A DNA stretch of 64,000 nt, from assembly GCA_003116975.1 (NCBI GenBank), contig BGKB01000023.1, positions 62,001 to 126,000 of the forward strand, in the 5' to 3' direction. Positions 1 to 64,000 of the stretch are shown one piece after another. The stretch is from Aurantiochytrium sp. KH105 (lineage: Eukaryota > Sar > Bigyra > Thraustochytrida > Thraustochytriidae). The stretch's first letter is position 1; the number at the start of each line of letters is the position of its first letter. A program made the position numbers and the translations under genes. The notes below the pieces were generated by a model, which was given only the letters and a program-made list of their open reading frames with translations, was not told the DNA's origin and searched no databases.

Positions 1-617
1 GCCGCGTAAAAACGTGCGCGTTCCTCGCTGAAGCGGCCGCCCTTGCTGAGGTAGTGAAAAAGTTCCCCGCCGTTGAAGTAGTCAAAGATCATGTACAACT
101 TCTGCGTCGTCTGGAAGGCGAAGCGCAGACTCACAATGAACGGGTGATCGATCTCTTCGAGGATACGCCGCTCGGCCATTGTGTGCTCGAACTGCTTGCG
201 TTTGAGAACCTGCTCTTTCTTGAGCACCTTCATGGCGTACACCTTGCCGGTGTCCTTTTTCTTGACCTGGATCACCTTGCCAAAGGAGCCCTTGCCCACC
301 ACGGTCATGAGCACAAAGTCCTCGAGAGACACCTTTTTCTTGGCGCTGTTCTCTGCGACTTGTGACATCATGGGCGACGGGTCCGACTCTGAAAAGTCAT
401 CTAGCCTGCCGTTGTCTGGCTGCAAATTTGGCTCTGCGGTGCTGGCCGAGGCGCTGGCGGCCGAGGTCGCGCTCGCCTGCTTCTTGCTTACATCCTTGGT
501 CGCCGCGGACCGCGAGGTGGCGCCCTTGGCCGGCTTGGCGCCGGTCACGGACTGGCTCGCCTGCGACTTCGACGACAGCTTCGAGAAGCGCTTCCGCGAG
601 GACGACTCGTTGCCCAT
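1..617 (-). CDS. AGC-family protein kinase, N-terminal part (cut by window edge)
   Basis: About 205 residues are visible; the rest lies beyond base 1. The start is the ATG at 617-615. Residues 1-95 are a Ser/Ala/Lys-rich, probably disordered segment. The kinase N-lobe follows: a glycine loop GKGSFG at about 108-113, the ATP-anchoring Lys in AMKVL at about 130, the alpha-C Glu in AERRIL at about 149, then the AGC-typical HPFIVSLRFAFQT and hinge MIFDYFNGGELF. This hinge and helix C pattern is that of AKT/S6K/SGK kinases. There is no PH or C2 domain before the kinase. Instead the protein opens MGNESS, with Gly2 and Ser6, which fits an N-myristoylation signal. The catalytic loop and the C-terminal hydrophobic motif cannot be seen here, so AKT and S6K cannot be told apart. 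Confidence 0.9.
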   Translation of the reverse strand, partial: MGNESSSRKRFSKLSSKSQASQSVTGAKPAKGATSRSAATKDVSKKQASATSAASASASTAEPNLQPDNGRLDDFSESDPSPMMSQVAENSAKKKVSLEDFVLMTVVGKGSFGKVIQVKKKDTGKVYAMKVLKKEQVLKRKQFEHTMAERRILEEIDHPFIVSLRFAFQTTQKLYMIFDYFNGGELFHYLSKGGRFSEERARFYA

Positions 618-2171
618 CTTGCTCTCGCTCTCCTGTCTGCTGCCTTCCTTCCTTCCTTCCTTCCTTTCCCTTCTTCCTCCCTGCGACTGCCGCACCCGCG
701 ACGGGGAAAGGACGCAGGTCCCAGACTTCTGCTCGCCGCCTCGCTCGCTGGCCGCTCGGCGCTGGCTCCCGCTCCTCGGCGCTCCTCGGCGTCCGCTCGC
801 TCGCTCGCTCGCTCGCGGCGTCGCTCTCCGCGCGCAGCCGCTCCTCCGCGGGCAGTACGTGCACGCCGCGGCGCTCTTCTTTCTTGCCTTCTTTCTCTCT
901 CTTTCTGCTCTGCTCGAGCGAGGGCCCGGCCTGAGAGGGAGGAAAGAGGAGAGGTCGGTCCGGACGCCTCTCGAAAAGGCCTGCTCGCCGCGCCTCTGTG
1001 CGTCGCTCGGACGCGCGCCTCCGCGCTCCGCGCCTGCCGCCCGCGCTCCGCGCGCGCGGGCCCGGGCTCGCGCGGCCTGGCTGTCTGGCTGTCGCGGCGC
1101 CTGGCTTCGTTCGGACTCGGCCTGTGCACGCCTCCGAGGCCGTCGATCCGATCCGATCCGATCCGATTCCGCCTGCGCGGCCTGCGCGGCGCGGCCTGCG
1201 CGGCCTGCGGCGGGCGCGCGAGCGGGCGGGCGCGCGAGCGTGCGTGCGCGCGGGCGGGGGACTCGCGCGCGAGTGGACTCGGGTCGACGCGGTTAGGGAT
1301 TTATTGGGCGATGGATTGATCTCGCGCGGCCAGGCTGTGAAGGAGCGAGCGAACTGTGGCGGGTTTACTGCACTTGCGCGCACACCTGCAAGTGGGCTAT
1401 GGGGCTTTTGCCGCACTTGCGAGCGGGCGAGCGAGAGGGGCGGCATTCTCGGGAAAGAGGGAGGAGGTGGGCCGAGGAAGAGGTACTGGCCGCCGCGCAA
1501 GTCGGGTATCCGCGGAAGATGCACTTGCGAGCGCCGGGTGCAAGTGGAGAATGCGGCGGCCCCACTCAGCGCCGAGCGGGCGGCCCGTGTGCGCACAGAA
1601 TCGCAGACTGGCCCCAAGAGGTAAGCATCAGGAACCTTCTCCTCGAGACGCGGAACCGAGTTGGAGGGGATAGGGAGGGACTCTAAGTTTTGTGTTTGTG
1701 CGACGTATGATACGTGGACGAGGAGAAAGAAGATGGAGGAGGAGGCGGAAACCCAGCTGCAGATGCGACGGACGACTACTACTGCAATGGGCGAAAAAGA
1801 GCAAAACGATCATCGTTTCAGGTGAAATTACGCATAGTACTACTACTACCACTACCACTGCCACGTGCTGGAGAGGTTGATCCCGAGGAAGGGGTGAGGA
1901 AGGTGGCAGATCGCTGCGTGTGCAAGCGATGACGACTGCGACTGTCTGTCGCAAAGCGTTCGCGAGGCAATCATACGGATTGCATGCACATGGACCCCAA
2001 AGAGGTTGGTAGAGCGTCAGATTTTGGCATCTTTTCGGGTGCATGCTGCCTGCCTGGAGACAAATTCTCCTGCAAACACGTCTGCCTGCCTCGCCGTCAA
2101 GACATGCACGGTCACCAGCCAGCAGCAAGCAAGAGCATCAAGAGTACGTCACCTTGGCTGGCCTCGGGGGT
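618..2171. other. Intergenic region with CG-rich repeats and GCAAGT elements
   Basis: This is the upstream region of the AGC kinase and the downstream region of the CFAP68-like gene. It holds a CCTT tract (about 643-667), a GCTC tract (about 794-815), a GATCC pentamer run (about 1144-1169) and a CG-dense block up to about 1280. The cluster of GCAAGT/ACTTGC elements at 1370-1560 is listed separately. Several long open frames exist on both strands, but their composition (Arg/Ala/Pro-rich) only reflects the GC-rich repeats. I see no gene. Confidence 0.6.
1370..1560. promoter_or_regulatory. Cluster of GCAAGT elements (putative promoter element)
   Basis: Five copies of CACTTGC, GCAAGTG or GCAAGTC lie within 190 bp. 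The best copies are GCAAGTGGAGAATGCGGCGG at 1540-1559, GCAAGTGGGCTATGGGGC at 1388-1405 and GCGCAAGTCGGGTATCCGCG at 1495-1514. The first differs at one of 20 bases from a site at 45222-45241 between two other genes. The third resembles sites at 49405-49424 and, inverted, 53338-53356. The similarity extends well beyond the 7-base core, so this is unlikely to be base-composition noise. The role as a transcription-factor or core-promoter element is inferred from position only. The cluster lies about 750-940 bp upstream of the AGC kinase start. Confidence 0.5.
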
Positions 2172-2777
2172 CTAGTATTCGATCGAAAGCCGATCGGAAC
2201 GAATATTGCTATAAGTCTGCGCCTGCACAAAAGCCTTTGTAAAGGCACGGTCCGAAGAAAATCGCTGCATGACAGGCTTCGCATCCAGAGTTGCCTGAGG
2301 ACGAAAGGGTTGCTGGCAGGCCACAGTGTAGGAAGTAGAATGGTGGGGATCTCGCTGCCGACGCTCGGCATTCATTTGCTTCTGTCGCGCAAGTCCAATC
2401 TCTCGGCGCCCCGATTTGTGGCTCGAAGACGATGGCGTAGGCGCAAAAGAAAGCTTGTGCGTCGTATGAAAGCGACCCTCGGAGCTCGGATTATGAACAT
2501 TGCCGTGCTCGCAGTGACCGAGCAGAAGCGTGCTCTCCAAGCCGCGCATAGATGGCTTCGATGTCTGAAGTTTGGCCTCATCCTCTGCGCTTCCCGAGCG
2601 TGTTCGCGAATCGGGATGAGCAAAGTGATGCTGTGCCTCGCTGATTGCGTCAAACTTTGGAGTAGACGTCAACGCCGCCATCTCGCTGCCCATCTTGTCC
2701 TCCACCCAATTGCCGCACAGCACATTTGCGCCAAAAGAATTCTTGTGGCCGCAAATGCCATACCCTGAGCCCGACAT
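2172..2777 (-). CDS. Putative CFAP68/C11orf1-like flagellar protein
   Basis: An open frame of 201 residues from the ATG at 2777 to a TAG at 2172. Residue composition is ordinary (His, Ser, mixed charge), unlike the repeat-driven frames nearby. The N-terminal part contains NSFGANVLCGNW followed by an acidic/basic residue pair. This resembles the NxYxNxxLxGNWxxER stretch I recall from the CFAP68 (C11orf1) family of doublet-microtubule inner proteins. A later segment, RFHTTHKLSF, resembles that family's FxTTYxxSY element. If right, the product sits inside the axonemal A- or B-tubule. The C-terminal half (basic, His/Gln-rich) is unassigned. The opposite strand is also open (about 2043-2768) but reads as a composition shadow. 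The family call rests on two short motifs recalled by eye, so it is tentative; that this is a gene is more likely than not. Confidence 0.45.
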   Translation of the reverse strand: MSGSGYGICGHKNSFGANVLCGNWVEDKMGSEMAALTSTPKFDAISEAQHHFAHPDSRTRSGSAEDEAKLQTSKPSMRGLESTLLLGHCEHGNVHNPSSEGRFHTTHKLSFAPTPSSSSHKSGRREIGLARQKQMNAERRQRDPHHSTSYTVACQQPFRPQATLDAKPVMQRFSSDRAFTKAFVQAQTYSNIRSDRLSIEY

Positions 2778-3440
2778 CTTGCCACCACAGCACAACAACG
2801 CTACGACTTGTCTGCCTCGCGACTACGTCGCACGCCTGCTTCTTCTAGAGACTCTCGCGCGCCGAGGCCACTTGGCACGATGTAGATGGCAAAGAAGCAG
2901 CCACCTTCAAGGCCGCAGACGACAGGCAGGTGCAACGAGAATTTGCTCACGGTCCGTCAACACATGCATGTATTCTCCCACCTTTTCTCGAACCTAAACA
3001 GACGGGTCCGTTTAACCTGCGTCGCAATTCGAGTCGCTAAAGGGAAATCGAGTGAATAGAAATGTCTTTGGTCTTGTCTTGTCTTGTCTCAATATGCGTG
3101 CGCCGCGCGTGCAAGATCGCATACAGACACGCCCCCATCCTCCTCCAAAATAAATAAAAAGACCTCGACCACGGAACGGATCACTCTACGGAACCAAAAC
3201 AGAACGTACTCGGAACTGGGATGACAGTGAATAAGAGGAGGCTTTTTTCTTTTTTCCCTTATAAACAGACTCCCAGGACCATCAACTCTGAAGTCTCGCA
3301 CGTCGAGTCTGGCGTGCCGCACTCGAGTACTCTTGACCCTCCGAGGTGGCAGGCAACTCATTGCGTTTGTCGAGACGAAGCACCGAACGACCCAGGCGCC
3401 TTGAGCAGGTCTCGTGGACTCAACCGGCCTTGCCATCACC
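2778..3440. promoter_or_regulatory. Divergent intergenic region with a TATA-like box
   Basis: This region separates the CFAP68-like gene (-) from the cyclic-nucleotide-binding kinase (+). A TATAAA at 3260-3265 follows a T-rich run and lies about 175 bp before the kinase ATG. That is a plausible core promoter with a moderate leader, though no transcript start can be seen. A short TCTTG repeat occurs near 3070-3090. No gene is supported. Confidence 0.35.
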
Positions 3441-6400
3441 ATGGGTGACGGCGACGACGGGACCCCAACTCGCAGAGCTCCTCCGGACCAGCAGCAACAC
3501 CAGGTACAGCAGGGCTTACCGCCGACCCGGCGACGACATCGAAAACAATGGGACTTTGGACGTAAGAAACTACACGAGCTCACCGACAAAGCCCGCGCAC
3601 GCGCACGCAGGCTTGCGAGCTCAGGATCCGTGAGCTCTGATAGCGCCCTCTCCGACCTGGGCACCACCAACCGACAAGGCAGCGGACGCGTCCTTATGGT
3701 ATCTCGTCAAGCTCTCGCTCGCTTCAACCCTTTTGGAAACCATGGCGACTATGAAGACGACGAAATCTTGACATCCTTTCTCGAACACAGCGCCCATAGC
3801 GACGAGTTGCGCCAGTTTCATGAAGTCATGTCCGCCGCAAGCATGCCGCTCCCTTCGCGAGGCAGGGGAACCTCTGTCGCAAAGTTAGCCAAGTCGAGGT
3901 CTCCATCGTCATCATCGCTTAACTCCGTATCGTCTCAACTGCCAAGTTCAAATAGCCAAAAGGACCTTCTCACTGCAGTGCTCACGGGCTCCAGCGCCTT
4001 TGCTTCCATCGAGGAAGGCTTTTGCCACGAGCTCTACAAGTCAGCGGTGGAGATCACCGTATCAAAAGGAGAGTCCGTATATCTGCAAGGCCAGACGGGG
4101 GCCCTCATGTTCGTGGTCATCTCTGGAAACTTGCAACTGCGTCGCAAGGTCCTCAACACCCCAGCAGCCCGGATCCTGCACAAGTGTGGCCCCGGGGATG
4201 TACTTTGCGAGGCAGCAATGCTGGAACCCCTCTTGCATCGGGAGAGCGCTGTTGTCATCTCTGATGAGGCTACTCTTTTGGCTCTACATCGCCTCGAGTA
4301 TCAGCTCGCTGCCTTGCGCTTTGCTGAAAACAACATCCACCAGGAAGATGATGCAGCGGATTTCTTGCGAAACATCTACCTGTTCCAGAACCTCTCGCCC
4401 GAGCCGAGAATGTACATCGTGTCAAAGGTCGTTTGGAAAACCTTTGCCGCGAATGAGGTCATCCTTGCCGAACACACAAGTGAGCCGGGTCTAATCATCA
4501 TTGACAATGGAGAGGCTGCCCTCGAAATCGAGTATCGAAAACGTGACAACGCTACCATGCAACTCGTGTGTACGAGGGAAGAAGTGCGATGTCTTCATCG
4601 CGGTGAGCTCTTTGCAGAAGCCGCCATAATCTCTGAAGAGCTAAGATCCGCGGATGTGGGCTACCGCATTTCTGCGCGTGAGCGGGGCGCTCGTGTTGGC
4701 ATTCTTACACACGAAGTTTTGGCAGAAGCTCTATCACTCTTGCATGCTGGCAAAAAGACAAAGCTGAAACAGGACCAGAGCATGCTCCAGGCGCTGCATA
4801 TTGGCCATGCACTTTCTCACCACCCGCTCTTTTCCGAGCGCACAAGCGTCGAGATTTTTGCGATTGCTGACCGAATGTCTGTGACTCGACTTTCTGCCGG
4901 CCAGGTTCTTCCAGGCACCGAGGGACTCTGGCTTATTCTGGACGGCGCCTTGACAGTTTTCCAACGGAGCGAACCCCTCGTCAGTCTCACGGCCGGCGAC
5001 TGTTTTGGCGACGCTTCTGCGCTCGTCGGCGACATCTCGGTCCGCAATTTTGGCTCTCGTTTCTTTGCCACCTCACCCACTCGAGTGGCGCGAGCGACTG
5101 GCGAAGTTATTTGCGCGCTAATCTCGCGCGAGATTCTAACAAAGCTAGGTATCGAATGCAGTGATCGCGCGAGCACAGGGCAGGGTGAGTTGCCTGGCGT
5201 ACCGGACAAAAACGTGCAGAGCGCCAACGAGGGACAGGAGCCGCAGAGTAGCGGAGCCGACAGCGGGTCAAAGTCACCTTTGAGGCAAACGCCAGTATCC
5301 AAAGCAACCCTAAGCTTGACACGGTTAGATCGCGGTGATCTGATCTTGCTTCGAAGACTTTTTACGGGACCCAGTTCCAAGCTTTACTATGCTCGTCACC
5401 AACCAAGCGATCGCGTCTTGGCCGTCAAAGAAGTGCTCGATCTCGGCGCTGTCAACCAGGGATCGTTCTCGTCTTCGTCTTCGTCCCTCTTCTCCGATCC
5501 AGAATGGCTGGCGCAAGCTGCAGACGAGCCGCGCGAGCTCGGTCACTCTGCTCATGTCGAAATTGCTTTGATGCTGCGTCTCGCTTCGACAAATACGGTG
5601 CCTCGAATTTTTGGAATCATGGCCGAGCCGCAGCGAGCGCTCGTCACAGTCGGCATGGACCCCATGATTGGCGGAGATCTTGCTGCCCTCATTGCCAGTC
5701 ATCCTCAGGGCTTACCGCTTGAAAGCTTCAAGTTCTATGCGGCTTGCCTCGTGAGCACGCTCAAGGTGCTTTTTGAGAATGGTATTCTGCATCGCGACAT
5801 CAAACCGGGTAATATTATGGTCGACGCAACGGGTTATTTACGCCTCATCGACTTTGGCATCTCCAAGGGCAATATGTGTGGCGAGACAGCTCGAACGAGC
5901 ACGCTTTGCGGAACTCCGAAATACATGGCACCGGAGATTGCGCGTTTGGTGCTTGGTCGTGGCATAAGCTACGGACTTGCAGTTGACTGGTGGGCTCTTG
6001 GCGTTACACTTTTCGAGCTGGCCTGCGGCTTTAATCCATTTGAGTTCACGACAGCGCCCTCGACTGCACATTCTCCACGCGCGGAGAGCAACGCCCCAGC
6101 TGCGCAAGAAGAGGAGCAGAACGCCGCGACAAATGTCCACATCGTTCTGCATCGCGTTGTCAGTTTTGCCGAGGCTTTTGCGAAGAAATCACTTCCTGGG
6201 TCGTCTCCAACGGGGGCCAAAGATTCGGAAAGCGTGGCTCAGGACGAGCTTGCGGGCTTGCCAGGGGGGTTAGCCAACTTATCCACGCTTGCTCCAGAGT
6301 GGAACAACGCCATAGATCTGATTCTACGCTTATTGCAACCTTCATTGTACACGCGCTTGGGTGTTGGCGTTGCGGGTCCTCGTGGCGCAGTAGAGCATCC

Positions 6401-6830
6401 ATTCTTTGACAACTTTCCTTGGCGCGAACTCGTCGACCGCAGATTGGATCCACCACTCGTTCCCGAGGAGCCTGCATTTTTTAAACAGCGAAAAGATGAG
6501 AGCAAGACCAGGCCGCAACGTCGGCAAATGCTCTCGCGAGAACATCGGCATCAGCGACAACGCCAACCTTTGGATGCCATTGACACAGAGCCGCATGTGT
6601 TCGAAAACGCTGCAACGAGCGAAGGTGACTTGGAAAGCCCTAAATCAGTGAGTACAGTCGAAACCCTACATGGTGGCGACAAGGATGACGACGACGACGC
6701 AAGAAACTCTATCGAAAGCCGGCTCATTCGTCAAAAGCTGCACGAAGTTACCTCCAACAAGGATCTTCTCGCGCACACCAGACATCACAAACGACAATCT
6801 CTTGGCTTGCTCTCAGTGTCGACGCTTTGA
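3441..6830 (+). CDS. Cyclic-nucleotide-binding domain / protein kinase fusion (PKG-like)
   Basis: A single exon of 1129 residues. The start is the ATG at 3441 in a strong CATCACCATGG context. After a Gln/Ser-rich N-terminus come three cyclic-nucleotide-binding-like modules, at about 185-300, 306-435 and 455-565. A serine/threonine kinase follows from about 627 (VAVK-type Lys at 663, HRDIKPGN at 784-791, DFG at 804-806, APE just after), then an AGC-like tail and an acidic/basic C-terminus. The order matches cGMP-dependent kinases of protists. The phosphate-binding cassettes are degenerate: module 2 keeps GELFAEAAI with a downstream RSA, module 1 reads GDVLCEAAML with RESA, and module 3 has FGD with no clear Arg. 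The glycine loop keeps only its central Gly (LFTGPSSKL). The kinase also carries a long Ser/Ala/Glu-rich insertion late in the C-lobe. Catalytic residues are intact, so activity is plausible, but the ligand is uncertain. Confidence 0.9.
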   Translation: MGDGDDGTPTRRAPPDQQQHQVQQGLPPTRRRHRKQWDFGRKKLHELTDKARARARRLASSGSVSSDSALSDLGTTNRQGSGRVLMVSRQALARFNPFGNHGDYEDDEILTSFLEHSAHSDELRQFHEVMSAASMPLPSRGRGTSVAKLAKSRSPSSSSLNSVSSQLPSSNSQKDLLTAVLTGSSAFASIEEGFCHELYKSAVEITVSKGESVYLQGQTGALMFVVISGNLQLRRKVLNTPAARILHKCGPGDVLCEAAMLEPLLHRESAVVISDEATLLALHRLEYQLAALRFAENNIHQEDDAADFLRNIYLFQNLSPEPRMYIVSKVVWKTFAANEVILAEHTSEPGLIIIDNGEAALEIEYRKRDNATMQLVCTREEVRCLHRGELFAEAAIISEELRSADVGYRISARERGARVGILTHEVLAEALSLLHAGKKTKLKQDQSMLQALHIGHALSHHPLFSERTSVEIFAIADRMSVTRLSAGQVLPGTEGLWLILDGALTVFQRSEPLVSLTAGDCFGDASALVGDISVRNFGSRFFATSPTRVARATGEVICALISREILTKLGIECSDRASTGQGELPGVPDKNVQSANEGQEPQSSGADSGSKSPLRQTPVSKATLSLTRLDRGDLILLRRLFTGPSSKLYYARHQPSDRVLAVKEVLDLGAVNQGSFSSSSSSLFSDPEWLAQAADEPRELGHSAHVEIALMLRLASTNTVPRIFGIMAEPQRALVTVGMDPMIGGDLAALIASHPQGLPLESFKFYAACLVSTLKVLFENGILHRDIKPGNIMVDATGYLRLIDFGISKGNMCGETARTSTLCGTPKYMAPEIARLVLGRGISYGLAVDWWALGVTLFELACGFNPFEFTTAPSTAHSPRAESNAPAAQEEEQNAATNVHIVLHRVVSFAEAFAKKSLPGSSPTGAKDSESVAQDELAGLPGGLANLSTLAPEWNNAIDLILRLLQPSLYTRLGVGVAGPRGAVEHPFFDNFPWRELVDRRLDPPLVPEEPAFFKQRKDESKTRPQRRQMLSREHRHQRQRQPLDAIDTEPHVFENAATSEGDLESPKSVSTVETLHGGDKDDDDDARNSIESRLIRQKLHEVTSNKDLLAHTRHHKRQSLGLLSVSTL

Positions 6831-6966
6831 TTTCAAAATGGAATCCGTAGAATTGGTTGAAGAGGGACGATCAACTTTTGTAAAAACATTTGATTGACAT
6901 GAAAAATATGCAAGATTTGACATTGGAGAAGATATCAGCTGGTAGCTGCAAACGATACGCACGGGC

Positions 6967-7559
6967 TTACATGTTGGCCTTCTTGTGATCGCCACGCGCC
7001 AAGCTCACGAGCACACAGGGCCCTCCCGCAAGATACTCGACGTCCATCGAGGCAAGCTTGTCGAGGACGTCCTTATTTTCAGCACCGGGCTGAAGCCAGA
7101 GTTTGGTAAAACCGAGTTTGGCAGCTTTTTCGATAACCTCACCGGTTGCTCCAGGAGGGGTAATGATGGACACACCCGTGTTCGCCGGATCTTCAATGTC
7201 CTCGAGCTGCTGCACGGCGAGGCCTTCGACCTCTGTCTCCTTGGGATGAACTATCGATGGCACGCATGCAAAAATCCGCAACGCGACGGAGTTAGTTTCA
7301 GCTGACCTTGTTAAGCCTTGCGAACGCGACACGAGCGCTTCACCGGGGCGATCGACACTAACGCAAGATACGAGTAGTACTTCCACCCCTACTTACCCGG
7401 GATGGCCGTGAGCCCATGTTCCGTGTACGCCCGAAGCACCTTATTGCCGTACTTTGCCCGGTTCGACGAGGCGCCGACGACGGCGAACTGCTTGCTCGCA
7501 AAGAACGAAGTCACCGCATCGCCGCCGCTGCCTCCTGCGCCGGACATCTTGCTCCCCAT
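6967..7559 (-). CDS. CoA-binding-domain protein (YccU-like), two exons
   Basis: The gene is join(7559..7397, 7250..6967) on the minus strand, giving 148 residues. Exon 1 encodes FAVVGASSNRAKYGNKV, the Rossmann dinucleotide-binding start of the CoA-binding (succinyl-CoA synthetase alpha-like) fold. Exon 2 encodes the rest, including ITPPGATGEVIEKAAKLG and LWLQPGAEN. The intron spans 7251-7396 (146 nt), with donor GTAAGT and acceptor GATAG. Splicing joins ATCCCGG to TTCATCCC, restoring the family's IPVHPK stretch in frame, and the total is exactly 149 codons. The start at 7559 is the first ATG in frame (MGSKMSG); 7547 is an alternative. These proteins are small, soluble and of uncertain biochemical role. 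It is head-to-head with the ENO4-like gene, 451 bp away. Confidence 0.88.
7251..7396 (-). other. Spliceosomal intron in the CoA-binding gene
   Basis: This is the only intron I can place with confidence in the window. It has a GTAAGT donor (complement of 7391-7396) and an AG acceptor (complement of 7251-7252). Its 146 nt break the reading frame, and removing them restores a conserved protein motif across the joint in phase 1. Confidence 0.85.
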
Positions 7560-8010
7560 CGCACGCTGCTGCGGCTCCGATGTAGTAGTATGTCTTCTGC
7601 AGAGTCCGGCCTGCGATCTGAGTTTTCCCTGACTGACATGAGTCCGAGCTTTAGACCTCGCTCGCTCGGAGAAAAGGAACACGCGAATGTAGCCATTGTT
7701 GTAGACATGTATTCTGCGCAACCCATATTCGCTCGTCGTGCTGGGCCCGAGCGATCGTAACGTCTCTGACCACTTGCATAGCCAGAGTTGAGCGAGCAGG
7801 CGCCCGCCTTCTTCTTTCTGCACCTGAGCTTTGCAGGAGAAAAACAGAGTGGTAACATCTCGTCTGTCTCGGCGCTGCAGTCGCTGGACTGGCCCACGCG
7901 TGCAGAAGTCTTGCAAAGGAAAGCGGAACGACGACGAGCCGCAAAGGTCAAAGCAGACGTCAAAAAAACCTCGCTTTACCAGGGTCAGACGGATAGAGCA
8001 GAGCACAACC
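7560..8010. other. Divergent intergenic region
   Basis: It holds both promoters of the CoA-binding gene (-) and the ENO4-like gene (+). No TATA box, repeat or further gene is evident. The short open frames crossing it have no recognisable content. Confidence 0.5.
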
Positions 8011-9660
8011 ATGGCGAACGCAACGAAGATTAAGTCCGAAAAAAAGATGGTGGAGGCGTACCTCGCTGAGCATGAACTGGAGCGCACGGTGAATGAGGTT
8101 CTCAACGAGTGCCTTCGTCAGCGCCCAGAAGACCCTTATGCCCAAATCGCGGGCCTCTTTAAAGAAAAGTCAAAGGCAGGCCAGGGCGTGCTTGAGGTGC
8201 ACGGCCGAATTGTCTTCGACTGCAGTGGCGACGAGGCATTCGAGGTGGAAATCGTCACGGACAATGGTCGATTTAGGACGCAAGTGAGTAGTGTGCGAAT
8301 CCCAACCGCGGCAGACCGCCTCGTCGGCGACAACTTTGTCAGTACCATCAATGGACCCATTGCCAAAGCACTGGTGGGTTGCGATCCCGCTGATCTGGAG
8401 GCTGCAGATCAGGCACTTCTCGCTCTCGACACATCGGAGCGAAAAGTTAAGATTGGGTGCAACACTTTGTATGCTGCGTCGGTGGCCATGTGCAAAGCAA
8501 GTGCCATTGACGAGCCAGTCTTTCGTCAAATCGCAGGTCTTATGAAACGTAGCGAGTTCGCCATGCCTGTTCCCTGGTTCACCGCAATCGAACGGGCTCA
8601 TGATGCGATCGGCATCCTGCCAACAGGTGCAAGTTCCTTGGAAAGTGCGATTCGATTAGCACGTGAAGCAATTGCTGCACTTGCAGCCCTTCCTGAAGCT
8701 ACGAGCACTGAATCGAGCTTCGCAGACCTTTTGCAGGCAGTTGTTGCGTGTGTCTCGGAACGAGGATGGGCCGAAAAGCTCAAGCTCAGCGTCACAGCGC
8801 GCGAGATGATTCTCGATGACCTTCCGGATGATGCAGCACCCATAAAAGATGGGGCTGACGCAAGCGAAAATGGCGAGAGCAAGGAAGACTCTTCAGAAGG
8901 CAAAGACGCTGCCGAGGGCGAAAACGAAGAACCTGGTGAGGGAGAAGGTCACGTTGCACCAAGCGCAAGTCCACCACGCTTGGACGTGTCCTTCAGTCCA
9001 CCGGAAGATGCGCGAACCGCAGTTCTCGAAGCGGCAAAAGAACTGCTTGGGAATGAAGAAAGTGGGCTCCTCCTCGCGGTTGCAGAAAACATCTTTCCTC
9101 CGCAAAACAAATCACAAATGGCTAATTTCGTCGAAGAATATGGCGAGCAAGTCTTGTTGCTCAACCACGTCGCGGAAGACGGCATTGCTGCCCATACTGA
9201 GGATGGTGATGGCGCAGAGACTAAAGACGAGGACGCTTCGCCCGTCGAAGGCAAGGAAGCCAGCGGAGAAGGCAGCGACGGCGAGGCAGACGGAGAGGAT
9301 GCCGAGGAAGAAGGCAAGACATCTTCCGGAAGCCTGGACAGCGGCCTACCTCCGTGCAATGGCGAGCGCATCTACATTGGCACGCCGTTCAGTGACGTCT
9401 TTACGGTGACGGACCTTGCACAGGTTTGCGAGGCCAACGCAAGCATGGGCCAGGCGATGGTGGTTGTGTGGGAGCCAACGCACGACACTTATGATGAGTT
9501 TGCTGCTGATTTCTGTGTCGGCGCAGGCATTGGTCTCGTGCAGTTTGGCAACTTCGCCTCGCCCAACACTGCTGCGAGACTGAACCAGTTATTACGCATC
9601 CAGCATGCTCTTGGCAGCTCTGCGTTCTACGCAGGTTCGCGCTTCCGGTCTCCCTTTTAG
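8011..9660 (+). CDS. ENO4: ENO4-like pseudo-enolase with docking/dimerisation domain
   Basis: 549 residues from the ATG at 8011 (context ACAACCATGG). Residues about 12-52 look like an RIIa/Dpy-30-type docking and dimerisation domain (YLAEHELERTVNEVL, then RPEDPYAQIAGLF). An enolase N-domain follows (VHGRIVFDCSGDEAFEVEI, then SERKVKIGCNTLYAASVAMCKA). The barrel is interrupted by two acidic linkers (about 285-320 and 395-440). The C-terminus is enolase-like (LNQLLRIQHALGSSAFYAG). Catalytic positions look lost: the SHRSGETED segment reads WEPTHDTYDE, the catalytic Lys of IKTG reads Q in VQFG, and the RSER substrate loop reads SPNT. Enolase activity is therefore unlikely. ENO4 proteins carry a docking domain of this sort and belong to sperm and cilia, so a structural or scaffold role in the flagellum is inferred. 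Confidence 0.88.
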   Translation: MANATKIKSEKKMVEAYLAEHELERTVNEVLNECLRQRPEDPYAQIAGLFKEKSKAGQGVLEVHGRIVFDCSGDEAFEVEIVTDNGRFRTQVSSVRIPTAADRLVGDNFVSTINGPIAKALVGCDPADLEAADQALLALDTSERKVKIGCNTLYAASVAMCKASAIDEPVFRQIAGLMKRSEFAMPVPWFTAIERAHDAIGILPTGASSLESAIRLAREAIAALAALPEATSTESSFADLLQAVVACVSERGWAEKLKLSVTAREMILDDLPDDAAPIKDGADASENGESKEDSSEGKDAAEGENEEPGEGEGHVAPSASPPRLDVSFSPPEDARTAVLEAAKELLGNEESGLLLAVAENIFPPQNKSQMANFVEEYGEQVLLLNHVAEDGIAAHTEDGDGAETKDEDASPVEGKEASGEGSDGEADGEDAEEEGKTSSGSLDSGLPPCNGERIYIGTPFSDVFTVTDLAQVCEANASMGQAMVVVWEPTHDTYDEFAADFCVGAGIGLVQFGNFASPNTAARLNQLLRIQHALGSSAFYAGSRFRSPF

Positions 9661-10066
9661 AATTTCATTCGTGCACTGCTTCAAAAGAAAACCATCTTCT
9701 TTCCTCCACCTTTGTCATCTTTGCATCCGGCCAAGATCATCCCCATCATCATCGATGTCCTCGCCGTGATTCTCTGGGTCTACAGTCCAGCCCACGATTC
9801 GCCATCTTCTGCCAGCCGTCCACTGCCTACCCATTTCCTCGAGCCGGCCCGGCTGCTGCGCTGCGTTCTCCTTGCATCGTTGTCATTGCCAACTTAAAAA
9901 TAGTGCTGCAGGGCTGCGTCTCTGCCTTGTTGCAGAGCGAGCCTCGCTCGCGTGTGGCAAAAAATCCTCAACAGCAGAGAGCGCCTGGCAGTGCAGCGCA
10001 TACCGCAAACGGAGCGAGCCGCGCGGGGGCGGGGCGAGCGAAGCGGGTGGGGCCCGAGCTGGCGCG
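9661..10066. other. Intergenic region upstream of Raptor
   Basis: About 400 bp between tandem plus-strand genes. It has a pyrimidine-rich first half and a CG-rich leader just before the Raptor ATG. The Raptor frame stays open upstream to about 9872 but has no ATG before 10067. I see no distinct signal. Confidence 0.5.
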
Positions 10067-13000
10067 ATGGAGGGCGCCTTCCTGCTGGACGGGCGGCACC
10101 ACGACTGGCGCGTGGGCCCCAGCGGCGAGTACGCGCTCGCCGACGACCTGGAGCTGCAGCTGCTCGAGCTGCGCGTGCATGACACTGTCGCCCAGGTCCG
10201 CGCCAAGATGCTCGGCGCGACCGGTGCCGGCGCCCTGGGCGGCGGGAACGCGGCAGGGCCCGCCCAGCTCCCACCGGGCGTGGGTTTCGAGGGCGGGAAA
10301 TTGCGGCTCAGGTCGCAAGACAAGCGGCTTCTCACCTATCTCGAGGAAGAGGTCAAGGAGCGCCTCGACGACGAGGCCCTTGCCGTGGCCCCTTCTTCGT
10401 GGAAGCTGCGTGAGCGCATGAAAACCGTCTCGGTCGGACTCGTTCTATGTCTTAATCTTGGCACTGACCCGCCGGATGTAGTCAAGACCGACCCGTGCGC
10501 TCGTCTCGAGTGCTGGATCGACCCAACGCAGTACATGACCGCGCGCGCCCTCGAACTGGTGTCCAAGACGCTGCAACAAAATTTTGAGCTTTGGCATCCT
10601 CACGCACGGTACAAGTACATTCAAGATCCGGATCTCGACCGCATCAGTGGACTGTGCAACTCGTTGCGCAAGACCGCCAAGAACCAGCGAGTGTTGTTTC
10701 ACTACAATGGCCATGGCGTGCCACGACCATCGAGCAACGGCGAAATCTGGGTGTTCAACAGTGACATTACGCAGTACATGCCACTGTCGGTACACGAACT
10801 GAAACGATGGGTCGGCAGTCCTGCAATTTACACCTTTGACTGTTCCCATGCCGGACTCTTGCTTCCCCATTTTGTGCGCGACATCTTTGCGGAGCAACAG
10901 CAGCAGCAACAACAACATTATCAAAACAACCAGCTGTCTCTGCACAATGGCGCCGTCAACGGAGGGCGCGGCGGGCGAGCTGGGAATGCGCATCAAGGTC
11001 GTCGGGAACATGCCCCAAATGACTGCATCGTCTTGCTTGCGTGCGGCCCCAACGAAAACCTTCCCTCAAGTCCGGATTTCCCAGCAGATATTTTCACCTC
11101 TTGTCTGACCACGCCCATCAAGATTGCACTCCGCTGGTATGTCATGCAGCACCGCGTGTCCATGGATGCCCTGGGCATTACCGTCGACATGGTGGACTGC
11201 GTCCCAGGTAAGCTCGTTGAGCGCAAAACGCCGCTTGGGGAGCTGAATTGGATCTTCACTGCCATCACAGACACGATTGCCTGGACAGTGATTCCGCGCA
11301 ACCTTTTCCGCAAACTCTTTCGTCAAGACATTCTCGTGGCGTCGCTCTTTCGTAACTTTCTTCTTGCGGAACGCCTTCTCAAGTCATTAAACTGCACGCC
11401 GCAGTCTCATCCTGCGCTGCCGCCTACCTGGCAGCACCATCTTTGGCAGTCCTGGGATATGGCAGTCGAGAATTGTCTCACGCAGCTTCCACTTCTGGTC
11501 CCGAATCTATCGGCCAAAGACGGGGTCGCGACTGGCCCGGCGAGTCGACGCGGGCGCCAGAGTCCTTCGAAACAGCACGAAAAGATCGAGAACCGTGTGT
11601 ACACATATCGCCAGAGCGAATTCTTTGCGCATCAGCTCACCGCCTTTGAGGTATGGCTCACGTACGGCGAGAATGTGGAGCGCCGCGAGGTTCCTGAGCA
11701 GCTTCCGATTGTCCTCCAAGTGCTCTTGAGCTCCGTCCATAGACAACGAGCCCTCGATCTTCTGGCACGCTTTCTCAACCTCGGCTCTTGGGCTGTCTCA
11801 TTAGCACTCAGCGTGGGCATTTTCCCTTATGTGAACAAGCTCCTTTTGAGTGCGCAAGAGAACCGTCCCGTCCTGATTCACATTTGGAGCAAGATTCTCG
11901 CTCTCGACAGCTCATGCCAAGCAGACCTTGTCAAGGAAATTAGCACATCACATGCCGCGGGCGCCCAGGCAGGAGGCCGAGGCGGCGCGCGTGCCCCTGG
12001 GGAGCTTCGCAGGGGCCATCAGTACTTTGTGGACCAAATTCAATGGCTTGACCTTCCAGACTCTTACACCATGTGCTCGCCCAAGGAGCTGACCGAGATT
12101 GCACAAACGGTTGGCCACAGTCGACGAGCGGCCTTCGTTTTGAGCGTTATACTCGATGGGCATCCTGTTGGCCAGGAACTTTGTCTGCAAGACCCTTTGC
12201 TTGAGGCCATTCAGAGAATATTGTTGGCCCCCTTGGCAATGGATGAGGAGGCGCGTTTCGCTCTCTTGAATCTCAAGGTCTGGCTCTGTTTCGTATTGTC
12301 CAAGCTGTGCGAGCGTCACGCGAATGCGCGCCGACGCGTCATTGAACTGGGTCTCCGCGAGACGCTTCTTGGTCTAATCCAGGAAACGAACGATGTTGGT
12401 CTCTTGCAAGCTGCCATTTTAGCCGTCGGTGGCCTCATTGGCCCTCATTGGGCCCATGGCGTGGGGCCGACAGGGACGCAGGAGCCACCTCCTTCTACGG
12501 GGGCGCCGGGGATGGGTGCACAACACCAAGGAGGCGCCTCACTCGGACAGGCGGCGCGTCGGCAGCAACAACAGCACCAGCAGCAACAGCACCAGCAATA
12601 CTCCCAGCACCAGCAGCCCCAACAACCGCAACAGCAACATCAACAAGGAGGCTACTCCCAGAGCGCCTTTCGAGGGCGTGGGATGGGCGGGCATTCAAGC
12701 ATGGGCCAATCTCATTCGAGGATGCAGACGCAGTACCCGCTGCATCAGGCGCGAGCACAGCAACCTGGCTTCGATCGTCATCGACAGTACCCACAGCAAC
12801 ACCAGCAGCACCAGCACCAGCAGCAACAACAGCAACAGCAACAACAGCAACAACAGCAGGCCCTTGCGGATCAACGCAGAAGGTTCGAGGCAAGCGAACC
12901 GGAAGCAAAGCGGCAGGACTGCACGGTGGCACGGAGCCTGCTTGAACTTTTATTGCATGGGTCTCCCGCGGTACGCCGAGAGGTGGCACTTGCACTTGCG

Positions 13001-15901
13001 CGTTTCGTTCTCGACCCACGACACGCGACGCTGATTCAACTTACTGTACACGAACTCAAAGAGTTGCAGGGCAGCGCACTTCAAGCACGTTCTGGCGGTG
13101 CGCTTGACGCCCAGGACCTTGAAGATCTCGTGCAAACCCTCAAACAGAAAATTGGTCCCAACACGGAAACCTATCTGAACGTCTGGCTGACAATAAAACA
13201 TCTTGCGGCCCACGATCCGTTCCCCGCTGTCTCTAGCGTGGCCAATGTGCTCGTGGAATTTGTTCGGGTCGAGCTGCAAAAGCGCATCAATAACATTCGC
13301 TCGCGCGCTGGTCTCCAGCAAACAGAGAGCTCTTCTTCGTCATCCCCGAAACCTGCATTCTCACTGGATGGAAGAAACAATGCTAGTGCAGGATCTCGAG
13401 CTGGGCCTAATGGGGCCAAGAAGGGCTCGAGCGCGCCCCTGAACACCGGTGTTGACGCTGCCTCTGCGTCTTCTGATGGCGGGCACGGTGCGCAACAGGT
13501 GCCGCAGCCACCCCCTATGCCCGCACCACCTCCTGCGCCACAGCGACAGAATCCTTATATATTGGCAGAAGACATTCTCGAAGCTCTTGGCCTCGTGTCT
13601 ACGCTTTACGCCCGACGCGCACGCGAGTTCACTAAACGTGTACCTGCAGCCTCCGACAACACATGGATTCCAAAGGAAGGACCTCATCATGAGATTGACC
13701 CGCTGAGCGCAGATGGCAGTTCTATTGTACGATGGAAGCGTCGCAAGTCTGAAGCCGCACAGGCGGCGATTATGCTCATGTACAGGGGCGCACAGTGGGC
13801 TAAAATCCTCCAAGAGGACGATCCCAAGCTTGTGCAAGACGTCATGGCGGCAATTTCGGCCCCACTTCCAAGCATCTCGCGCTCGGTGTCACACCAATCT
13901 CATCAATCGAATAACACAGTTACGTCACAGGGAGTCCAATCCGGAATTTCAGTGTCTTCCTCGTCGTCATCATCATCGCCTTCAAATTCATCCTCTGCAT
14001 CACCCTCTGGGCAAGCGCAGAACGCATTACAATCGCAAGCGCATAGCGCACAGAGAGTGCCAAGCGAGGACGCGCTGGACACGTTGTCGCAGCCAACCGA
14101 TGCGCAGAGCAGAGTTCCAAGCCCGACGCTTCGAGTACAGCGACGACTTGAGCGTTTGTCGCACGCCATCAATAAGCACGGCGCCGGACTTCTCGTTCAC
14201 CGCGACGGGACGTGGGCTGCTACACAGCGAGCTTGGCTCGGGGACCTCAGCAAGCCTGGCAAGTTTGAGGAGCATGCTGTCTTTGATCATGGCCAAGCGC
14301 GTTGTTCGCAAGTTCTCTTTCACCCGTTTGAGCCTGTCATCGTTGTTGCTGGTCAAACGGGAGAGATCTCGCTGTGGACATATCCTGTTGAGTCTGCTAC
14401 GGCCCTGCAGGCGAGTACCACGGAAAATACGCTTCTCAATCGTTTCGATAACGAAACCTGTGTTGGCGTCCGACTCGAGATGGCAAGCGCCCTGGCGGCA
14501 TCGTCATCCTCGGACAACGAGGCCAACGCAGGGAATGGATATTCCAGGGACGAGCAGCAGCAACAGCTGATGTTGCAGCAGCAGCAGCAGCAGCAGCAGT
14601 CGGGCCTTCTCGAGAGAGAATCATCTGTGGATGCCGCTTCCCCGCGCGGCCTGCGACTCAATGGAAGTGGACGAAGCGCTGAGGGCAATGCGTCCGGCAT
14701 TCGAAAGCAGTACTCGACCCCGCCTCTCGGACCGCAGCAGGTCCCCCTGCAGACAAAGTTGCAAATGCAGCTTCAATCGCAGACTCAAGCGGACTATGCG
14801 CAAGGCATTCGAGACGTTTCGATTCGCTCGAGCCACGTGCATCACCATCACAAGGTAGGTCGCGGACCTGTCCAAGCGCGTACAACGGCAATGTCGTGGA
14901 TGAACGAGACGGCAGAACCGTACCTGGTGGTCGGTTCGGACGATGGTCGAGTGCGCGTTTGGCGCGACGTCTTGGAGCGTTGTGGTCAAGGCAAAGTCAA
15001 CGGCGCGCGACTTGTGACGGCGTGGACGGCCCTTCCAGAGCTCCGTGCCGGCGCTTCAGGTCCGGGGATGACCTTTAATCTTCAACGCTGTGGTCACTTG
15101 ATTTGCGGCGGTGCGCTGCAGACCGTGGCCATTTGGGACATGGTGAAGGAGTGCGAAGTGGGTCGTGTGGATGCTGGAACGCAAAAAGGTACCACCAGCA
15201 TTGCTGCGTATGGTCCAACGCTGGGACTCGGCGGCACAGGGGTTCCGAGCGAGATTGACATGGGTTTCCATGGCTCCCAAGCGGGCGGCGAGGACGGCGC
15301 TGTTTTCGTGGTGGGTAGCGGAGATGGAGCCGTTCGTGTCTTTGACAAGCGAGTGCGCGCAGGCGCGCGACTGGCGACAGCTGTTGCTGTGTGTCAGAGC
15401 CACCGCTCGTGGGTTGTAAATGTCAGCGTTCCGAGCAGCGGCGAGGGGCGCACAATTGTGAGCGGGTCTGTTTCGGGAGAGGTTCGATTTTACGACATCC
15501 GAAGGTTCGCGCATGGAAGTCCGCTATTCCAGCAACAACTTGATACATACTACAAAGCTCGAGAGGATGGCGAAGACGTTTTGCGTCCGCGACCTCGTCT
15601 TGTGCAGCCCGAGCTCGCTTTTGATGTGCATCGGTCTCCCATGACTGCGCTTGCTCATCACGAATTTGCGCCAATCCTCGCGAGCGGTTCGCACCATCAA
15701 TTCATTCACATTGCCAATGCACAGGGTGAGAAGCTTTCATCCATCCGGTACCACCACGGCTTTCTGCGGCAGCGCATTGGCCCTGTCTCAGCGCTCGCAT
15801 TTCACCCTTATAAGCTTTTGCTTGGCGCTGGCGCACTTGACAGCGTTGTTTCTGTCTATGCTCCTGCGTCAAGCGCCACCGTACCACTTGACCCACACTA
15901 A
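10067..15901 (+). CDS. RPTOR: Raptor, regulatory-associated protein of TOR (TORC1 scaffold)
   Basis: A single exon of 1944 residues; the first ATG is at 10067 (MEGAFLLDGRHH). Raptor presents substrates to the TOR kinase in TORC1. The N-terminal caspase-like RNC domain runs from about 115 to 450: MKTVSVGLVLCLNLG, ARLECWIDP, VLFHYNGHGVPRP and GEIWVFNSDITQY are near-identical to family signatures. The structural His/Cys pair is at 216 (GHG) and 259 (FDCSHAG). A helical HEAT-like region follows. A seven-bladed WD40-type region occupies about 1400-1944 (GQTGEISLWTYP, VVGSDDGRVRVWRD, SGSVSGEVRFYDIRR). Long Gln tracts coded by CAG/CAA interrupt the middle, at about 830-935 and 1495-1512. Pro/Ser-rich and His-rich linkers also occur, which explains the length over the roughly 1335 residues of animal Raptor. 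The RNC insert at 276-310 also holds a short poly-Gln. Confidence 0.97.
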   Translation: MEGAFLLDGRHHDWRVGPSGEYALADDLELQLLELRVHDTVAQVRAKMLGATGAGALGGGNAAGPAQLPPGVGFEGGKLRLRSQDKRLLTYLEEEVKERLDDEALAVAPSSWKLRERMKTVSVGLVLCLNLGTDPPDVVKTDPCARLECWIDPTQYMTARALELVSKTLQQNFELWHPHARYKYIQDPDLDRISGLCNSLRKTAKNQRVLFHYNGHGVPRPSSNGEIWVFNSDITQYMPLSVHELKRWVGSPAIYTFDCSHAGLLLPHFVRDIFAEQQQQQQQHYQNNQLSLHNGAVNGGRGGRAGNAHQGRREHAPNDCIVLLACGPNENLPSSPDFPADIFTSCLTTPIKIALRWYVMQHRVSMDALGITVDMVDCVPGKLVERKTPLGELNWIFTAITDTIAWTVIPRNLFRKLFRQDILVASLFRNFLLAERLLKSLNCTPQSHPALPPTWQHHLWQSWDMAVENCLTQLPLLVPNLSAKDGVATGPASRRGRQSPSKQHEKIENRVYTYRQSEFFAHQLTAFEVWLTYGENVERREVPEQLPIVLQVLLSSVHRQRALDLLARFLNLGSWAVSLALSVGIFPYVNKLLLSAQENRPVLIHIWSKILALDSSCQADLVKEISTSHAAGAQAGGRGGARAPGELRRGHQYFVDQIQWLDLPDSYTMCSPKELTEIAQTVGHSRRAAFVLSVILDGHPVGQELCLQDPLLEAIQRILLAPLAMDEEARFALLNLKVWLCFVLSKLCERHANARRRVIELGLRETLLGLIQETNDVGLLQAAILAVGGLIGPHWAHGVGPTGTQEPPPSTGAPGMGAQHQGGASLGQAARRQQQQHQQQQHQQYSQHQQPQQPQQQHQQGGYSQSAFRGRGMGGHSSMGQSHSRMQTQYPLHQARAQQPGFDRHRQYPQQHQQHQHQQQQQQQQQQQQQQALADQRRRFEASEPEAKRQDCTVARSLLELLLHGSPAVRREVALALARFVLDPRHATLIQLTVHELKELQGSALQARSGGALDAQDLEDLVQTLKQKIGPNTETYLNVWLTIKHLAAHDPFPAVSSVANVLVEFVRVELQKRINNIRSRAGLQQTESSSSSSPKPAFSLDGRNNASAGSRAGPNGAKKGSSAPLNTGVDAASASSDGGHGAQQVPQPPPMPAPPPAPQRQNPYILAEDILEALGLVSTLYARRAREFTKRVPAASDNTWIPKEGPHHEIDPLSADGSSIVRWKRRKSEAAQAAIMLMYRGAQWAKILQEDDPKLVQDVMAAISAPLPSISRSVSHQSHQSNNTVTSQGVQSGISVSSSSSSSSPSNSSSASPSGQAQNALQSQAHSAQRVPSEDALDTLSQPTDAQSRVPSPTLRVQRRLERLSHAINKHGAGLLVHRDGTWAATQRAWLGDLSKPGKFEEHAVFDHGQARCSQVLFHPFEPVIVVAGQTGEISLWTYPVESATALQASTTENTLLNRFDNETCVGVRLEMASALAASSSSDNEANAGNGYSRDEQQQQLMLQQQQQQQQSGLLERESSVDAASPRGLRLNGSGRSAEGNASGIRKQYSTPPLGPQQVPLQTKLQMQLQSQTQADYAQGIRDVSIRSSHVHHHHKVGRGPVQARTTAMSWMNETAEPYLVVGSDDGRVRVWRDVLERCGQGKVNGARLVTAWTALPELRAGASGPGMTFNLQRCGHLICGGALQTVAIWDMVKECEVGRVDAGTQKGTTSIAAYGPTLGLGGTGVPSEIDMGFHGSQAGGEDGAVFVVGSGDGAVRVFDKRVRAGARLATAVAVCQSHRSWVVNVSVPSSGEGRTIVSGSVSGEVRFYDIRRFAHGSPLFQQQLDTYYKAREDGEDVLRPRPRLVQPELAFDVHRSPMTALAHHEFAPILASGSHHQFIHIANAQGEKLSSIRYHHGFLRQRIGPVSALAFHPYKLLLGAGALDSVVSVYAPASSATVPLDPH

Positions 15902-16243
15902 TAAGTCGTGTATACTGGCCCTAATTTCTGATTTGGTCAGACTGCAGAGCGCACAATGGCCAAATAATGAAAGGGAAAGAGAATAGTAAATACATGAACA
16001 TCGTCCTGGCCACTTTTTCTTCTTTTGATTTGTCAGTCATAGAGTAAATTTTGTTGATCCGATGTGTGCTGACAACGAAAAGCGCAAAGGTGAATTTCTG
16101 ACAAATGACAATGCGCTCATTTTGTGTTGGGTACGATCGATGTAGGCTTAGGCCTAGGCCAAGTAAAAAGAGAAAAAATCTGCTTCGGCGTGAATGGGGA
16201 TTAAGTGAAAGGGGGGCCAAGAACTATGCTTGAAACCCCTGCT
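15902..16243. other. Convergent 3' region between Raptor and the CREST gene
   Basis: AT-richer than its surroundings, as expected for two 3' untranslated regions. It contains a small inverted element (AGGCTTAGGCCTAGGCC, about 16145-16161). I see no gene. Confidence 0.45.
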
Positions 16244-16903
16244 TCAGGCAAACAAGTGCAACAGCGTAAAATCGAGATGTAAAGTGAGAAAGACCTGGCC
16301 CACAAAAATGCTAGCATGCCACAAGGAATGGTAGACGGCGTAGTTGTGGTCCTGATGGTGTTTGAACCAGAATGCCAGGCAGACGAGAAAACAGGCGACC
16401 ACGAGGCCGATGGGAGAGAGGAGTGGCGCAACATGCGGGACAGTGCTCGCAAAAGCAGCAAGAGCGCCAATTTTATCCGCCACCAGATGCCAGTGCACGG
16501 CTTCGGCGTACATGTGATATAGAAACGAGAGGGAGGAGCTCAGAATGACGCCAGCGCAAGCCATGGTGAATCCGTTCAAGTAGTACATGAGGGCGGGGAC
16601 GATGAGAAGAAAGTTGGTCCACACCAGAGGCTCTACGCAGCTTCTCTTGCACTGATGACCGTGCTCCCCGTGCGTCTCCGCGCGCAGCGCCTTTTTCACG
16701 TCGCTCCAGAGCGAGAAGGTATTTTCCGCGGCCTCGAGGACGCTCTCCACGACAAACTTGACGCTCTTCCGCGCGAGGTTTGGCCGTTTCTTGGCGCCCA
16801 CGGCCTTCTCCCTGCCGCCGACATCTTTCCGTGCATCCCCGTCGTCGCCGCCCGCGTCCCGCGGCCGTACCGCACGGGCGGCCGCGGTCACCACGGCCGT
16901 CAT
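16244..16903 (-). CDS. Multi-pass membrane protein of the CREST type (ceramidase/Myomaker-like)
   Basis: 219 residues from the ATG at 16903. The first 90 residues are soluble and basic. About six or seven hydrophobic segments follow (about 94-112, 114-130, 142-160, 164-181, 190-208). Polar residues are placed as in the CREST superfamily of metal-dependent membrane hydrolases (alkaline ceramidases, PAQR receptors, Per1, TMEM8/Myomaker): a Ser near 126, His130 in SLSFLYHMYAE, Asp143 in VADKIGA, and a late HxxxH pair, His192 and His196 in YHSLWH. Zinc-dependent lipid amidase activity is possible but unproven. A short cluster of His and Cys at 78-89 is unexplained. It is head-to-head with the MAP3K gene. 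Confidence 0.65.
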   Translation of the reverse strand: MTAVVTAAARAVRPRDAGGDDGDARKDVGGREKAVGAKKRPNLARKSVKFVVESVLEAAENTFSLWSDVKKALRAETHGEHGHQCKRSCVEPLVWTNFLLIVPALMYYLNGFTMACAGVILSSSLSFLYHMYAEAVHWHLVADKIGALAAFASTVPHVAPLLSPIGLVVACFLVCLAFWFKHHQDHNYAVYHSLWHASIFVGQVFLTLHLDFTLLHLFA

Positions 16904-17918
16904 GGATGACGCGCAAGAAGCCGCAGCTTCGCCCCGTCGCTCTCGTTTCTGCCGCTGCTGCTGCTGCTGCTCTCGCCTCCTCGAAAACTGCCTCTGCGCC
17001 GCCTCGCCCGGGTTCTCCGCGGCGCTCTGCGCGCAGCCATCCGCGGCCGCACGCGAAGCTGTTCTGCCTCGTCAGCGCGGCTTCGCGCGGCTCAGCTCGG
17101 CCTCGATCGCGGTTCGTCGCACGTGCACCGACCCCCCTTGGCTCCAAATCGCGACCATGCACGCACGCCGCCCGCGCGAAGCCGCGCGCTCTCTGCGAAA
17201 GCGCGCCTTCTGGGGAGGAACTTGCGCGCTCGCCGCCCTCGGCCCGGCCTTGCGCCAGCTGGGTATCCTCGCGGCCGGGTCGGTCGTCATGAAGATGGTC
17301 GCGGGCTCGCTCGAATCTGCCCCGGGATGCCGGGCGGCGGCGGGGCCGTTTTTTGGGTCTCTTCGCGCGCAGAATAGGTCTCTTCATGGGAAAGGATGCG
17401 GGCAGTCAATCGGGTGCAGTCAGTCGTCGGTCTGTCAGTGACAGACACCCCGATCCCCGCCGGCGTCTCGCGCCGCGAAGCCGCGCTCGGCACGGGGCGG
17501 GCCCGGTCGCTGGCGCCTCGGCCGTCGAGACGCCCCCGCTCGCTCGCTCGCTCGCCCGCCCGCTCGGGCTTCGCGCGAGCGCCGCGGTTCGAGGTCTCTT
17601 GCTGTCTTGATTTCGCCCGCCGGGCGGTTGCTCCTCGCTAGGACCCTCGTCGCCCGCGCGGGGAAGGAGCTCGCGTGCCTGCTGTTTGCCTGTTTGCCTG
17701 CCGCGTGCACGCGCGCGCGAGCGACGTCAGCAGCAGCAGCAGCAGCAGCGGCAGGAGCATCAACTGCGTCAAGGATAGCGGTTGGAAACCGAGCTCCAGG
17801 AGCAGAAGCCAAAACAGCAGCCAAAACAGCAGCCAAAACAGCAGCAACAGCAGAATAGTAGCAGCTGGAACAGGAGTAGGACGAGCAGCAAGTTTTCTTT
17901 TACATCGTTGAAGCAGCG
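16904..17918. other. Divergent intergenic region with CAG and 12-mer repeats
   Basis: A CG-rich region between the CREST gene and the MAP3K. It contains a CAG tract (about 17725-17750) and a 12-base tandem unit, AGCCAAAACAGC, repeated about four times at 17806-17850, just 70 bp before the MAP3K ATG and so probably in its leader. An open frame at 17158-17441 would give a 94-residue protein with one hydrophobic stretch. I cannot support it as a gene. Confidence 0.45.
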
Positions 17919-20900
17919 ATGGTGCACCATGCCGGGTCCAGACTTGGGCAAAAGATTAGTGAAAAGTACACGCTTGGCGAGGAGATCGGTCGCGGTGGAT
18001 TCGGCACCGTATTCGCATGCAGAAACTCGGAAACAGGCGAGACGGTGGCTGTGAAACGAATCGGCCTGCGGAATCTGAACAAAGAAAGCCTGCGTCTCAT
18101 CGAAGAAGAGGTCTCTCTGTTGAAGAAGCTCGATCATCCAAATATTGTCAAGTACATTGACACAGTTCGTACGCACGACCATTTGCACATTGTACTTGAA
18201 TACATGGAAAATGGATCTCTTGCGCGAAATCTCAAGCTGTTTGGAGCACTCTCGCAGAGCTTGTGCGCCCTGTATATTCGCCAGGTACTCATGGGTCTCG
18301 CATACTTGCACGACCAAGGTGTCATTCACCGTGATATCAAGGGCGCCAACATTCTCACCACCAAGCAGGGTCTGGTCAAGCTGGCTGACTTTGGTGTCGC
18401 CACACATACCTCTGCGCAGAGCAACGACGTTGTGGGTACGCCGTACTGGATGGCGCCCGAGATTATTGAAATTTCGGGCCCTACCACAGCCTGCGATATT
18501 TGGAGCGTGGGCTGCACCATCATCGAGTTGCTCACACTGAAACCCCCGTACTTTGACATTCCACCCATGGCTGCCTTGTATCGTATCGTCCAGGATGAAC
18601 ATCCACCCCTGCCAGAAGGTTTGAGTCCTGCGCTGCGCGATTTCTTGGTGCTTTGTTTCAAGAAGGAACCGCGACTGCGGAGCACAGCAAAGGATTTGCT
18701 GCGGCATCGATGGGTGCAAAAGACACGCGATGTGCAGCAGCCTGACTTTTCTGATGATCCCGACGAGGGCGGCGCCATCTCGAGCGATGGCGCCGAAGAT
18801 CCCCTGCTCGCGGGCAGCGACTCTGAACTGGACAATAAAGAGGGTGGGCGTCGCGAGGGTCGGGCCTCTGCGGCGTTCTCGTCTGCGGCGGCCGCCGCAG
18901 ACGATAGCGAGGAAGCTCGCAAAAAGCGACACAGTAAGCGGCTGAGTCGAACGAGTAAGCGAGTGTCCTCGGAGCAGCGTTCGCGATGGCGCAAGTCGGT
19001 AATGAACACAATCCGTCTCTCTGAAGCTCAACGCGCAGAGGGGCTCTTGCAGGCGCAAAAGGAGGTCGAACGGAGTAGTAAGCAACAGGCCTCGACTAAG
19101 GCCGATGGGGGGTCTCCTCGCCACGCTTCGGGAAAGACGGCTCATGACGATGATGACGAGGACGATGATGACGACGACGAGGAGGAGGAGGATGAGGACT
19201 GGAGCAAATGGGATGGAAGCGATTTGCGCGATGCTGCCAATCGAAGTCGTAAACAGCGGAGCAAACGCGGCCTCGAACGTCGAAGGTCACGACGCAGCGG
19301 CAGTGGCAAGGCGAAAGCCTCTCAGCAGTCAAAGTCGCGGCAACAGGATAAAAACGATGACTCAGACAACGATGACTCCGATAATGACTCGGACGAGCTC
19401 GACTTTGGCTTCGGAGATGTAGAAGATGGAGAAGCAGGGCAGAAGATCCGAGACGAATTTCGCGCCATGATGGGAAGTCGCGTCAGCGGGAAGCTCGCAA
19501 GTCTCCGTGGGCAAGTCCAAGCAGGAGACCTCGCGATGGGCGACGTTGACATGGATGATCTCGATGGCGCCTTTGGTGAAGACGCGGACGTTAAGCCTCT
19601 GACGCGCGAGCTTGAGAAACAAGGTGCCTTGGACAAGGGCGTCGTCCACCATACGCTGGAGTCACGCCTGGCACGATTTCGTGAGTCAGGGACAGGAGAG
19701 GACGACTTTTTGGATTTTGGCGTCGGCGGAACTTCTTCGGGTACGCGCTCGTTCTCGTCGCGCACGGACACTGCCGGGTCTGACGTCATTGAGGTCTTGC
19801 GGCGGAGAATGGCAGCTGCGGCGGCAGAGGCAGCAGGCGCAGACGGTAGCGGTAAAAGTGGGCGCATCGGCGGCGGCGGCGGCGCGGATGGTGTTGACGA
19901 CGAAGACGAGGCTGGGCGCGATGCAGACCCGTTTCTGGACGAGTTCTTTGAAGAAGAGGACGACGATGAGCGGGACTTTATCGAGGATGCAGGGCGCAGC
20001 CTCGAGGCTCAGCACTCGCAGCAAGTGGAAAAGCTCATTTCGCTGTTACACCCGGAACAGGACGACGACGTTGTGCTGAATGCGTGTGCAAAACTGACGA
20101 CTCTCTTTCGCGAACAGCCTGCGCAGCGTCGTACGCTGTTGACACATCATGGCGTGATTCCCATCATGGACATGCTGGAGATGTCGAACACCAAGGTTCT
20201 GCACGCGGTTCTCAAGGTCGTGGGACAAATTATCGAGAACGATAGGGAGTTTCAAGAGCTGCTGTCGCTTGCAGGTCTCATCCCGATTGTGGCCAAGTTC
20301 TGCCGGCCAGCCGTGAGTCGGCCGATCCGGCTGCAGGCTGCCTCGCTGGTGCGGCAGTTTCTCAAGACAAGTGGCGTGACGCTGCAAATGTTTGTAGCGT
20401 GCGGTGGACTGCCGGTGCTCGCTGGACTTCTCGTCCCATGCAGTATTCCTGGAGAGACGCCAGAGGCCGCGAGTTTGCGCGCGGCGTTGGGCGTGGGGCA
20501 GCAAGTTCCGGATATTGCCTTGGCGTGCGTTGCCGTCGAGGGCATCAAGCGTGTTTTTGATCTAAGCACGATTGGCGGAGGCCGTGGAACGATCCCCAAG
20601 AATGACTTTTGTAGGCTGTTTGCCAAGGAGGGCGTGCTGCGGCAGCTGGTGGCTCTCTTGGAACACTGCCGGAGCCCCAAGGGCGAGGCAGAGTGCGCCC
20701 AGCTTGGCTTTGAGGCGTCGAGTCTGATTATGGACATTTGTGAGACCTTGCTAGTGTTTTCGCATGGCGACAGCGTGGTGAAGCAGCATTTTGCCGATAC
20801 GGCCGTGCTCGAAGGCATTCTGCGCACGCTGACCCTGGAGGCGCCATTCTTCCAGCCAGGTCTGGCTCTGGGTCGCGGCAGTAGCCATAGCCTCATGGGT

Positions 20901-22028
20901 GGGGTCGGCGGCGGTAGCAGCAGCGGCGGGCGGCGGGCGGATCCGCGCGAGGTGGGCCGCTCTGGGAAGGTCGCTCTGGGCGAGGAAGAGATCGGACCCC
21001 TCATCAAGACGCTGCTCAAGTGCGTCAAGAACCTGAGCATGGAGCCCTCGGTTTTGGACGCGCTCGAGGCCGCCGGGGCGATCCCCACGCTCGTGCCGTT
21101 TTTGGCGTACTGTTCGTCGATGAGCAAGCTAGCTCGCGAGAAGGCGGCGTCTGGGCCGACCAAAGGCGGCGAGCGCGGCGCGCGAAATGCTGGCGCAGGC
21201 AACGCAGTCGAGGAGGAGGATCCCGCGAGTCCACGTTCGCGGCGTCGACGGCGCAACAACTCCTTCCTCCCGGGCCGGCAGCTCAGCGCCTCACAGGAGC
21301 AGCTTGTGAAGGAGGTGCAGAATCTGGTCATGTTGGCCATGTTCTACCTTTGTCGACTGAGTCGCTCGCGTCAGGAGCAAGCCGCCATCTCGGGCATCAT
21401 TCCATATCTCATGGACGCTGTCGCAACGCGGAGTCCGGTCAAGACGTTCGCCTTGCAGATTTTGACTGACTTTGCTCATACTTCGGACCTGACGCGCGAC
21501 CAGCTGTGGCGATGCGAGGCGCTCGAGTTCTACCTGGACCTGTTGGTCAGCGGGGACGTTTTCTGGCAGGAGAAAGCGCTTATTTCGCTTGGCGCGTGGC
21601 TTACGCACGCAAGCCCTGAGGTGGAGCGTGCGGTCTTGCGGCCTCGATCGCTGCAGTGTCTGGTGACGCTCTTTCAATCTGCGCAGGGGAGTGCGTTTGA
21701 GAACTATGTCAAGGAGCTTCTCCTCATGCTTACGCGCAGCGCCAAGTTGTCGGAGGCGATTGGGCGTTCGGGGTTGTTTATGGCGGAGCTCGTGGCCCGC
21801 CTCAGTTTCCCCAAGGCCGAGGTGCGCATCAATCTGCTCAAGATGCTCAAGATCATTGGCGAGCACCACCAAGACCTGGAGCACCTTGTTCTTGAACACA
21901 ACCTTTTCGCCGTCGTCTCGAAGCTCGCCAAGCAGGCCGAGGACGCGCATCGTGTCCTTGTCGTGGAGATCGCCAACCAGCTTCTCGACGAGTGGAAGGC
22001 CGCCTTGCTGCCCACCGCGACCTTTTGA
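17919..22028 (+). CDS. STE-type kinase with ARM repeats, MAP3K-epsilon/SepA-like
   Basis: 1369 residues, single exon. Residues about 17-265 form a complete kinase: GRGGFGTVF, VAVKRI, HRD at 137-139, KGANIL, DFG at 157-159 and GTPYWMAPE. The sequence is closest by eye to plant MAP3K-epsilon and fungal Cdc7/SepA kinases (EIGRGGFGTVFACRN, CDIWSVGCTIIELLTLKPPY). In fungi these act in septation/cytokinesis. A long charged linker follows (about 270-700) with acidic runs and Ser/Arg stretches. Helical ARM-type repeats fill about 700-1369 (LISLLHPEQDDDVVLNACAKLTTLF, LHAVLKVVGQIIENDREFQELL). The total length is almost that of Arabidopsis MAP3K-epsilon, about 1368. An AATAAA lies at 22054-22059, 26 bp past the stop. 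Confidence 0.92.
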   Translation: MVHHAGSRLGQKISEKYTLGEEIGRGGFGTVFACRNSETGETVAVKRIGLRNLNKESLRLIEEEVSLLKKLDHPNIVKYIDTVRTHDHLHIVLEYMENGSLARNLKLFGALSQSLCALYIRQVLMGLAYLHDQGVIHRDIKGANILTTKQGLVKLADFGVATHTSAQSNDVVGTPYWMAPEIIEISGPTTACDIWSVGCTIIELLTLKPPYFDIPPMAALYRIVQDEHPPLPEGLSPALRDFLVLCFKKEPRLRSTAKDLLRHRWVQKTRDVQQPDFSDDPDEGGAISSDGAEDPLLAGSDSELDNKEGGRREGRASAAFSSAAAAADDSEEARKKRHSKRLSRTSKRVSSEQRSRWRKSVMNTIRLSEAQRAEGLLQAQKEVERSSKQQASTKADGGSPRHASGKTAHDDDDEDDDDDDEEEEDEDWSKWDGSDLRDAANRSRKQRSKRGLERRRSRRSGSGKAKASQQSKSRQQDKNDDSDNDDSDNDSDELDFGFGDVEDGEAGQKIRDEFRAMMGSRVSGKLASLRGQVQAGDLAMGDVDMDDLDGAFGEDADVKPLTRELEKQGALDKGVVHHTLESRLARFRESGTGEDDFLDFGVGGTSSGTRSFSSRTDTAGSDVIEVLRRRMAAAAAEAAGADGSGKSGRIGGGGGADGVDDEDEAGRDADPFLDEFFEEEDDDERDFIEDAGRSLEAQHSQQVEKLISLLHPEQDDDVVLNACAKLTTLFREQPAQRRTLLTHHGVIPIMDMLEMSNTKVLHAVLKVVGQIIENDREFQELLSLAGLIPIVAKFCRPAVSRPIRLQAASLVRQFLKTSGVTLQMFVACGGLPVLAGLLVPCSIPGETPEAASLRAALGVGQQVPDIALACVAVEGIKRVFDLSTIGGGRGTIPKNDFCRLFAKEGVLRQLVALLEHCRSPKGEAECAQLGFEASSLIMDICETLLVFSHGDSVVKQHFADTAVLEGILRTLTLEAPFFQPGLALGRGSSHSLMGGVGGGSSSGGRRADPREVGRSGKVALGEEEIGPLIKTLLKCVKNLSMEPSVLDALEAAGAIPTLVPFLAYCSSMSKLAREKAASGPTKGGERGARNAGAGNAVEEEDPASPRSRRRRRNNSFLPGRQLSASQEQLVKEVQNLVMLAMFYLCRLSRSRQEQAAISGIIPYLMDAVATRSPVKTFALQILTDFAHTSDLTRDQLWRCEALEFYLDLLVSGDVFWQEKALISLGAWLTHASPEVERAVLRPRSLQCLVTLFQSAQGSAFENYVKELLLMLTRSAKLSEAIGRSGLFMAELVARLSFPKAEVRINLLKMLKIIGEHHQDLEHLVLEHNLFAVVSKLAKQAEDAHRVLVVEIANQLLDEWKAALLPTATF

Positions 22029-22497
22029 CGTGGCACCGTTTTGTAGTAACAGTAATAAACGCAACGACTATTATTGCCGCCTGTGGCTCCACCGATGCCG
22101 TTGGTTCGGCAGGCATCCTGTGATCGGCCTCCTCGCGGTGCGGGCGTAGTCCATCTCGAAGATCCACGTCGCCGCTCGCGCGCCTCGGGGTGGCTGGCTC
22201 CCGAATTTGAGCAAAGATCTCGCTGCCATGCTGCCGGCCCCTACCGCCGCTCCCGGCCAGCCAGGCGCTGCAGCCTGCCGTGCCTGGCGGCGGCCGCAGC
22301 CGGAATGAAGGGACAAACGAACTTGCGAGCAGCCAGGAGGAGAAAAGGAGAAGGAAGACCAGTCCAGCCGGGGGCCGCAGCCGAACGCGCCCACAGTCCA
22401 GGCTGCTCTAATCCCGGCCGCCCTCTCGTTCCCTCTGCGTTCTTTCCCCTCGTGTTCTCCGTGTCTTGCGCACAGGTGTGTTCTCTTCGGCCGTGCC

Positions 22498-22547
22498 TTC
22501 CTTCCTTCCTTCCTTCCTTCCTTCCTTCCTTCCTTCCTTCCTTCCTG
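22498..22547. repeat. CCTT tetranucleotide microsatellite
   Basis: About twelve uninterrupted CCTT units. A shorter tract of the same motif lies upstream of the AGC kinase (about 643-667). Confidence 0.95.
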
Positions 22548-23813
22548 CACAATCTGCACGAACGAACTGTCGCTGCCGCCTGCTCCCTGGCGGGCAACTT
22601 GCACTGGCCGGCCTCGCGGCCTTCTTTTTCAGCTTGGCGAGGCCACGCAAGTCTGGCCTTGCCTTCATGACTTGCCTTGGTTTCGATCCTTCCCTGGCCT
22701 TCCTCCCTTCCTTCGTCCGTTCGTTCGAATCGTTCATTCGTTCTCCGTCGCCATCTTAACCCCCCACAGCGCGCGGCTGCGGCTGCGGCCGCTACGCTGG
22801 CCACGCTGCGCCCCCCTCCCCCCCCTCTCCCCCCCCTCCCTCACTCTTCCCACACTTCCCACACCCCTCCGCCGCTGGCCTCACTCTTCCCTCCCCGCCG
22901 CTGGCCGCCCGCCTGCTGCCGCTCGCTCGATCGACCCGCTGGCCGCTTCTTTATCACGAAAACATTCACCTCTCTCGTCGCTGCGCTCCTGCGCCCTGCG
23001 CTCCTCGCAGCCGCCGGCCGCTCTCCTCCCGCCGCTGCCCTTGGCTCTCCGCCGGCGGAGAAGGCCGGAAGCGGGCGGGAGGCATGGCGAGGGCGGGCAG
23101 GGAGGGCCGGGAGGTCATTCGGCCTCCGTTCCCGCCTCGTCTGTGCATCTCTCTGCGAGTATAGCGCCTCCCGGATCCCCTTCTCCGTCCACATCATGCA
23201 TGGTGCGAGGCGAAGCAGCAAGAAGCAAACAAAGAAAACAAGAAAAGAAATAGAGAAACAGACACAGCGAGGAAAGAAAGAAAGAAAGAAAGCGCGCCGC
23301 GGACGCAGACGGCGGCGCGCATACCCGCAACGAGCGAGCCGCGACCCGCGCAGCGCAGACGCAGACGCGCGAGAGCGCGCGAGCGAGCGAGCGAGCGAGC
23401 GCGCGCGCGAGCGCGGGCGGAGAGCGAGCACGCACGCGAGGCATCCGGTTCCGCCATCCGGACGCCGGCGCGCGAGCGAGGCCGGGCGGCGAGGCGGAGC
23501 GCGGCGCGGCGCGGCGCGGCGACGCGACGCGAGCGAGGAACGCTCCCTTCGTCTTCGCGCAGGGCGGCGCGGCGAGCGAGGGCCGTGCGTGCGCGCGCGG
23601 GGAGAAGGCGAGGCCGCGAGGTCGTCGTTGCCTGCCTCCCCCCGCCTCGGCGGCTCGCGGCGGGCTGGGCTGGCTGGGCTGGCTGGCTGGCTGGCGGCGA
23701 GAAAGGGAGAAAGGAGAGGAGGAGACCAGCGCGGCAAGGACCGAGCGGACGAGGTCTCGCGCTCGAGCGCGCGTCTCGTCTGATCGCAACGCAAAGTTTT
23801 CTCGTCTCATTTC

Positions 23814-23848
23814 AACTCAACTCAACTCAACTCAACTCAACTCAAGGC
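23814..23848. repeat. ACTCA pentanucleotide microsatellite
   Basis: Roughly seven tandem ACTCA units about 165 bp before the next gene's ATG, probably in its leader or promoter. Confidence 0.9.
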
Positions 23849-24010
23849 CATTCAAAACTCAAGCCAACTCATCCCATCTCGTCTCATTTCGCCCCCAAGC
23901 GTGTCTCCTCTCGTCTCGTACCGTACCAGCCCGAAGCGGCGGTGCAGAGGCAGACGCACGTTGAACGAGACGGCTCTGGCCTCGCCGCAGCGAGGCTCTG
24001 ACGAGCGAGG

Positions 24011-26257
24011 ATGCCGAGGCAAGCGGACGCGGAGGCCGGCGACGGCCCGCAGCTCCGCGCGCGCAAAAAGGGACGGTGCAAGGGATGCCAAGGCCCGAAC
24101 CCCGAGCACCAGCTCAAGCGCGAAAAGGCGTTCATGGAGAACAGGGAGGACTGGACGTGGAAAATGAATACGTACAAGCAAGAACTCGAGATCTTCAACA
24201 GACATTCCCGAGTCTTTGGCGTCGCGCGTTACCTCGTGTGCTGCATGGACATGCGCCGCGACCTGTACGAGCGTGACATGGTCCCGTTCAACAAACTCTC
24301 CGGCAAATGCTACGAACCGCTCACGGAAATGTGTTATGCCGCCCCTTTCACCGACCTTTTCCTCAAGAAGCGCCCTAGCAGCGACGATAGCAAGCGCCGG
24401 CGGAGCAATGACTTCGCCGAGTTCTCTTTTCAAGATCGCCTCCTCGCCATGGCAATCGATTTCTACAAGAATCAGGATTGCATCATCGAAGAGCTCCTCC
24501 GCGCGCAGAAGAAAGGCCCTCGCTTCGAGCACTCGAGCGACGCCGGCAATGAAAGCGTCGTCGACGAGGTCTTCCTCCTGGTCAGGGCAATCATCGAGCG
24601 CAAAGAAGGAGATATTATGGAGAGTATGCAGCGTCTGCCACGAAAGTACCGCCTGAGCCCCGATGAGCTCGATCGCTGCATGGCCGAACCTGATGCTCTT
24701 GTCGACTTCAGTGACGACTACAGTGATAACGACGAGGGTGACTCCGACTCCGATGACAACGACGAAGACGAAGACGATGCGTCGAGCGCCTCACCATCTC
24801 ATCGCCCGCGGTTCATGTCGTCCGCATCTCGCACGAGTCGCAGGAGCAACCGTTCCTCGCGAGGTTCAAGCCGCGGCCGCGAAGTAGAGCCCGTGAGCGC
24901 TCGCACTTCGCAGCGGCGGTTTTCGATAACCTCTTTGCCCTCGCGCTCGCGGCGTCCGTCGTTGTGCACTACGCTCGAGAGCGACGAAACTCTCTTGGAT
25001 CACGACAAATTCAACACAAGCACCTCCGCCAGCAGCAGCAGCAAGAAGCTTGCGGGTTCACGATCTTCACGGCGAAATACGGTGTGCGAAGGCGATAATC
25101 GTTTCTCGCACCGTCAATTTTCAATTCGCTTCGGATCGAGGCCACTCTTCAGCGATGTCGAAGAAGACGGGGAGCAGCGTTTCTCCTTGCAGCCGTTAAT
25201 GCGTAGCAGCCAGGGTTCTGAGGATAGTCCCCGCCGCCGGGGCTCCTCCAAATCGGGCCGCCGGGGCTCCTCCAAATGGAGCCGCCGACGCAGTTCGGTG
25301 CATACGCCGCGAGAATCTCTCAGTCAGGCCGGAACACGGTCTTCGCGTAGAGTCATCTTGGACAACGATGAAGAGGAGGAGGAGGCGAATCTGGAAGACT
25401 ACGAAGCCGAGGTCCAGGACGAGGCGAAAGAGGTGTCCATCGTCGACGACTCTGATGAAGTGGACTTGGACCACCGAGCGCGTCGACTTTCAACGTCTGG
25501 TCGTAGTTGTCGTCGTCGTCGTTCGTCCACTTCAACGTCCACGTCCACGTCCACATCATCATCGCGTCGCCGCAGTCAGCGGCATAGCAAGGGCAACCGC
25601 AGTGCCCATCGAGACCCCAAGCGGCGCCACCGCTATGAAGAAGACGAAGAGGAAAAGGTGAATGAAGCAGAGGATATGGATGATGGCAACGATTGGAAAT
25701 CTTTGACAGATTTTGTTGACGAGGAAGAGGAGGAGATGCGAAAGTCTCCACGACGCCAGCGCCGCTCGTCATCATCCTCGCATCGTCATTGTCATAGTCA
25801 TCGCCTCAATGGGGTTCGCCGTGCGCAAGAGGATTCGGAAGAAGAGCAAGAAGGTGCGCTTGTCGAGGACGAGCCAGTGGAGGAAGACGCCGCCGAGTTC
25901 GCGCAGCAAGGCTTGGACCCGCGCGTCGAAACGAGATCCTCCCTAGGAAAGTCTCGCAGAATGAGCGTATCGGCGAAAGTGAAGACATCTTTCAGTCATA
26001 TTATGGCCAATGCCAAGGAGAAAAAGGACCCTATCCAATCGGGCTCGATCCTGAACCCACCGGTGCGCCTGTCGCGGCGACGCTGGATCAAAGATAGCAA
26101 TGGCAAGTCCTTCCGCTGGAGTGATCAACGAAATCGTTACGAGCGCGTTCGTTTCAGCATTTTCCGTGGTGTTAATGGCCCGGTCTGCGTGGCCAAGACC
26201 ACGTATGACACTGATGATCACGAGCCTGACTTCGAAGATGGCATTCCGTGCATGTAA
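24011..26257 (+). CDS. Unrecognised Ser/Arg-rich, acidic protein
   Basis: 748 residues from the ATG at 24011 in a single frame. I recognise no family. Residues about 1-220 look folded, with a CxxC (CKGC) near 23, a Trp-containing helix (ENREDWTWKMNTYKQELEIF) and Cys-containing segments (YLVCCMDMRRDLYERD). The middle (about 235-640) is disordered, with alternating acidic runs and Arg/Ser-rich stretches including a 21-base tandem duplication near 25228-25275 that repeats RRGSSK. The last 70 residues again look structured (RRWIKDSNGKSFRWSDQRN, then RFSIFRGVNGPVC). Ordinary composition at both ends argues for a real gene. The Ser/Arg stretches could suggest a nuclear role, but nothing proves it. 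Confidence 0.75.
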   Translation: MPRQADAEAGDGPQLRARKKGRCKGCQGPNPEHQLKREKAFMENREDWTWKMNTYKQELEIFNRHSRVFGVARYLVCCMDMRRDLYERDMVPFNKLSGKCYEPLTEMCYAAPFTDLFLKKRPSSDDSKRRRSNDFAEFSFQDRLLAMAIDFYKNQDCIIEELLRAQKKGPRFEHSSDAGNESVVDEVFLLVRAIIERKEGDIMESMQRLPRKYRLSPDELDRCMAEPDALVDFSDDYSDNDEGDSDSDDNDEDEDDASSASPSHRPRFMSSASRTSRRSNRSSRGSSRGREVEPVSARTSQRRFSITSLPSRSRRPSLCTTLESDETLLDHDKFNTSTSASSSSKKLAGSRSSRRNTVCEGDNRFSHRQFSIRFGSRPLFSDVEEDGEQRFSLQPLMRSSQGSEDSPRRRGSSKSGRRGSSKWSRRRSSVHTPRESLSQAGTRSSRRVILDNDEEEEEANLEDYEAEVQDEAKEVSIVDDSDEVDLDHRARRLSTSGRSCRRRRSSTSTSTSTSTSSSRRRSQRHSKGNRSAHRDPKRRHRYEEDEEEKVNEAEDMDDGNDWKSLTDFVDEEEEEMRKSPRRQRRSSSSSHRHCHSHRLNGVRRAQEDSEEEQEGALVEDEPVEEDAAEFAQQGLDPRVETRSSLGKSRRMSVSAKVKTSFSHIMANAKEKKDPIQSGSILNPPVRLSRRRWIKDSNGKSFRWSDQRNRYERVRFSIFRGVNGPVCVAKTTYDTDDHEPDFEDGIPCM

Positions 26258-26809
26258 AAATAAGTTTTATAAAAAAAATCAATTTGTTGTTTCTTTAGAT
26301 TCGTCATCTCGGCTTCAACTTTTTCGCCACTGGAAAATTTTCATCAATCTTCGCACCTTTTCATCCGCAAGGGTCCACAGCCGAAGTCGTTTGGTCTCAT
26401 TGAGAGACCCACGCAAGTCCCCACCCATTTGACGTGCAAACGGACGTCGTTAATGGATAAGACCCAGCAAGTTCTCATGTTCGACAATCCCTTTATTATA
26501 CTAGGGTTCTAATTGACGGTAGCCAAGAAAGAGGTCCTAGCAGCGGTCAACACTACAACGAACACATGCCGCAGAGAGAGGGTCAAGCGGCAATACTTGG
26601 AGAGCGATGAAGAGCAGAAACTTGCAAAAAGAAAATGAGACGCGCTCACGTCGATTCTGGAGGGCGAGATGACTTTATTTATAAGAAAAAAACAGAATAC
26701 AATGGGATCATTACGATGAATTTGAACAAAATGCACAACCGTAATGCTCAGCCACGGCCACACTGAGGGTGAAGCGAATGCTTGCTTATTTATAATAATG
26801 ACATCGATC
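26258..26809. other. Convergent 3' region
   Basis: AT-rich 3' ends of the Ser/Arg-rich gene and the adenylyl cyclase. I see A-rich runs just past 26257 and near 26690, and no gene. Confidence 0.5.
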
Positions 26810-29800
26810 CTAAAGGATGGCGCATGCCCTAGAGGGCGCAGGGCCTGATTCAGTATTCGCCTCGTCGATGGCCATGGGCACGACGCTCTCATTTGGCTCT
26901 GTTATTACGCTCTGCGTGGGGTTCGAGCTTCCTTCGTACTCGTCACCGGACCGATTAAGAATGACGTACTTTCTCACCGCCTCGATCTTGCTCATCATTG
27001 CACTCGAGGTGTAGCGCTCCATACTCGAATGTGTAGCGTCCAGTGCGCCATCATTGGGCAGCATCATGCCCTCAGCTGTCTGAGGTGACGATGCGCTCGG
27101 CCCAAATCCGGTACCATCCGATGCAGCTTGCGAAACAGCCAGTTCCTGGCCATCGGAAAAGTAGCTGTCGTCGCCAACAAGCTCCTTCATTTCCATGAGG
27201 GCAGGTAGCAGCTTGGGCGCGCCCAAATTAAGATCAGGAATTGCTTCAATGGCGGCATACGCCTCTGGAAGCGCGCCAATCGCAATGTTCGTGCGGAAAG
27301 AGTACATCATGAACTTGAGCGCCATGGTATCGTTGTGCGCGCGACGATAATGATGGGAGAGTAATACAAAGTACGGGCGCAAGTCCTCGTCGTACGTTTT
27401 TTGGTAATACTGCGCCACAGACAGATGCAGCATTTTCAGGTTCCGCGAAGTATTGAGATTGTAACAGATATCCTTGGCAAGACGGGTGCGAAAGGCGTAC
27501 ATTAGCTCGCCGTAGGGGCCTTCCGTCGACTCGAGCCAGTCGTTGGCTTCGAGGTCCTCAATAACTTCGGCAAGAATGTGATCGCCCTTGCGACTAATGC
27601 TCCGCGGAACAATGTCGCGCAAACATGCGACAGGAAAGCAGAAACCAATCACGGCAGCGGTCTTGAGCAGCGCGCGGTGCGTGTCTGGCAATTGGTCAAA
27701 TTTTGCTTGTACAGCCCGCTCGAGAACCACATTAATCGCAGTATTTTCCACCAACTCGGTTTCTTCCGAAAGTGCCAAACTTTTAGTAATTTCCTCGCAG
27801 CGGCCTGGGTTGCCCTGGCCCTGATCAATGATGAAATCAATGGCGTTAGATTTGAGGTTCGAATCCCCCGCTGCAGTCTTGATGACTCTCAAAGACTCAT
27901 CTCTTCCAAGTGGCATCAGATTCAAGTTCGTCACCTTTACGACATCGCACAGATTCTTGTACCACCCTTGGGCCTGTGTGATTGGAGCCGTCGTCATTGC
28001 GACCTGTCGCGTAAAGACAAGGAGAAGCTGGCCTGGGGCACTCTGTAAGAGCTCGGAGATGGCCTTGCCACTTAGACTGTCCGCATAGTGCACGTCGTCG
28101 ACGAAAATGACAAGCTTGTGACCCTCCGATTGATAGCCTCGCAAAAGTACCCGGAGAATCCTTCCAAGGCATCGCATCACCATGGCTTGGCTTGGAAAGA
28201 CGTCAAGCGACTTGTGATGCGTCAGCGAGGACCGCCGCGGGGTGCCTGGTTCGGAAGACCTCGAGGACTCCGTGCTCCATTGTGTGCCTAGAACCTGAGA
28301 GAGAACGGGCTGCGCAATACGATCGATGCGACGCTGACGAGCAATTGAGCGAGTTATTGAGGTCTTGCTTTGCTCGCGTCCAATCGAGGCCGCCCCGGAC
28401 GCCGATCTCTCGATATTCGCAAGACTCTCCTCATGCCCGCTTGGAAGATGGGCGCCGAGATCATCCGTACTATCTCCCGTGTGAGATGACCCTTCGGAAA
28501 CTCCCATGATAAATCCAGAGTCCTGTTTCAAAGACCCTTTGCTTTGACTTTGCCCAATCGAAGCATCTGTCCCTTGCCCAGCCAGGAGGTCCCTTGGGGA
28601 CCCCAAGAGGTTAACTGTCGCATAATCGTCGCTGCCCGTGCTCCCGCGTCTTCGCCGCTGGCCTTGTCTAGGCGAGGCAGACGCCTTTTGAACAAGCTCT
28701 GTCTTGGACGAGGATTTCAAGTGCGGCGCAGCAGAAAGAAACATGCTCGTTGTCGCGCGAAGGAAGCCGCGCTTTGGAGCAATGTCGTTACTCAATCTGC
28801 GCTTTGGCAACTCGGAGGGGCCCAAGGTAACCGAGCCAGCTCTGCGGAAAAGAGATACTGTAGGAGCCCGCTGCATCATTGACCGTCCGCGATTGATCTT
28901 TGGCATGCTTGCTTCGTTTCCCTTAGAGCCTTGCGACGGGGTCTTTTCGACCGGAAACCCAATACTCGAGTTTAGCGCTTGCTCGTACTCGTCAACACGC
29001 AGCATAAGGTCATTGAACCGTCTTTTTCTGCGCTCGTCGAGGTCCTCTTTGGAAAGTTTGGAAGTGCCGAGATGCTTCACAATATCAACATCAGCTCTGG
29101 GGTCCAATCCTAGCAATTGCCAGAAAATCTGCTGGAAAACAGCGTATGGCGTCGATTGTGATGCAGAAAACACCTTGCAAGATATGGACTGAAAGCCGCG
29201 TTTTTCGAGAAAGGCCTTGAGGTGGATGGCCACGAGTGTTTTTCCCATTCCTTGTTCGCCGCAAATGGTGACAACCTGAGGCTTGCCCGGCACAAGGCTC
29301 GATGCGACTTGCGCCACCTTTTCCTTTACGTCGCGGCGACCGACAAGCTCTGCCAGCGCGCTCGAGTCGTCGAAACTAAGCTCGCGGCGCGCAGCATCAT
29401 CGTCACGGTTCTCGCAAAGGTAGGTTTGCACGAGGTTTTCGTAACCTTTCAGGCGCACTGGCTCAAGAGCCGTGAACTCAACCTGGGGTTCTGTCTTGGT
29501 CTCCGTGTAAGTTTCTTCGTTACAAATGAGCATGGAGAATCGTTCTTCTTGGAGCGCTCGCTTTCGACTCAAACTCATGAGCCTCGCTGCCAAATTAACA
29601 TCGCGGCCTACCATAGCGTACTCGCGGCGGTCCGTGGACCCCACGGCCCCGCAAAAGGCTGCGCCCGTTGAAAGGCCAATGTAACTTCGAATCTTTCGAG
29701 ATTCCAAAATACGGCCCATGTTGAGACCACAGGCAAGAGCTCGTGTGGGATCATCACGATGCGTGTGACCCGCCACGCCAAAGCACGCAATAAAGACACA

Positions 29801-31534
29801 GCCTTTGTCATCAACAAGAAACTGGCGCAAGAGACCGTTGTAGCTGAAGAGCACCTGCTGTAAGTCTCGCAATGTTTCGTGAAAGAGTTTTGCGAGCGTT
29901 TTGCCATCTGAGTCTGGGTCGTAAATGTCCACCGAGAAACCATCGAGCATAATGAAGAGCACGCAGATACGTTTGCGGTACTCGTTCAAATAGCGCTCCC
30001 CTGCGCGCAAAACCTCGATGGCGGGGCCCGGAATAAAGCAGCGGAGCTTGTCAACAAAGCTCAGCGCGGACGTGTAAACGGCTGTCAAAGCGTTATCTTG
30101 CGCCTCGGCAGATGTTGAAGTGACTTTGAATTTGGTTGACATCTGCGACAATATCATGTTTCCACCGACGAGTGAGATGTCTGCTTTGGACTCCAGTTCC
30201 TCTGGCATGTTGACTCCTATGAGCTTAACGAGCCCACGCTTTCTGTGAAAGCTACCAATCATATTTGGAGAGTCTTCACGCTCTTCCACAATTGTTTCAA
30301 CGTTGCAAAACTCTTTGACGGGCGCATAGGTTTCCTCGGTCACAACAACTTCCTTGCTGCTCGCGTGACCCTCGGCGTCGCCCATTCGCACGATGGCCTC
30401 GCCAATGACCAGCCAGTTCCAGGAGCCATCGGTGCCTCCTATGATTGTGAAATGTGTCTTTCCTGACGCAATGCCAATGTGCAGCGTGAGCTGCGGTCTC
30501 GTGAGACTCGCGAGCTCGAGCCCACACTGAAAGACGCGCAGAGTTTGGTACACTAGGTCAGATGGTCTAGTAACCCAGGTGATGATGAGCGCATCGCCAG
30601 CAAAGGCAACAATATCACCGCCATATGCCTTGACAATTTTGATGAGCGCGCCGAGAAAGTCGCTGATGATTTCAGAAAGCTCGTCAACTCCCTCGGGTCC
30701 TCGTGAGCAAAGATTTTCGCTCAGCGCGGTGAAACCAGAAATGTCTGCCAGCATGACGAGCGCGTGGGAAGTTTGGCTCGTAAGAGTTACATTACCATTC
30801 TCCTCGAGAAAAGTCAGAAGCTGCCTCGGCACAAAGGAAGAAAGCTTTGGGATATCCCTGGATGCAAGCGATCGAAGTCGAGCGCCTAACTCTGCTGCAC
30901 GAGGAGAGTCCATCATCTGGCCTTTTGAAAATTTGTGAGAGCTGAGAAGACCCGATGACCGTGAGGAGGAGAGTACTGCACTGGACATTGCTCTCGGCGA
31001 AGAAACAGTAACCGATCCAGTACGCGGACCTCCAATGGTACGGTGCGTACCCATTTGATGCTTATGAGATGAAGCTGACCCTCCACTTTCTCTAATACGC
31101 GCACTTAATACTTCGGATGTTGACCTGGCCATTAAGGAACCGACAGAGAATCGTGGAAGAGACAACTTGGTTGACTTGCGAGCGCTGCTTGAGATGAAGG
31201 CATCTTCATCTTCCGCAGGATCGTAGGAGTTTGGGTCCTTGGAGGCGCTCATGGAGAAAAACCGGTCGCCATCATCTGTACTGTCGTCCTGACATTCTTT
31301 TTCACTTTTGTTGTCATGGTACATGGCCCCGAGCCCGAGCTCAGGGACGCTAATGGGGGAGGAGTCAGCGTGCGCTTGTTTCCCCTCGAGAGAATCTCGA
31401 ATGCTATCACTGATTTTTCTCTCTTCATGATCATCATTGTCATCGTTATCGTCCTTCTTTTCCTCGTTGCTTGCAAAGCGTTCTCGTTGTGCGATGCTCT
31501 CGCAGTCATCGTCTTGCCCCTTTGACTCAGCCAT
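26810..31534 (-). CDS. ADCY10: Soluble-type adenylyl cyclase (ADCY10-like), with C-terminal CaaX box
   Basis: 1574 residues, close to mammalian ADCY10 (about 1610). The start is the ATG at 31534 (GCCATGG); the frame is open further upstream but has no earlier ATG. An acidic, Ser-rich N-terminus precedes two class III cyclase domains. C1 (about 255-440) supplies the metal Asp residues: Asp264 in LADISGF and Asp314 in AFAGDALI. C2 (about 520-700) supplies Asn647 and Arg651 in GRDVNLAAR. That split is the sAC catalytic arrangement. A P-loop NTPase follows (GEQGMGKT near 758), then a long Ser-rich insertion and an AAA/helical region with a Walker B-like LVIFVDDVHYADS. The product converts ATP to cAMP; family members respond to bicarbonate and calcium. 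The protein ends in CAIL, a CaaX box of the CaaL type, which suggests geranylgeranylation and membrane attachment. It is head-to-head with a G-alpha gene. Confidence 0.93.
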   Translation of the reverse strand: MAESKGQDDDCESIAQRERFASNEEKKDDNDDNDDHEERKISDSIRDSLEGKQAHADSSPISVPELGLGAMYHDNKSEKECQDDSTDDGDRFFSMSASKDPNSYDPAEDEDAFISSSARKSTKLSLPRFSVGSLMARSTSEVLSARIRESGGSASSHKHQMGTHRTIGGPRTGSVTVSSPRAMSSAVLSSSRSSGLLSSHKFSKGQMMDSPRAAELGARLRSLASRDIPKLSSFVPRQLLTFLEENGNVTLTSQTSHALVMLADISGFTALSENLCSRGPEGVDELSEIISDFLGALIKIVKAYGGDIVAFAGDALIITWVTRPSDLVYQTLRVFQCGLELASLTRPQLTLHIGIASGKTHFTIIGGTDGSWNWLVIGEAIVRMGDAEGHASSKEVVVTEETYAPVKEFCNVETIVEEREDSPNMIGSFHRKRGLVKLIGVNMPEELESKADISLVGGNMILSQMSTKFKVTSTSAEAQDNALTAVYTSALSFVDKLRCFIPGPAIEVLRAGERYLNEYRKRICVLFIMLDGFSVDIYDPDSDGKTLAKLFHETLRDLQQVLFSYNGLLRQFLVDDKGCVFIACFGVAGHTHRDDPTRALACGLNMGRILESRKIRSYIGLSTGAAFCGAVGSTDRREYAMVGRDVNLAARLMSLSRKRALQEERFSMLICNEETYTETKTEPQVEFTALEPVRLKGYENLVQTYLCENRDDDAARRELSFDDSSALAELVGRRDVKEKVAQVASSLVPGKPQVVTICGEQGMGKTLVAIHLKAFLEKRGFQSISCKVFSASQSTPYAVFQQIFWQLLGLDPRADVDIVKHLGTSKLSKEDLDERRKRRFNDLMLRVDEYEQALNSSIGFPVEKTPSQGSKGNEASMPKINRGRSMMQRAPTVSLFRRAGSVTLGPSELPKRRLSNDIAPKRGFLRATTSMFLSAAPHLKSSSKTELVQKASASPRQGQRRRRGSTGSDDYATVNLLGSPRDLLAGQGTDASIGQSQSKGSLKQDSGFIMGVSEGSSHTGDSTDDLGAHLPSGHEESLANIERSASGAASIGREQSKTSITRSIARQRRIDRIAQPVLSQVLGTQWSTESSRSSEPGTPRRSSLTHHKSLDVFPSQAMVMRCLGRILRVLLRGYQSEGHKLVIFVDDVHYADSLSGKAISELLQSAPGQLLLVFTRQVAMTTAPITQAQGWYKNLCDVVKVTNLNLMPLGRDESLRVIKTAAGDSNLKSNAIDFIIDQGQGNPGRCEEITKSLALSEETELVENTAINVVLERAVQAKFDQLPDTHRALLKTAAVIGFCFPVACLRDIVPRSISRKGDHILAEVIEDLEANDWLESTEGPYGELMYAFRTRLAKDICYNLNTSRNLKMLHLSVAQYYQKTYDEDLRPYFVLLSHHYRRAHNDTMALKFMMYSFRTNIAIGALPEAYAAIEAIPDLNLGAPKLLPALMEMKELVGDDSYFSDGQELAVSQAASDGTGFGPSASSPQTAEGMMLPNDGALDATHSSMERYTSSAMMSKIEAVRKYVILNRSGDEYEGSSNPTQSVITEPNESVVPMAIDEANTESGPAPSRACAIL

Positions 31535-31784
31535 GGCCAATCGCTCGCCTTGGTTCAATTGTGCGATGCAGCAGACGAACGCAAGAGCACTCCCTCTCGC
31601 TGTGACCGCGAGCGCGCGAGCGAGAGAACCTCGTCGCGCGGTCGAGTCCACACCCGGCCACGATTTGCCGACGACTTCGAGCGCTCGTTCCACTGTGCAC
31701 TACAGCACTGGTCAGCGGCGGCTCCACTTCAAGCCTTGCGATGGCTTCGCGGTGGAAAGAACACACATACACACCGACAAGAGA

Positions 31785-31822
<38 letters not shown>

Positions 31823-32823
31823 TTCTCGCTGGTTACTCGCACGACTCGATGCAAATCAGTATCGTCAAGCAAGAATGCGTCTGCTTGCAAGCCTTCCGTG
31901 GCCTGAGAACCGGACAATTACGAGCCTCTGATCCGCTACCGACACTTTTATTCAATCGAGTTATCTGTCTGTCTATCGCCAGCGAGCTACTGGAAGTCAA
32001 AGTCAGCCAGGCAGATGCTTCAATCTCGTTGCAACGCATAATGGTTAACGTAAGTGCCTGCCCTTCTTGCCTGCCCTAGGGCAGGGAAGCTCATACCTTA
32101 GCAAGAACGTGTAGGTATTCGGTCGCAAAGCCACTTTTACGCAGCAGACTGACAGTGAGACTAGCGGCTGCGTACGCTTCGTGAGTACTTTATAGTGGCG
32201 ACACAGGCCAGGCCAGGTGTCGGGCGGCTGGGACCGGCAAGGAGCACCCCGGTAGAGAGCGGTTCAACGGATAGATTCTGCGTGTCGGGGGGGAAGAAGG
32301 GAAGCGCCCATGCGCTGGATGCGGCCGCAGGCATCGCTTCGCGAAAGCCGTGTGGAGTGAGTAGTAGTAGATCAAAGCTGCCACCCTCCTCTCCCCCCAC
32401 CTCGCCCTCGCGCTCCACGGACACAACCGCGTCCGGCTTGCGAGGGACGCGCGAAAGTCGCGGGGCGGCGGGGAGCGAGCACGACGGCAGTCGAGCAAGT
32501 GCGAGTACGAGCGAGCTCTCAACCTCGCTCTTGCGTGACGGCTTTGCCTTCATTGTGTGCGGCCGCGTCGTGTCGTGCCTCGACCGACTCGCCGAACAAA
32601 GCACACATTTTCGCAGTGCTTTCCGTCTTGAACGAGGGGGTGGAGAGAGGCAGAGAAACGTCCCTGGCAGGCAGGGAGCTGCTTGACGCTGGCGAAGTGC
32701 CAACGCCGGCTCGCGCGGCCCGCGCAGCTCCCATCTCCCTGCGTAAACTTTGTCTTTTTTTGTTTGTCAAGCTCTTGAGGTACTACGTACGAGCGCCATC
32801 TTTTATAGCATCATTCCGCGATT
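31535..32823. other. Divergent intergenic region of cyclase and G-alpha
   Basis: It holds a CT dinucleotide tract (about 31785-31819) and CG-rich sequence around 32280-32720. A TTTTATAGCATC lies 17-28 bp before the G-alpha ATG, too close for a TATA box but possibly an initiator. No gene is supported. Confidence 0.45.
31785..31819. repeat. CT dinucleotide microsatellite
   Basis: About 17 CT units in the shared cyclase/G-alpha upstream region. Confidence 0.9.
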
Positions 32824-33990
32824 ATGGGGGGCGCTTGCTCATCGCGCTCTCAGGTCCATGAGTCGGAACTAAAGCTACTGTTATTAGGTGGCGCAAACGT
32901 GGGCAAGAGCACAATCTTTAAGCAGATGCGCTTGCTGTACAAAGAAGGGTTCGAAGAGAAAGACCGTGACTGGGCCCGGGGCTGCATCAATGAAAATATC
33001 ATGGAAACACTCATTGACCTCGATGCCGCGACGGATGATTTCGGCGTGGAAGTTCTTGAAGAAAACGAAGAGTTGGTGGACGAAATCAAGCCAGAGCTCC
33101 TCTCGTACAAGGTGCGCGACATGACGAAGCCGGCGCCACGGCTGGAGATTTGGGATTCGTTGGAGAGGTTGTGGAATGACCCCGGCATTCAGGCTGCATT
33201 TCAAGAAATCCATCACCCCACACACCAGGAAGCGGCGCGGAAAGACCGGAACATTGCTATAAGTACCGGTTACTTTTTGAAGCAGCTGGATCGCATCAAG
33301 CGGGACGACTTTGTGCCTACTGATGATGACATTCTTCATTTACGACGATCAACAAGCGACTCCGAGAGGATTGACTTCAAAATGGAAGTCATGACTCTTG
33401 TGGGTATGCCTGCAGTGCTCAAAATCGATTGCGTGGACGTTGGCGGACAGGCTCACGAGCGAACAGAGTGGCCGCGACATGCTGAGGGCGTGAGCGCTGT
33501 CTTGTACATTCTTTCCCTTTCAGAGTTTTGTAGCTTTGGGCAGAACGGAGCAAACGTATTGCAGTCACAGCTCGACCTCCTGGAAATGGTGCGTGAGACG
33601 GAGTGTTTTGGGCAAACAACGATCATCGTACTTCTCAATAAGGTGGACATTCTCGAGGCCAAGCTCAAGGGCCTCAATTTGTCGGATACGTTTCCCGACT
33701 ACACTGGAAACAACGACCGCGACGATGTAGTGAACTTTTTCAAGGTCAAGGTGGCAGGTATTTTGTCACGAAAGAAAGAAGATCAGAATGGTCAGCCTTT
33801 ACCAGATGCGGGCTCAGCGTCTGCGAATGGCGACCATCAAGACATGGAGGGTGGTTCGAAGGAAGTTGAGGCTCAGATGGGGAACATCATTGCAACATGT
33901 GCTACGGACACGGAACTAATGCGGAACATTATCGAGCGGATTGGGCAGTCAATTCTTCAGAAAACTTTGGCCGAGTCGAAGTTCTTTTGA
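32824..33990 (+). CDS. Heterotrimeric G-protein alpha subunit, divergent
   Basis: 388 residues with the full Ras-like plus helical-domain layout. MGGACS offers Gly2 for myristoylation and Cys5 for palmitoylation. Nucleotide motifs in order: G1 GGANVGKST (22-30), switch I DILHLRRST, G3 DVGGQ, G4 NKVD and G5 TCATDT. G5 and the switch II Gln are canonical. G1 departs from the usual GAGESGKST, with Glu-Ser replaced by Asn-Val. The Arg that normally follows DVGGQ is Ala (DVGGQAHERTEW). G4 has Val where animals have Lys. The Arg and Thr of switch I are present. The C-terminal tail ends in SKFF and lacks the usual receptor-contact Cys or Tyr pattern. A short Gly/Asp-rich insertion precedes G5. GTP binding is likely; hydrolysis rate and partners may be unusual. 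Confidence 0.93.
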   Translation: MGGACSSRSQVHESELKLLLLGGANVGKSTIFKQMRLLYKEGFEEKDRDWARGCINENIMETLIDLDAATDDFGVEVLEENEELVDEIKPELLSYKVRDMTKPAPRLEIWDSLERLWNDPGIQAAFQEIHHPTHQEAARKDRNIAISTGYFLKQLDRIKRDDFVPTDDDILHLRRSTSDSERIDFKMEVMTLVGMPAVLKIDCVDVGGQAHERTEWPRHAEGVSAVLYILSLSEFCSFGQNGANVLQSQLDLLEMVRETECFGQTTIIVLLNKVDILEAKLKGLNLSDTFPDYTGNNDRDDVVNFFKVKVAGILSRKKEDQNGQPLPDAGSASANGDHQDMEGGSKEVEAQMGNIIATCATDTELMRNIIERIGQSILQKTLAESKFF

Positions 33991-34812
33991 GAATCTCTAC
34001 TGTCCTGCGCCTTGGCTAGGTAATAAGTGTAAACGAGTCAGGCTTCTTCTTTCTCCTGCTACTTTGGCTGTAAGCAAGCATAAAAGCATAAAAGCAAGCA
34101 TAAAAGCATAAAAGTAAGCTTTTTAAATTTTAATTTAAAGGTAAAAGCATAAAAGCAAGCAAGCATATAAGCATATAAGGCAAGCACGAACGCATAAGAG
34201 CAAGCAATCGTGAGAGCAAGCGATCATGAAAACAAACGTAAAGGATAAAAGTAAGCAAGTACGCAAAAGAGAAAAGCGAGCTTGCGCAAGAGAAAGCTCA
34301 AGTCTAAGTCCTGTGTTTCTCTGTCACGCATCATTTCATCAGCGACTTTGTGATAGGAATTTTGTAACAAGCTGAGCTAATTTCGCCATTCATCCAATCG
34401 CTTTCTGCCCGCCGTCGACGACGTTTCGCGTACAAGCTTTCTTCTCCTCAAAAGAGCACGTGTTTTTCGTTCCGTCGAAAAGCACGCGAGCAAGATACAG
34501 ATAAGGCCAAGGGTGTTTTTGATTTTAATTTGGTTAAACCGACCGACTCCAAAAAAATTATGATCGTTCTTTTAGGATTAAGTTGTTGTTGTTGCAAGGT
34601 TTTGCATTGTTCCGGGCGATGAGCAAAAGCTCGGCCCAAGTCAGACGCGATATTTCGAATGTTGGTCTCGAGTATGGTGCTGCTTCTCGCCTCGTATCAA
34701 GTTTGCACTTGCGCACTTGCACAAAAGGGAGCCGAAATTGACTGTGACGGGACAAATGGGGTGAGTTGTAGGTTGAATGGATGAAGAGAGATGATGCTTG
34801 GGGCCAAAGTGT
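33991..34812. other. Convergent 3' region with minisatellite
   Basis: The region lies between the G-alpha and AcnB stops. The first half is the AAGCATAA-type minisatellite listed separately. Near 34706-34727 a CACTTGCGCACTTGCAC sequence gives two adjacent ACTTGC cores, but away from any start codon. I see no gene. Confidence 0.5.
34068..34280. repeat. AAGCATAAAAGC-type minisatellite
   Basis: A degenerate array of AAGCAAGCATAAAAGCATAA units, purine-rich on the plus strand. It starts about 80 bp past the G-alpha stop, so it probably lies within or just beyond that 3' untranslated region. Copies become irregular to the right (AAGCAAGCATATAAGC, AAGTAAGCAAGTACGC). Confidence 0.85.
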
Positions 34813-37515
34813 TTACTTGGAGCCCTGGGCCTTGGCGACGTAGTCGTCCATCTCGTTGAAGTTCATGTAGCGGTAAGTATCGTCGGCGTCCTTCTGGAGG
34901 AACTCGTGCTTCTTGAGGTATTCCTCCGGGGTGGGGAGGTAGCCAAAGATGGCCGAGACGGCAGCGAGCTCAGCACTAGCGAGGTAGACGTTTGCGCCCT
35001 TGCCCAGGCGGTTGGGGAAGTTGCGAGTCGAGGTGGAGACAACGGTGGAGTTCTCCTTGACGCGGGCCTGGTTACCCATGCAGAGCGAGCAGCCGGGCAT
35101 CTCGAGGCGGGCGCCAGAGGTGCCAAAGGTCGAGTAGTAGCCCTCGTCGGAGAGAGTGGACTCGTCCATCTTGGTGGGCGGGGCAATCCAGAGACGGGTG
35201 GGGACCTCGCCCTCCTGCTGGCTGAGGAGCTTGCCAGCGGCGCGGAAGTGGCCAACGTTGGTCATGCAGCTGCCAATGAAAACCTCGTCAATCTTGTCAC
35301 CCTGGACCTCGGAGAGAAGCTTGGCATCATCCGGGTCGTTGGGGCAGCAGACGACGGGCTCCTTGATCTCGTTGAGGTCAATGTCGATGGTGGCGGCGTA
35401 CTCGGCGTTCTTGTCGGCGCGGAGAAGCACGGGGTTGGCGATCCAGTCCTCCATCTTGCCAATGCGGCGCTCGATGGTGCGGGCGTCGCCGTAGCCCTCG
35501 GCGATCATCCACTGAAGGAGAACAATGTTGCTCTTGAGGTACTCAATGATGGGCTCCTCGTTGAGCTCGATGGTGCAGCCGGCGGCGGAGCGCTCGGCGG
35601 AGGCATCGGAGAGTTCAAAGGCCTGCTCGCACTTGAGGTTGGGGAGGCCCTCAATCTCGAGGATGCGGCCGCTAAAGATGTTCTTCTTGCCCTGCTTGGC
35701 GACGGTGAGGTGGCCGTCCTGGATGGCCTGGTACGGGATGGCGTGCACAAGGTCACGGAGGGTGATGCCGGGCTGCATCTCGCCGTGGAAGCGGACGCGG
35801 ACGGACTCGGGCATGCTGAGGGGCATGGAGCCGGTGGCCGCGGCAAAGGCGACGAGGCCACTGCCGGCAGGGAAGGAGATACCGAGGGGGAAGCGGGTGT
35901 GCGAGTCACCACCGGTACCGACCGTGTCGGGGAGGAGCATGCGGTTCAGCCACGAGTGAATGATACCGTCACCGGGGCGGAGAGAAACACCACCGCGGTT
36001 GCGGATAAAGTCCGGAAGAGTGTGGTGGGTGACAACATCGACCGGCTTGGGATAAGCGGCGGTGTGGCAAAAGGACTGCATGACGAGGTCAGACTGGAAG
36101 CCAAGGCAGGCAAGATCCTTGAGCTCGTCGCGGGTCATAGGGCCGGTGGTATCCTGGGAGCCGACCGTGGTCATGAGGGGCTCGCAGTAGTTGTGGGGAA
36201 GGACACCGTCGAGGCCGCAGGCCTTGCCGACCATCTTCTGGGCGAGCGTGTAGCCCTGGTCCTCCTTGGGCTCGATCTTGCCGGGCACGCGGAAGACATC
36301 CGAGGGCTCCTTGCCGAGGGACTCGCAGGCCTTGGCGGTAAGGCCACGGCCAATGATGAGCGGGATGCGGCCACCGGCCTGCACCTCGTCAAAGAGGACA
36401 TCCGAGGCGAGCTTGAAGGTGGTGATCTCCTCGCCGGACTCGTGGTCCTTGACGACACCGTCGTACGGGTAGATGTCGACGACGCTGCCCATCTTGAGCT
36501 TCTCAACGTCCATCTCAATGGGGAGGGCGCCAGAGTCCTCGGCAGTGTTGAAGAAGATGGGGGCGATCTTGCCACCGAGCACGACACCACCGGTGCGCTT
36601 GTTGGGCACAAAGGGGATGTCATCACCCATGTGCCAGAGCACACTGTTGATGGCACTCTTGCGCGAGGAGCCGGTACCAACGACATCACCGCAGTAGGCG
36701 AGGGGGAAGCCCTTCTCCTTGAGTTCGGCGATTTGCTTCATGGCGTCATCAATGCCCTCGCGGGGGTTCTTGAGCATGGCCTTGGCGTGGAGAGGAATGT
36801 CCGGGCGCGACCAGGCGTCGGGGGCGGGGGAAAGGTCATCGGTGTTGGTCTCACCGGGGACCATGAAGATGGTGACGGTGATCTTCTCAGGGACCTTCTC
36901 CTTCTTGAGGAACCACTCGGCCTTGGCCCAGGACTCAATGACCTCCTTGGCCATGGCGTTGCCGGCCTTGGCCTTGTCCTCGACGTCATGGAAGGCGTCA
37001 AAGACGAGGAGAGTGTGCTTGAGTGCATCGGCGGCAATCTGGCCGAGTTCTTCGTCGTCGAGGAGCTCGATGAGGGGCGCGACGTTGTAGCCACCCTGCA
37101 TGGTGCCGAGGAGCTTGGCGGCGTGCTTCCTGTCGACGAGGGGGCTCTCGGTCTCGCCCTTGGCCACGGCGGTGAGGAAGCTGGCCTTGACGTAAGCAGC
37201 CTCATCGACACCGGGGGGGACGCGGCTCTCGAGGAGCTCGACGAGGCGCTCCTCCTCGCCCTTCTCGGGGTTCTTGAGCTGCTCGACGAGGTCGCTCATC
37301 TGCTCCGCGTTGAGGGGGCGGGGAACGATGTCCTCGGCCTTGCGCTCCTCGACGTGCTCATCGTAAGCGTCCATGAACGCGGAGAACTCGCGCGCAGAGA
37401 TCATCTGCGTGGCGGCGCCATGGTGGGCGGTGAGGCTGGCGCCGACGGCGCCGCGGCGGACGCTCGCGGCGGCGGCGAGCTTCGCGCCGCGCGAGAGGAC
37501 CGCACGGCCGATCAT
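34813..37515 (-). CDS. acnB: Aconitate hydratase B (bacterial-type AcnB), organelle-targeted
   Basis: 900 residues from the ATG at 37515. The protein interconverts citrate and isocitrate in the TCA cycle; AcnB can also act on 2-methylisocitrate. The first 40 or so residues ([21 protein letters not shown]) form a basic, Ala/Ser-rich amphipathic leader typical of a mitochondrial presequence. Then comes the AcnB-specific N-terminal HEAT-like domain, followed by domain 4 and domains 1-3. That order is the AcnB one, not the AcnA/IRP order. The three 4Fe-4S cysteines are Cys750 (GSCMTN), Cys809 and Cys812 (GCSLC). Their spacing of 59 and 3 equals that of E. coli AcnB (710, 769, 772), offset by 40 residues. 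Codon use is strongly C/G-ending, suggesting high expression, and produces a long antisense open frame. Confidence 0.96.
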
Positions 37516-38172
37516 CTTGCCTTTGTTGTTACTGTGTCTGAGCCGAACAGACGCGCGTTTTCCTGTGAGGATTGAGGTATGTATGGATAGATGGAAACGA
37601 ATGGTTTCGCGCAAGCAACCAAAGTGGTTCGATTGATTTGAGCGGTGAGCGTCAGTTTCTTTCCAATCTTTCTTTTTTTCGTTTCCCACCCTTTCTCTGT
37701 CTCTCTCACTCTCGTTTTTTCGCCTCGCTTTGTGTTCACGTTGTGGCGATCTCTTCTCTGTCTGCTCAGCCTCTCGCTCCCTCTTTCGACCTTGCTCACG
37801 CAACCACGGTGCCTTTCTTTCGCGGCCATCGCTCGCCCGGCCGCCCGCCCGCTCCCTCTCTCCGCCAGCCACTCTCTCCTTGGTGCATGATTTCCAGCCT
37901 CTCCAGGTGGTCCCTTTCTTCCTCTTGCATTGCACAGCACTTGACATCCACCGTCGGATCCACCCGCCAGCCTCCGCTTTCCTTCCTTTCTGCCGACGCG
38001 GCCGAGGAAGCGCCGCGAACAGCGCCGACCGCGCTTTCCTTCTTTCTCCGCTCGCGCGGCCGGGCTTCTCTCTCTGCCGCGCCGCGTCTCGCTCGCGCGC
38101 TCGCCCGCGGGCTGCAGCTGCTGCTGCTGCACCTCGGGCGCCGTCGCTCATCCATCCTTTCCACGCCTTGCG

Positions 38173-38242
38173 AGGCAGTGCAATGCGGTGCAGTGCAATG
38201 CAGTGCAGTGCAATGCAGTGCAATGCATGCAGTGCAATGCAA
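38173..38242. repeat. TGCAATGCAG tandem repeat
   Basis: About seven imperfect units of TGCAATGCAG/TGCAGTGCAA. The array is almost self-complementary (TGCA cores), so it could form hairpins or slip during replication. Confidence 0.85.
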
Positions 38243-38520
38243 CCCAATACAAAAAGCAGGCCAATTCAAACCCGATCTTTTCGCGCTCCTTTTTCAAACC
38301 CAAGCCCGCCGCTCGATGCCTCTCGCCGCGCGCCGCCGCGCGCTCTCCGCTCTCGCCGCGCGCCCGCGCGCCCGCCCTCCGCGCATCGCTCGCGCGCGCG
38401 CGCGCTCGCTCGCTCGCTCGCTCGCGCGCCGCACGTACCGGGGTGCTGGTCCTCGCTCGGGGTCGAAGGGGTTTGCCGCCTCTGCCGCCGCGCGAGTCGC
38501 CGCCGCGCCGGACTCCGCGC

Positions 38521-38546
38521 CNTCTGTCTGTCTGTCTGTCTGTTTG
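38521..38546. repeat. TCTG microsatellite beside an unresolved base
   Basis: Five or six TCTG units follow directly after the only ambiguous base (n) in the window. The base probably marks a sequencing or assembly uncertainty at the repeat edge; true repeat length is unknown. Confidence 0.9.
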
Positions 38547-39875
38547 TTTACTATTACTGACTGCGAGGAGGGGAGGAGAAAGAAGACCCTCGGCATTCGG
38601 GTGGCGCAGCCAGGCATCGATCGAGACGAGACATTCCCGCGCTCGCGGCGACGCCTCGACCGGCGGCCTGCATGCATGGCTCCTGGCGGCTGGCTCGCCG
38701 AGGTGCGGGAGCGTTGGCTCTGGCCTGGCCTCGCCTTTGCCAATCATTCGTTCGCTCTTTTGAGTTCCTCCTGGCTGCCAGAAAGGCAGGCAGCCAGGAG
38801 GCAGGCCTTCATTCCTGCACCTTTTGTTACTACATTTTCATGTTGGTTTTCAATGATTTTGTTTATCCTGACCGAGGATCGATCGATGGATGGATCGACG
38901 GATCGAGCGCAGTGCGCCGGCGAGCAAACCTGCGCGGTGCAAGACCCTGCGCAACGATGTGTCGCGCCGCCGCGGCAACCGCAGCCCCCCACGCGTGGAC
39001 CGGAGCTGCGTCGGCGCTGGCTTTGAACTGGCCAGGACCAGCACAAGAGATCGCTCGATCGATCGATTGATCTTCGAGCTGCAGCTAGCTGGCCACTCAC
39101 CATCGCTCATGACTCACTCTCTGCCTGTGATGTGGGTGATAACTTTTTTCACATTCATTCTTTTATTTCTTCATTCATTCCATCCACCTTTTTATTGCTT
39201 CACTTCCACAGTCGACGACTGCCAGCTGAAAAGAAACCCTCGGCGAGGCTAGCTCGGGCCACAAGCTCGGCTCCGCGTCCCTCGCTCTGCACCTGCACCT
39301 GCGCTGCACCTCCTCGCCCTCCCTCGAGCCACCCTGCGAGCGACGTCTTCTGCTCTGCTCTCTCCTCTCCCCTCCGTCTCCGAGGACCATCCTTCCGCGC
39401 GCTCTCACACATTTCCGCCACCACCACCAATAAACAGCACCAACATGCAACTTGCACCTGCAGCAGCAGCAGCAGCTGCAGCTCGCACGCTGCGCCAAGC
39501 CAAGTCGCAAGCCGAGTCGCAGCCGAGTCCCCGTGGCTTTCTCCCTGGCGGCGCCTTCCCGTCCGCGCCGAGGCCTAAGCCAAGATGTCCTGCACAACGG
39601 AATGCAAAAAATCCTGGAAAAACTCGGTCCTGGCGTCGCATACGTCGCGCTCCTTCCTCTTGCCGCCCGCTCTTATCCGCACCATCCATCCATGCTGGCC
39701 GGAGTAAGCGCGCCGCGCGCGGGGCGCAATGCGCGGCCCTGGGTTGGACCAAGCGCCGCGAGGGCCGCGGGGCCAAGGCCGCGCGCCCGCGCGAGACGCA
39801 TGCGCAGGGGGAGGGAGGGAGATGAGATGCGCCTCCACGATCGTGCAGGCAGGCGCGGTCGCAGGCCGCCGCCGC

Positions 39876-39918
39876 GACGAGGACCGCGACGAGGACCGCG
39901 ACGAGGACCGCGACGAGG
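39876..39918. repeat. GACGAGGACCGC 12-mer array
   Basis: Three to four tandem 12-base units, followed by a short GGCGC run. The length is a multiple of three, but no supported gene covers it. Confidence 0.85.
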
Positions 39919-40125
39919 AGCGGCGCGGCGCGGCGCGGCGCGGCGCGCGAGCTCGCCTGGCCGAGCGCGCCGCCGCCGGCGGCTGGCTGGCGCTGGCTGG
40001 CCGCGAGCCGCGCTTTCCTCGTCAGGCGCGAGCTCCCGCAGAATCGATCGCAGATCCGGGCGCAGACGTATCCGCGAATTCGCTCGCGGCAGCAGCGCGG
40101 CCGAGGCGCGCCTCATCATCCATCA

Positions 40126-40164
40126 TCTGCGACGCCTGCGACGCCTGCGACGCCTGCGACGCCT
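40126..40164. repeat. GACGCCTGC 9-mer array
   Basis: Four near-perfect 9-base units. No supported gene covers it. Confidence 0.85.
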
Positions 40165-40861
40165 CTGCGAACGAAGGCTCCCGCGCGGACGGGATCCGCG
40201 CTCGCGGAAAGCGCTTCCAAGAACGCGAGCGAGTGATGTGAGCGGGGCAGCGCGATGCGGTGCAGGGCAATGCGCGCGTGCATGCTCTGAGAGCCTCACG
40301 GATGGCAGCTGCCACTGCAAGCGTCGTGTCAGCGAGGAGAGGAAGCCTGGGAGGGAGGGAGCAAGGGAGGGAGAAAGGAATGACCACGACGCGGGAGCGA
40401 GAAACGACCTGGGACCGAGAAACGACTCGCGAGCGAGAGGGCTGGTGCTGGTCATGGAAAGGAAAGGAAAAAAAATTCGCTGCTCGAATTACTTACGTCC
40501 TAGCTGCTTTTCTCCCCGCCAGCAGTTGGCGCAGATGATGCTGCTGGCAGAAATGGAGAAGTCTAGCAGGGAATACCAGCGGCCGGCGCTCAACACGTCT
40601 TCTGTTTTGTCTTGTCTTGTCTTGTTTGTTTTGCATTTTCAACAATGCATGCATGGATCGTGGCTGCAGGCAGATAGATGTGCATCGGTCTCACTTCAAG
40701 AATCTCTTCAGTCTCTCAGTCTCTGTCTCTCTCTCTCTCTCTCAAGCTCTCCCTTTTCCTTCTTCTCACAGCGTGCCACGTTGGCCCGAGCGAGTGGGTC
40801 GGCAGCAGAATAAATGACTATGCTTTAGCAAGCAGAGAGCCAGATGACATGAATGGCCTTC

Positions 40862-41875
40862 TCAGGTTGTCTTCTTCTCCGGTGAAGAGGCGTCCGGCGC
40901 GGCATCACAAGCGCTGGCAGACTCAGATGCAGAGGGAGCGAGCTTGCCCTCTTCCTCCGGAGTGGACGAGGTCTCCTGATTGTCAAGCACAGCGCGCTTG
41001 AAGCGAGTCCACGCCATATCTGCAAAGTAACGGAAAATGAGAACACGCACGAGCCGGCGGTCGCCACGAAAGCTCTGCGTGCCGCTATCCGTAGACTTTT
41101 TCCTGTCAGCGTCCTCCTCCTCCTCCTCCTCCTCCTCCCCCTCGTCGTCGTCATCATCGTCATCGGCAGAAACCTTCTGATCCAAGTCCTTGCCAGCCTC
41201 CTCGACGCTGCGCTTTGCCTGCGCGGCCTGTTTGCGGCTCTCCGTCGGACGCTTTGGTAAGAGGTGGTCTCCGCCCAGCTGCATGAGCATGCCAAAGAAC
41301 ATATCGCAGCCCTCGTCCGTGTTCACGTAGGCATCAGCAACTGTCCAAGCCCCGCGCTTCGTGCCGAGGTGTGTCTCCAGAAAGACCTCGCAGTCTGTGC
41401 CGCCATCATTCTTGTATCCCGTCGAGGGAAAGTTCTCGACCTGCTCGAGCACGCTGCACAGGACCACTTGGTACGCCGTCTGAAAGTCGTAGGTGCTGTT
41501 GAACTGCACGCGCAGTTCCTCCTTGGGCATCATAAAGCAACGTTTGCGCTCCTTCGGGTCGAGCTCGAGCCACCAGGTGACAAAGTCCGCCCCGTGCTGC
41601 TCGAAGCGCTCGCGATAGATGCCCATGGTCTCCTTGAGCATTCGACGAAACTTAACGCGGTCGGCCCAGACCTCATTCTGCATAAAGGGCGGCCATGGCG
41701 ATCGACGTTCCGTGCGTCCGTCATCAGTCTCTACGTCCGAGCACAGCGCCATAAAGTCTTGCATGCCCATGCCGCCGTGCGTAAACCCGCAACAATTGCA
41801 TCCGCCTTGGTTTACGAACTCGAACATAACGCGGTCCACGACCCAGGTGTCGAGAAATCGTCCAAAGAAAGCCAT
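40862..41875 (-). CDS. Unrecognised acidic-tailed protein
   Basis: 337 residues; the start is the ATG at 41875 (the frame continues upstream without an ATG). I recognise no family. The N-terminal 220 residues look globular and are rich in aromatic residues: FFGRFLDTWVVDRVMFEF, a Gly/Cys stretch GGCNCCGF, WPPFMQNEVWADRVKFRRML and FVTWWLELDPKERKRCFMMP. A basic helix, then a run of Asp/Glu (about 240-262), separates this from a short second folded-looking part (RRLVRVLIFRYFADMAWTRFKRAVL). The tail is disordered. The CxCC stretch near 26 could bind metal, but that is only a guess. The mixed composition and long frame against a GC-rich background support a real gene. Confidence 0.75.
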   Translation of the reverse strand: MAFFGRFLDTWVVDRVMFEFVNQGGCNCCGFTHGGMGMQDFMALCSDVETDDGRTERRSPWPPFMQNEVWADRVKFRRMLKETMGIYRERFEQHGADFVTWWLELDPKERKRCFMMPKEELRVQFNSTYDFQTAYQVVLCSVLEQVENFPSTGYKNDGGTDCEVFLETHLGTKRGAWTVADAYVNTDEGCDMFFGMLMQLGGDHLLPKRPTESRKQAAQAKRSVEEAGKDLDQKVSADDDDDDDEGEEEEEEEEDADRKKSTDSGTQSFRGDRRLVRVLIFRYFADMAWTRFKRAVLDNQETSSTPEEEGKLAPSASESASACDAAPDASSPEKKTT

Positions 41876-43290
41876 CTTTCGTGGTGAAAGGAAACCAAAC
41901 AATCAAGCAAATAAGTAGACGAGTGCGCGGCCTTTCTCAATGACCGCGGTATTGGCGCGCAACAGCCGTTGATGTTCCCTCGTTCAGAAATATACAAGGG
42001 GCCGACGAAGGGCCCTTGCGCGTGTCAATGTGCTTGCTTCCTTGCTTTTGCTCGCTCTTGCTTGCTTGCTTCTCTTTTGCCTGTGTGCTTTACTCAGCTC
42101 TTCTCGTTCACAACGAGAGCGGTTGTCTCGCCGCTCGCGCGAGATCGCGCTGGTCCTGGCGCTCGCGCCTCGACGCGCTTGCTTGCTCGCTTGCGTGCTC
42201 TCCTTCGCAGGCGAGCGGACTTCTCTATTTGCCTAGACACGTCGGTCGTGTGTGCACGCTCCCTATTTCCACCAAAGTGCCACAACGTTCAACTCCAATA
42301 TGAAACTGTCACCCCGGCTTCATTGAACCAATTTTTTGTTTTGCCGAGACACAGCTCCGCGTTTGCCTAAAAGAAACGGCGGGAGAAAGAAAGGGATGCA
42401 GGGATCGCTGCACGGAGGTATTTTCTGGCATTGAGGATTTTCTCTGTTTTTCTAGTTTTGACCAAGAAATTCATGCCAATTGTTCTCATGCCAAGGAGGA
42501 AAACGAGCACCGCCAAAGGGGAGATTGACGAAAAGAAAGGTCAACAAGGAGATTACAATTTTGCTGATAAAGCTGTGCGATTGTCAGCCAAAATGGCTCT
42601 CTTTGTTTTTCAACACGCAGTTCGCGATGTACCATGGCACCTTGGGCCTGAGAATTTCAACGTGATGTGATGATCATGATCGAATTTTACAAGCGAAACG
42701 TACGACTGATGAGCACACTTCTGACGCCGCAACGTTACGTAGGCCTACAACAGCTTCCGCAGATCACCAGTCGCACAGGAAAACACGTAAAGCTGCTGAA
42801 GCCGTCGTTGTTCTCATCTCGTGTCTGCCTTGCGTTCCTCCATGTTTTCCCTGCCGCCCACCACCTTACATTCGAAGGGTAAATCGGCATATACAACCTT
42901 CTTTGGCTTCGCTGATTTTCTAAGCGCAACCATTAATACCATCGTGTAAAATCTTTCGAGCGGTGCCTGTACAAGGTTAGAATAGTATGCTCACTAAACC
43001 GCATGAAGAGCCAATTTTGCAGATTTGAGCGGACCTCAGAAATTGAAAGAAAAGATATGAAACTAGGGGATTTTGACGAAATTTGGAAAGCAATACCGGT
43101 GTAAACATTAAATTTTAGTCCACGAAACTTGTTCGTAAGATGTGCGTACGCCACATACCCTCTCTCCCAAATAATTCCTTCTATCGCTTGACGTTAAAGA
43201 AGAGAAATTCACATCAAATACACCACGCTTGTACAGATAGATTCATGACGCAAAACCCCATGGTCTTGCAGTCATTACTTTACAGAAAGA
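41876..43290. other. Intergenic region, AT-richer right half
   Basis: The left part (to about 42300) is the upstream region of the acidic-tailed gene and has a GCTTGCTT-like low-complexity stretch. From about 42380 to 43290 the base composition shifts towards AT with no repeats and no supportable frame. This part probably includes the 3' untranslated region of the SET gene. I see nothing else in it. Confidence 0.5.
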
Positions 43291-44871
43291 TCAAAGGCCT
43301 AAACAGATACCAAGGACAAGGTCTTGAAAACGGTGTCGAAGAACGACGTGGGAGAGAGCTGAGCGAGCCTTTGCACATCGAGCCATCGAAAGGGACAAGG
43401 TTTCGTGCTCACTGAGCCAGGTCAGTAGGGCACTGCGCTCTGTTTTTGTAGGCCTCTCCGTTTCTATTGCTTCCAAGCGGCCGAGAACCTCGTCAAGCGA
43501 CTGCGAGGCCTCCAAGGCACGCAGCTGACTTTCCGATGCTTGAAAGACCTCTTGCAGCGCAACATCACCCGCGAGAACGGCACTCGTACCAAGCAATTCC
43601 TGGAATTGCGGTACAAGCTCACGAACACAGTTTTGGTGAATGCCCTCTTTCTCGCTACGAAAAACAACACAATACAGAGACGCGGATTGATTCAAGGAGA
43701 GAGGCACGCTGTCAAATGGATTAAAATCCAAAGCAAAGCCCCACTGTGACATGAGCGCTGAGTTTCCCCACTCCCCGTACCAATTATGTACGAGGTCACC
43801 CTTGGCAAACGCACACCTCGAAGTGGCCACAAAGTCCCCGTTTTCATCCATATGATGCGAGAGAGCACAGTTTTCGTTGGCGTGATCTGCAAGGTCAGCG
43901 AAAGGCACCATCGCTACCTCGACAGCTTGATCTCCGAGCGAAAGCATGAAGCTTCGCGAATCAACCATGTCACGCGCCCAAACGTAGTCGTGCTCCTCGA
44001 ACCAGGGTTTGGCTTTGCACACGGACTTGAAGCCATGCCGTAAATGTCTAAACTCCTCTTTGAAGCGGCGTGTGCGCGCCTCGGCCATTTTGAGTGCGCT
44101 CGTTCCTTGTAATATTGCCAGGGTGCTCGCATCTAGGTTTCGTGGCAAGCCTGGTACCCGTTCGGGAAGTAGCGTGGCATATGCGCTCCAACGCGTAGGA
44201 CGGGTGGCGCCAACACGCCGATGCCACATGAGAAGCACAGCCAGAACCATGCGCCGGCTCGTGGAAAATGTGGCATTTCCTGGCGTAAGCTCGTGATCGG
44301 CGAGGCGCCGGATGTGTCCTGCAAGTTGCGCTGAGAGACCTTGCGTTCCGCTCACATTGTGCGCATCCGACGCTGCAAGAATTGCTGCGCGCGGTACGCG
44401 AAGAACTGCGCTCTCCGCGACAAGGTCCCTTGCAGCAATGGTATACCGCGCACCATCTTGGTCTTGAGCCTGCATGCATGTGAGCTCGGACTGAATGCCA
44501 TTTAGACGGGACCACATCTCGAAAGCCGTCCACGCCGGATCTTCTGTTTCCATGGCCAGCAGCAGGCTGCCCAAGACCACTGCAAGCGCCAAGAGGACAC
44601 CGGCGTACGTCACGGCGTCGCCGAGACGGCCGGTGGGATTCTCATCGGCCTCGTCGTCGCTCCCTGCGGTGTCGCCGGCATCGTCATCAGCGGCTTCTGT
44701 CCCCAGGCCCCGCGACCCTGACGCGGCGTCCTCTTGCGCCTGGCGTCGTCGGCCCTTGGCCATCCGGCGTCCTCCGCGAGCCCGCTCTGCCACACTCCCT
44801 TGCCTGGCTCGCTGCAAGATACTACTCCAGGTCTTGCGCGTCTGCTCTTCTCTCTCATTCCTCATCGACAT
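43291..44871 (-). CDS. SET-domain protein (Rubisco-LSMT/SETD-like), membrane-anchored
   Basis: 526 residues from the ATG at 44871 (MSMRNE); there is no in-frame ATG upstream. After a basic/acidic cytosolic-type segment, one hydrophobic span lies at about 85-107 (AVTYAGVLLALAVVLGSLLL), consistent with a signal anchor. A split SET domain of the LSMT/SETD3 class follows: WSAYATLLPE, an iSET helical insertion, ARDMVDSRSFMLS, MVPFADLADHANENC, then YGEWGNSALMSQWGFAL. Such enzymes methylate Lys or His. The usual Asn of the DLxNH motif is Asp here (DLADH), so activity is uncertain. The C-terminal helical region resembles the Rubisco-LSMT substrate-binding domain. A long ATC/GAT microsatellite lies immediately upstream in the leader. 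Confidence 0.8.
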   Translation of the reverse strand: MSMRNEREEQTRKTWSSILQRARQGSVAERARGGRRMAKGRRRQAQEDAASGSRGLGTEAADDDAGDTAGSDDEADENPTGRLGDAVTYAGVLLALAVVLGSLLLAMETEDPAWTAFEMWSRLNGIQSELTCMQAQDQDGARYTIAARDLVAESAVLRVPRAAILAASDAHNVSGTQGLSAQLAGHIRRLADHELTPGNATFSTSRRMVLAVLLMWHRRVGATRPTRWSAYATLLPERVPGLPRNLDASTLAILQGTSALKMAEARTRRFKEEFRHLRHGFKSVCKAKPWFEEHDYVWARDMVDSRSFMLSLGDQAVEVAMVPFADLADHANENCALSHHMDENGDFVATSRCAFAKGDLVHNWYGEWGNSALMSQWGFALDFNPFDSVPLSLNQSASLYCVVFRSEKEGIHQNCVRELVPQFQELLGTSAVLAGDVALQEVFQASESQLRALEASQSLDEVLGRLEAIETERPTKTERSALLTWLSEHETLSLSMARCAKARSALSHVVLRHRFQDLVLGICLGL

Positions 44872-44875
44872 TCGA

Positions 44876-44900
44876 TCATCATCACCAGCATCATCATCAA

Positions 44901-44952
<52 letters not shown>
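44876..44952. repeat. ATC trinucleotide microsatellite
   Basis: About 24 ATC units with a few interruptions (CACCAG, CAAC). It ends 5 bp before the SET gene's ATG on the other strand. Read in the SET direction it is GAT/ATG repeats, so it brings a run of upstream ATG codons. Confidence 0.95.
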
Positions 44953-45221
44953 GTCGTCGCACCCAGCACAGCATCCTTCCTTCCCCGCGCGCGTTTTCCG
45001 TCTCCGCGGCTCGCGCAGCACGTCCTCGCCGCCCGAGGCCCGCGCCGCAAGGCCGCGCAGGGCTCCAGCCGTTGGCGCGGCGAGCGATTGTGCCGCTTGA
45101 AGCAGCGCAGCTGGCAGCGCGTGCTCTACTTTACGATACACGAGGCGACCTTCGCGAGCGCCGGCACCTCTGGAACCCCGCGCGAGCGACGGTTGCGCGG
45201 GCGCTGTTGCGGGGCGGCGGC

Positions 45222-45300
45222 GCAAGTGGACAATGCGGCGGCGCAAGTGGGGCAAAGGCGGTTTGGGCCAGTGGGCGCGGCGAGGCAAGTGCGAGGATAG
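45222..45300. promoter_or_regulatory. GCAAGTG elements between SET and CCT2 genes
   Basis: GCAAGTGGACAATGCGGCGG at 45222-45241 matches the 1540-1559 element at 19 of 20 bases. A second GCAAGTGG follows at 45243-45250 and a GGCAAGTGCG near 45285. They lie about 310-390 bp upstream of CCT2 and 350-430 bp upstream of the SET gene. Confidence 0.5.
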
Positions 45301-45611
45301 AGGCGGGCGGGCAGACAGACAGACACCCAACGAGGAGAGCGACCGTTCGTTGCCGCTCGCCGCACGCGCACGCCGCCGCGCAGAGGAGAGCAGAGCAGAG
45401 CAGAGCGGAGCGGAGCAGAGCAGCGAGCCGCGCACGCGAAGCCCCCGCGCGCCGCCGTCTCCCCGTGAGGCCGCAGAGGTAACGCCGGCGTCCCGCTGGA
45501 ACAGGCTGCCGTCGTTGGAATTCTCGATCCCGATCTCTCGCCAAAGCGGCAAGAGCAAGAACAAGAGCAGCGAAAGGGAAAGCAGCCAGCGTTGAGCTAG
45601 CGACCGGCAAA

Positions 45612-47195
45612 ATGGCGGACCCCAACAGCGTGCTCAGCGCCGAGTCGATGATCGACAAGGGCGAGAACTCCCGCATGAGCTCCTTTGTGGGCGCGATCGC
45701 CATCAGCGACTTGGTAAAATCCACTCTTGGACCCAAGGGCATGGACAAGATCCTCCAGTCCATGTCCAACCCGGACAGCATGAACATCACCAACGATGGT
45801 GCCACCATCCTGAGCTCCATCCACATTGACAACCCGGCTGCCAAGGTGCTCGTGGACATGAGCCGGTCCCAGGACGACGAAGTTGGTGATGGCACGACCT
45901 CGGTTGTTGTTCTCGCAGGCGAGCTCCTGCGCGAGGCCGAACAGCTCATTCATCAGCGTGTGCACCCCATGACCATTTGCGATGGCTGGCGTCTTGCCGT
46001 GGCCGCCGCCCGCAAGGCCCTCGAGGACAGCGCCGTGGACCACGGCTCGGACCTGGAGGCCTTCCGCGGCGACCTGCTCAATATTGCGCGCACCACGCTG
46101 TCCAGCAAGCTCCTGAACAAGGACAAGGACCGTTTTGCCAACCTGGCCGTGGACGCTGTTCTCCGTCTCGGTGGAAGCACCGATCTCAACCTGATCCAGG
46201 TCATCAAGGTCCCCGGCGGCAGCCTCGAGCAGTCCTTTCTCGACGAGGGCTTTTTGGCGGACCTCAAGATTGGCGTCGGCCAGCCCAAGCGCCTGGAGAA
46301 CGCCAAGATTATGGTGGCCAACACGCCCATGGATACGGACAAGGTCAAGATCTATGGCTCGCGCGTCAAGGTAGACTCGATGGACGCAGTGGCCGAGATC
46401 GAAGAGGCCGAAAAGCAAAAGATGAAGGCCAAGGTGGACAAGATTCTCAAGTCCGGATGCAATGTGTTCATTAACCGTCAGCTCGTCTATGATTGGCCGG
46501 CTTCGCTCTTTGCCGAGGCGGGCGTGATGTGCATCGAGCACGCTGATTTCGACGGCGTCGAGCGCCTCTCTACCGTCACGGGCGCCGAGCTCACCTCAAC
46601 CTTTGAGAACCCGGAGGCGATCCAGCTCGGCCACGCCGATCTCATTGAAGAGACGATGATTGGCGAGAAGCGTTTCATCAAGTTTTCGGGCGTGCAGAGC
46701 GGCAAGGCCTGCACCGTTGTATTGCGGGGCGCGTCGACGCACGTCCTCGACGAGGCAGAGCGGTCTCTGCACGACGCCCTCGCGGTGCTCTCGCAGACCG
46801 TCAAGGAGTCCCGTGTCACTCTTGGTGGCGGCTGCGCGGAGATGCTCATGGCCAAGGCCGTTGACGAGATCACCCCGACCATTTCTGGCAAGAAGGCTCT
46901 CGCTGTTGAGGCCTTTGCCAAGGCATTGCGTACTCTTCCCGCGACCATTGCCGATAACGGCGGCTATGACTCGGCGGACCTTGTCAGCCAGCTCCGTGTG
47001 GCGCACCATGATGGCCAGAGCACGATGGGTCTCAACATGACGGAAGGCACTATTGGTGATGTTCGTGAGCTCGGCATCTTTGAGAGTTTCAAGGCCAAGG
47101 AGCATGTTTTGCTAGCTGCCGCCGAGGCCAGCGAGGCGCTTCTGCGCGTCGACTCGACCATCCGCGCCGCCCCGCGCCAGCGTCAGGGATACTAA
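45612..47195 (+). CDS. CCT2: CCT/TRiC chaperonin subunit beta
   Basis: 527 residues, single exon, first ATG at 45612. It is one of eight subunits of the cytosolic group II chaperonin that folds actin and tubulin. Signatures: [25 protein letters not shown], the ATP-site [19 protein letters not shown], and the late equatorial [16 protein letters not shown] with [13 protein letters not shown]. The beta identity rests on [35 protein letters not shown]-type N-terminal wording (beta subunits begin with a similar [32 protein letters not shown]) and on the RAAPRQR tail, similar to the beta-type KAAPRKR. Length is standard. Codon use is biased as in AcnB. Confidence 0.96.
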
Positions 47196-47326
47196 TCGAT
47201 GTTGCATTTGCCTTCCTTTTTCTTGATCTGTTTTCTTTGTTTATACCGCATAGACCTAATAAGCGAACTTTTACAGATAACACACACACATTGCTCCTGC
47301 TGCGAATATCAAAGTAGGATCGCATT

Positions 47327-47549
47327 ATGGACCTCAACATGGCGGAAGGCATTATTGATAATGTTTGTGAGCTTGGCATCTTTAAAAATGAGCATGTCTA
47401 GCAAGCGGTCGCTGAGGCCTGCGAAAAACTTTTGCGCGTCGACTTGACCCCTCGCGCCACTCGCGCCACCGTCAGAGATTCTTGTCGATCTTGCATTTGC
47501 ATTCTTTTTGAAAATATCTTCTTTTTTGTTTACCGTCGAACGTTTACAG

Positions 47550-47585
<36 letters not shown>
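47327..47585 (+). pseudogene. Decayed tandem copy of the CCT2 3' end
   Basis: Starting at 47327 the sequence repeats the last 57 codons of CCT2 (from Met472, base 47025) plus its 3' untranslated region. Matching stretches include CTCAACATG-CGGAAGGCA, GAGCATGT, TGCGCGTCGACT and, in the UTR, TTGCATTTGC and TTTACAGATAACACACAC. The copy has a short deletion, an in-frame TAG at 47398 and many substitutions, so it encodes nothing. It ends in a longer CA tract (about 47553-47585) than the parent (about 47279-47290). The parent-to-copy offset is 273-302 bp. A further, weaker unit seems to begin at about 47587. Confidence 0.85.
47553..47585. repeat. CA dinucleotide microsatellite
   Basis: About 16 CA units, expanded from the six-unit CA tract at the corresponding place of the parental CCT2 3' region. 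Confidence 0.95.
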
Positions 47586-47586
<1 letters not shown>

Positions 47587-48133
47587 GGCTGCGAAATATA
47601 CTAAATTAGCGTCGCACCACGCGTAAGTCTTGTCAGGCTTGAAAACTTGAATTTTTATAAGTTATGCGTTCGGAGAAGCAAGAGAAACTTTTTTCGACTT
47701 TCATTGTCGAACTTGACCATTCCTGGATTTGTGCGACGGCGAACCTTTCATATCTGGACTCTATTTGGACGTGTGCAATCATCGTCACATTGTTTCGAAA
47801 ATATTTTTTGTTTCTTTTCTCTTTATCTATCATTCGATGGATCGTTCGTTCGTTCGTTCGTTCGTTCGTTCGTTCGTTCGTCATACTACAGAAGACACCA
47901 GATGCGAGCCGCGCACTCGTTGCATAAATCAAGCTTGCACGCACGCAGATTGTGATCTAGGTCTAGCGAGGAAAGTAGCTGCAGTCCATTGCACTTCCGT
48001 GTTGCTGCTAGCCGACCGTCTACAAAGGTCCCAACCCGTTGAAGCGGTAGGCTGCGCTCTAATGGGCTTTTTTCGCCTACTCGCATGTACTTGCTTGCTT
48101 TCTGGCTTGGAGGTTTGCTCACACGCACTTTCA
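47586..48133. other. Convergent 3' region with TTCG repeat
   Basis: It contains a possible third remnant of the CCT2 end (GCTGCGAAATATAC near 47588 matches GCTGCGAATATC near 47300) and a GTTC/TTCG microsatellite of about ten units (about 47841-47881). I see no gene. Confidence 0.5.
47841..47881. repeat. TTCG tetranucleotide microsatellite
   Basis: About ten uninterrupted GTTC units, downstream of CCT2 and the WW-RDD gene. Confidence 0.95.
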
Positions 48134-49276
48134 TCACTCCTTTGCGTCATCCTCATCATCGGCACGCGCTTTCTCGTCAAGGCGGACCTGGCGGTCCGGC
48201 TGCTCGTCAATGACGCGAGTTTGCGCGATGAAGTCTCCAAGACGCTGGCGCTTGGCGGTAAAGAGCATCGCACCGAGATCCGCAGCCGAAAAGACGAAAA
48301 TGTACGGCATGAGAAAAGCAGAACCAAGGTAGACGGGAAGGTAAATCTGACGGAATAGAGTGTTCCAGCGAGAGGGAAGCTGTCCATCGGTGCGCACAAT
48401 CTCAAGCTTGAGCAGACGCTTGCCCGGAGACCGCGTGCCACGTTCAAAGATCATATCACGGCACACAAAAAAGGTCCATGCCGAAAGACTCACCGAGGCA
48501 CCAGCACCCATGAGATTTCCAATGTCGAGGTAGACCAGCGTTCCAAAGGCACAACCGGCCGCAAAGGATGCACCAGCATCGACAATGCCAGCCAGAAAAC
48601 GCCTCCCCGGCGCTGCGGACGGCACGGAATCTGGCACAGTCATGAGCGTCTGCTGGGAGTCCTCAATCTCCTTTTTAAAGACATCCAAATCTGGTTGATC
48701 TGGCGGTGCCCACGTGGTTTCCCCCGTGGCCGTGTTATGGTAATACGCGCGTTTGGATTGGAACTCAATGTATTGAATCCAGTCCGGGTATTTTGGATCA
48801 GACCAGTCGGTGGCATATTCTGGTTTACGGGCGGGCAGCGCAGCGGCAATATCTGCTACGCTCTCTGTGGTAAGCGGCCGCTCGTTGCGGGACTCCCACG
48901 ACTTTTCGTTGTAGTAAAAGAGCACGCCCGTGTCGGCGTCCACCTTGGCCACCCAGCGGTCGCCGGCACGGTCCACGATCACATCGCCTTCCTTGTCGTT
49001 GGCAATTGCGCCCGCCACCTTTGCGCTGGTCGGCGACGTTGCTGATGCGGCCGACGCCGCTGCCGCTGGCGCTGGCGCCGCCGGTGTCGTCGTCGTCGGC
49101 GAGGCGCCGCCGGGGTTGCCGCCGCCGGCCGCAGAGCTGGCGCTCCTGGCCAGCCACCCGAGGCCTCCGGCGGGATGCTGCCGCGGGCGCGCCGCCGCCA
49201 GCAGCGGTTTGCGCAGGAGGTGTCCGGAGGCGCTGCCGCGCGCGGCGCCTCGCAGCGCGAGGCTCGCCCAAGTCAT
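48134..49276 (-). CDS. WW-WW-RDD membrane protein with mitochondrial-type leader
   Basis: 380 residues from the ATG at 49276. Residues 1-50 are Arg/Ala/Ser-rich with no acidic residue (ALRGAARGSASGHLLRKPLLAAARPR), like a mitochondrial presequence. An Ala/Thr/Pro linker follows. A WW-like module lies at about 106-134 (Trp108, Trp127, Pro134). A clear WW domain lies at about 164-192 (Trp166, tandem aromatics AYYH, TTW189 and PP191-192). The C-terminal part (about 223-365) is an RDD-type three-helix membrane domain: RRFLAGIVDAGASF, RGTRSPGKRLLKLEIV and KRQRLGDFIAQTRVI. WW domains bind Pro-rich peptides; RDD proteins are small membrane proteins, some linked to ion transport. A GCGCAAGTC element lies 129 bp upstream. 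Confidence 0.8.
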   Translation of the reverse strand: MTWASLALRGAARGSASGHLLRKPLLAAARPRQHPAGGLGWLARSASSAAGGGNPGGASPTTTTPAAPAPAAAASAASATSPTSAKVAGAIANDKEGDVIVDRAGDRWVAKVDADTGVLFYYNEKSWESRNERPLTTESVADIAAALPARKPEYATDWSDPKYPDWIQYIEFQSKRAYYHNTATGETTWAPPDQPDLDVFKKEIEDSQQTLMTVPDSVPSAAPGRRFLAGIVDAGASFAAGCAFGTLVYLDIGNLMGAGASVSLSAWTFFVCRDMIFERGTRSPGKRLLKLEIVRTDGQLPSRWNTLFRQIYLPVYLGSAFLMPYIFVFSAADLGAMLFTAKRQRLGDFIAQTRVIDEQPDRQVRLDEKARADDEDDAKE

Positions 49277-49852
49277 TCTCGCGGCTCGCGCGCAGCGGCC
49301 GGAAGGAAAGCAGCGCTGTTCCTCCTCTCCGCCAGAAATGAATCCCCTCGAGAAGGCGCTCTGCGCGGCGCTCTTCGCCGTGGCGTCGGGGCTGCGCTGC
49401 TCCTGCGCAAGTCAAGTATTCCGCATTCTTCATTCACCTCGCTGAGTTCCTATTTTGTTTTAGTTTATTGTCCTCTCTCACGCACTCACTGCGTAGTCAA
49501 CCAATAGTATGCCAAACCACTGGCAAGACAGCAGTCTGTCTGCCCAGAACTCGCGCAGAACCGCAATTGCTGTGCGCGAGCGCGAGTTGCCGAGGACGAG
49601 CGGGTGGCCTGGGTTGGATTGGGCTGGGTCGAGAGACTTTCGCGAGTCGAGACGAGTCAAACAACAAAGCAGGCGCGGCTCGATTTGTTGACTCTTGAAA
49701 AGGGGGCCGTCCTGTCCACGCGCAAGATTTCGAAGCCACAGTCAAACGTCAAGGCATAGAATTTAGTGTTTGTAGACCTGACTGTGCTACGTCTACTCCA
49801 TCATTCACGTTACCGGGGAGGATAGTGTTGACCGAAAGGCTACTCTAATACT
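49277..49852. promoter_or_regulatory. Divergent intergenic region with GCAAGTC element
   Basis: GCGCAAGTCAAGTATTCCGC at 49405-49424 resembles the 1495-1514 site (one-base indel plus two changes). It is 129 bp upstream of the WW-RDD gene. The rest, up to the GNAT start, shows no repeat, TATA box or gene. Confidence 0.4.
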
Positions 49853-50428
49853 ATGGGTGTCGTTGAGTGCAACACGAACGGCGAGAAACCCTCGCGTAAA
49901 CTTGTCGAGGCCAACGCGGCTGTCTTTGATAATGGGACCTTGGACCTGGATGCCTGGCATGAACGCATGCAGGCGGGAAGAAGCTGGGCTTTGACCAATG
50001 ATGCAGGATTTCTCGCTGCGCACGAGCGCATTGAAGACGATGGCACGTGTGTGATCAACATCTGGATCATGGGAGTCCGCAAGGAGGCGCGGGGCTCAGG
50101 AGCCTTTCGCGAGCTGGTGGGAGCTCTTTTGGCGGAGATTGCCCGTACTCGTGGTCTCTGGCAGTTCGCAAATACGCAACTTACCATGACAACGAGGCCC
50201 GAAAAGTTTGCGAAAATGTTTGCTATTCTTTGCGCGGCCGGCGCGCGCCGCTGCGATACGCCAGAGGACGAACATGCGGGCAAAGCTCGCTTTCGTGTCC
50301 CAGTCTTGGTTGTCGCTCTCGCGTTATGGCGTCGGCAGGCTGCGGCAGCTTGTACTTTCGGAGCTCTTGCGGCAGTCGCTCTAGCGTTGGTCCTCGGGCG
50401 CGCTCGTAGACAGGCAAGCTTGGAGTAG
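49853..50428 (+). CDS. GNAT-like acetyltransferase with C-terminal membrane anchor
   Basis: 191 residues from the ATG at 49853. The central part has a GNAT core: a beta-strand pair VINIWIMGVRKEARGSGAF followed by a helix RELVGALLAEIAR. The RGSG at 80-83 stands for the acetyl-CoA pyrophosphate loop RxxGxG/A in reduced form. A later NTQLTMTTRPEKFAKMFAILCAAG resembles GNAT strand 5 and helix 4. The protein ends with one hydrophobic span (about 163-182) and a short basic tail RARRQASLE, the layout of a tail-anchored protein facing the cytosol. No substrate can be named. It is convergent with Hv1, 232 bp away. Confidence 0.6.
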   Translation: MGVVECNTNGEKPSRKLVEANAAVFDNGTLDLDAWHERMQAGRSWALTNDAGFLAAHERIEDDGTCVINIWIMGVRKEARGSGAFRELVGALLAEIARTRGLWQFANTQLTMTTRPEKFAKMFAILCAAGARRCDTPEDEHAGKARFRVPVLVVALALWRRQAAAACTFGALAAVALALVLGRARRQASLE

Positions 50429-50660
50429 AATTATGCAAAAGAGATCCTTTACCAGTCCTGAGCTTTTCTTTTTTTGCTCTTTTGTTTTCGTTCGCCGGTA
50501 CCCACTCAACAGCACATCACATCGCACACATTAAGAGCGCGATGATCGAAAGTAATGGCACAATACGACTCTTTGACTCAACGACAGACTCTTTTGCGTC
50601 TTGCGTCTTGCTCTTTCGCATGAATGACTTTGCAAAAGTATAAATACACTCCAGCAGTCT

Positions 50661-51566
50661 TTAAGTTTGCGCCAGCGCACCATAGGAACCGCTCGTGTCT
50701 CTCACCGAAGTTGACTGCGAATCTCGCGAGGTTGACGCGTCTTCCTCCTGGAACGGCGCGGCAGTGTCGAAGGGATCGGCCTGACTGAGCGTCTCATCAG
50801 CCTTGAAGGCATCAGGAGGGCGCCCCCCGAGAGAAATAATGTGGTCGCGGAGGCTTTGGTTTTCTCGAATGAGCTCCTTGTGTTCGTGTCGCAGTTTTTT
50901 CATTTTGTTATGATCGACCTCGTGCACGTCGGTAAAGATGCCGTGCCCGACACGAAGAAGACGCCAAAGTCTAACAAAAATTAGCAGGCCTCCAGCCTCC
51001 TGCGCAAGCTCGGTGTGCAGCACGGTTTCGAGGACGAGAGCAACCGTGACCACGACAAAGTCGAAAATATAAAGCGCATTTCTGAAGAAGAGACGATGAA
51101 TGGAAGCGAGCAAGACTGCAAGCTCGAGCTCGAAAAGGATGAGGATGGTCACGGATATCCAAAAGAGGGCCTCGTGGGCGCCGTGGACGCCGTGCGGCTG
51201 ATGCGCGCACGCGGCTGCGCACTGCTCGGACCCATCGCTGTGCGAGGCCTCGGGGATTTCGGCAAGCAGACGGTGCGCCGTATCTTGCGTTGAAGCCTCG
51301 ACATCGCTGGCGTTGATGGCCACGCATTGTTCGATGATGACCGAGCAAGGCGGAAAGTAGGCTGTGAGGATGAGCTCCACGATGAGGACGAGGACGTCAA
51401 GCGCCAGGAGTGCCGCCAAGAAAGATTGAACTCCATGCGAATGGACAAATTTGAGCGTGCGATAATTCCACGAATCCTTGCCAAACTTTGCCTTGACCTT
51501 TTTCCTCTCCTCCTCATACGCGAGGAAGAAGGCCTTGGTGGGCGCCCAGTGCACCTGACGGCCCAT
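50661..51566 (-). CDS. HVCN1: Voltage-gated proton channel Hv1
   Basis: 301 residues from the ATG at 51566; the frame extends upstream only through non-ATG codons. It is a stand-alone voltage-sensor domain that conducts H+ outward on depolarisation. S1 (about 47-69) carries the selectivity Asp57 in LALDVLVLIVELIL. S2 (about 134-156) contains acidic residues in ILFELELAV. S3 (about 165-184) has Asp169. S4 (about 194-211) has the hallmark RLWRLLR (Arg199, Arg202, Arg205). A cytosolic coiled coil follows (about 217-246, HEHKELIRENQSLRDHI) for dimerisation. The S1-S2 loop is unusually long (about 70-132) and rich in Cys and His, which could bind zinc, the known Hv1 inhibitor. The Ser/Thr-rich tail after 250 may be phosphorylated. 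Confidence 0.95.
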   Translation of the reverse strand: MGRQVHWAPTKAFFLAYEEERKKVKAKFGKDSWNYRTLKFVHSHGVQSFLAALLALDVLVLIVELILTAYFPPCSVIIEQCVAINASDVEASTQDTAHRLLAEIPEASHSDGSEQCAAACAHQPHGVHGAHEALFWISVTILILFELELAVLLASIHRLFFRNALYIFDFVVVTVALVLETVLHTELAQEAGGLLIFVRLWRLLRVGHGIFTDVHEVDHNKMKKLRHEHKELIRENQSLRDHIISLGGRPPDAFKADETLSQADPFDTAAPFQEEDASTSRDSQSTSVRDTSGSYGALAQT

Positions 51567-51683
51567 TTCGTCCTCCCTCGCTTTCTCTGCGCTTTTCTTC
51601 TTCTTCCCTTCTTTGTCGAGCAGACTGCAGAGCAAGGGGAAAGGGAGATTGGCCTTGCGGAGCAATTCCTTCCGCGGTCTATC

Positions 51684-51745
51684 TCTGCTCTGCTCTGCTC
51701 TGCTCGGCTCGGCTCGGCTCTGCTTTGCTCCACTCCGCTCCGCTC
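51684..51745. repeat. GCTCT/GCTCG pentamer repeat
   Basis: About twelve degenerate pentamers, 120-180 bp upstream of the Hv1 start. A similar pentamer array, in the other orientation, lies upstream of CCT2 near 45385-45425. Confidence 0.8.
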
Positions 51746-53145
51746 GCGCGCTCGACCGCGGCGCCCGGCCAACGCAACGGTGAAGCTCAAAAGAGGTTTC
51801 TCAAAGTTCCTGCACAACCACACACGCGAATGGCCCCGGGTCCGGTCTCTCCAAAAAAAAATTGTCGCAGGGTGCGCGTGATAGTACTCACTTGTAAAGG
51901 TGTCCCCGGGTGGAAGGTGTGCGAAAAGCACGCGCTGGCTGTAACTGTTACTGACAAGTGATGTCACTTTTTACAAGAAGGCGCCGCGTGACAGAGGTCG
52001 ATTCACGACCGGCACGGCAGGCGGCTGCAGGCTGAGCTGTGGCTGCGCGCACGGCTGCAGCGGGCTGCGCTGATCGTCATGAAGACGACCGCCGCAGGCC
52101 ACTGCCAGCCTCTGCTTCAGGTCTGTGTTTGTGTGTGAGTGGGTGCCGGTGTTGCCAAGCACCCACCGACCGTGACGACGCACCGACCGTGCCGCCTTTC
52201 TCGCGACGGCGTCGCATCGATGCGCTGACAAAGCGCTGACATCGTCTCCTCCTCTTCTTCTTCTTCTTCTTCTTCTTCGTCTTCGTCTTCATCTTGTTCA
52301 AGTTCTTCGCCGAGTTCTTCTTCGCCATCGCTTGTTGTCTTGATCACATTCCTGGAACCATCCTGGGGTTAACGAATGGTCGAAGCCGCCACAAGACTGA
52401 ATGAAGCCAGCCGAACCGAGACCGCAATCGACAGCGACAGCGCCCGTGCAGAGAGCTGCAGCTGCAGCAGCTGTTGCTGCAGCTAGCCAGCTTGACGATC
52501 GATCCGTGCCGAGGCTCTATCTTGAAAGCCAGGGCTGGCTGCTGCTGATGAAACAGTCAATCAAACACAAGCGCATTCCGCACGATGCGTGCATCTCTCT
52601 GCGCTCACTCGCTCGCAGCTGTGCCTCCTGGCTGCTGCTGGCTGAGCCCATGTTTGGCTGCGCGCCTCCGACTCGCTGACGCTCGCATCGATCTCGAGCC
52701 CGCTGTCCTCGTCTTGCCGCTGCTGCTCGTTTTCCTGCCTGGCTGCTCTTCTCCAAGTCCTTTTTTTCTTTCTTTCCTTCTCTCTTATCCACTCCATTGC
52801 CAGTGGTCCACCTTGAAGGGCCTGCTTGTCTTGGCTTGGCTTGGCTTCGCTCGGCTTGGCTCGGCTCGTTCGCCTTACGGGACCTGGGTCGACTCGACGC
52901 GACTCAAGACGCGCGCTGCGACGGGCGCCGAGATCGATCGATCGACTGCGATTGCCAGGCGATTGCCAGTCGATCGATCGACCGATCAGCCCGTCATTCT
53001 TGGCGTCCATGAGACCTCGCAGCCGGTGCACGTAGAACGCGGCGCGGACTGGAATGGCACGAAGGGGCAGTTTGTGCGTGCAGTGGTTGGTTGGTCATTC
53101 GTGCGCGGGCGTCCGGTCGGCGGGCGCAAGCGCGCGCAAGCAAGC

Positions 53146-53490
53146 AAGTGCGTTATAGCGCCGCCAAGTGGACTATCGGCGGCACGCACACGGACACACA
53201 CACACATTCGCACGCGCCAATAGTAAAAATAAGCAACGAGGCAGCCGGCCGGAAGAAGGCGCTGGACCGGACCGTGTGCAGAAGAGGACCGACTCGCTGG
53301 CCGGCACTTGCAGCCGGTCCGCGGCAAGTGGGTAAAGCGCGGATTCCGACTTGCGCGCGGGGATAGCGCGCTTGCGCTGCGGGCGTGCGTGGGGGCCGGG
53401 GGCAGGCAGGGCCGGTGCGACAGTGGCCATGGTGGGCGCCGCGATAGCGCAGTGTGGAGGGGCGGATAGCGGACTTGCGCAAGTGGATAG
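53146..53490. promoter_or_regulatory. Cluster of GCAAGT elements and GATAGCG motifs
   Basis: This is the densest group of the element, with about eight cores in 345 bp. Examples are CCAAGTGGACTATCGGCGG (53164-53182), CGGCAAGTGGGTAAAGCG (about 53322-53339) and the inverted site at 53338-53356 matching the 1495-1514 form. A palindromic ACTTGCGCAAGT occurs near 53475. A second short motif, GGATAGCG or TATAGCG, recurs four times among them. The cluster lies 1.1-1.5 kb upstream of the PARP start and 1.6-1.9 kb upstream of Hv1. Confidence 0.5.
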
Positions 53491-54625
53491 GCGACTTGCG
53501 CGCGCGCGGAAAAGGGCGCGGCCGAGACCCCGCAGACTCGCAACGAACGACTAGCGCGGCTGACTGACAGACAGACAGACCGCTGCTCTCTCTCCCGCTC
53601 GCTCGCTCGCTCGCTAGCGTGCGTGCCTGCCTGCCTGCCTGCGTGCCTGCCTGCGTGAGCGTCCGCGCGAGCGGCCGGCGACAGCGCGCAGTCAGTCAGT
53701 CAGACAGAGAAGTAGACGGCGGGCCGGAGTGCGTGCAGCGCCCCGTTCCCGTGCGTACATTCACCTCTCTCCCTTCATCCATTCGGCCATCCCTCCCGCC
53801 CTCCATCTCCATCTCCATCCCTCCTGACGGCTGAGCTCCTGCGACGCAAGCGCCCGCGAAGGACGCCCGTCGCAGCGGCCGGCCGCGGCCCCGCGTCCGC
53901 GCGCAAGGCAAGCCCGCGCGCGCGCAGCCGGCGGCGGAAGCGGAAGCGTCGGAGGGCAGGTAGCTCGCGCGCGCGAGGAATTCAAAACCAAGCCACGCGC
54001 CTCGCTCGGGCCTGGCTCCCCCGCGCGCACGAACCTCGCGCGCGCGCGGACCTCGCTCGCGCGGCGCCCTCCCCTCTCGCCTCCCCTCTCCTCCCCGCGC
54101 GGCGCGGCCGCCGAGCTGCCCGGTGCGTTCGGGCTCGTCCTCCTGACTCCATTTATCTATTCATCCTTCCTCGTGCGTCATTTCCGCAGCCCAGCCTAGC
54201 CCAGCCCGCGCGCCCCGCCGCGCAGCGCCCCGCCGCGCCGCGCCTCCGCCGCGCAGGGCCGCGCACCCGGCCGCCCGCGCGGGCGCGTCGGAGCCCCGCC
54301 TCGCGCCGGGCTCAGCTCTCGCGGGCGTGCTGCGCGCCGCGCCGCCATCCGACTCCATCTCCGTCTCTCTCTCTCGCGGCCTCGCTCGACCCTCGCTCCC
54401 TCGCCCTCGCGGCCTCGCGCCTCACGCCCTCGCCGGCGGCCTCCCTCCTCGCGCACGTGCTCGCGCTCGGGCTCGAGCAGGAGCGCGAGCTCGAGCAGGA
54501 GCGGGTCGTTAAGGAGGACGCGGTGAAGGACGACCAGCACACGGCCAGGCCCGCGCAGGCTCGCGGCGGAGCCGAAACGCAACGGCCGCGAGCGGGCCGG
54601 GAGAGAGACGCAGACGCCGAGGACG

Positions 54626-57166
54626 ATGGACGCGGAGAGCATCTTTGGAGGCTTCGAGTCCCGCGGCGCGGGCGGCGCCTTTAGGGGAAGAGAGGTTGAC
54701 CCCGAAGACATGGACGACAACGACAAAGTCTTTTGCTCGACGCGGCTGAGCGAACTTGTGGCAGAGCTCAAGGCAGATCCCACGGTCTCGCACGAGCACC
54801 TTGATAGGCTGGTCGAGAGCGTGGGCTACGACGCCCCCATCTTTTATGATCTCCTCCAGGAAAACGGAACGCGGCTCTACCCGCGCGACACACAGTATTC
54901 GACCGATCTTGAGCGCGTCCTGCACGAACTCAGTCTGCGCGTTTCGCGCGAAGCGCTCGCGAGAGCCGTGGAGACCATCAAGCAACGCGAGACCATCGCC
55001 TGCGTTGGCAACAAACCCACATACGTCGATCTCGCCCGCGACTCGCCACGATGGAAGAGCGTCGCCGACAAGTGCGGCGAGCACCTCGAAGTCACGCGCG
55101 TTCAGGCAGTCTACAACGAGTACCTCGAGGAACAGTACAGCTCCTTCAAGCTGCGCATGTCCAAGAAACCCTTTTTTGTCGACGTCAATGAGCGTATTCT
55201 TTTTCACGGAACGGGCCGCACTTCCCCGGATCTCGTTTGTCTCGGATCCGAGGGCTTTGACCCACGGTGCTCTCGCCACGGCAACTACGGCTGCGGCAGC
55301 TACTTTAGCACTACGCCAAACTACAGTGCCAAAAATTACGCCTACATCCCCAAACAGCCGCACATGAGCCCCGAGGAGGTCTCCACCCTCTTTGAAAGCA
55401 CGGAAGCCGCACGCATGATCCCAAGGCAAATCGTCATGGCCCGCGTCGCTCTCGGCAACATTTACGATATGAAGAACACGATCAACCAGCGCCTCACCCG
55501 TCCGCCCCCGCTCCCTATTGAACCTATTGGTCACGTTCTCCACGACTCGGTCATGGGTGGGCCCTTTTCGAGTCGGTCTACGGAGATGCACATGGTCGTG
55601 GTTTACGACAAGGCTCAAGCTCTTCCTGAATATCTCGTCACAGTCCGCTATCGCAGCACCTTTGAAGAGGCAAACAAACCCTCGCTCGGGGCCCGTCGGG
55701 CCATGCTGGCTGCCGCTCACCAAGCGCAGTATCGCCAGATTCGCCCGAAATCGACGCCTTCCGCCCCCACCTCGCCGCCACCATGTGCATTCGCGATCCC
55801 CCCTGGCTACATGAACTCGCTCGCGTACCACCATCAAAGCGTGCCCGCGGTCCCCAACGTTTCTGCTCCGCGCCAACACGCGCTTGCACATTTTGCCTCT
55901 TCGTCCTCGTCGACGGCGTCAACATCCTCGACGTCTTCCACCTCGTCTTCGTCCTTTCATTGTACCTCATCCTTTCCATCCTCGGGAGCTTGCGCTGGGT
56001 CTGCTGCCCTCACCGATTCTTTTCAACAGTCCGTTTTTGCGCACGCGTCGCCTCAGCGTCCCCGCTCGCTCCCGACAAGGTTTTCGGCCTTTCCTTCGCT
56101 CCTGAACGACTCGGTGCATTTTGCAGCCAACGGGAATCCCTACTTTTCTCTGTCGTCGCAGTCCGCAGCCACGTCTTCGGTGCAGGCCTCGCACGCCCTC
56201 CTTGGTGCGGGCGCAAGTGAATTTGGAGGGCCCGCCACGCGCCTGCCCCGCCCCGGCACCTTCAACAAACGCCGCGCTTCTTCGGGCGAGTCGCACCTTC
56301 TCCACGAAAGTGCTAGCACAGGCGTGTCTGCCCTGGACGCCTTGCTCTCGGGACCCCTTCTGCAAACGCCAAAGTCCAGTCCGGTTGCCTCGCCGTTTGC
56401 GTGGCCGTCCCCCACGTCAAGGTCGTCGGCCACCTGCGCGGCTGGCGCGAGCCCGGCCAATGTATTTTCGCCTGCATCGCTGGGCGCAAGTCATGACGCG
56501 AGAGAGAACGCCTCAATGACGACGACGACCAACACCACTACAAGTACAAGCTCTTCTGCTTCGTCTTTTTCGCGTCAAAATTTGTCTGCTGCTCGCCGAA
56601 AACAGAACCGGCGCCAGCAGGCGCATCACGTTTCGGATCCTATGCCCGTGCACGCGTCGTCCGAGTCACTGCCCGCAGCGCCTGGCCATGGAGGCCCGGG
56701 GCCTGTAGCGAGGCGAGGTTCACGGATGCTGCGACGTGCAAAGTCCAGCATGGCTTCCTTTTTTGTAAAACCCAAGCGCACACGCGCCCCAAGCGGTATT
56801 GGGGAAGAGGACGAGCACCACCTCGCCCAAGTCGATCGTCTCGGCGAGGATCCGCACCATGAGTTGCGTCTTCGTCACGAGGCCAGCACACATCACTACC
56901 ATCATCAGCACCAAGCCGACGATTACGGACGTGTCGACCTCAATAACGACGAAGCCTCGGAAAAGTTTCTTGCATCGCTTGAACGCGGCGATCGTCCGCT
57001 TCGTGCTGACAAGAAGAGAATGATCTCACGCGCCAAGTCCGAGCACATTACGCGGACGCCCCTGCGTCTCGCGTCGCCTTCTGCCATTCAGTATTCTCTG
57101 CCAATGGCTGAATCCCCACCCCTTCCCGCCAGCACCTCTTCGTACGAGGAACCGCGCTTTCTTTGA
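54626..57166 (+). CDS. PARP-type ADP-ribosyltransferase, probable mono-transferase
   Basis: 846 residues from the ATG at 54626. The PARP catalytic fold occupies about 120-355: ILFHGTG (His194), YGCGSYFSTTPNYSAKNYAY (Tyr226), IVMARVALGNIYDM and MVVVYDKAQALPEYLVTV. Aligning the last strand to PARP1 (EYIVYDIAQ) and tankyrase puts Met323 where polymerising PARPs have Glu. The triad is thus His-Tyr-Met, as expected for mono-ADP-ribosyltransferases, with NAD+ as donor. The N-terminal 110 residues have no recognised reader domain. Residues about 360-846 are a long Ser/Pro/His-rich disordered tail with several basic patches. I see no WWE, macro or zinc-finger module. The last codons and 3' region are tandemly duplicated downstream. 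Confidence 0.9.
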   Translation: MDAESIFGGFESRGAGGAFRGREVDPEDMDDNDKVFCSTRLSELVAELKADPTVSHEHLDRLVESVGYDAPIFYDLLQENGTRLYPRDTQYSTDLERVLHELSLRVSREALARAVETIKQRETIACVGNKPTYVDLARDSPRWKSVADKCGEHLEVTRVQAVYNEYLEEQYSSFKLRMSKKPFFVDVNERILFHGTGRTSPDLVCLGSEGFDPRCSRHGNYGCGSYFSTTPNYSAKNYAYIPKQPHMSPEEVSTLFESTEAARMIPRQIVMARVALGNIYDMKNTINQRLTRPPPLPIEPIGHVLHDSVMGGPFSSRSTEMHMVVVYDKAQALPEYLVTVRYRSTFEEANKPSLGARRAMLAAAHQAQYRQIRPKSTPSAPTSPPPCAFAIPPGYMNSLAYHHQSVPAVPNVSAPRQHALAHFASSSSSTASTSSTSSTSSSSFHCTSSFPSSGACAGSAALTDSFQQSVFAHASPQRPRSLPTRFSAFPSLLNDSVHFAANGNPYFSLSSQSAATSSVQASHALLGAGASEFGGPATRLPRPGTFNKRRASSGESHLLHESASTGVSALDALLSGPLLQTPKSSPVASPFAWPSPTSRSSATCAAGASPANVFSPASLGASHDARENASMTTTTNTTTSTSSSASSFSRQNLSAARRKQNRRQQAHHVSDPMPVHASSESLPAAPGHGGPGPVARRGSRMLRRAKSSMASFFVKPKRTRAPSGIGEEDEHHLAQVDRLGEDPHHELRLRHEASTHHYHHQHQADDYGRVDLNNDEASEKFLASLERGDRPLRADKKRMISRAKSEHITRTPLRLASPSAIQYSLPMAESPPLPASTSSYEEPRFL

Positions 57167-57345
57167 TTGTGAATTTGCTACAAAATAAGAAGTATCTGTT
57201 TTTTTATGTTGTGTATACGTTGGTTCGTACGAGGCACCGCGGTGCCGCGCGCTTTTCCTCGATTGTGGATCTGTTACAAAAGAAGATGTAGGCCCATACA
57301 TTTTTATATGTACGTATGCCCATACATTTTTATAGATACGTGCGA
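57136..57345 (+). repeat. Tandem duplication of the PARP gene end and its 3' region
   Basis: TTCGTACGAGGAACCGCGC at 57138-57156 (last codons) recurs as TTCGTACGAGGCACCGCGG at 57223-57241, and the homology continues: GATTGTGAATTTGCTACAAAA in the parent is echoed by GATTGTGGATCTGTTACAAAA in the copy. The copy is diverged and has gained about 8 bp. A second, younger duplication follows: GCCCATACATTTTTATA occurs at about 57291 and 57319. Confidence 0.85.
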
Positions 57346-57411
57346 ACTCTTCTTCTTCTCCACCTTCGCATCTTCCACCAACCCCCTCTCCCGCATAAGC
57401 TTTTGAACTCC

Positions 57412-59841
57412 TTACCTTGAAGCTGTGAGCGAGTGAAAGTGGTGAAAGCCTACCTTGCCGTCCTCCGTCTTGGTCAGATAAAATTCCTTGCGAGCCCACC
57501 TCTGCGTCATGCCGCGAAGCCACGCGTCGTCATCGTCAGCATCGCTACTGCTGCCGCGGGCGAGAGCGTCAACATTGTCGCTGCGGCCGTCCGCAAGTCC
57601 CAGTCCAGAGCCGCCGTTGCCTTCGTGAAGTTCTTGCGAGGATGAGGATGTTGGCGTGGTCGTAGTGGTGGTGGTTGTCGTGGTGGTGGTGGTACGGGTC
57701 GTCCCGTCGCCCCTGCCGCTCGATAGCCCGGCTTCTGCGTCCCGGAGCTGTTTCTCCAGATGCATCACGCGATGTTTTTCAATTTCCTCGCGCTGGCGTT
57801 GCATGATTGTTTTGCGACGAAAGTCCTTGGAAAGCTGTGGTTTCGCTCGTCGCGGCCGATAGAGTGGCTCCGCGGGAACACTCAGCTCCGTATCTGTCAG
57901 AGGCGCCAGAGACTGGTACATTTGCTCCTTTCGACCCACAGCCAAACTACGCGTCGCGATGCGAGAATGTTCGCTCAAACCAAGCGCTGCTGCTGCAGAT
58001 GATGCTAGCATCGAGGCAGTCTCATTGTCCTCGAATTTGGCCAGCTTGAGCTTCTCCAAGGCCTCCTTGATCTTTTCACTTGAGTGCAGGCTTGGCTCGT
58101 GGTACTGAGTCAGCGGCAGCGGCGGTATGTCCTCGTCCAAAAAGCCGTCGTAACAAGTTTCTTCTTCAGCGTGCTCAGGGTATGCCGGCAGCTCATGTGG
58201 GATCGGCGCCTCGCGCGGCGCCTCCATTCCTGCATCCTCTTGAAGAATTTCTTCTTCCTCTGCGCCGACTGTCCCTTCGGCAAAGTCTTCCTCGAAGGAA
58301 GCTATCTTGTGAGGCCTTGCCAGCTGTTTAGAGGTTTCCGTCTTTCGCTCTCTTGAAGATCCCTTTTTCTCCCCAACAGTGCTACTCGCTGCGTATTCAA
58401 CTTCGACGGGTGATTTTGCATCAAGACCAGGAGAATCACGAGGGTGTGTAGGATGAGGCGTGGGCTGTGGCATTGGCGCGGAAAAGGGCTTCTCTTCCTC
58501 TTCTTCTTCCTCTTCTTCTTCTTCATCTTTACTGCTGCTGTCGTCATGGTCCACAAAATCTTCCTCTTCATTTATTTGAGATTGATCGTCCGCGAGATCT
58601 CCGTTACATTCCGCATCGTTCTCTACAGTGCCAGCCGATTCTCCGAGCATGAAATCAGGCATAGAGCGAGCGCTTTGATTCAAAAGCGTCGCAAGTGTAA
58701 ACTTCGCAACGCCACGTTCGCAACTGGCAATGTACAAAGTGCCATCACTGACGAATTGGCATGACACCACAGGAGAGCCCACATTGAATTTGTGCACCAG
58801 ACGCCAAGGCTCGGACCTGAGTACTCGCGAACTCGCATCTTCTGGCCCGGCATAGATCCATACGCTACCCGCGTCATCGCCAACCGCCGCGACAGGCTCA
58901 AAAACCTCGCCAAGCGGCCCCGTTCCCTTGGCGTAGATAGAAACGCTGTGCACTGGGTCTCCGGCAAAGTTCCCAATGGAGGCAAGCCGCGAAGACGGCT
59001 GATTCGGTTGCAGGCCCCACACAAACACGCATCCGTCCTCGGCACCGGACACAAGGAGCGGTTGCAATTGAGATGATGCACCGTGCGAAATTGGGCGATC
59101 CAGACCCACGAGACACATGATCATGCACGGTTCGGAGCGAATCTGTATCTCTGGCGTCGCCGGCGTTTTTGCAGCGCTGGGGCCAAGTCGCCAAACGCGT
59201 ACGAGGCCATCATCGAATCCAAAGGCCACCCTGCCTCGAGGCAACATCGAAACAGCACCGATTCCAGCACCATTTCCATCCCTGAATGCGAGCAAGAGAT
59301 CGTCGCCACGTGGCCAACTCATCGCTTGCACATCTTCCGATTGCAAATCGTCACCAACCTTGCAAACAAAGGCATGGCCACGTTCGGTGCCCCAGGCCAC
59401 GATGCCGACGTCGGTCGCAAGAGCGCACACGGCGCCAACCGCAGCGGGATCCTCGGCCCCAAAAGCTCGCAGAGAGATCACCGCGTTCCCTGCCTCGCCA
59501 ACTCCACTTTCCTGCAGCAGCGGTGCGGTGAGCAGGACTTCGTTGCTTTGCCAAAGCGCAAGGACTGCTCGTCCTCGCGAGTTCGGCAGGTTTGCGACGG
59601 CGCAGACCGGGGCCGAGACCGGCCGCGACGCCGGGCCGCTCACCAGCTGGAACCGGCTCACCTCTGCTTGCTCCACGCCGAGCCCGGCATGCCACAGCGA
59701 GCCTGCCGGGCCTCCGCACAGCGCCGCGCTGCCGTCCTGCGCCACCGCGAAGCTCGCGGCCTGGCCGACATGGTCCTCGAGCCTGGCCCCCTCGAAGCGC
59801 GCCGCGCGCCTCACGCGGACGTGCGAGACGCGCGCCTCCAT
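57412..59841 (-). CDS. WD-repeat protein with acidic centre and coiled C-terminus
   Basis: 809 residues from the ATG at 59841. The first 400 or so residues form WD-like blades: VAFGFDDGLVRVWRLG, LLVSGAEDGCVFVWGLQ, AVGDDAGSVWIYAGP and LYIASCERGVAKFTL. A long acidic, low-complexity middle follows (Asp/Glu runs about 420-455). The C-terminal third has helix-prone basic segments (KDFRRKTIMQRQREEIEKHRVMHLEKQLRDAE), a poly-Thr tract coded by GGT/ACC-type repeats (complement of about 57656-57700), and a final WARKEFYLTKTEDGKVGFHHF. I cannot assign it to a named family. A GTAAGG overlaps the stop region, so a further 3' exon is possible but unsupported. Confidence 0.8.
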   Translation of the reverse strand: MEARVSHVRVRRAARFEGARLEDHVGQAASFAVAQDGSAALCGGPAGSLWHAGLGVEQAEVSRFQLVSGPASRPVSAPVCAVANLPNSRGRAVLALWQSNEVLLTAPLLQESGVGEAGNAVISLRAFGAEDPAAVGAVCALATDVGIVAWGTERGHAFVCKVGDDLQSEDVQAMSWPRGDDLLLAFRDGNGAGIGAVSMLPRGRVAFGFDDGLVRVWRLGPSAAKTPATPEIQIRSEPCMIMCLVGLDRPISHGASSQLQPLLVSGAEDGCVFVWGLQPNQPSSRLASIGNFAGDPVHSVSIYAKGTGPLGEVFEPVAAVGDDAGSVWIYAGPEDASSRVLRSEPWRLVHKFNVGSPVVSCQFVSDGTLYIASCERGVAKFTLATLLNQSARSMPDFMLGESAGTVENDAECNGDLADDQSQINEEEDFVDHDDSSSKDEEEEEEEEEEEKPFSAPMPQPTPHPTHPRDSPGLDAKSPVEVEYAASSTVGEKKGSSRERKTETSKQLARPHKIASFEEDFAEGTVGAEEEEILQEDAGMEAPREAPIPHELPAYPEHAEEETCYDGFLDEDIPPLPLTQYHEPSLHSSEKIKEALEKLKLAKFEDNETASMLASSAAAALGLSEHSRIATRSLAVGRKEQMYQSLAPLTDTELSVPAEPLYRPRRAKPQLSKDFRRKTIMQRQREEIEKHRVMHLEKQLRDAEAGLSSGRGDGTTRTTTTTTTTTTTTTPTSSSSQELHEGNGGSGLGLADGRSDNVDALARGSSSDADDDDAWLRGMTQRWARKEFYLTKTEDGKVGFHHFHSLTASR

Positions 59842-60412
59842 CTCCCGTCCTCGCCGCCCGAGGCCCGCGCCCGCGCCCGCCTGCCCTGCTCCGGCGCCGC
59901 TCGCGTCGCGCGCTCGAGCCCCGTCGCGCGCTCGAGCGAGCTCGCGAGCTCGAGCAGGTTACGGTTATGTCGCGCGATGTCGCGGTTAGTTATGCGCCAC
60001 CATGGCGAGCGAGCGACTGTCTTCGCGGTCGCCTCGGACCACGCCGCGTCTGCGGCCGCCAGCCGGACCAGACCAGACCCCGGCCGCACGCGGCGAGACG
60101 AGACCCCGCGCTCTCTCTCCGCGGCGCAGTCCGCGTGGACGTCGAGAGCCGCGGCGCGGTGAGATTCTCGCACGGGGAAAACGTGTGGGAGGTGGTGTTT
60201 GTGAGGGCCGGCATGGCTAGAAATGGCGAGGAGGCGAAAAACTCGCGCAGAGCCCGAACTTCGGAGGAGCGAGCTGGCTGCTGAGTCTGGAAAGGATCTC
60301 GGGAGAGAACCTCCGCGACGAGCGTCGTGGCAGACGGGGATTCGAGCCGCGGACCCGGCGCCGCGTGCCGTGGCGAAGGGGAAGAAGGTCTCGCTCGCTC
60401 GGGACCGTCACC
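59842..60412. other. Divergent intergenic region of WD and photolyase genes
   Basis: CG-rich, with no TATA box or repeat array. Frames from the photolyase side extend upstream without an ATG. A GGGGATTCGAGCC stretch near 60337 looks like a tRNA T-arm, but no cloverleaf can be built around it. Confidence 0.45.
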
Positions 60413-62101
60413 ATGACGGGATCCGCGGCTCAGCCTCGGGACAAGAACGAGCAAGACCTGCGCGCAAAGGTGCAGACGACCGCCCCTTTCCTCAATGACA
60501 GGATCAAAGAGCGCGCGCCTACGACAAAGCAACTCTCGCATCGAGGCAACTTTGTTCTCTATGTGCCTGTCGTAGCTCTTCGTGGGCACGAGAATCCGGC
60601 GCTGCTTACCGCTGGACTCGCAGCGCAGGCTCTGGACTTGCCGCTGCTCGTCGTCGCCCCCGTGCTTGACGATACCAAACATTTTACCGCCCGCAGACTC
60701 GCTTTCACTCTTGAAGGTATTAAGGAAATGGCTCTTGAGATCGAACGCAATACAAACGCAAAAGTACGTGTTTTTGCCCTGGTCACAAGTCCCGGTCGTC
60801 GCCGCAAAGCGCACCTCTCGCTCGCCGCAAAGGCGCACCTCGTTGTCACCGACGAACCGTTTGTGGCTCCCTTTGTCGACGTTGTCGCGCAGCTCCGGTC
60901 AGCAAGTCTTGGTCAATTTTGGCAAGTCGATGCTTCATGTCTTGTCCCAGCAGCGAGGGGACGACGCCACTACGAGCGCGCATTCCATTTCGAGCGGGCG
61001 GTCGCCCAATCGCGCAGAAATTTGATTCGCGAAAGTCACGCAGCTTTTGCGTGTTGGAAACCTGCTCAAGACATTCGGCCCTTTGCAAACACAGAAAATG
61101 ATGACACAGACGCCGCGAAGCTGCACGCAAAAGAACTTATGGGACTCGCCAATACCTCGATCCCTCAGCCAGAAGTGCTTTCGGCCGCAGAACTTCAGCA
61201 GCTTAGTATCGTTGCCTTTGCGAAAAAACATCAAGGCGCGGACCAGACCGTAAAGCCTGTGCCCCACGTTGCCCGAGGAGGTGGCTCGCATGGGTATGAC
61301 CGATGGACTCGTTTCCTAGAGTGTGGACTCTCCACATATCACGCGCGGCGCGGCGACCCGCTACAGCACTTTTCATATGGATGTTCGCGAATGTCAAGCT
61401 ATCTGAATCTTGGCATGGTGAGCCCCTTTCGGCTCGCACGCGATATTGAGGCCCTTCCGCCGAGCGACGGCAAGACCAAGTTCGCTGACGAATTCTACAA
61501 GTGGCGGGGGATCTCGTACAATCATGCCTTTTACTCGCCAAAGCCTCCGCACACGCACGAAGCTCTACCTGCGTGGGCTCTGACAACTCTTCGCGCTCAC
61601 GCGACGGACCCACGTCACGAGTACACCATCGAGGAACTCGAAAGGGCGCAGACGGACAGCCGCGTGTGGAACGAAATGCAGACTTTTCTGGAGATCACCG
61701 GCGAGCTTCATAACAACTGCCGCATGTTCTGGGGCAGAGCGATCATCGCATGGTCTCGCGGTCCCGAAGATGCAATGCAGAAGCTCGTTCATCTCAATGA
61801 TAAATTCGCACTTGATGGACTGTCTCCACCGAGCTACGCCGGCCTCGGATGGTGTCTTGGTCTTTTCGACAAACCCCAAGGCGAAACTGCGGTCTTTGGA
61901 AAGATCAGGCCCAAAAATGTCAACACGCACAAGATCAAAGACAAACTCTCTGAGTTTCGTCGAATTGCTGTCAAGGCTGTCGGCTCAAGCGAGGCGGTGT
62001 CCTCTCCGCGTCCATCCACCTCTCGTCAAGCAAGAATCGAGTCCTTTTTCAGCCCGGCATCGGCCGCCAAGCGGCGCAAGCTTGGCACTGAAGATGACTA
62101 A
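60413..62101 (+). CDS. Class II-like CPD photolyase with C-terminal PIP box
   Basis: 562 residues from the ATG at 60413 (GTCACCATGAC). The protein would use FAD and blue light to split cyclobutane pyrimidine dimers. Class II hallmarks: an alpha/beta antenna domain starting FVLYVPVVALRGHENPALL, the FAD-domain SYLNLGMVSPFRLARDIE, ELHNNCRMFWGRAIIAW, and the C-terminal DGLSPPSYAGLGW followed by VFGKIR. The N-terminal RxxDNWAL motif of typical class II enzymes is changed to RGHENPAL, so it is a divergent member. The last 30 residues are extra: QARIESFF (539-546) is a textbook PCNA-interacting (PIP) box, followed by a basic cluster AKRRK that could be a nuclear localisation signal. That suggests recruitment to replication or repair sites. 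Confidence 0.88.
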   Translation: MTGSAAQPRDKNEQDLRAKVQTTAPFLNDRIKERAPTTKQLSHRGNFVLYVPVVALRGHENPALLTAGLAAQALDLPLLVVAPVLDDTKHFTARRLAFTLEGIKEMALEIERNTNAKVRVFALVTSPGRRRKAHLSLAAKAHLVVTDEPFVAPFVDVVAQLRSASLGQFWQVDASCLVPAARGRRHYERAFHFERAVAQSRRNLIRESHAAFACWKPAQDIRPFANTENDDTDAAKLHAKELMGLANTSIPQPEVLSAAELQQLSIVAFAKKHQGADQTVKPVPHVARGGGSHGYDRWTRFLECGLSTYHARRGDPLQHFSYGCSRMSSYLNLGMVSPFRLARDIEALPPSDGKTKFADEFYKWRGISYNHAFYSPKPPHTHEALPAWALTTLRAHATDPRHEYTIEELERAQTDSRVWNEMQTFLEITGELHNNCRMFWGRAIIAWSRGPEDAMQKLVHLNDKFALDGLSPPSYAGLGWCLGLFDKPQGETAVFGKIRPKNVNTHKIKDKLSEFRRIAVKAVGSSEAVSSPRPSTSRQARIESFFSPASAAKRRKLGTEDD

Positions 62102-62442
62102 GTAACCTTGAAGAAAAGATCAAGCCCCCAAAGACGACATTCAAGCGTTATTCTAAAGATATGAGCTGACGAGCTCGAGCTCCGTACACAAGTTAGAGTA
62201 GAGAGTCAAATCTCTTCCCCAAAATGTATATTCTAAAAGGAGATCAACGTGAGCTTCATCTCTTCTTCTCTCCCTCTCTCTTCCCAATTCCGCCTCGCCT
62301 CCTACCCCTCCTTTTTCTTCTTCTCGCAACGCAGTCTATAAAGATCATGATTGGCAAGAGTGTGTCTGAACAAACATTGAACAATCTCCAAAATCAAAAA
62401 TATTCCCCATTGCCATTTACAACATCTCTTTTCTTTCTCCTT
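62102..62442. other. Convergent 3' region
   Basis: It lies between the photolyase and LC8-like stops. Pyrimidine-rich at 62255-62320, with no repeat array or gene. Confidence 0.45.
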
Positions 62443-62751
62443 TCACTGCGTCCGCAATGCAAGTACCGCGGCCTCGCCGACGTAAAAGAAAGCAAAGTGC
62501 TTGGCGTCATGGACGCAGTGCACGCCAAAGTGACGCCCGACGACAACCTGCCAGCTTTTACCGTAGCAGTCGTCACAAAACTCCTTGATCTGCGCTGCAT
62601 GCTCTTGTGTTGGCTCGGACCCTGGCGGGAGGTCCTGGAGCACTTCCTTGGCCTTCTCCACCGTGTTCTTCAGCTGGTCCATATCCATGTCGCACGGGAC
62701 GCTTACCTTTGCGCCCCACATGTGCCTCCATGCCTTGGCTGCGTCCGTCAT
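62443..62751 (-). CDS. LC8-like dynein light chain
   Basis: 102 residues from the ATG at 62751; the frame stays open upstream but only with non-ATG codons and Arg/Ala-rich sequence. The LC8 fold is clear in the C-terminal 55 residues: IKEFCDDCYGKSWQVVVGRHFGVHCVHDAKHFAFFYVGEA aligns with the family's [22 protein letters not shown]...THETKHFIYFYLGQ. The helix before it (MDQLKNTVEKAKEVLQ) is also LC8-like. It departs from the near-invariant LC8 sequence and has a Pro-Pro-Gly insert between the helices, so it is more likely a flagellar dynein light-chain paralogue than the universal hub LC8. It is head-to-head with an ankyrin gene 467 bp away. Confidence 0.88.
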   Translation of the reverse strand: MTDAAKAWRHMWGAKVSVPCDMDMDQLKNTVEKAKEVLQDLPPGSEPTQEHAAQIKEFCDDCYGKSWQVVVGRHFGVHCVHDAKHFAFFYVGEAAVLALRTQ

Positions 62752-63218
62752 TCTTCGCGCGAGCGCAGCTGCTCTCGCGTCCGGGCCTTTCTTCGCTGCT
62801 CGCTGCTCGCTGCTCGCTCCTGCACCTTTCGCGGCCCGCTGGGACTGACGGGCGGCGCGAGGTGCGATGCCGAATGGGGCTCTGCCGCGCGGCGCCAACG
62901 GCCGCTCTCAATTGGGGACACAGCGCTTTGTCCTACTCGTAGCGTTCTTACTAGCAAAATGAATAGCACCCTGTCAACGGCTCTCTCAGGTTTGGATGGG
63001 TGGGCTCGAGTCTTTCGCACGTCATACTTTACTTACTATAGGCTTAGCAGCTCAATTTGTGCGTATGGCCATCGTCCCGCGCAAAAGTGGGCCTCTCGGC
63101 GGCGTGGTCCGGAGCGAGGCAGCCAAAGAGGGGCGGCCGCGCGAGTTCTTGCCCGCCCCCTTTGGCGAGGCCTCGCAGTTCGAGGCCCGGGCCTCGCAGA
63201 GTCTAAAACCCTCTCTCG
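62752..63218. other. Divergent intergenic region
   Basis: It lies between the LC8-like and ankyrin genes. A short GCTGCTCGCTCC repeat occurs near 62795-62820. I see no TATA box or gene. Confidence 0.4.
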
Positions 63219-64000
63219 ATGGCCTCGAGCGAGCCGGGCCTTGACCCTGGCGCCGCACGTGAGAGCCAAGATGTTGTGGCACCAGCCGTCCATGGCAGCG
63301 TGCGAGACCAGCGCCACTTCGAGCAGCTCGTGGCCCGGTACGACTTCGAGGAAGCGCTGTGGATGGTGGACGCCGGCCAGATTGACGCAAACCACATTTG
63401 CGCCGGCGGAGAAACCTTGCTCTCGAAAGCGTCTGGGGCCGGAGAGATGACTGTAGTGGCTGCGCTTCTTCAACACGGCGCCAAAGCAGATCATGCAAAC
63501 TCGAGCAATCGTTCTGGTCTCATGAAAGCTGCGGCCGGTGGCCACGCCAAAGTCGTCGATCTCTTGCTCAAAACGCATCAAGTCGACATTTTCCGCAAAG
63601 ACACATCCGGACGCTCCCCGCTTGATTGGGCTCGCATGGCTCGGCACAAGTCCTGCGCACATCTTCTCGAGGAAGAGATTAATCAGAGTCTCGTGGGGCA
63701 GCGGCGCCGACTAGCCGACGCAGCACGGAGGAAGAAACTCGAAGCCAATGTATTTGCCGAGAACAAACGACTCGCGGCAGAAATGCAGCACCTCATTCGG
63801 GAAAATGACCTCGAGGAAATCTACTCACTCGTAGTGGATTGCAAGCTGTCCAGGCACACCTTTGAACGCGCAATTGTTGAGCGTCACAAACTTGTAGACT
63901 GCAAAGACAACAATTTAAGCGAACGCGACCACCAAGAATCCAAAGACGCAAGTGGCGTGAGAGATGAAGTTTACTACATTGATGTGCAAATTGAAGGCGG
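63219..64000 (+). CDS. Ankyrin-repeat protein, N-terminal part (cut by window edge)
   Basis: About 260 residues are visible from the ATG at 63219 and the frame is still open at base 64000. Residues 1-30 are variable. Ankyrin repeats cover about 65-165: GETLLSKASGAGEMTVVAALLQHGAKAD, SGLMKAAAGGHAKVVDLLLKTHQVD and SGRSPLDWARMARHKSCAHLLEEE. A charged helix follows (RRRLADAARRKKLEANVFAENKRLAAEM). Ankyrin repeats mediate protein binding; function depends on the missing C-terminal part. Confidence 0.85.
   Translation, partial: MASSEPGLDPGAARESQDVVAPAVHGSVRDQRHFEQLVARYDFEEALWMVDAGQIDANHICAGGETLLSKASGAGEMTVVAALLQHGAKADHANSSNRSGLMKAAAGGHAKVVDLLLKTHQVDIFRKDTSGRSPLDWARMARHKSCAHLLEEEINQSLVGQRRRLADAARRKKLEANVFAENKRLAAEMQHLIRENDLEEIYSLVVDCKLSRHTFERAIVERHKLVDCKDNNLSERDHQESKDASGVRDEVYYIDVQIEG

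What the first reader, a model, noticed from the sequence alone, without database searches (positions are those of the whole stretch)
1370..53490. A shared promoter element (GCAAGT + ATxCGGCGG) recurs upstream of unrelated genes
Near-identical 20-mers lie in separate intergenic regions: GCAAGTGGAGAATGCGGCGG (1540-1559) and GCAAGTGGACAATGCGGCGG (45222-45241) differ at one base. CCAAGTGGACTATCGGCGG (53164-53182) and GCAAGTGGGCTATGGGGC (1388-1405) are relatives. A second form, GCGCAAGTCGGGTATCCGCG (1495-1514), matches sites at 49405-49424 and, inverted, 53338-53356. They cluster (5, 3, 1 and about 8 cores) upstream of the AGC kinase, CCT2/SET, WW-RDD and Hv1/PARP genes. The similarity beyond the core is what makes it more than composition bias. 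The known E-box family (CANNTG) only partly overlaps the core CAAGTG.
Basis: partly seen in the sequence, partly recalled or inferred. Interest (0 to 1): 0.75.

Follow-up and report, generated by a model that had tools for sequence, protein, structure and literature searches.

The report
Promoter elements on a 21.5-bp grid
In an unnamed protist genome, hundreds of places, mostly just in front of genes where inspected, carry runs of a short DNA word (GCAAGT plus an AT patch) spaced two DNA turns apart in either orientation, which looks like the binding array of an undescribed multi-unit gene-control protein.

Summary

The unit is a half-site, C-GCAAGT-G-S-G-S-N-A-T; the GC-rich tail is only 'C or G'. 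Half-sites sit on a lattice. Same-strand neighbours are mostly 20-22 bp apart, facing pairs offset by about 31, back-to-back pairs by about 12. All three equal one step of about 21.5 bp (two helical turns), whichever way a site points. Pairs versus reversed control: 1418 vs 12, 237 vs 11, 333 vs 10.

Five contigs extrapolate to roughly 780 clusters per haploid genome. Of 15 hits read, 13 lie 5' of a predicted start. Half-sites diverge less than flanks between haplotypes.

Best reading: a helically phased multi-site promoter element for an unidentified oligomeric DNA-binding protein, probably in a thraustochytrid. The factor, the transcription starts and the function are unproven; a housekeeping bias is only suggestive. 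My paper searches listed no description of it.

The parts
1365..1377 (-). half-site (GCAAGTGCAGTAA); back-to-back with 1388, offset 11
   Evidence: hexamer same in other haplotype
1388..1400 (+). half-site GCAAGTGGGCTAT; faces 1420, offset 32
1408..1420 (-). half-site (GCAAGTGCGGCAA)
1497..1509 (+). half-site GCAAGTCGGGTAT; faces 1528, offset 31
   Evidence: 13-mer identical in other haplotype
1516..1528 (-). half-site (GCAAGTGCATCTT); back-to-back with 1540, offset 12
   Evidence: 13-mer identical in other haplotype
45222..45234 (+). half-site GCAAGTGGACAAT, about 390 bp before the predicted CCT start; direct offset 21 to 45243
45243..45255 (+). half-site GCAAGTGGGGCAA
45285..45297 (+). half-site GCAAGTGCGAGGA, direct offset 42 from 45243; the one hexamer of 23 changed in the other haplotype
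49407..49419 (+). lone half-site GCAAGTCAAGTAT 5' of the WW-RDD gene, no lattice partner
   Evidence: 13-mer identical in other haplotype
53144..53156 (+). half-site GCAAGTGCGTTAT; direct offset 20 to 53164
53164..53176 (+). variant half-site CCAAGTGGACTAT
53299..53311 (-). half-site (GCAAGTGCCGGCC), no AT patch; back-to-back with 53324, offset 13
53324..53336 (+). half-site GCAAGTGGGTAAA; faces 53354, offset 30
53466..53478 (-). half-site (GCAAGTCCGCTAT); direct offset 21 to 53499
53479..53491 (+). half-site GCAAGTGGATAGG abutting 53478 (offset 1, off the grid)
53487..53499 (-). half-site (GCAAGTCGCCTAT)

Best explanation
The sites are half-sites of a multi-site promoter element. Each is about 13 bp: GCAAGT, then three or four mostly G/C bases, then a short A/T patch around bases 11-13. 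Up to eight half-sites are set on a grid of about 21.5 bp, two helical turns, so all bound subunits face one side of the DNA. A site may point either way because the centre of the unit (near the T of GCAAGT) stays on the grid. I infer a sequence-specific protein with a flexible or symmetric oligomer interface that binds cooperatively along the array, probably keeping the promoter open and recruiting the transcription machinery at several hundred genes, perhaps mainly housekeeping ones. Shown: the half-site consensus, the lattice, its genome-wide excess, the 5'-of-gene position in 13 of 15 loci read, and lower divergence between haplotypes. Inferred: a bound protein, cooperativity, activation. 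Suggestive only: the housekeeping bias.
For: Genome-wide pair counts against backwards controls: direct 1418 vs 12, facing 237 vs 11, back-to-back 333 vs 10. Of listed places, 64 of 100 direct offsets are 20-22 and 24 of 100 are 41-44; 42 of 50 facing are 30-32; 30 of 50 back-to-back are 11-13. 59 lattice members not matching the selection pattern keep the profile C-GCAAGT-G-S-G-S-N-A-T, whereas 266 non-lattice GCAAGT words do not. 13 of 15 hit loci are 5' of a predicted start. 22 of 23 hexamers are intact between haplotypes vs 16.4 +/- 2.2 for random hexamers, P 0.004; 13-mers differ at 2.7% vs 10.3% in flanks. Half-sites point towards the gene 35 to 14 in 11 arrays that I assigned to one gene. 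Neighbours include two CCT genes, RPL8-like, L7Ae family, proteasome, EF-Tu, V-ATPase, SKP1, Rpn13 and NuoG.
Against: The bare hexamer is not enriched upstream. 2 of the 15 hit loci have no gene start downstream of the site: one in an ORF, one with none found. Two of the window's four groups are far from the predicted ATG (2.3-2.5 kb at 1388-1540; 1.1-1.5 kb at 53144-53479). 4 of 22 lattice sites in 264 kb are coding. The housekeeping test is weak: 4 of 61 genes vs 0.67 expected, P 0.005, but 0.07 with non-coding density and Fisher 0.30 against ion channels; and the window's own Ion_trans gene lies beside an array. No expression, binding or start-site data.
Confidence: 0.7

Rival explanations
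1. The arrays are chromatin boundary, nucleosome-positioning or replication-origin elements that happen to sit in promoter regions; a bound protein organises chromatin rather than activating the neighbouring gene.
For: Orientation freedom, many arrays between divergent genes, and clusters at about 20.6 per Mb.
Against: Half-sites point towards the apparent target gene 35 to 14; neighbours look functionally biased, though this is weak.
Confidence: 0.15
2. E-box sites for bHLH proteins: CAAGTG is a CANNTG word.
For: Base 7 is G in 73% of 85 lattice members, giving CAAGTG.
Against: Base 7 is C in 24%, which breaks CANNTG; specificity extends to base -1 and to the AT patch at 12-13. An E-box reading does not by itself predict the 21.5-bp grid.
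Confidence: 0.08
3. A dispersed or tandem repeat family copied through the genome.
For: Some arrays look like near-tandem 21-bp units, e.g. L028 2559-2624.
Against: Among 22 array regions no alignment exceeds 102 bp; no tandem-repeat row covers the window arrays; spacers between half-sites are just C or G without a fixed base; facing and back-to-back arrangements keep the same grid.
Confidence: 0.03
4. An RNA-level element (hairpin or protein site in the 5' leader).
For: Facing pairs are short inverted repeats, and sites lie within a kb of start codons.
Against: Same-strand pairs, which form no hairpin, outnumber facing pairs 1418 to 237; both strands are used; Rfam found nothing in the window.
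Confidence: 0.04
5. Chance or GC-rich composition.
For: Upstream regions of this genome are rich in GCG/CGG words.
Against: The same patterns read backwards, with the same bases, give 2 vs 331, 12 vs 1418, 11 vs 237 and 10 vs 333.
Confidence: 0.01

Closest known systems
PhRiboBox of Phytophthora (PMC4696810, passages seen)
   Same: A short stramenopile promoter motif found in both orientations, enriched in ribosomal-protein and other growth genes.
   Different: [quoted passage not shown] the passages I saw mention no phased arrays. Its letters were not in the text I saw, so sequence identity was not compared.
INR, FPR and DPEP core elements of Phytophthora infestans (PMC3599244, abstract seen)
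   Same: Lineage-specific promoter motifs in a stramenopile.
   Different: Core elements near the transcription start; not described in the abstract as multi-copy on a two-turn grid.
E-box (CANNTG) / bHLH (recalled)
   Same: CAAGTG is one CANNTG word and most half-sites contain it.
   Different: 24% of lattice members have CAAGTC, and the preferences extend from base -1 to 13.
SV40 21-bp repeats / GC boxes and yeast tandem Rap1 sites of ribosomal-protein genes (recalled)
   Same: Several activator sites spaced by whole helical turns in strong or housekeeping promoters.
   Different: Different sequences; here the grid is kept through inversion of single sites and is used at hundreds of unrelated places.
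Heat-shock element (inverted nGAAn units on a fixed grid, bound by an HSF trimer; recalled)
   Same: Works alike: short units in alternating orientation on a fixed spacing read by an oligomer.
   Different: Unit length (about 21.5 vs 5 bp) and sequence differ; here direct repeats predominate over inverted ones.
Plant site II / TCP elements TGGGCY (recalled)
   Same: The variant GCAAGTGGGCTAT contains TGGGCT; site II pairs mark plant housekeeping promoters.
   Different: That stretch is not fixed: base 8 is G in 55% and base 9 G in 66% of lattice members.

Membership tests
E-box / bHLH site | CANNTG core at every site | tested here: not met
   Base 7 is C in 24% of 85 lattice members and in 22% of 59 unselected ones.
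E-box / bHLH site | Bound by a bHLH protein | not testable with these tools
   No binding data.
Plant site II / TCP element | Invariant TGGGCY | tested here: not met
   Bases 8-10 vary.
PhRiboBox | 12-nt consensus sequence | not tested
   Logo and matrix are in figures and supplements that I did not see.
PhRiboBox | Enriched in ribosomal-protein gene promoters | tested here: inconclusive
   Two ribosomal-protein family genes are among the neighbours; no genome-wide test of ribosomal-protein genes was possible.
Dispersed repeat or tandem satellite | Homology extending beyond the motif | tested here: not met
   Longest alignment among 22 regions 102 bp; no tandem-repeat row over the window arrays.
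Phased transcription-factor array (a kind, not a family) | Several similar sites at whole-turn spacing, in far excess of control | tested here: met
Phased transcription-factor array (a kind, not a family) | Protein occupancy and effect on transcription | not testable with these tools
   Needs experiment.
General core promoter element of the genome | Fixed distance to the transcription start, at most genes | tested here: inconclusive
   No start sites known; distances to predicted ATG vary from about 0.2 to 0.9 kb in the 13 loci; about 20.6 clusters per Mb on C1-C5, which is too few for most genes.

The most novel reading that the evidence does not exclude
The grid is the footprint of an undescribed promoter-organising protein, specific to this protist lineage. 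It assembles along one face of the DNA in two-turn steps with subunits that can flip, and it serves as a main activator of growth and housekeeping genes in place of the factors known from yeast, animals and plants.
Probability: 0.3. Interest if true: 0.82.

Novelty: new variant of a known kind. Interest (0 to 1): 0.64.

Why it matters
My paper searches listed almost nothing on cis-regulatory sequence in thraustochytrids, which are used to make omega-3 oils. Here is a specific, testable code: a word, an AT patch and an orientation-independent two-turn grid at hundreds of places. It gives bait for purifying the factor, predicts that half-turn insertions abolish activity while whole-turn ones do not, and could explain shared control of growth genes in a lineage whose regulators are little known.

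Tried and rejected
De novo k-mer enrichment in 264 kb gave mainly low-complexity GC words, poly-C and CAAACA runs; it did not find the motif.

Rfam search of the window at gathering thresholds: no match.

The 20-mer as the unit was dropped once lattice members not selected on the tail showed no fixed CGGCGG. From that count I removed 20 members matching the selection pattern, 4 coding ones and 2 far from the array in L037.

I examined 101 of these 138; 0 of 101 had a consensus half-site and 61 of 101 were near-identical 21-bp repeats. This says nothing about relatives, since no eukaryote collection was open.

Housekeeping test by coordinates, genes on contigs C1-C39 only because the site list is cut there: CCT 3 of 5, proteasome 1 of 10, DEAD 1 of 12, Ion_trans 0 of 30, RRM 2 of 37. 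C11/C18 (CCT) and C12/C22 (RRM) are allelic, and the C23 CCT gene is the window's own. After dropping those hits, 4 of 61 vs 0.67 expected; allelic pairs without hits stayed in the denominators. DEAD scored 38 of 148 candidates and the Ion_trans list was cut, so both are incomplete. The window's own Ion_trans gene, which lies beside the 53-kb array, is not in that list.

Recalled leads not pursued: a YY1-like AATGGCGGC in one variant; a C/EBP-like TTGCGCAA where 53478 and 53479 abut.

Taxon is inferred: a PfaA-model match of 930 bits, below that model's cut-off of 1010, with matches nearly all in contig pairs, GC 58%, long open frames. PMC5924542 (passages) lists thraustochytrids of 39-43 Mb, one diploid of about 95 Mb, and 54-63% GC. 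No rRNA test was made.
Full report
Check of the observation. All seven strings are present at the stated places. The window is C23:62001-126000 of an unnamed 76.03-Mb, 367-contig genome. The exact 20-mer with one free base has 5 places genome-wide and none for the pattern read backwards. Their flanks show three independent loci plus two near-identical copies, which are the other haplotype: C175 matches the window at 85-96%, and C108 matches C44 at 90%. Relaxing the pattern to GCAAGTSRRNWATN{0,2}CSGC gives 331 places (158 plus, 173 minus) against 2 for the control. GCAAGTGGRNWATNCGGCGG with up to two mismatches gives 278 against 7. So the resemblance is real and genome-wide.

What the unit is. 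I fetched 16 stretches around listed hits on contigs C1-C16; 15 hold a hit and one was mis-centred. Listing NCAAGT words near each hit showed that copies come in ordered groups. Distances between GCAAGT words in L003 and those 16 loci: same strand 21 or 22 in 19 of 49 pairs within 60 bp (19-23 in 26) and 43-44 in 14; facing, 5'G to 5'G, 30-31 in 9 of 17; back-to-back 10-13 in 7 of 14. Genome-wide tests with free spacing gave the same answer: CGCAAGT N6-36 ACTTGCG 237 vs 11 control, CGCAAGT N8-38 CGCAAGT 740+678 vs 12, ACTTGCG N0-30 CGCAAGT 333 vs 10. Only the first places are listed. Among these, direct offsets are 20-22 in 64 of 100 and 41-44 in 24 of 100; facing offsets are 30-32 in 42 of 50 (28 at 31); back-to-back offsets are 11-13 in 30 of 50 (17 at 12). 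Several listed pairs come from one array, and both haplotypes are in the assembly, so they are not independent; the binomial values should be read with that in mind. Facing plus back-to-back is 31 + 12 = 43 = 2 x 21.5. If the centre of a half-site is near the T of GCAAGT, neighbours are about 21.5 bp apart whichever way they point.

In the window, neighbouring half-sites within one group show offsets 11, 32, 31 and 12 (1377-1540), 21 and 42 (45222-45285), and 20, 13, 30 and 21 (53144-53499). The exceptions are the abutting pair 53478/53479 and the larger gaps between sub-groups. The site at 49407 stands alone.

Consensus. Of 85 GCAAGT words with a lattice partner, base -1 is C in 69%, base 7 G or C in 97%, base 9 G in 66%, base 12 A in 66% and base 13 T in 65%; most other positions around are simply C or G. 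266 GCAAGT words without a partner show no such preferences. Leaving out members that match the selection pattern, coding ones and two distant ones leaves 59 with the same profile. The hexamer itself is fixed by the search, so its true tolerance is unmeasured; CCAAGT at 53164 shows that variants exist.

Position. A codon-usage gene model over 264 contiguous kb.6% coding; it is crude and ignores introns. Of 22 lattice sites there, 18 are non-coding and 4 coding. Strict single half-sites: 2 of 9 coding, backwards control 0 sites; loose ones: 9 of 26 coding, control 1 site. Of the 15 hit loci, 13 have the site 5' of a predicted start, about 0.2-0.9 kb away, several between divergent genes; L027 is inside an ORF, and L031 has no predicted start facing the site. 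In the window, 45222 is about 390 bp from the predicted CCT start, but 1388-1540 are 2.3-2.5 kb and 53144-53479 about 1.1-1.5 kb from the nearest predicted start, where first exons may be missing from my models. The bare hexamer is not enriched upstream. Half-sites point towards the gene 35 to 14 in 11 arrays that I assigned to one gene by eye; L009 and half of the window's first array do not, and the CCT array also has a divergent ORF.

Genes. In the window: a cNMP-binding protein kinase, CCT and WW-RDD genes, and Ion_trans and PARP genes. Elsewhere, 13 of 20 neighbouring proteins had a Pfam match: protein kinase, CK2-beta, Rpn13, EF-Tu, SKP1, RAB3GAP2, ankyrin protein, V-ATPase AC39, CCT, TYW1-like, ribosomal L2/L8, MIF4G, L7Ae family; 7 of 20 had none. 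Two more are a NuoG-like complex I subunit and a proteasome alpha-type subunit. At divergent pairs the target is unknown. The coordinate test gave sites within 2.5 kb upstream for CCT 3 of 5, proteasome 1 of 10, DEAD 1 of 12 and Ion_trans 0 of 30, and RRM 2 of 37, on contigs C1-C39 only. With allelic hits and the window's own gene dropped: 4 of 61 vs 0.67 expected, P 0.005, or 0.07 with density confined to non-coding DNA; Fisher against ion channels 0.30. I call the housekeeping bias suggestive.

Selection. In five haplotype comparisons 22 of 23 hexamers are intact, against 16.4 +/- 2.2 for random hexamers in the same regions (P 0.004); 13-bp half-sites differ at 2.7% of bases, flanks at 10.3%. 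The sample is small, and gaps in low-complexity flanks count as differences.

Not a repeat, not foreign. Twenty-two array regions of about 1 kb share alignments of at most 102 bp. Three-site direct arrays in viral and prokaryote contigs lacked a consensus half-site in 101 of 101 examined.

Abundance. 69 clusters on 3.36 Mb (C1-C5), 20.6 per Mb, about 780 per 38 Mb. This extrapolates from five contigs, includes chance pairs, and takes half the assembly as one haplotype.

Organism. A 930-bit match to the omega-3 PfaA model, below its cut-off of 1010, contig pairs for nearly every match, GC 58% in the window and long open frames point to a diploid assembly of a thraustochytrid. Passages of PMC5924542 give compatible sizes and GC. 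This is not proven.

Literature. Searches listed no title or abstract start that describes such an element in this group; searches had more matches than were listed. PMC10840233 (passages) reports ATAC-seq motifs in Schizochytrium assigned to classes such as BPC, MYB and OBP, without letters to compare. PMC4696810 (passages) describes the PhRiboBox; PMC3599244 (abstract) describes INR, FPR and DPEP. Supplements and most subscription papers were not available.

Mechanism. A two-turn grid with free orientation means that contact positions on one face of the DNA are kept while polarity is not. That is what a protein with a symmetric or flexible oligomer interface, binding cooperatively, should leave. 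The AT patch, most of a turn from the centre of GCAAGT, may be a minor-groove or bending contact. These steps are inference.

Noticed in passing
G000 contig pairs C23/C175, C44/C108, C72/C155, C27/C56, C11/C18 and others: The assembly holds two haplotypes as separate contigs, 85-96% identical in the stretches compared; useful for footprinting.
   Followed up: partly
C23 about 238.3-239.2 kb (L017 2321-3181): One array lies between divergent L7Ae-family ribosomal and proteasome alpha-type genes, a likely shared housekeeping promoter.
   Followed up: partly
window 7828-9660: An enolase-like ORF matches the N domain at residues 123-228 and the C domain only at 526-608, with about 300 residues unmatched between: insertion, intron read through, or a diverged copy.
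   Followed up: no
C27:303609-314666 and C56:295285-306354: Open frames of about 5700-5830 residues with several ketosynthase-like matches, present in both haplotypes.
   Followed up: no
window 44875-44952: 26 copies of ATC directly before the predicted start of the minus-strand ORF that faces away from the CCT gene.
   Followed up: no
window 26810-31699: A minus-strand gene joins a nucleotide-cyclase domain to an AAA ATPase domain.
   Followed up: no
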